Part shown: positions 1 to 22,299 of the stretch, piece after piece
How positions within the stretch are numbered: position 1 is the first letter of the stretch
Layout of the letters: every line of letters starts with the position of its first letter
Assembly (NCBI GenBank): GCA_009602725.1
Contig: WELB01000048.1
Span: forward strand, 12,757-35,055
Direction of reading: 5' to 3'
DNA: 22,299 nt
DNA from: Spirogloea muscicola
Lineage: Eukaryota; Streptophyta; Zygnematophyceae; Spirogloeales; Spirogloeaceae
Notes under the pieces: model-generated
The model's database searches: none
Told to the model about the DNA's origin: nothing
What the model saw: only the letters and a program-made list of their open reading frames with translations
Position numbers and translations under genes: made by a program

Positions 1-250
1 CGAAGGTGCAGCGCACGGGCCATGGACCTCTGCAGCGAGACGGCCAAGCGCATGCGATACACTTGCGCCAGCGACCCGGCTGCAGGAAAGTCTACCGGCT
101 CACCATGGAAGCGACGGGCGATTGCGTGGCGGGCGAGCTGGTTAAGTAGCTCAAGCCACCGAGCGCCCAGTGCCCCATGGATGTCAATTGCCAACGGGAA
201 GAACTCGTCTTCCGGCGGATGGTCGGCGTACTTGATCTCTTTTGCAGCTC
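1..250 (-). pseudogene. LINE endonuclease/C-terminal fragment, runs off the left edge
   Basis: Read on the minus strand, this gives the last part of the LINE protein: the block KYADHPPEDEFFPLAID, then ARWLELLNQLARHAI and LAQVYRMRLAVSLQRSMA. These match the region after the endonuclease core of the intact element at 13943-18019 (KYADHPVGDEFAALAID, RWLDLLQRLARQAI, LAQVFRMRLAVSFQRSLA). Similarity ends near 240-250, where an unrelated repeat of 'CTTGATCTCTT..AGCTCCCCAAG' begins. The piece is a near-perfect inverted copy of 881-1125. It has no start codon and is a fragment only. Confidence 0.85.
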
Positions 251-414
251 CCCAAGCTTGATCTCTTCCAGCTCCCCAAGTTAGCTTGTCAGATTTGTTT
301 GTGCTCACCCGTCGGTACTAATGTCATCTTAGGTACCTTAGATAAGGTCTCCGTATTATGTAGCCTTGTTTAGTCTGCACTCGACTCTGCCTGAACAATG
401 TATTGGCTTGAATT

Positions 415-454
415 GGCCTCCCTTTCAATTCATGCGCCCCGCGCGCCTTCTCTC
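415..454 (+). repeat. Short dispersed repeat (CCTCCCTTTCAATTCATGCGC type), copy 1
   Basis: The sequence CCTCCCTTTCAATTCATGCG followed by CCCCGCGCGCCTTCTCTC recurs, partly diverged and in both orientations, at about 5555-5600, 5632-5662, 13812-13857 and 21290-21330. Here it abuts the 5' truncation point of a LINE fragment, so it may be pre-existing target DNA. Identity of the repeat is unknown. Confidence 0.6.
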
Positions 455-1343
455 CTGACACTCCCAGATGAGGTGTTCCGCAATGCCGTCCACCGGCTCC
501 TGGGGCTGCCGCCTCCATGCCTCCAGGGCGTGCGTCAATGCCAGTGTGGCGAGCGAGGGGCCGAGCCTGGTGAGCTGCCTGCTCGCGTCCTGCGCTGTTC
601 CCACGGCGGCGAGCGGACGGCGGCCCACGACCGCCTCCGGGACGCGATGCATGGCATCCTGGTGGAGGCTGGCTTCGCGGTGGCAGCGGAGCACTCCGGC
701 GTCATGCCGCTCCAGGAACTGGCCGACGGTCTCCACGCTCGTCGCGTCGACCTGGTGGCCACCCCACAGGCCGGCGGTCCACGTCTGCTTCTGGACGTGG
801 TGACTACCGACGCATTCGACCGCTCCCACCCAGCCCAGTCTGCCACCAAGGCTGGGTACGCGGTCGCCTGCGCCGCTCGGGCAGAAGAGATCAAGTACGC
901 AGACCATCCGCCGGAAGACGAGTTCTTCCCGTTGGCAATTGACATCCATGGGGCACTGGGCGCTCGGTGGCTTGAGCTACTTAACCAGCTCGCCCGCCAC
1001 GCAATCGCCCATCGCTTCCATGGTGAGCCGGTAGACTTTCCTGCAGCCGGGTCGCTGGCGCAAGTGTATCGCATGCGCCTGGCCGTCTCGCTGCAGAGGT
1101 CCATGGCCCGTGCGCTGCACCTTCGTGCCGGAAGAGCCCTAGCTGCTGCCTCTGGCGGGGACCCACTTCCAGGACCCTAGCATCTCTGATCTGCGGCTGC
1201 TCAGCAGGGGTTACTGAGTCATTCGTAATTGCTTTGTTTCTTCTTGTGCTTGTTTTTCTTAGCGCTTCCCCTGGCTCCCTTCTCGTACTTTGTCCATTCT
1301 TTTTTGGGCTGGCTGTTCCAGCCCCTATCCTCCATGGGCGAGC
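452..1343 (+). pseudogene. 5'-truncated LINE copy: CCHC-like motif, endonuclease domain and 3' tail
   Basis: The copy begins abruptly at LTLPDEVFRNAVHRLLGL, equivalent to about residue 1087 of the intact element, and includes the endonuclease block (RRVDLVATPQAGGP, then LLLDVVTTDAFDRSH and KYADHPPEDEFFPL). Two defects mark it as dead. The histidine of the CCHC-like motif is lost (PARVLRC against AAHMLRC). Compared with the copy at 20371, about 8 nt are missing after AAASG near 1155, shifting the frame so the ORF ends at 1180. The original end, ISDLRLLSRGY-stop, is still readable at 1185-1217 in another frame. The 3' UTR follows, with the family hairpin at 1306-1324 and ATGGGCGAGC ending at 1343. 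Confidence 0.85.
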
Positions 1344-1403
1344 TCTTTCTTCTAATCGAGCGAGGGCTGTGAGAATCACGAAAGTGGCTCTTTCCTCTAT
1401 AAA

Positions 1404-1450
1404 TTGTCCACTCTATTCTGGGCTGGCTTTGCTAGCCCCTCTTCTTCTAT
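1404..1450 (+). repeat. LINE 3' tail with hairpin, interrupted by the next copy
   Basis: TTGTCCA is followed by GGGCTGGC (1420-1427), TTT and GCTAGCCC (1431-1438). One C of the 3' arm has become T, which still allows G-U pairing in RNA. The tail reads on to TTCTTCTATGGG and then joins directly to the coding tail of another copy at about 1451. Confidence 0.7.
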
Positions 1451-1680
1451 GGGGATAGTTTTCCGGCAGCTAGTCTGTCGGATCTGAGGCTCGTCACTCG
1501 TAAGTACTCAGTGATCCATCCTCCCCCTGATCTGACATAGCATCTTCCGACCCCATTGTAGCTGCTACACGCTTGTAGGCCCCTCCGAACCTTTGTCAAA
1601 TCTTTTTGTGGGCTGGCTTTTCGCAGCCCTTGCCCCCATTGGGAGTGCCACTTCTATCTCTTTTTCTTCCATGGGCGAGC
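1451..1680 (+). pseudogene. Strongly 5'-truncated LINE copy (C-terminal codons and 3' tail)
   Basis: GATAGTTTTCCGGCAGC and then GGATCTGAGGCTCGTCACTC correspond to the last codons (SFPAASLSDLRL.TR.Y) of the copy ending at 19119. The stop codon has decayed to TCA. The 3' UTR is nearly the same as 19120-19265, so both belong to one subfamily. The hairpin is at 1610-1629 (GGGCTG/CAGCCC), and ATGGGCGAGC ends at 1680. Confidence 0.75.
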
Positions 1681-1866
1681 AATTTCTTCTTTCAAAGGCG
1701 GAGAGGGCTGTAAAAGCTGACACACGACGTTGTCAAAAAAGCGAGACCCCAGCCAAGTGTTGCCCGCCCCCCGACATAGAGCTGGCTAGCCTTCACAACC
1801 CGCTTTCCACACTTGCAGGAGGCGTCACTCGTCAGCCGCGCGCACCTGCTGCGCAGGCGCCATGCG
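1681..1866. promoter_or_regulatory. Likely promoter/5' UTR of the PET117 gene
   Basis: This is the only sequence between the last LINE tail and the PET117 start codon. It becomes GC-rich toward the gene. I see no recognisable TATA box. Its role is inferred from position only. Confidence 0.3.
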
Positions 1867-2189
1867 ATGTCCCGCCGCGCCCTCGCCGTCGCGCTCGGCG
1901 TCAGCACGCTGACAGCGGCCGGGATCCTCCATATCCACCGGGCTCAGGTCGAGGAGCGCAAGGTGGCTCGCTTGCCTACGCTCGAATGTCGTGCCTCCAT
2001 CATGACCTCGAGCCGCCTGGCATGCCGGCGGTCTCACCGCTCAGTGGCCGATCTGGCGGCTCGCAGAACCTGCACAAGGGCGTCCTCCGTGACAAGGAGC
2101 TGTGGAAGAGGAAGCAGCGCGAGCGAGCTGAGAGTCTCCTGGCCAAGGCTGGGGGCGGTCCGGCTGGAGGGAGCACTTCGTCTGCCTAG
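1867..2189 (+). CDS. PET117: PET117-like cytochrome c oxidase assembly factor, 2 exons, 72 aa
   Basis: PET117 is a small mitochondrial inner-membrane protein needed for cytochrome c oxidase (complex IV) assembly; in yeast it partners the heme A synthase Cox15. Exon 1 (1867-1962) encodes MSRRALAVALGVSTLTAAGI followed by LHIHRAQVEERK: the MS(R) start, a single hydrophobic helix (about residues 5-21) and the charged 'H..Q..ER' stretch seen in the family. The intron is 1963-2066 (AAG|GTGGCT ... CTCGCAG|AAC, phase 0). Exon 2 (2067-2189) gives NLHKGVLRDKELWKRKQRER and a short tail ending TSSA-stop; 'LHKGVLRD' fits the family's 'L..GV.RD' signature. The 72-aa length is normal (about 70-80 aa elsewhere). 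I chose ATG 1867 over the out-of-frame ATG at 1862 because it gives the family N-terminus. The RCC1 gene starts 119 nt downstream. Reading the unspliced frame hides this gene. Confidence 0.8.
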
Positions 2190-2308
2190 TGCAAGCACCA
2201 GAAAGGCCGGAGCGAGCGTCATCTTTTCCTTTCCAACGGAGCACCTGAGTGCTCGGCGACTGATACAGCAGAGGTCTCTTCAACGGGTGAAACCAGGAAA
2301 TAGCTGTC

Positions 2309-4394
2309 ATGGTGGCCATGAGACATCTCCTTTCTCACAGGCGTATGAGCCAACTGGCTGTTAGATGCATGGACAGTCATGCAAACTGGCGAGGTCTGAC
2401 CTCATCTGCCACTGGACCTGCAGGTAAGCGTGAGCCCTGTGGTTGCTTCCATTTTACTTGTGGTTAAGCTGCTCAGCCTTGAAGCAGTCCCTTGCTCTTA
2501 AGTACTGTATGTGATAGCCCTCCTCGTCTGTCAAAGTACAGCCAAAAAGTATGCCCCCTTCAGGATGCTGGTGCTTCTACTTCCATCCTGCTTAAGTTGG
2601 AGCTCGCACTCAATATCCTTGACCTGCTGTACACAGCAGCAGCTGGTCGTAGGACGACGGTTTGGAGTTTTGGAGACAACAGCCAAGGTGCGCTAGGCCA
2701 CCCAAGTGGACTACAAGACTTTCAGTATGAACCTGAGACCGTGAGTGGCTTGCCTACAGATATTGTTTCAATTGCTGCTGGGCATTACCACTCATTGGCA
2801 GTCACATCATCCGGCCAGCTCTGGTCATGGGGCAGAAACCAGGAGGGCCAACTAGGGCCGACTAGGGAAGGCCTTGCCGAGCCACACCCTGTGCAAGGAT
2901 TGGAAGGAGTGCATATAGTAGCAGCAGCTGCATCAGCAGTTGTGAGCATGGCTATCAGCAAGGATGGAGATCTGTGGTCTTGGGGAACGTCTGAGAGGGG
3001 TCAGCTTGGACTTGGAGAGCATGTCACAAAAACTTCTGTACCCCAGCGAATTGAGCCATTGAGAGGAGTTGCGCAGGTGCACTCTCTAAGTACGTACATC
3101 TCCACCTCGAATTAGCTTCTCTGTGGCCTTCTGCTAACGCTTGCACACATTGCAAGTGTAAGCTGCCTCATGGTTGTGATCGTTCCCTGTGAGCGTGTAC
3201 TTTGCTGTGATCAAGCATGCATTCTCAGTTGTTGCACAAGATGGGAAGCTTCTTTCAACATACTTCCTGACTCAGCTGCCTTCCTCCCAGGTTGCCCTCG
3301 GCTGGGGCCACGCGCTGGCTTGCACAGTTGATGGTCAGCTTTATGGCTGGGGTTACGCTGACCAGGGGAGGCTTCCCCTATACTCTGACACGTTCAGAGC
3401 AGCTGCAAGAAACTGCCGTGACAATGCTGACTCTGGCAATGGTATCACATCCTTGAGTAAGGAAGAAGCTGATGCAGCATCTCAGCATCTGGCTGCGGAA
3501 GTGGGCATGGAGAAGCTGTACTGGACCCCTCAGCGCTCTGAGTTCTTCCTTTGTGTAGATGTGGCAACTGTTGCCTGTGGCATGGACCACTCCTTGATTC
3601 TGAGCGGTAAATACATCTGGTGGACATTTAGTTCCTAGTTTTCCCCCTCTGATCTTGATCCTGGTCCGTATTTGCTGTGCATGGCACAGCCTCTTCCTGT
3701 GTTGCATGCTTCATACATCATGTATGCCAGACCTATCTACCATCACTATAATTGCTGGTGTCCAGAAGAGACTAGGTTACAGTGTTGTATATAGTTGACT
3801 TGTCTCTCATGTGTCACTCTTTCTTTTTGACAATCGTGGATATTGACTTCCCGTCTTTATGCAGAGGCTGGGCATCTGTACACCCTTGGCGATAACAGTC
3901 TTGGACAGCTTGGGAAGGGCAGACAAGTGCCAGCTTCGGGTATGGTCTGTCCAGTTCCAGGTCTGCAGGTACTTCATGCAGCTGCAGGGCTTGGTCATTC
4001 TTTGGTCATAGCAAGGCAGGCTCCAACAGGCGGAGCTGTTGGAGCATTCACAGGTCTTGCTTCCACGGAGTCAGGCCAAAGGCTTTTCTCCTGGGGTTGG
4101 AACCAGGCCTTGCAGTTAGGCAGAAGTAGTGAACAGGCGGAGGACACCCCTGGCGAGATCGAGGGGTTGGAAGGTGTCATGGTGAAAAGCCTGAGTGGGG
4201 GTCGAGTGCATAGCTTGGCGGTGACTAAGAGCAAAGAACTGTGGACCTGGGGCACTGGTCATGGAGGTCGCTTAGGTCATGGGAGCTCCAGAGACGAGCC
4301 TGCACCACTTCCAGTGGAAGCCTTGATGGATCATCAAGTCCTAGGTGGTGCCTGCGGTCTTGACCACACTCTTGTACTGACTCAGCCCAAGTGA
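2309..4394 (+). CDS. RCC1-repeat (seven-bladed propeller) protein, probably mitochondrial, 4 exons, 466 aa
   Basis: Exons are 2309-2423, 2637-3076, 3291-3606 and 3865-4394. Introns are GT-AG with phases 1, 0 and 1. The product has RCC1 repeats throughout: VWSFGDNSQGALG (about residue 47), LWSWGRNQEGQLG (100), LWSWGTSERGQLG (151), LYGWGYADQGRL (202), LYTLGDNSLGQLG (295), LFSWGWNQALQLG and LWTWGTGHGGRLG, and it closes with GGACGLDHTLVLTQPK. Exon 1 encodes MVAMRHLLSHRRMSQLAVRC and more, rich in R/S/H with no acidic residue in the first 20, as in mitochondrial presequences. Length and targeting resemble plant RUG3 and animal RCC1L, mitochondrial RCC1 proteins involved in intron splicing/complex I (RUG3) or ribosome biogenesis (RCC1L); orthology is inference. 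ATG 2309 is the first ATG after an in-frame TGA at 2288. The second exon could start at 2637, 2640 or 2643 (tandem AG acceptors), all in frame. Confidence 0.85.
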
Positions 4395-4960
4395 ACAGTT
4401 GTTACATGCCTCTGAGGACATGTCTCATGCAGCATGCTTTCCAGCTACGTAATTCACCTAAAACTGTTGGCAACGAGCCTGTCTCAAAGCAGGAAGCGAA
4501 CTGCAGAAGGAAAAGACCTAAAGGCATTGGTTCAAGTGCGAGTAGCAGTTGGTGATCTGGCCTCCACCTGCTGCGGGATTGGCCAGCAGGCTTGGCCACC
4601 TGCTCATCATAGCGCTTGTTTAGGCCAGAGCGCCTTCTCAGCCAGCCTAGTGGGGGCGATGATGGTGGCCAAGCTGGGGCCATGTCACTTGCGAGACCTG
4701 CAGTTGCTTGGGTGCCCTTGTGCGTGTGCCAATCGGACTTTGCATCAGCTTCAATCATACTTTCGGATATGGTCTGTTCCATCTAGCTACTTAAACCGTG
4801 GGCTTCTGTGTCAGAAGGCAATGATGTGGATAAGCCAAGCCCATAGAGGATGCCCAAAAGTCCCAGAAATTGGTGTTCAACCTGCTTGTGAAAAGGGGTC
4901 AGCCAGGACGAGGCGGCCTGCAGAGCGACGCGAGCAGCTTCCACGCTCTTGTGCTCGGGG
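4395..4960. other. Intergenic stretch after the RCC1 gene, no gene recognised
   Basis: It should hold the 3' UTR of the RCC1 gene. ORFs of 126-188 codons cross it on both strands, but they lack recognisable motifs and splice context. Nothing here is supported as coding. Confidence 0.4.
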
Positions 4961-4964
4961 CCTT

Positions 4965-5232
4965 TTGGACTGGCCTTGCCCAGTCAACACCTTCTCCTGA
5001 AAGGGCCTCGTGCAGGCAGGCTACTTATCATCTTCTTTCTGCCGGTGGTATTGCTTTCCTGGTACTTCACTTGTTTATGAGACTACTTATCCATTCTATT
5101 TGGGCTGGCCATTCACAGCCATTGCCCCATCTTTACTAGCTTTTCATTCCCGGCAGGGTTTTTCAAATGGACCTTGCACAGTCTCTTCAGGCTGCCCTTT
5201 CATCCTATCCTCAATGAGCGAGCACTTTCTCT
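4965..5232 (+). repeat. LINE 3' tail remnants
   Basis: Two pieces are visible. At 4967-4984, GACTGG-loop-CCAGTC is a hairpin of the family shape with changed base pairs, preceded by GGGGCCTTTT. At 5089-5120, CCATTCTATTTGGGCTGGCC leads into a GGCTG/CAGCC stem (5103-5120) followed by ATTGCCCC. CAATGAGCGAGCACTTTCT at 5211-5229 matches the ATGGGCGAGCACTTTCT motif that ends other copies. There is no LINE coding sequence between them. Confidence 0.55.
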
Positions 5233-5900
5233 CACAGCTGCCGCCTCCCCTTAGAAGTGCGTCTCTCGTCTCCGGCTACTTAATTGTCCTGTTCCGACTT
5301 GCGGCTAATTATCAAGGGTTTCTAGTGGGCATCTGTTGTAGGCAACTGCTATGCTGAGTGGTTATGTTGCGGGTGTTGCCATGCTAGCGACAGGCAACAG
5401 CGGCCCAAGCGGGCTGCCCCGATGCGCAACAGCCAGCTGGGGCCTGGCCGGTTCGGCGCAACCGTCGGGCAGGGGAGCGCCAACTGCTGGCCTCGTCGGC
5501 GGGCGGCTCCACCAATAGCCAAGTGGTAGCAATAGCCAGGTGTAGAGAAGGCGAGGGCGGGTGCGCATGAATTGAGAGGGATGCCAAATCAAGCCACTGC
5601 GCTGCTCAAGCCAAAGCTACTGCAGAGAATGAGAGAAGGCGCGCGGTGCGCTTGAAATGAATGAGAACGGCAGTGCTACACTAGGCGGAGCCCTATGCCT
5701 ATCCTATGCTAGTGGAGGCAGAGGGAATATTGCGAGAGCCAGCTGGAAAAATTCATCACCCTGAAACTGAAGGGGCTTCAGGAACACGACTTTCTAACGA
5801 CACCACTGAGCACATGCAGATCCGACAGGCTAAGCTGAAAATTTTCGTGTATTTGAGACGTGTGTAATCTGGGGAGCCGGAGCACGAAGCCAGCGGCCTG
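5233..5900. other. Non-coding stretch with two copies of the short dispersed repeat
   Basis: On the minus strand, GGCATCCCTCTCAATTCATG (about 5569-5588) and a weaker copy at 5632-5662 (GCGCACCGCGCGCCTTCTCT) match the dispersed repeat at 415-454. The remainder contains short unsupported ORFs and no motif that I recognise. Confidence 0.4.
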
Positions 5901-6177
5901 GCTCAGTGCGCGCCCAGCGAGAGAGCACGCGCTGCTGGGAAAGCTTGGGAGCGCTCTTGAGTAAGCCGCATCCAGTTATATGCAACGAACGCCTGCAGAA
6001 TGCTAGTATGCTCCAAGCTGCCCCCCCGACTATGACGGTGCGCGTCAACAAGCTGGTCCGGATACGGGAGAGAGGGAGGAACAGTTATCGGGGCGTGGGA
6101 AGGGGGGGCAGTCCGCCCACGCTTGCATGCCCGACCACTGGATCAGAGCCAGCCCGGCCCCGCCCATCCCGCTCTCT

Positions 6178-6216
<39 letters not shown>

Positions 6217-7317
6217 ACGCCGCCGCCACCGCCCGGTCGCTGGCCCGCCGCAACATCTTCGTTGAGCCCCGCGGTGAAGCTTGTGCGCTAACATTGCGCC
6301 TGGGCGTCGCTCGGCCCGCGAGCGGGTCCAGGAGGCTGCGAGCACGTTGGATTGCACCGCAGCAAGGCAGCCCACAGCTCTATCCGGCATTCGTCGCGGA
6401 CGTATACGAGAGGTGTTGATGCTGCAGCACTGTCAGAAGAGTGATAAAGGCTTTCTAGACTGGTGAGACATCTCTGACTTCTGGAAACACGGGCCTTGAC
6501 AGCTGGCAGTTGCGAAGAGCCCACTGAATATTGTTACTACAAAGCACTGTGTGAGTGCGTCTTGAGACCTGAGCATCATGCTCTTCATCTTGGTGGTGTA
6601 GACGCAATTGGCATTATTCTAGATGAAGTTCTCGGATGTTGCTCGCTGCACAACGTCCTTACTGAGCAGATTTTGAATTGGATGCGTGCTGCTTGCTGCT
6701 GAACAACTCCAGCAATGCAAGACTCGTGACCCCTTGACTCGCTTGAGCTACCCTCAACTCTTGCATGAGAAGGGGGCATACACACCAACGCTGCCACACA
6801 TAGCTGTCAAGCAGTCAGTGATCAAAACGGACGTTTACAGGAGTCTACCAAGGCAAGCCCAGATTTTAGTGATGACTGATCATGCAGATTAGACTACTGA
6901 CTATTCTCTTTCGTTAGAAGAGGGCGAGGTTCCTGCTTTGCCAGTTGAGTGCAGCACGGGTGTGCTATGCCGCTCTAGAGTGCTCTCATGTTGCTGGTGC
7001 TATGACTCTAAGGCCTCAGATACAGCCAGGGTGAAAAGTATGCAGCTTCGTGCTCAGCGGCCTACACGGCTACATTGTATCTGTTTCAGTGCCCCTGCAG
7101 ATCCCTTTCTCGCGAAAGGAGCGGCTGCCAAGGCCTTTGAAGACATTCATTTTTCATGAAGACTTGCTCCAAACCAAGTCAGCTAGAGGGCTGGATTTCA
7201 CTTGCCAGCTGTGTTTGAAGCTCGAACCAGCTGTGCTCCACCTCATGTGCTGGCCGCCTCCTGCAAGCATGTCAAAGAGCGGCCTCGAGTTTACTTAGGA
7301 TTGCGTCAACTGCTTAG
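5901..7317. other. GC-rich upstream region and unresolved 5' part of the membrane-protein gene
   Basis: The region is GC-rich around 5900-6400 and then normal. A good donor-like site (CTG|GTGAGA) lies at about 6463 and a likely acceptor (TGCTTAG|GTT) at 7317. The promoter, 5' UTR and any signal-peptide exon of the downstream gene should be here, but no ORF gave a convincing hydrophobic leader, so no exon is called. Confidence 0.35.
6181..6216 (+). repeat. (CCG)12 trinucleotide tract
   Basis: Twelve uninterrupted CCG units are followed by imperfect units (ACG CCG CCG CCA CCG) to about 6232. The tract lies in the GC-rich region upstream of the membrane-protein gene. The long Ala- and Arg-rich ORFs that cross it are products of the repeat. 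Confidence 0.95.
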
Positions 7318-10300
7318 GTTCTGGCTACTGTGGCCAGATCGGCTTCGTTGACTTCTGGCTTCAGAATGTACGAGGAAGCAATGGACCCAACATCATCAAA
7401 GTACTGGTACTCAGCCTGCCTTACTGGCATGGTCGGCCTCTTACTTGCTGTCGGGCTTGCCATTCTGGGCCTCTTAGTAGCAGCAGCTTTATGCACGAGT
7501 CACTGCCTTGCAAGCTCTGGCGGCACGAGAATGCCGCAGAGAAAACATCTGCAAGACAACAGCAAAGGTGAGAGGCAATGACCAAGACTCATAACTCCTG
7601 TCTGTATATGGCTTAACAATTCGATTTTGATCAAAGTGCAAGCAGTGCTATTCTGCATGCTTCTGCATTACCAGCTGATAGCGAATATTCACACTCCTGA
7701 ACATGATGGGAGTAAAGGGCAGCCCCGCCAGCGAGGTCTTGTGCAAACTTTATACAAGCGTAAGAAGCTGTGACCTTGAATTCCGTGTAATATATATTGC
7801 ATTTTAGATGCAGATCGGTCAGCAAGGGTTCTGCTCAGGGGCGGAGTGTGGATGGCCACTTTGTACTTCTGTGGGGCAGTATGTGCAGTAGTCGGCAGCT
7901 TCCTCGTCGTTATGGAGGGCGCAGCCATTGAGAACCGGGTCTTTGGTGCCATACATGTGGTCCTTGACATGACTGAGGGTACATCAAAGGCGAGAACTAA
8001 ACCTTTCCCCATTCAATGTGGCTCTCTACTTGCCAGCTCGACAATCTTCTACCCCTTTTGTACTAGAAATTCCATGGGATTAACTGGCTTGCGACCTCTT
8101 GCTGTAGGCACCGTCCCTTACGAGAAATATGTGTGCTGTTTACTGCTTGATAATACTGCTCAAAGTTATCTAATATTTATTAATCAACATTATTCACTCC
8201 CTTAATATGTTCTGTGACAGACCCTTACAAATATATCTGCAGTCCTCCAAGACACAAGCATTGGCATGTCGACACTTGGCGTGAATAGAAGTGAAGCAAG
8301 TAAAGTCACAGAGCTGGCAAAGCAGCTGGGGAGCACCAGCAAGAAGGTCAGAAGTGTTTCTGCTTTTATTGATCAAGAGGTGAGCCAGAGGCGCCCGTGT
8401 TCCACATGCAGTGGCAGTGGACGTTGTTCTGCCACATGGGGAGTAGATGCAGGATTATTGCATCAAAGGACTTTGACAGAAAGGCCATCGACAGTTATAA
8501 GGGCAGATCAAAAGATTTGTCTGTTGCATGTGCCACATGCATAAGCATGCATCACAATCAAGCATTCAGTAGGTGTGACAACCACTACATTTACGCGATG
8601 TTTAGCAAGTTGGATTGAGGGATGTCAAGTAATTGATACATCAAAACCTACATAATTCGGACACATCCAGTCGTGAAAGCCAGCTTTCCTCATGCTACGC
8701 TCTTGTGACATGGCATGCGAGTGGTTCTGGGGACTAAGGAGGTCGATTGCTTCCTGACAGGACATCAGGTCCACGATACACTGCAGTATCTTGCAGTTAC
8801 AGTTGTGGCCCTGGCAGTCGTTACTCTGTTGACTCTCATTGGCCCCTGCCTCTGTCAGTCCAATTTCTCTAAGATACTCAGTGCCGTCATTGTTCTTGGA
8901 TTGCTTCTGGCCAGTATTTGGTTTTCCCTTTACGGCACATCCAATATATTGACGACTGTTGTCAACGACACATGCACAGGTCAGAGAGAACTATGCATTT
9001 GCCTAACTTCCTAATATGATCTACATATATCTGATAGGTGCACACCTAGATTGCTTAATGTCCTGCTTTTAGAAGTGTCATTTTGTGTTACATTCATCAG
9101 TATATGGGCTCAGATGATGGAGGTCGAGACTGAAGGTGAGATTGGTTGATTGGATCTGATGAATGTGTCATAAGTCAAAGCTGACCTTCCATGGCTACCT
9201 TGCACTGCCAAGTCCTTCCTACTGCATCCCTCTTCTGGCTAGATACATCTTTGACTTGGGGAGTGTTTTGCTTCTGATTCTTGGCTTCTCAAGGCATGGC
9301 CCAATACGACAACATGTGGCACCATGGTGCTGAAGACAAACGGATGCCTGTTGCAACAACATGGGAGAAATTCATGCCCTGTCAGAAGCTCAACCGCACC
9401 AAGCAAATACTCGCGGATGGAGAAATTGCAATTAGCAAGTTTGTTTAATTCTCAAGAACCTTCTAAGTCATTTTGTTAATCTACATGATTACAATTGCCT
9501 TGTGAAGCTTTAGTGCACGAGGTCATACGTATTTAGCTCATAAGCATCACCACTGCGTGACAAGATTAAGCTCCGCACATGCATCAGGGTCTCGGCCGGC
9601 TTACATGTACACGTTGGTCCCTTGCTGTGTCTCAAGCAGTGGATATGGCTCGTGCTTGTGCAGCTTAATTCTGACACTTGACAAGAACATTACCACCTAT
9701 GTCACTGACGCCGAAGAACTTGGTTTGCACACGGAAATCCGACCGCTTTGTGACCCTTTCCATCAAACAGAGACTACTTTGACTTCAGTCGACAACCACA
9801 TCAGTGCAAGCCCAAGGATGCTTAGTATACCTCCCAGGAACTCTCAAAATTGCAGTGACTTTGGCCAATTTATTGAGGAGTACAAGGTAATCCAAGCCTT
9901 GATGTGTTGTCGTCAGGCTTGAAAGCTACTCGCTTCTCCAATGCCAGCATGACTGCTGCCCACGCACACCGAAACACATGCCCTCCTCAATGGCCTGTCT
10001 ACTGTAGCTTCTCTCAAAAGTATGTGCGACTTTCATCACTGGCCTAATTGTAAGTTGATGTGCGGAGTAGCCATGGTGGCTTTGTGCAGGTTGTGGCCAC
10101 ACAGGCTGGTCAGAGCGGTATAAGTGGGTTGACAGCAGAGCAGGTTATCGATTCTGCCATGCGAATCAGCCATCTTGTAGCAGTTGTCCCAAACATCACC
10201 AGTCTGCTGGAGTGCAAGCCTGTGACAAGTATCATGGAGTATCTGATAAACAGCGAATGCAAGAAGCTGACAGGTAAGTCTGCCAGTGGACATATCTCAA

Positions 10301-10576
10301 TTCAACTCACAAGTACGGTGGATTGGCACAAAGACATGCGTGCTTAAGTCACAGACATGTATCTGACTTCTGTATCTGAGGTTGACTCCGCTGCTGAGGT
10401 GGTTGCTTTTCGTGTGGATGCCTTAAACAGGTCTCTTGCGTGTGATGGGAGTCTTGCTGCTCATCACAGCCACAGCAACTACTTTTACGTTTTGTCACCT
10501 ATTGCTGCTGCTGATTTGGAGCAGGCTTCCTAAGCAGCAAGCTTGCCATAACCAAGTGGCCCCACCACGACCATGA
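7318..10576 (+). CDS. Five-TM membrane protein of the plant At2g12400/At2g25270 family, 8 exons seen, N-terminus incomplete
   Basis: Exons are 7318-7567, 7808-7978, 8243-8379, 8769-8979 (or from 8787), 9294-9438, 9664-9886, 10090-10273 and 10431-10576; phases agree throughout, giving about 488 codons. TM helices are LTGMVGLLLAVGLAILGLLV, ATLYFCGAVCAVVGSFLVVM, YLAVTVVALAVVTLLTLIG, ILSAVIVLGLLLASIWFSLY and VMGVLLLITATATTFTFC. A long loop lies between TM4 and TM5, with conserved-looking cysteines (NDTC, MPC, RPLCDPF, NC, EC) and four N-glycosylation sequons (NRT, NIT, NCS, NIT), so it is probably lumenal or extracellular. The order SKYW-TM, TM, coiled loop, TM-TM-NDTC, LCNPF-like motif, last TM matches the plant family, whose topology resembles tweety/prominin; function is not established. 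Plant relatives have a leader before the first TM, so an upstream exon is likely; otherwise ATG 7366 would give 472 aa. The second intron can also be read as GC-AG (7990-8220). Confidence 0.75.
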
Positions 10577-10679
10577 CATGTCAGAGACACAGTGAACAGG
10601 AATCGTCACTGACGTGTCGTCCACTACGGAGGGGACAAAGTTCTCCCCACGACCAGAGTCAAAGACAGAGGTACTTAAG

Positions 10680-10684
10680 TGTAA
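10680..10684 (+). terminator. Possible TGTAA polyadenylation signal of the membrane-protein gene
   Basis: TGTAA is the usual polyadenylation signal in chlorophyte algae. This one lies 104 nt after the stop codon, a plausible 3' UTR distance. A five-base match alone is weak evidence. Confidence 0.3.
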
Positions 10685-10714
10685 GGTGCACTTGCCAGTT
10701 GTCAAAGCAATGAT

Positions 10715-10758
10715 CTTGATTTGCCATGCATTCTCTTGATTTGCCATGCATTCTCTTG
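10715..10758. repeat. 20-bp perfect tandem duplication
   Basis: CTTGATTTGCCATGCATTCT occurs twice in a row (10715-10734, 10735-10754), followed by a third partial CTTG. It lies between the two convergent genes ending at 10576 and 10905. Confidence 0.95.
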
Positions 10759-10904
10759 CCCCTGCCTTGTTGCCTGTACTTCGTGAACGCCTCGTGAAGG
10801 TGCTGTGCCGTTGTAGCAACTAGTAATTCTGAAATCTAATGAATAACATCTGGTCTTGAACTAGCCATCAATCTAAAATGTGACTCCACGCATGGGTTTG
10901 TGTG

Positions 10905-13500
10905 TCAAGATTTATGTTCTTGAGCCTGCTTACTCAGCTGGAGAGCTGTCTTATATGGAGGAGCAATGGGAGGCTGTACAGGAGCTAGGAGCTGGTATGG
11001 TGTGTGGCTAGTAGAGCCATCAGAAGCAGAGCCAGTCAAGTCGAGCGGGTAGGACTGGTCGGAGTCAAAACCGCTGAGGTCGCCACAAGCGAGGAAAGGT
11101 ATCAGTGTACGGTTGCAGCCGTCCAAACTGGATTCCCAGTAATCTGTGGCAGAGCTCCAAAGCCGGGGTGCGACCCATGGGGACATGTGTACGAGCCAGT
11201 GAGGAGAAACAGTAATTAGAATCTGAGAAAGTGGACGCCATCACACTGACAGCAAACGCCACTGCCTACATTAAGTGGAGTCATTTCGTGGACTATCATC
11301 ATGTTCTAAGGCCACTTCGGGGTTGTGACACATCGCAGTAAGCATATGCAATTTAGAATTACCAAGATCGTCTGCAGCCGAGCTGATTTTCTCTAGCAGG
11401 CCGTGCAGATGGGCAGGATCAAAGCCCTCCGGTGGACTGTAGTCCTCACACACGGCGAAGGCCTCTGCAAGTATTGAAGTGGAGCTATGCATGAGCACAC
11501 ATTGTGCACTAATAGGGCACTGCATTGCTGTGCTGCTGCCTTCACTACAGTGCTTGACTTTGACAGCGTACCTATGCTGGAGTTACGGCTACTCTTGGGC
11601 TTTGCACAAGTAACGCGTGGAAAGAAGATCTTCAGCTGCAAGGAGGACCAACAAGCAACATGGAATTTTATGGCTTCCTTGAACTCGGAACCTGCAAAAA
11701 CTTGTAGGCTTGCAGCATAACTTGGACTTGTCCAGACTGCCAGGCATGCACAGGCGAATTTTCGTGTATTTGAAACGAACGAAGGCCAAGATGGCCAAGT
11801 ACGAAGGCAAGCACATCTAATGACGTACATCACCCACAGCAGATTGACCTGCTCAGTAACCACGGGTCAATACATAAAGGTCACAGGACCTACTTGCGTG
11901 TAGAGCAGCGAGATGTCCTTGCCACGGAAAATCTTGGCGACAAAGTTGCCACCAGGACGAAGCACGTGGGTCACTATAGTCAGTGCCTTCACACAGAGGC
12001 AACAACAGGCGGCCAGCTGGTAAGAGAACACCAAAGAAGCTGCAACGAGTAACACCAGCAGGCAGGTCACAGTCTATGTGCAATATCCTCGCGGTGGCAC
12101 TCACGGCTAGTATGAGCTGGGCTTGCACAAACTCGTCCATGTCATGTAGACCTGTCACTGAGGACTCCAGATATTGCAATACAGGACAGAAGCTGCAGAA
12201 GTGTCAGTGCTGGTCGGGCACAAGCCAAGTAGCAGCCATGCGCAACAATGGCGTCGTGTCAGATCTGCAGCACATGTTCCTCAAGGCCACATAAGAGTGC
12301 TGAAAGTTTTCAAGATCCACTTTTCAAGTGGATCTTGAAACACCGGGCAAGTGCACAGCTGTCGGAATGAGTGGCATGCTCACCATCAGGAGCTCCATCG
12401 CAAATGACCAGGTCTGCCTGACCTCCATCGAAGTGCTTGATAACCTGCCAAGTGAAAATAAATAGAGAGCCAGGCCAGGAGAGGAGGTTGGAGTGTGGGC
12501 ATTGACCTCTCTCGTATTTGACAGTTCCAGTGACAAAAGCATAGCCCTTGACAGCCCCAGTCATGTGAGTCGGTTGTATTTCACCCTGCTTGCATGCGAA
12601 ACTTTGGACCCCATAGAGGCATCTGAAGGCCAACATTGCCGACAGTCTCAGCTCCCGGGGCTCACCTGCTGCGCTGTGCGGGCACTCGTGATGTCCCCCT
12701 GAATCTGTACCACGCCCTCAATGGCGGCCATAGGCTGCAGGTCGATCGCCACGATCAAGGGCAGCTTCCCCTCCCTGTCCAGCACCACAGCACGAAGCAG
12801 AGTACTCTGCATTTTGAGGCTTGACCGGCGCCTCAACTACCAATGCAGTAGCAGCAGTCAGAGAAACGGCGCCAGCCGTGGCTGCCTGGTGCGAGTTGCA
12901 CCTGGAGCCCTGCTTGGCCTTGGCTGGGAGGTAGACCGACCTGCTGAGCACCTGCCAGAGAACCAAGTATTGGTGAGAACCAGGCTGCCGACCTGCAGTG
13001 TGCAAGGCCTGGCCATCACGTTCACGCGGCCGCTGTGTTTGTGGCAGGCAGGCCTGCCAAGCGGCGAGCAATGCATCGCCAGGACCTGGCTCCAGCTCCC
13101 AGGGGCTGCACAGAGATCCACCACTCGCTCGACGCCTGTGCCATTGCCGCCAGCTCAGAAGCGGCGGTGAGCTGCAGCCAGGACGTGGGCACTGGGGTCC
13201 GCTGCTGCGACACTCAGCAGTCCAGAATTTGTTGGGGGGGGTGGCGATGGCGGCGGGCTCACGCCGCACCTTGGAGGAACCCGAACTCGTCGTTGAGCTG
13301 GAGGAGCTTGAAGGCGCTGCGGGCGCGCCAGCCCTCCTCCTTGGCCTTGCGGTAGTAGATGTCCTGCGTTCGCCACAGCAGCGGGCCGCCGGGACGTCCC
13401 AAGGCCTCAACAACGGCGGTTGCGGCGGCGGCCAAGACGCATATGAAGCGGCAGGGCGCTCCCTGCTGCTCACCCGCTTGTCCTTGGACGCGCGGCCCAT
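10905..13500 (-). CDS. TRM7: TRM7/FTSJ1 tRNA ribose 2'-O-methyltransferase, 11 exons, 313 aa
   Basis: This SAM-dependent enzyme methylates the ribose at positions 32 and 34 of the tRNA anticodon loop, with partner proteins, in the cytoplasm. Exons in order on the minus strand: 13500-13474, 13363-13270, 13135-13086, 12951-12902, 12774-12666, 12444-12384, 12157-12105, 11986-11894, 11635-11572, 11464-11363, 11143-10905. All phases fit and total 942 nt. Markers are [29 protein letters not shown], the SAM-binding [15 protein letters not shown] (residues 47-61), [76 protein letters not shown] and [19 protein letters not shown]. The K-D-K-E catalytic tetrad is complete: K28, D126, K166, E201. Length is typical (about 310-330 aa). 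Exon 1 is only 27 nt. The third intron has a weak donor (CAG|GTCCTG), but frame and homology require it. The C-terminal [14 protein letters not shown] tail is the least certain part. Confidence 0.93.
12308..12340. repeat. Perfect 15-bp inverted repeat in a TRM7 intron
   Basis: The arms TTTCAAGATCCACTT (12308-12322) and AAGTGGATCTTGAAA (12326-12340) are perfectly complementary around a 3-nt loop. It lies in the intron between TRM7 exons 6 and 7 (12158-12383). It would form a strong hairpin in RNA or single-stranded DNA and may be a palindromic insertion scar. Confidence 0.9.
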
Positions 13501-13524
13501 GGTTGCGGCAGAGCAGCGCCGCCA

Positions 13525-13548
13525 CCGCCGCCGCCGCCGCCGCCGCCG
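13525..13548 (-). repeat. (CGG)8 tract upstream of the TRM7 start codon
   Basis: On the plus strand (CCG)8 is perfect, inside a longer imperfect GCC-rich run (about 13516-13570). It starts 25 nt upstream of the TRM7 ATG, so it is probably transcribed as a CGG tract in the 5' UTR, much as in other CGG-bearing 5' UTRs. Confidence 0.9.
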
Positions 13549-13570
13549 TCGCCGGCGGAGGCGTCGGCGG

Positions 13571-13942
13571 CGCGGGGCTGTGAGGCAAGCGGCAGGTCGT
13601 GGCTCCACAGTAGAAACACAGTGGGCTACGGCGACTTGGCTTGCTCTGTTCCCCTCAGCTCAACTTATGTCTGAATAAGTGCTGACCCGGGGTTTACTGA
13701 GGGCCCCTGTTTGCCCATCCTGCAGCGCGTTGCGCATGAAATGGAAGGGAGGCAAGACGCCCAATATTTTCTTTTCCAGCCCAGAAAAGAAAGAACAAAG
13801 TATGAGAAGAGAGAAGGCGCGCGGGGCGCAGGGATTGAAAGGGAGGCCATTTCAATGAGAAGGGGCTAGGTCGAGGGCGCCGCCGCCGCCGCCCCTCCTA
13901 AACCCCGGGCCGTCGCCGGCGTCGCTGCCGGCGGCGCCCGCC
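13571..13942. other. Region between TRM7 and the LINE ORF
   Basis: It contains the TRM7 promoter, one copy of the short dispersed repeat on the minus strand (about 13812-13857) and a very GC-rich stretch (13870-13942) that probably includes the LINE 5' UTR. The 5' end of the LINE cannot be placed. No other gene is seen. Confidence 0.5.
13812..13857 (-). repeat. Short dispersed repeat, copy near the LINE 5' side
   Basis: On the minus strand, GGCCTCCCTTTCAAT..CTGCGCCCCGCGCGCCTTCTCTC matches the copies at 415-454 and 21290-21330. It is oriented opposite to the LINE and lies about 90-130 nt before its start codon. Confidence 0.6.
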
Positions 13943-16900
13943 ATGGGGTCCGCGGCGCGCCGGTCTCTCGCACCCGCCGCCCTCGCCTCCGCCGCCCCGC
14001 TCCCCGTCGCCTCAACCGCGCGCCCCCGGCGCCGTCGACGGAGCCCGAGTCCGGAGTGGCTTCAGGAGTCGCTCCAGGCCAAGCATTGGTGTGAGGCGGT
14101 CCGGGCGCCTCGCCCCCGACTCAGGCAGGAGCGAGGCGCTGCGCCTCCGCCGCCAGCGCCGCCCGACCTTCATGTCCCCGCGTTGCTCCCCGCCGTGGTA
14201 GCCGCCGCCTGCCTCCGCTTCATCTGCAGGCCCGCTCCGCCGCCGCCGCCGCCGCCATTCCCCCTCCACGCGACACCGCCATCCACCGCAACGCCGCCAC
14301 CGCTCCCCCCCTCACCACCGCCGCCGCCACAACCGCCTGCGGCGTCAGAGGGCGTGCAGTGCCCTCGCTGTCCAAAATTGTGCAAAAATGCACATGGTCT
14401 TGCGATCCATGCGCACTCCTGCTTGAAGCGCGCCGGCATCGCCGCCGCGGCGGCTGCTGCGGCAGTCGCGGCAAGCGGCCCCCCCGTCCTTGCTCAGGCC
14501 GTCCCCGCTCCGGAGCAGGAGCATCACTCGGAGGAGCATATATCGCCTCCAGCCCCAGAGATGTGTGGGGCACCCGCTTTATTGACTCCGCCCTCGAGAC
14601 ATGATGGGCCCCCTGAGGTGAACCCAATCCCTCCGCAGGGTGCACCGTCGTATGAGCACGAAGCCGCCCCTCATCTTCCCGCGGGTGTTGTGCCTCTCGT
14701 GGAAACAGGGCTGCCGTCCCCACCGCCATCGCCGCCGTCACCTCCTCCGCCGCCGCCGTCGCCTCCGCTACCCCAGCACCCACCACCGTTGAGCCAGTCA
14801 TCGGCGCCGCCCCCGTCGCCGCCGCCTCCACCCTCGCCGAGCGAGCCAGCGCCACCGCCGCCGCCTTCACCGGCCTCGCCCGACCCCCCGCGGTGCCAAT
14901 ACTGCACGAAGCCCTACACCACGCGGTCAGGCCGGACCCTCCATGAACGGGCCTGCGTGTGCAACAACAACCGTGCGGAGCAGGCGCGGGGCGCAGCTGC
15001 TGCAGGTGGCCGCCGGGGCCGGCCAGGCCGGCCAGTCCCACCCGCGCCGTCCCCACCCACGCCTCAGCACTGGCAGTGGCTGGCCGGCCTCGACCTGGCA
15101 GCCGTCCACCGCCAGGCGGCCCTCCCGCTCGTCCGCCACGTTCCCCGCTGGGTGCGTCCACACATTCGCCGCGCGCTTCGCCCGGCGATGCAGCGGATTG
15201 TCCGAGACCATCGGGACGAGGCGGCCTGGAAGCAGTTCCTCCTCTTCCCCCGGCTACTGCTCGGGCGCGTCCCCAACGACGGCCGCCGGCAGGGCCAGCA
15301 GCCCCTCCTGGAGCGCGTCCAGATGTTCGAGGGCGGCCAGTGGGAGGAGCTTCTGGCACGCCACGATGCAGCGGTGGCCGCCTCGGCGGCAGACCATGGG
15401 GCCACGCGGGCCGCGCCAGCCGGGGCCGCCAATGTCCGCCGGGCGCTACGCTTCGGCCATGCGGGCGAGTTGTCCAGGGCGGTCCAGGCCCTGGACGACT
15501 CGGTGCTGGCGCCCACCAACGCCGCAACGCGGGCGGCCCTGGACTCCCTGCACCCTCCGGCGCGCAACCCCCTGCCCCCGTGGCTGGACATCTTCACCCC
15601 GCTGGAGGAGGTGGTCCTCGACGCCGACGCCCTGCGGCAGGCCCTGCAGAGCAGCCGCCGCGCAGCCGCTGGAGGTCCTTCCCACATGCTCACCGAGCAC
15701 CTCCGGGAAATCTTCTTGGAGGGGGACGCTGCCGACTTCGCGGCGCTCCACCAGGTGTGCCAGCTCCTAGCTCGCGACCAGGTCCCAGCCAGCGTTCGGG
15801 ACGTCCTGTGCGCCAGTACACTGCTGGCGCTCAGCAAGGCCGGCGGAGGGGTCCGGCCCATCGCCATCGGGGAGGTACTCTACCGTCTGGTGGGGCGCGC
15901 ACTCTGGCAACAGCACGCGGGGCAGGCCCAAGCACACCTGGCGCCCCAGCAGTTTGGCGCGGGGCTACGGAGCGGCGGCGAGACGGTCGTGCACGGCGTA
16001 CGGGCCACCCTGGACCTGCACCCGGAGTGGGTGGCTATGGCAGTCGATGTCCGCAATGCCTTCAATAGCGTTGATCGGGACGTCATTGCGGAGGAGCTGA
16101 GAGAGGCCTTCCCCAGCCTTCTACCCTTCTTCAGGCTGGGGTACGGTCGGCCAAGTGACCTGCTGTGGCGGACGGAGGGGGGAGCGGTGGAGACCCTCCA
16201 CTCCACCAGGGGTGCACGTCAAGGGGATCCACTCGCTGGATTCTACTACGCGCTGGCACACCATCGCGCGCTCCAGGCAACGGTCGCGGCTCACCCTGGC
16301 GTGCTGGTGCCGACGTACGCAGATGATACCACTCTGGTGGGACCGCCTGCAGACGTCGTGGCAGCCTTTGCTACCCTCCAGGTGCAGCTGGGCGCGATCG
16401 GCCTGGACATCAGGGCGGACAAGTGCTGTGCCTGGTCCCCGGCAGGTCCCCTGCCAGCCCACCTGGGCCTGCCCGTGGGCTGCCAGACACCGGCCGAGGG
16501 CCTCACTCTCCTCGGCGTCCCCCTGGGCGCACCTGCCTTCGTGGCGGAGCAGCTGCAGGGGCGGCTGCAGGACCACCTCCGGCCGGCGGCCCGCCTGCAC
16601 ACGCTGAACGACATGCAGCTGGCAACCGCCATGCTGACCCGGTGCATCGCGCAGCGGCCCCACTACCTGGCCCGCACCGTCCTTCCCTCACCGGCGGTGA
16701 CGGCAGCGTATGAGGCCTTCGACACCGGCATCATGGCGGCCGCAGCCTCCCTCGTGCAGCACCCGGCGTTCCTCACCACCCAAGCTGCGCAGCTGCAGGC
16801 CAGCCTGCCGATCAGTCGTGGCGGCTTGGGATGCCGCTCAGTTGCCCGCGTCTGTGAGGCGGCCTTCCTGGGAAGCTGGGCGCAGGTGGCCGCCCCCATG

Positions 16901-18019
16901 TGTCAGCGGTTCCTCGTGCACGGACAACGCGCCCTGGAGCGGGCGGCAGCCGATGTGGAGACAGGCCAACTCCCCTTCCAAGTCGCCCTCCGCACTGCCC
17001 GCGACAGGCTCCTGCAGGTCCACCCCAACATGTCCGAGCAGACTGTTCCTTTCCGGCACCTCGCCCACACTCCAGACCTGCGGGCTCAGGCACGCTTCAC
17101 GGCGTTGGTCGAGAAGGCGGCCTCCGACCAGGCGGTGGAGCTTCTCCCTCCGTCTGACGTTCGCGGGCGTGCTCGGCTTCTCTCCGCCTCTTCCCCTGGG
17201 GCGGCGGCGTGGCTCCAAGCGCTCCCACTCTATGCCGCACTTACCATGCCCGACGAGGTCTACCGGACGGCGGTGCATCGGCTCTTGGGGCTCCTCCCTC
17301 CCTGCCTTACAGGTGTCACACAGTGCGAGTGCGGCGCCCGGCACGCCGACCCTGCGGAGCTGGCCGCGCACATGCTCCGTTGCGCCCACGGAGGCGAGAG
17401 GACCGCTTCCCATGATCTTTTGCGCGATGGTATGCAGGGGGTGTTCATAGAGGCGGGCTTCAAGGTGGCGGTGGAGTGCTCCTCAGTCATGCCCATCCTG
17501 CGGGGCGAGGACGGCCGGTCGCACACCCGGCGCGCCGACCTGGTCGCTATCCTGCCCAGCGGCGGTCCCCGCATCATCACTGATGTGGTGACAACGGACA
17601 GCTACGACTCCGGCAACCCCACCAGGTCGGCGTCGTTTGCAGGGCATGCGGTCGGCCTGGCAGCCCGGGCAAAAGAGAAAAAATATGCCGATCACCCGGT
17701 CGGTGATGAGTTCGCGGCCCTGGCGATAGATGTTCACGGGGCCTTCGGCAGCCGCTGGCTGGATCTCCTCCAGCGGCTTGCTCGTCAGGCTATTGATCGG
17801 CGGTCGGGTCCGCCCGGGGCGCTGCTCGGCTTCAACGCCGCCGGGTCGCTCGCCCAGGTCTTTCGCATGCGCTTGGCGGTATCGTTCCAGCGATCCCTTG
17901 CCCACGCTGTCCACACGCGCGCAGGACGCGCTCTGGCCGCGGCCTCTGGGTCTCGGCGGAGTGCCTCCTTCCCTGCCTCGAGCTACTCGGACCTGATGTT
18001 GCTCACTCGCGGGTACTGA
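13943..18019 (+). CDS. LINE polyprotein: C2HC fingers, reverse transcriptase, restriction-like endonuclease, 1358 aa
   Basis: The single ORF starts at ATG 13943 in good context (CCGCCATGG) and ends LLTRGY-stop. Domains in order: a basic, proline-rich N-terminus; C2HC finger 1 with C140, C143, H156, C160; an Ala/Pro-rich linker with SPPPPP runs (about 220-315); C2HC finger 2 with C318, C321, H334, C338; and reverse transcriptase from about 555, with GGVRPIAIGEVLYRLVG, motif A AVDVRNAFNSVDR (D702), motif B ARQGDPLAGFYYAL and motif C YADDTTLVG (D794, D795). A thumb region follows, then the CCHC-like motif C1128, C1130, H1143, C1147. The restriction-like endonuclease has RRADLVAILPSGGPRIITDV (D1199, D1214), TTD and KYADHP. 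No AP-endonuclease domain is seen. No stop or frameshift interrupts it and all catalytic aspartates are present, so it may be active. Two fingers with a long proline-rich spacer would bind target DNA by analogy with R2. Confidence 0.9.
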   Translation: MGSAARRSLAPAALASAAPLPVASTARPRRRRRSPSPEWLQESLQAKHWCEAVRAPRPRLRQERGAAPPPPAPPDLHVPALLPAVVAAACLRFICRPAPPPPPPPFPLHATPPSTATPPPLPPSPPPPPQPPAASEGVQCPRCPKLCKNAHGLAIHAHSCLKRAGIAAAAAAAAVAASGPPVLAQAVPAPEQEHHSEEHISPPAPEMCGAPALLTPPSRHDGPPEVNPIPPQGAPSYEHEAAPHLPAGVVPLVETGLPSPPPSPPSPPPPPPSPPLPQHPPPLSQSSAPPPSPPPPPSPSEPAPPPPPSPASPDPPRCQYCTKPYTTRSGRTLHERACVCNNNRAEQARGAAAAGGRRGRPGRPVPPAPSPPTPQHWQWLAGLDLAAVHRQAALPLVRHVPRWVRPHIRRALRPAMQRIVRDHRDEAAWKQFLLFPRLLLGRVPNDGRRQGQQPLLERVQMFEGGQWEELLARHDAAVAASAADHGATRAAPAGAANVRRALRFGHAGELSRAVQALDDSVLAPTNAATRAALDSLHPPARNPLPPWLDIFTPLEEVVLDADALRQALQSSRRAAAGGPSHMLTEHLREIFLEGDAADFAALHQVCQLLARDQVPASVRDVLCASTLLALSKAGGGVRPIAIGEVLYRLVGRALWQQHAGQAQAHLAPQQFGAGLRSGGETVVHGVRATLDLHPEWVAMAVDVRNAFNSVDRDVIAEELREAFPSLLPFFRLGYGRPSDLLWRTEGGAVETLHSTRGARQGDPLAGFYYALAHHRALQATVAAHPGVLVPTYADDTTLVGPPADVVAAFATLQVQLGAIGLDIRADKCCAWSPAGPLPAHLGLPVGCQTPAEGLTLLGVPLGAPAFVAEQLQGRLQDHLRPAARLHTLNDMQLATAMLTRCIAQRPHYLARTVLPSPAVTAAYEAFDTGIMAAAASLVQHPAFLTTQAAQLQASLPISRGGLGCRSVARVCEAAFLGSWAQVAAPMCQRFLVHGQRALERAAADVETGQLPFQVALRTARDRLLQVHPNMSEQTVPFRHLAHTPDLRAQARFTALVEKAASDQAVELLPPSDVRGRARLLSASSPGAAAWLQALPLYAALTMPDEVYRTAVHRLLGLLPPCLTGVTQCECGARHADPAELAAHMLRCAHGGERTASHDLLRDGMQGVFIEAGFKVAVECSSVMPILRGEDGRSHTRRADLVAILPSGGPRIITDVVTTDSYDSGNPTRSASFAGHAVGLAARAKEKKYADHPVGDEFAALAIDVHGAFGSRWLDLLQRLARQAIDRRSGPPGALLGFNAAGSLAQVFRMRLAVSFQRSLAHAVHTRAGRALAAASGSRRSASFPASSYSDLMLLTRGY

Positions 18020-18109
18020 GCTTCCCTAGTATGTTGTCGTGATTGGTAGAGTAGAGGAGTCCTTCCTCGGCTTCTCATTCTTCGGCTTTGGACATTGTCC
18101 ATTCTTTTT

Positions 18110-18128
18110 GGGCTGGCTTTGCCAGCCC
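18110..18128 (+). other. 3' UTR hairpin of the intact LINE
   Basis: GGGCTGGC (18110-18117), loop TTT and GCCAGCCC (18121-18128) form a perfect 8-bp stem 91 nt after the stop codon. It is preceded by TTGTCCATTCTTTTT and followed by CTCTTTCTTTATGGGCGAGC. The same element closes nearly every LINE copy in this window. By analogy with R2 3' UTR recognition, it is the probable RNA signal for target-primed reverse transcription. Confidence 0.75.
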
Positions 18129-18157
18129 CTCTTTCTTTATGGGCGAGCCTTCCCCCC

Positions 18158-18467
18158 CTCGCGCAGGTCTTCCGCACGCGGTTGGCCGTCTCGCTTCAGC
18201 GGTCCCCTGCGTTCGCGGTCCACTTGCGCGCCGGCCGAGCTTTGGCGGCGGCCTCCGGCTTCCGTCAGGGCGACGTCTTTCCCCCGGCTAGCTACTCCGA
18301 CTTGCATCTCCTGACTAGAGGTTACTGAGCGTCCTCTGGCCGATGTCTTCGTCCTAGTCCAAAGGCATGGTCTGTAGTGTAGTTCTTTTTCGGCTCCTCT
18401 TTCTTTGGCTTGAGATCTTGTCCATTCTTTTTGGGCTGGCTCTGCCAGCCACTCCTCTATGGGCGAG
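18158..18467 (+). pseudogene. 5'-truncated LINE copy stacked directly after the intact one
   Basis: The open frame PLAQVFRTRLAVSLQRSPAF and then AVHLRAGRALAAASGFRQGD ends SDLHLLTRGY-stop at 18328, equal to the last ~55 residues of the intact element. The start lies about 11 nt after the upstream tail's GGGCGAGC. Its 3' UTR differs from the intact copy but ends in the same hairpin (18433-18450, GGCTGGC/GCCAGCC) and TATGGGCGAGC. Confidence 0.85.
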
Positions 18468-18473
18468 CACATG

Positions 18474-18628
18474 CCAGGGGGAAGCGCTAATTTAATTAGA
18501 AAAACAAGCACACAAAGAAACAAAGCAGCTACGTATCACTCAGTAACCCCTGCTAAGCAGCCTCAGGTCAGAGACGCTGGGCTCCTGTCCCCTACTGCTA
18601 ACACGGGGGTATTGAGGGCGCCCTGTCT
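18474..18628 (-). pseudogene. Inverted LINE tail (last codons and part of the 3' UTR)
   Basis: On the minus strand, SVSDLRLLSRGY-stop (stop codon at about 18542-18544) is followed by a 3' UTR matching that of the copy at 452-1343 (GCTTTGTTTCTT..TGTGCTTGTTTTTC..AGCGCTTCCCCTGGC). It joins the preceding plus-strand tail in inverted orientation. An extra AATTAAATT lies in the UTR. Confidence 0.75.
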
Positions 18629-18653
18629 GCCTGGCCTGGCCTGGCCTGGCCTG
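18629..18653. repeat. (GCCTG)5 pentanucleotide tract
   Basis: Five perfect GCCTG units stand in a row inside the LINE debris. Confidence 0.9.
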
Positions 18654-18664
18654 TCATCCTCAGG

Positions 18665-18770
18665 CCCCTTTGTAGCTGCTCACCGCTCTTAGGCCCCTCT
18701 GAACCTTTGTGAATTCTTTTTGGGCTGGCTTTTCGCAGCCCTTGCCCCCATTGGGAGTGCCACTTCTTCT
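18665..18770 (+). repeat. LINE 3' tail, no coding part
   Basis: CTTTGTAGCTGCT...TTAGGCCCCTCTGAACCTTT and the hairpin GGGCTG/CAGCCC (18722-18741) followed by TTGCCCCCATTGGGAGTGCC match the 3' ends at 1540-1655 and 19160-19265. This is the same subfamily, with only the tail retained. Confidence 0.75.
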
Positions 18771-18854
18771 GTCTGCCTGGCCTTTGGCTCCGTTATGAAC
18801 ACCTGTATGCATCTGGCTGGCATTTCACAGCCGATTCTTTCATATCAGCAGCCG

Positions 18855-19265
18855 CTTTCTCCCAGTGGCTCGACGTGCTGGCCAGGCTTGCGTGGCGCGC
18901 TGTGTCCCGTAGGCGCGGCGAGCCGGCTGACTTCAACGCAGCTGGTTCGTGGGCTCAGGTATATCGTATGAGGTTGTCAGTATCCCTTCAGCGGTCCATG
19001 GCCCACGCTCTGCATCTGCGCGCTGGCCGTGCTTCGCTGCGGCCTCCGGCTTTCGTCAGGGGGATAGTTTCCCGGCAGCTAGTCTGTCGGATCTGAGGCT
19101 ACTCACTCGTACCTACTGAGTGATCCATCCTACCCCTGTTCTGACATAGCATCTTCCGGCCCCTTTGTAGCTGCTAATCGCTTGTAGGCCCCTCCAAACC
19201 TTTGTCAATTCATTTTGGGCTTGGCTTTTCGCAGCCCTTGCCCCCATTGGGAGTGCCACTTCTTC
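18855..19265 (+). pseudogene. 5'-truncated LINE copy with a 1-nt frameshift
   Basis: WLDVLARLAWRAVSRRRGEP and then ADFNAAGSWAQVYRMRLSVS match the C-terminal part of the intact ORF. The frame is lost after LHLRAGRA near 19030 by a 1-nt deletion; the expected end (GFRQGDSFPAASLSDLRLLT, then RTY-stop at 19117-19119) continues in another frame. The 3' UTR is nearly identical to that at 1500-1655. The hairpin at 19217-19237 carries a 1-nt insertion in its 5' arm. Confidence 0.85.
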
Positions 19266-19267
19266 CT

Positions 19268-20050
19268 GAAAGGGGGTGCTCTGGCCAGAGCCAGAGGCAG
19301 CAGCGAGGGCTCTGCCAGCGCGCAGGTGCAGCGCGCGGGCCATAGACCTCTGCAGCGAAACGGCCAAGCGCATCCGGTACACCTGCGCTAACGACCCGGC
19401 TGCAGGAAAGTCCACCTGCTCCCCATGGAAGCGGCGGGCGATGGCATGGCGGGCGAGTTGGTTGAGCAGCTCGAGCCACCGAGCGCCCAATGCGCCATGC
19501 GTGTCGATCGCCAGCGGGAAGAACTCGTCTTCCCGCGGATGATCAGCATACTTGAGCTCTTTTGCCCGAGCGGCGCAGGCGACCGCATACCCAGCCTTGA
19601 TGGCTGCTGGGTGTGTGCGGTCGTATGCGTCGGTGGTCACCACGTCCAGGAGAAACGTAGCCCGCCGGCCTGTGGGGTGGCCACCAGGTCTACGCGACGT
19701 GCGTGGAGACCGTCGGCCCTTTGCTGGAGGGGCATGACGGCGGAGCTCTCCGCTGCCACCGAGAAGCCAGCCTCCAACAGGTTGCCATGCATCGCATCCC
19801 GGAGGCGGTCGTGGGCCGCTGTCCGCTCGCCGCCGTGGAAACAGCGCAGAACGTGAGCGGCCAGCTCTCCAGGCTCGGCCACTAGCTCGCCACATTCGCA
19901 CTGACGCACGCCCTGGAGACATGGCGGCGGCAGGCCCAGAAGCCGATGGACGGCACTCCGGAATACCTCGTCCGGGAGGGTGAGGGCGTCGTTGAGGGGG
20001 AGTGCCTGGAGCCACGCCGCCGCCCCCGGGGAGCAGCACGACTGGAGGGG
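19268..20050 (-). pseudogene. Inverted LINE fragment: CCHC-like motif and endonuclease, frameshifted
   Basis: On the minus strand it reads SPGAAAWLQALPLNDALTLP, DEVFRSAVHRLLGL, a CCHC-like motif with histidine retained (CECG...AAHVLRC), RRVDLVATPQAGG, then after a 1-nt deletion near 19655 LLDVVTTDAYDRTHP, KYADHPREDEFFPLAID and LAQVYRMRLAVSLQRSMARA, stopping at AAASGSGQ. It ends where the tail of the 18855 copy ends, so the two fragments meet 3' end to 3' end and this one lacks its own 3' UTR. A 9-nt in-frame deletion lies after THPA. It is the same subfamily as 452-1343. Confidence 0.85.
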
Positions 20051-20189
20051 GGCTTCAGCACCTAGGAGTGAGCACGTACATTCCGACAGGCCAAGTTGGG
20101 GGCAAAGCGGCGGCCATAGGTTCAACTGATGACGCCCGGGGTCTTTCTCTGAGATCATAAATCTCTTCAATAGGGGCGAGTGGGCGATG

Positions 20190-20290
20190 GCTATATCACA
20201 AGGAAGCTCATTACAAGGGGGCGAAGTGAGAGGCCAGCCCAGAAAATATTGGACAATCTTGGACAAGGTTTGAAGGGCCAGGAGAGCGAT
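20190..20290 (-). repeat. LINE-family tail, minus strand
   Basis: On the minus strand it reads CCTTGTCCAAGATTGTCCAA..TTTTCTGGGCTGGCCTCTCAC, the conserved tail core with a duplicated TTGTCCAA box. The 3' arm of the hairpin is mostly lost. Confidence 0.6.
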
Positions 20291-20370
20291 GCTCGCTCAA
20301 CGGCGGCGCATGCCTGCGGTGGTGATGGTGTGTGTCGGCTCGACAGGGCTGGTGTCTGTATTGGAGCCCC

Positions 20371-20645
20371 TTTATGGTCCGTGCGCTGCACCTGCGTGCT
20401 GGCCGAGCCCTTGCTGCTGCCTCTGGCTCTGGCCAGGGGACATACTTCCAGGAGCATAGCCTCTCCGACCTGCGCCTGCTTAGCAGGGGTTACTGAGTGG
20501 TTAGTAGCTGCTTTGTTTTTTCTTGTGTGCTTGTCATTTCTGCTGCTTCGCCTTAGGGCTTCGCCTGGCTTCCCCCCCCCTCTTCTTGTACTCTGTTCAT
20601 TCTTTTTTGGGCTGGCTGTTCCAGCCCATATTCTCAATGGGCGAG
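20371..20645 (+). pseudogene. 5'-truncated LINE copy with intact C-terminal codons
   Basis: The frame VRALHLRAGRALAAASGSGQ and then GTYFQEHSLSDLRLLSRGY ends at the stop at 20494-20496, giving the undamaged C-terminus of the subfamily found broken at 452-1343. The 3' UTR has GCTTTGTTTTTTCTTGTGTG and the hairpin GGGCTGG-CTGTT-CCAGCCC at 20609-20627, the same loop as at 1306-1324. AATGGGCGAGC ends at 20645. Confidence 0.85.
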
Positions 20646-20699
20646 CCCTTCTTCTTTCGTCCAACCATCGCTCGCCAAAAGACATCTCTTTCTATGTAA

Positions 20700-21040
20700 C
20701 GCAATGGCTGTGAGAGGCCAGCCCAACGGTACATACCGTTGAGCTGAAAGGGCCGGAAGGTGCAAAAAGAGAGAAGTGCTCGCCCATGGAGAAGCGGGGC
20801 TGGCAAAGCCAGCTCAAAATTAATGGACAATGTCCAAAGCCAAGGAAGTGGTGCCGAAGCAAAAAGCACGAATCCACTTTCATGTTCCTAAAAGACGGGG
20901 GAATGGCAGCTCCAGGTATTGGCCCCGTTGTGGCCGAGTGGCCCCTCAAAGAACAGCGCTTCCCAAGTGACAGCAGAGGCTATGAGAGGCCAGCCCAAAA
21001 GATGGACAAGGTCTGAAGTGGCCGGATGGCGCCAAAGGCA
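20700..21040 (-). repeat. Two or three LINE tails in minus orientation
   Basis: On the minus strand, one tail runs TTGGACATTGTCCATT (about 20840-20819), hairpin GCTGGC-TTT-GCCAGC (20813-20799), CATGGGCGAGCACTTCTCTC (about 20790-20770). Half-tails with only the 5' hairpin arm (TTGGGCTGGCCTCTCA) lie at about 20711-20730 and 20982-21013, the latter with CCTTGTCCATCTTT. No coding sequence is attached. Confidence 0.6.
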
Positions 21041-21133
21041 AGAAACTTAATCTCTAAGACGTTAAGGCGTCACCCTCCCTACCTGCATACACAGAAGTGC
21101 CTTCTTCATGCCACTGGCTTGCATACTGGTGCT

Positions 21134-21184
21134 CCCAGATAGCCCCTGACATACGGGCGGGGCCCCAGATAGTCCATGACATAC
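21134..21184. repeat. Imperfect tandem repeat, 30-bp period
   Basis: CCCAGATAGCCCCTGACATAC (21 nt, counted here only as a unit start at 21134) recurs at 21164 with two substitutions; CCCAGATAG and TGACATAC are the shared parts. Confidence 0.7.
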
Positions 21185-21289
21185 ATGTGCTCACTCGTGG
21201 GTATAAGAGTCCTCCAATCATTGTCTATTCCGCTTTCTTACGTGAGCCCATTTTGAAATTCTCATTGTGCTTCTTGCAAACTGTGTGCT

Positions 21290-21330
21290 GGCCTCCCATT
21301 CAATTCATGCGCACTGCGCGCCTTCCCTCT
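21290..21330 (+). repeat. Short dispersed repeat, rightmost copy
   Basis: GGCCTCCCATTCAATTCATG, then CGCACTGCGCGCCTTCCCTC, matches the copy at 415-454 with about four differences. The following sequence (GCCCTTCGACC) is not shared. Confidence 0.65.
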
Positions 21331-21529
21331 GCCCTTCGACCGTGAGCGGCCGCTAGTGGAGCGGAAGTGCATGGTGCATATCAAATGAGAGGGAGGCTAT
21401 GGTCGAAGCAGTAAACTGTCCAGGCCAGGCGAAATTGAAGTCGAGAGCATAGGGGTACACAAAGCGAAGAACCCTGGCTGGAGGGGCTAAGGGACAGGGA
21501 GAAAGCACAATCGAAGGGGGACTGAAGGA

Positions 21530-21820
21530 AACCTTGTCCAATCTTTCTGGGCTGGCCTTTCACAGCCCCCGGCCCCTTTGGAGAGAAAAGCGCGGCCGAA
21601 TTGACTGGTGGCTGGGAGAAGCCAGCCCAAAAGGAATGGACAAGGTCAAGAGGAGCCGAATGGAGCAGAAAGCAGGGGACTAAGTGCTAAGACTTTGGAA
21701 GAGCTCACTTGTTCTTCTATCAACGAATTCAAATCCAAGAGTGAGCACTTCCACATTCACAAGGTAACGTGGGCTCCTTCAGACCTTGTCCATTCCCTTG
21801 GGCTGGCCTCTCCCAGCCAC
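21530..21820. repeat. Cluster of three LINE tails in alternating orientation
   Basis: Plus: CCTTGTCCAATCTTTCTGGG with hairpin GGGCTG/CAGCCC (21549-21568). Minus: CCTTGTCCATTCCTTTTGGG followed by CTGGCTTCTCCCAGCC (about 21645-21609). Plus: CCTTGTCCATTCCCTTGGGC with hairpin GGCTGG/CCAGCC (21801-21818). The tails carry no coding sequence. Confidence 0.65.
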
Positions 21821-22121
21821 CAGTTAATCTGGCCGCGCTTCCGCCGTAACTTGGGGAGCTGGAAAGGTGGTACCATCCATCAGGTGGCTCGCTCAACATG
21901 CCGTCCGTAACAAGCGGGACGCGAGCCAGGGATGGCTCCCCGCATGGCCTCTCCCAGCCCTTGCTGAAACTTGAGAGATCTGTTTCCCGCGAGTCGAGCC
22001 ACTCTGCCTTCGCCAGGAGAGAAGCGGCTGCTGAGGTCAAAAGGCGGCTGTGAAAGAAGAAGAAGAAGTGAAAGCCAGCTTCTAAGTGCAGACAGAAGAA
22101 AGTGCTCGCTCATAGGGAGGT
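21821..22121. other. Intervening DNA ending in a minus-strand LINE end motif
   Basis: No gene is recognised. At about 22090-22118, the minus strand reads CTCCCTATGAGCGAGCACTT, the tail-end motif (A/T)ATGGGCGAGCACTTTCTTC with one change, directly next to the plus-strand fragment that follows. Confidence 0.45.
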
Positions 22122-22127
22122 GGCGCG

Positions 22128-22299
22128 CGGATCATAGCCGATGTAGTCACCACCGATGTGGTCGACCACTCCAACCTGGGGCTCTCTGCCTCGCGGGCCG
22201 GCCACGCTGCCTCGAAGGCCGCTCGCTGCAAGGCGGCCAAGCACTCCGACCACCCACCTGCCGACGAGTTCGTCCCCTTGGCGGTGGACGTGCACGGGG
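22128..22299 (+). pseudogene. LINE endonuclease fragment, runs off the right edge
   Basis: An open frame reads RIIADVVTTDVVDHSNLGLS, ASRAGHAASKAARCKAAKHS and DHPPADEFVPLAVDVHG, matching IITDVVTTDSYDS, KYADHPVGDEF and LAIDVHGAFG of the intact element. It starts inside the endonuclease domain and is more diverged than the other copies, so it is probably another subfamily. Whether it is intact beyond the window cannot be seen. Confidence 0.85.

Follow-up and report, generated by a model that had tools for sequence, protein, structure and literature searches.

LINE copies and their protein

The window, i.e., the whole analysed stretch of 22,299 nucleotides, carries a single long LINE open reading frame (ORF), that of copy B1, together with fragments and remnants of further copies and a family of short 3' tails on both strands (Table 1). 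An RCC1-like gene was also found in the window (first ORF E 1.2e-32), apparently split by introns. Using Pfam with E up to 0.1, a reverse transcriptase (RT) was the only domain found in the B1 ORF (RVT_1, E 2.3e-13), and judged by its sequence this ORF encodes an RT. The architecture and the truncated copies suggest an RT of the non-LTR type; in NCBIfam only a sub-threshold match to group II intron RTs was obtained. At the N-terminus two zf-C2H2 stretches were seen (E 0.0051, below the Pfam cut-off).

The C-terminus of B1 shows a CCHC-like finger and a restriction-like endonuclease (RLE) motif, KEKKY, which fits the published KX2KY pattern (PMC5678591). The motif is complete in two of the four copies covering the region (KEKKY, KELKY), while A1 lacks the first K and the copy at 22119 the Y. 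The published knuckle spacing CX2-3CX7-8HX4C (PMC5678591) was not found, the finger reading CX1CX12HX3C. As this spacing departs from the published R2 group, “R2-like” is used throughout for a likeness and not for a class assignment. The predicted structure of the C-terminal region follows an alpha-beta3-alpha-beta order at a pLDDT of 39. With this model Foldseek returned R2Tg as top match (E 6.2e-3) and two more R2 proteins at ranks 6 and 7, with nothing at E 0.001 or better; these matches are weak, because the pLDDT is only 39. PDB sequence searches gave no match.

Table 1. LINE ORF sequences, 3' tails and related hairpins in the window (CM, covariance model; z, folding z unless stated)
Feature	Position	Strand	Description
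LINE ORF, copy B1	13943..18019	+	sole long LINE ORF, 1358 aa (ORF list)
A1 ORF fragment	455-1120 (tblastn); ORF end by alignment 1215-1217, other frame	+	5' of tail A1
Tail A1	1290..1347	+	CM 78 bits, model member; z -2.75, two helices
Tail G1	1404..1451	+	3' box interrupted by C2, ATGGGCGAGC resumes at 1671; z -4.11 for part 5' of interruption
C2 ORF remnant	5' of tail C2	+	blastn 91% to C1; stop codon mutated to TCA
Tail C2	1593..1655	+	element inserted into tail G1
Candidate hairpin GACTGG/CCAGTC	4963..4995	+	17.2 bits, E 0.056 over window; membership doubtful
Tail E1	5087..5144	+	no ORF near; CM 27.7 bits; without outer helix; z -1.93, with different 3' partner
Degenerate tail with ATGAGCGAGC, outside the 15	5174..5227	+	CM 25.1 bits, E 0.0011; absent from the earlier note
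Tail B1	18095..18152; inner hairpin 18110-18128, 3' box 18139-18148	+	CM 71.2 bits, model member; MFE -24.0, z -3.96, two helices
B2 ORF fragment	18158-18325, stop 18326-18328	+	5'-truncated; tblastn
Tail B2	18418..18472	+	CM match; z -3.20, two helices
Tail C3	18707..18767	+	few codons like ORF end, stop 18613-18615, by eye; coding-end z 0.8-4.4 (weak)
Tail C1	19202..19263	+	follows ORF fragment 18797-19116, stop 19117-19119
Tail D4	20229..20256	-	CM 13.7 bits, E 0.33; 3' arm lost
A2 ORF remnant	from 20374, stop 20494-20496	+	blastn 77% to A1, no tblastn match; coding end 85% to A1
Tail A2	20593..20650	+	CM match; z -3.32, two helices
Half tail	20702..20724	-	hairpin kept, AACGGTATGTACCGTT in place of box; CM E 0.62
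Tail B3	20774..20830	-	CM 70.6 bits, model member; no attached ORF; MFE holds both helices, one inner pair broken, z -1.44
Tail D1	20952..21009	-	no ORF; CM 21.6 bits; z 0.01, inner stem absent from MFE
Tail F1	21534..21591	+	no ORF; CM 56.1 bits, model member; z -0.86
Tail D2	21586..21643	-	no ORF; CM 35.1 bits; z -0.14, MFE stem shifted
Tail D3	21786..21842	+	no ORF; CM 17.1 bits, E 0.059; z -1.11, MFE has inner stem

Census and placement of the tails

Scanning the window for the box TTGTCCAWTCTTTT, with at most 2 mismatches allowed, 15 matches were found versus 0.23 expected in shuffles. The match at 13785-13798 (-), followed by GGGCTGGAAAAG without a 3' arm, was left out of the tail count, and the tail at 21009 (-), which needs 3 mismatches, was included. 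For the pattern GGGCTGGC-N2-8-CAGCC, 12 matches versus 0.03 expected were observed in the window, one of the 12 being the palindrome at 18110 read in reverse. Assembled by hand, a total of 15 tails (A1, A2, B1, B2, B3, C1, C2, C3, D1, D2, D3, D4, E1, F1, G1) carry a TTGTCC-like box and a GGGCTGG-like arm, with the variants GAGCTGG in B3 and GGGCTTGG in C1. The sample is one 22-kb window, and several of its tail copies are visibly damaged. The 3' arm is present in 14 of the 15; D4 (20256 minus) has lost it, perhaps cut off by a LINE insertion. The tails on both strands, at least 15, reported in an earlier note on this DNA were largely borne out, as were its stems at 18110, 1420, 1306 and 20609. 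The ATGGGCGAGC box, said there to follow the stem usually, does so directly in only 5 of the 15 (A1, A2, B1, B2, B3); G1 is a sixth, in which the box is reached only past the interrupting insertion.

A covariance-model search of the window yielded 16 matches at E<0.1, nine of which are the model's own members, and none of the 16 lies between 5.23 and 18.09 kb. The proposed tie of the tail to LINE 3' ends holds for 7 of them, located directly past a LINE ORF end, but the other nine have no attached ORF: 6 have LINE ORF sequence no more than about 0.6 kb away, and 3 (4963, 5087, 5174) are without a nearby LINE ORF match. Lone tails of types D, E and F could be SINE-like; regarding tRNA-headed SINEs, ARAGORN found no tRNA.

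Conservation of the tail

Seven tails sit 72-96 nt past a LINE ORF end. Comparing different types, the 38-nt tail showed an identity of 0.72-0.87 with z of 5.7-8.6 (16 of 16 pairs, from 7 of the 15 tails), reached by 0 of 200 shuffles in every pair. For the adjacent coding end the cross-type identity was lower (0.50-0.67), and no alignment was obtained for UTRs of different ORF-linked types, i.e., A, B and C (|z|<2 in all 16 pairs). The conservation did not extend to the 22 nt containing the 3' box, for which comparison of type B with type C gave z of -0.3 to 1.8. Thus, a 3' end kept while the UTRs diverge, the hallmark of stringent-type elements, was found in all 16 cross-type pairs. UTRs of at least four unalike types had been claimed; three are seen, all ORF-linked, but four are not established, because the remaining tails have no attached ORF.

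Folding and covariation

Tails of types A and B have flanking boxes complementary to one another, whose pairing gives an 8 bp outer helix around the inner hairpin. This outer helix was absent from the earlier note. The two nested helices were found in all five A and B tails, and the fold of these types is predicted to be stable. Over all 17 folded stretches, five showed the two-helix rod and only five reached z <= -2. In types other than A and B the rod is weak or missing. In the MFE structures of C1, C2, C3 and E1 the 5' arm pairs with another partner, those of D1, D4 and F1 are without the inner stem, and in D2 the stem is shifted. An outer helix with 7 of 8 pairs is possible in C1 (TTGTCAAT/ATTGGGAG) and in F1, and is absent from the MFE of both. 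Complementarity of the boxes exceeded that to shuffled downstream sequence in A1, B1, B2 and B3 (p 0.005 or less), was borderline in A2 (0.065), C1 (0.066) and F1 (0.113), and was no better than in shuffles for C2, C3, D1-D4 and E1 (p 0.32-0.78). For the 5' box, pairing with an A/B 3' box was at least as good as with the 3' box of its own tail in 14 of 14 tails. Pairing in register amounted to 84.7% of cells versus 33-50% when slid by 1-3 columns, a control that tends to favour a structure drawn from the same sequences. RNAalifold on 13 tails kept five inner pairs and no pair of the outer helix. When the window was scanned mechanically for the two-helix shape, 11 sites emerged versus 1-4 in 10 shuffles; five are LINE tails and 6 lie elsewhere, mostly in GC-rich sequence, and therefore the shape alone is not diagnostic.

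The view that the stem sequences vary but stay paired was not upheld. In the inner stem of 14 tails, four of eight pairs are invariant, two vary on one side (G-U) and two only break, with 0 double changes. Both helices taken jointly held one double-change pair, and the covariation score was matched by 96 of 500 shuffles. Covariation among the window tails was thus not significant, neither for the inner helix nor for both helices, and no compensatory stem change was encountered in these few sequences, where power is low. The GACTGG/CCAGTC hairpin had been listed among the variants. It is present, but one base off the position given, at 4968-4985, and aligns to model positions 12-43 only, covering neither box; with no boxes and a weak score it was rejected as compensatory proof. 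Accordingly, of the earlier proposal of an RNA recognition element kept while the UTR drifts, the conserved 3' element is supported, but its stated ground, covariation of the inner stem, is not.

These data bear on another explanation, that the block is kept as linear sequence, with TTGTCC-T-rich-GGGCTGGC being read by protein or RNA contacts, and the palindrome is incidental or relevant only in types A and B. The 5' half, TTGTCC..GGGCTGGC, is indeed best conserved, the 5' arm of the inner stem being nearly invariant in 14 sequences, and in types C, D and E variation of the 3' arm and the 3' box has cost base pairs. However, AGCC of the 3' arm is retained in 14 of 14 rows (D4, with the arm lost, was excluded), and the five A and B tails combine two nested helices. 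We regard purely linear conservation as unlikely.

A probable 3' tag for target-primed reverse transcription

Taken together, the tail probably serves an R2-like LINE as a 3' RNA tag of the stringent type in target-primed reverse transcription. The tag would belong to a single-ORF family apparently carrying a restriction-like endonuclease. For types A and B, the terminal 50-60 nt of the RNA would form a rod, in which the two boxes (TTGTCCAT and ATGGGCGA) make up the outer helix, followed by an internal loop rich in pyrimidines and by the inner hairpin GGGCTGGC/GCCAGCCC; in the other types mainly the inner stem would be kept. The element's own protein would bind the tag, and target-primed reverse transcription would start at or near the 3' end just past it. 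By analogy with known elements, recognition of the tail RNA would be a function of the RT; the fold in vivo, protein binding and a need for the tag in transposition are inferred. A hairpin serving 3'-end formation or RNA stability, like a histone-type stem or a terminator, instead of RT recognition would agree with the position near the 3' end and the stability in types A and B. Nevertheless, the T-rich stretch lies 5' of the hairpin and not 3', and Rfam gave 0 matches above the gathering threshold in the window, making such a role quite improbable.

Such 3' handles are already known in other transposable elements, and the tail is a new example. Precedents for a 3' RNA tag are R2Bm and the stringent-type L2 elements. 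In R2Bm, a single-ORF RLE LINE, as the present element appears to be, a small two-stem core of the 3' UTR (“R2 tag”, P1-J1/2-P2) suffices for target-primed reverse transcription (PMC10499050). The tail described here differs from that core in that one helix encloses the other across a pyrimidine-rich internal loop and in that it lies at the extreme 3' end; no rDNA target was seen. Stringent-type UnaL2, ZfL2-1 and ZfL2-2 similarly have a 3' stem-loop common to related elements, and for zebrafish L2 proteins bind it and retrotransposition needs it (PMC4176376). These are, however, of L2 type, with a tail-binding region between EN and RT and tails ending in short repeats, while no clear 3' repeat was found here. 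For plant L1 (ME1) and ZmSINE a putative 3' hairpin with a conserved CGAG 3' of the stem was described (PMC3747384); CGAG also occurs inside ATGGGCGAGC, perhaps by chance. ME1 is of the L1 clade and compensatory mutations were reported for it (PMC3747384), whereas none was significant here. RandI/Dualen of Chlamydomonas are RLE-bearing LINEs with tails common to SINEs (SINEX; PMC3747384, PMC4640811), but Dualen has an APE too, and the ORF studied here gave the RT only.

The tail pattern had 0 matches in viral contigs and 0 in the genome contigs collection. Searching for protein relatives, 1 pattern-matching stretch in viral contigs and 27 stretches in the genome contigs collection were obtained, 0 of either confirmed, and 0 in plasmids. 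No published description of this tail was among the matches listed in open PMC papers.

If the tag reading is true, the tail is a compact 3' tag of an R2-like LINE that is not one of the rDNA-specific animal R2s, and its natural variants, types A to G, allow dissection of tag recognition. As R2 proteins are under development for inserting genes from RNA templates (PMC12222951), there may be a use for a second, shorter tag design.

Nested insertions

Inspecting nine places, a LINE 5' end was found in or directly at a tail end in five: C2 in G1, B2 after B1, a LINE at about 22116 in an inverted tail, a minus-strand LINE near 20240 in D4, and 20724 minus after B3. We are aware that the nine places were picked after the fact and do not include the LINE 5' ends near positions 245 and 18590 or the 5' ends belonging to most of the lone tails. 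The 5' end of C1 lies about 30 nt past a tail, those of A1 and A2 are not at tails, and that of the full-length copy was not located among the nine.

Insertions at tails would also be expected if the block were target DNA, with LINEs inserting 5' of a repeated target motif that hence follows every copy; most RLE LINEs are described as target-specific (PMC4640811). This is, however, disfavoured by the C2-in-G1 and B3-then-20724 nests, in that C2 inside the G1 tail has its own C-type block with the ATGGGCGAGC box resuming past it, and 20724 minus, just after B3, carries a D-type hairpin. In addition, type B similarity runs continuously from UTR into block (81-nt repeat, 18051 and 18374, 83%). 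We consider the block as mere target DNA highly improbable.

Keeping to an RNA tag, the tail might double, as DNA, as preferred target, so that the R2-like LINE targets its own relatives' tails and builds nested 3'-end clusters; this extension we offer as a speculation that is on balance doubtful. If true, target choice and template choice are joined in one element. Nested insertion into existing copies, with arrays of 3' ends, is described for Zepp and ZeppL of green algae (PMC8226300), and like Zepp clusters some insertions here are located in older tails. Zepp is an L1-clade LINE, whereas the LINE of the window has an R2-like C-terminal nuclease motif; self-targeting would resemble the habit of Zepp but use a restriction-like endonuclease. 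The zones around the 16 covariance-model matches make up 4.9% of the window and contain three of the five junctions; the remaining two lie in tails outside the covariance-model list.

Conservation of the LINE tails

The window (22,299 bases, 58% GC) holds an RCC1-like gene and a dense cluster of LINE copies. Hand reading bore out the earlier count of at least 15 LINE 3' tails: 15 (A1, A2, B1-B3, C1-C3, D1-D4, E1, F1, G1; letters denote types) carry a TTGTCC-like 5' box and the GGGCTGG-like 5' arm of an inner hairpin, 14 of them also the 3' arm. The box TTGTCCAWTCTTTT with at most 2 mismatches occurred 15 times versus 0.23 expected, and GGGCTGGC plus a CAGCC arm 12 times versus 0.03 expected, one match being a palindrome in reverse reading. 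The statement that the 10-mer ATGGGCGAGC "usually" follows the hairpin was too strong; it stands directly after it in 5 of 15 tails, and in a sixth is separated from it by an interrupting insertion.

An ORF end precedes 7 of the 15 tails, supported by tblastn pieces (A1, B1, B2, C1; the A1 match ends short of the ORF end), by DNA similarity (A2 to A1, C2 to C1) or by a few codons only (C3); in C2, TCA stands in place of the stop codon. Pairwise comparisons of these seven tails, with 200 shuffles each, covered the coding end, the UTR, the 38-nt tail and the 22 nt after it, which include the 3' box. The UTRs were indeed unalike, as previously noted: in all 16 cross-type pairs (A, B, C) their alignment was not better than that of shuffles (z -1.5 to 1.8). 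Tail identity in these pairs was 72-87% (z 5.7-8.6), that of the coding ends 50-67%. As the tail block is better kept than the adjacent code, behind a UTR without remaining likeness, the comparison points to selection acting on this block, above all on the 5' half and the hairpin. Conservation of the next 22 nt held between A and B (z 2.5-5.7), was weaker between A and C (z 1.7-3.4) and was absent between B and C (z -0.3 to 1.8).

A covariance model built from nine tails (A1, A2, B1-B3, C1-C3, F1) gave 16 matches in the window at E<0.1, nine of them the model's own members, located at 1.29-1.65, 4.96-5.23, 18.1-19.3 and 20.6-21.8 kb, with no match from 5.23 to 18.09 kb. Seven come after an ORF end, six lie within ~0.6 kb of LINE ORF sequence, and three (4.96-5.23 kb) have none nearby. 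The nine ORF-less matches may be copies truncated to a very short length, or derivatives resembling SINEs. Rfam families and tRNAs were not found in the window.

Predicted fold and covariation

Seventeen stretches were folded one by one. In A1, A2 and B1-B3 the flanking boxes pair mutually (8 bp each) in a predicted outer helix enclosing the inner hairpin, which the earlier note had missed. Fold z was -2 or lower in 5 of 17 stretches (A1, A2, B1, B2, G1). In the folds of C1-C3 and E1 the 5' arm pairs with a different partner, in D2 the stem is shifted, and the inner stem is absent from the predicted folds of D1, D4 and F1. Box complementarity was compared with shuffled downstream sequence for 14 tails (G1, with its interrupted 3' box, was excluded). 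It exceeded the control in A1 and B1-B3 (p 0.005 or less), was borderline in A2 (0.065), C1 (0.066) and F1 (0.113), and was at chance level in C2, C3, D1-D4 and E1 (p 0.32-0.78). All 14 5' boxes pair at least as well with an A/B 3' box as with their own, therefore no compensation was demonstrated.

In an alignment of the nine model tails annotated with the two helices, the paired share of cells was 84.7% in register and 33-50% after sliding. The sole pair changed on both sides was an outer-helix U-A to A-U, and the covariation score was matched by 96 of 500 shuffles; the available copies are too few for a proper structure test. The claim that stems vary but stay paired did not hold for the inner helix: 14 tails aligned without the 3' box yielded zero double changes, with 4 pairs invariant, 2 changed on one side (G-U) and 2 only broken. 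The double change cited in its favor (4968-4985) carries little weight, as it lacks both boxes and scores 17.2 bits, with E 0.056 over the window. RNAalifold on 13 tails including the 3' box retained five inner pairs and not the outer helix.

LINE protein and nested insertions

The single long LINE ORF, in full-length copy B1, encodes 1358 aa with a reverse transcriptase (Pfam RVT_1, E 2.3e-13) and weak N-terminal C2H2 fingers (E 0.0051). Its C-terminal region contains KX2KY, described as a motif of the R2-type restriction-like endonuclease (PMC5678591); the preceding CCHC finger departs in spacing from the published R2-type form. Foldseek with a poor C-terminal model (pLDDT 39) ranked R2Tg first (E 6.2e-3) and further R2 proteins sixth and seventh, interspersed with unrelated TDP2 matches, and gave zero matches at E 0.001 or better.

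Coordinates of LINE features and a second short repeat
Feature	Position	Strand	Source
Long LINE ORF	13943-18019		
LINE ORF piece	6-245	minus	tblastn
LINE ORF piece	455-1120		tblastn
LINE ORF piece	18158-18325		tblastn
LINE ORF piece	18797-19116		tblastn
LINE ORF piece	19326-20188	minus	tblastn
LINE ORF piece	22119-22298		tblastn
LINE 5' end in/at older tail	1404-1684		
LINE 5' end in/at older tail	18139-18160		
LINE 5' end in/at older tail	20181-20256		
LINE 5' end in/at older tail	22100-22120		
Second short repeat	408-454	plus	
Second short repeat	5544-5596	minus	
Second short repeat	5631-5661	minus	
Second short repeat	13809-13855	minus	
Second short repeat	21289-21329	plus	

Eight 5' starts were placed relative to the tails; that of the full-length copy was not located. 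The copy ending in C2 starts within the 3' box of G1, between CTTCTATGGG and GATAG, retains a C-type tail of its own, and has TTTTTCTTCCATGGGCGAGC after it; this looks like a duplication of ~15 nt with three differences, although the pyrimidine-rich composition of the stretch makes a chance resemblance easy. B2 starts immediately 3' of B1's 3' box, the minus-strand tail at 20724 comes after B3, and the LINE at ~22116 starts inside an inverted tail. The D4 hairpin may contain the start of a minus-strand LINE, whose boundary is placed to within ~50 nt. A1 and A2 start outside any tail, C1 ~30 nt past one. The starts in or at older tails suggest that the LINE may prefer its own tails as insertion site. 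The nesting resembles that of Zepp, reported to insert into existing copies (PMC8226300), whereas Zepp belongs to the L1 clade and this LINE is R2-like.

The tail is best read, by analogy, as a 3' tag of the stringent type, which the protein of the element would bind to begin target-primed reverse transcription near its 3' end. Tail binding and need were demonstrated in other LINEs only, R2Bm, for which a two-stem core with its junction is reported to suffice (PMC10499050), and zebrafish L2 (PMC4176376), and are inferred here. For plant L1 a comparable hairpin with compensatory changes was reported (PMC3747384). Since 3' tags are thus known, the tail is a further example, distinguished by belonging to an R2-like element, by the second helix predicted for two of its types and by possible self-nesting.

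Additional observations

Inverted LINE ORF pieces at 1-245 and 881-1125, spaced 635 nt, are 98% identical and more alike than the 87% copy at 19321; a recent inversion or twin-priming-like event is a possible reading of the sequence. An extra degenerate tail with ATGAGCGAGC, absent from the earlier list, lies at 5174-5227. Box and GGGCTGG without the 3' arm occur at 13766-13798 (-) (model E 7.1), on the strand opposite the long ORF and ~150 nt upstream of it. The tail at 20702-20740 (-) has a perfect palindrome, AACGGTA-TG-TACCGTT, instead of the TTGTCC box just 5' of GGGCTGG. Some neighboring tails point toward each other with their 3' ends, as do 20593 (+)/20724 (-) and 21534 (+)/21643 (-), and two D tails (21588-21657, 21772-21840) form an 87% inverted repeat with ~115 nt between. 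Copies of the second short repeat, GGCCTCCCTTTCAATTCATGCGC..GCGCGCCTTCTCTC, are 87-94% alike; some adjoin LINE pieces, and the repeat is perhaps the end of another element.
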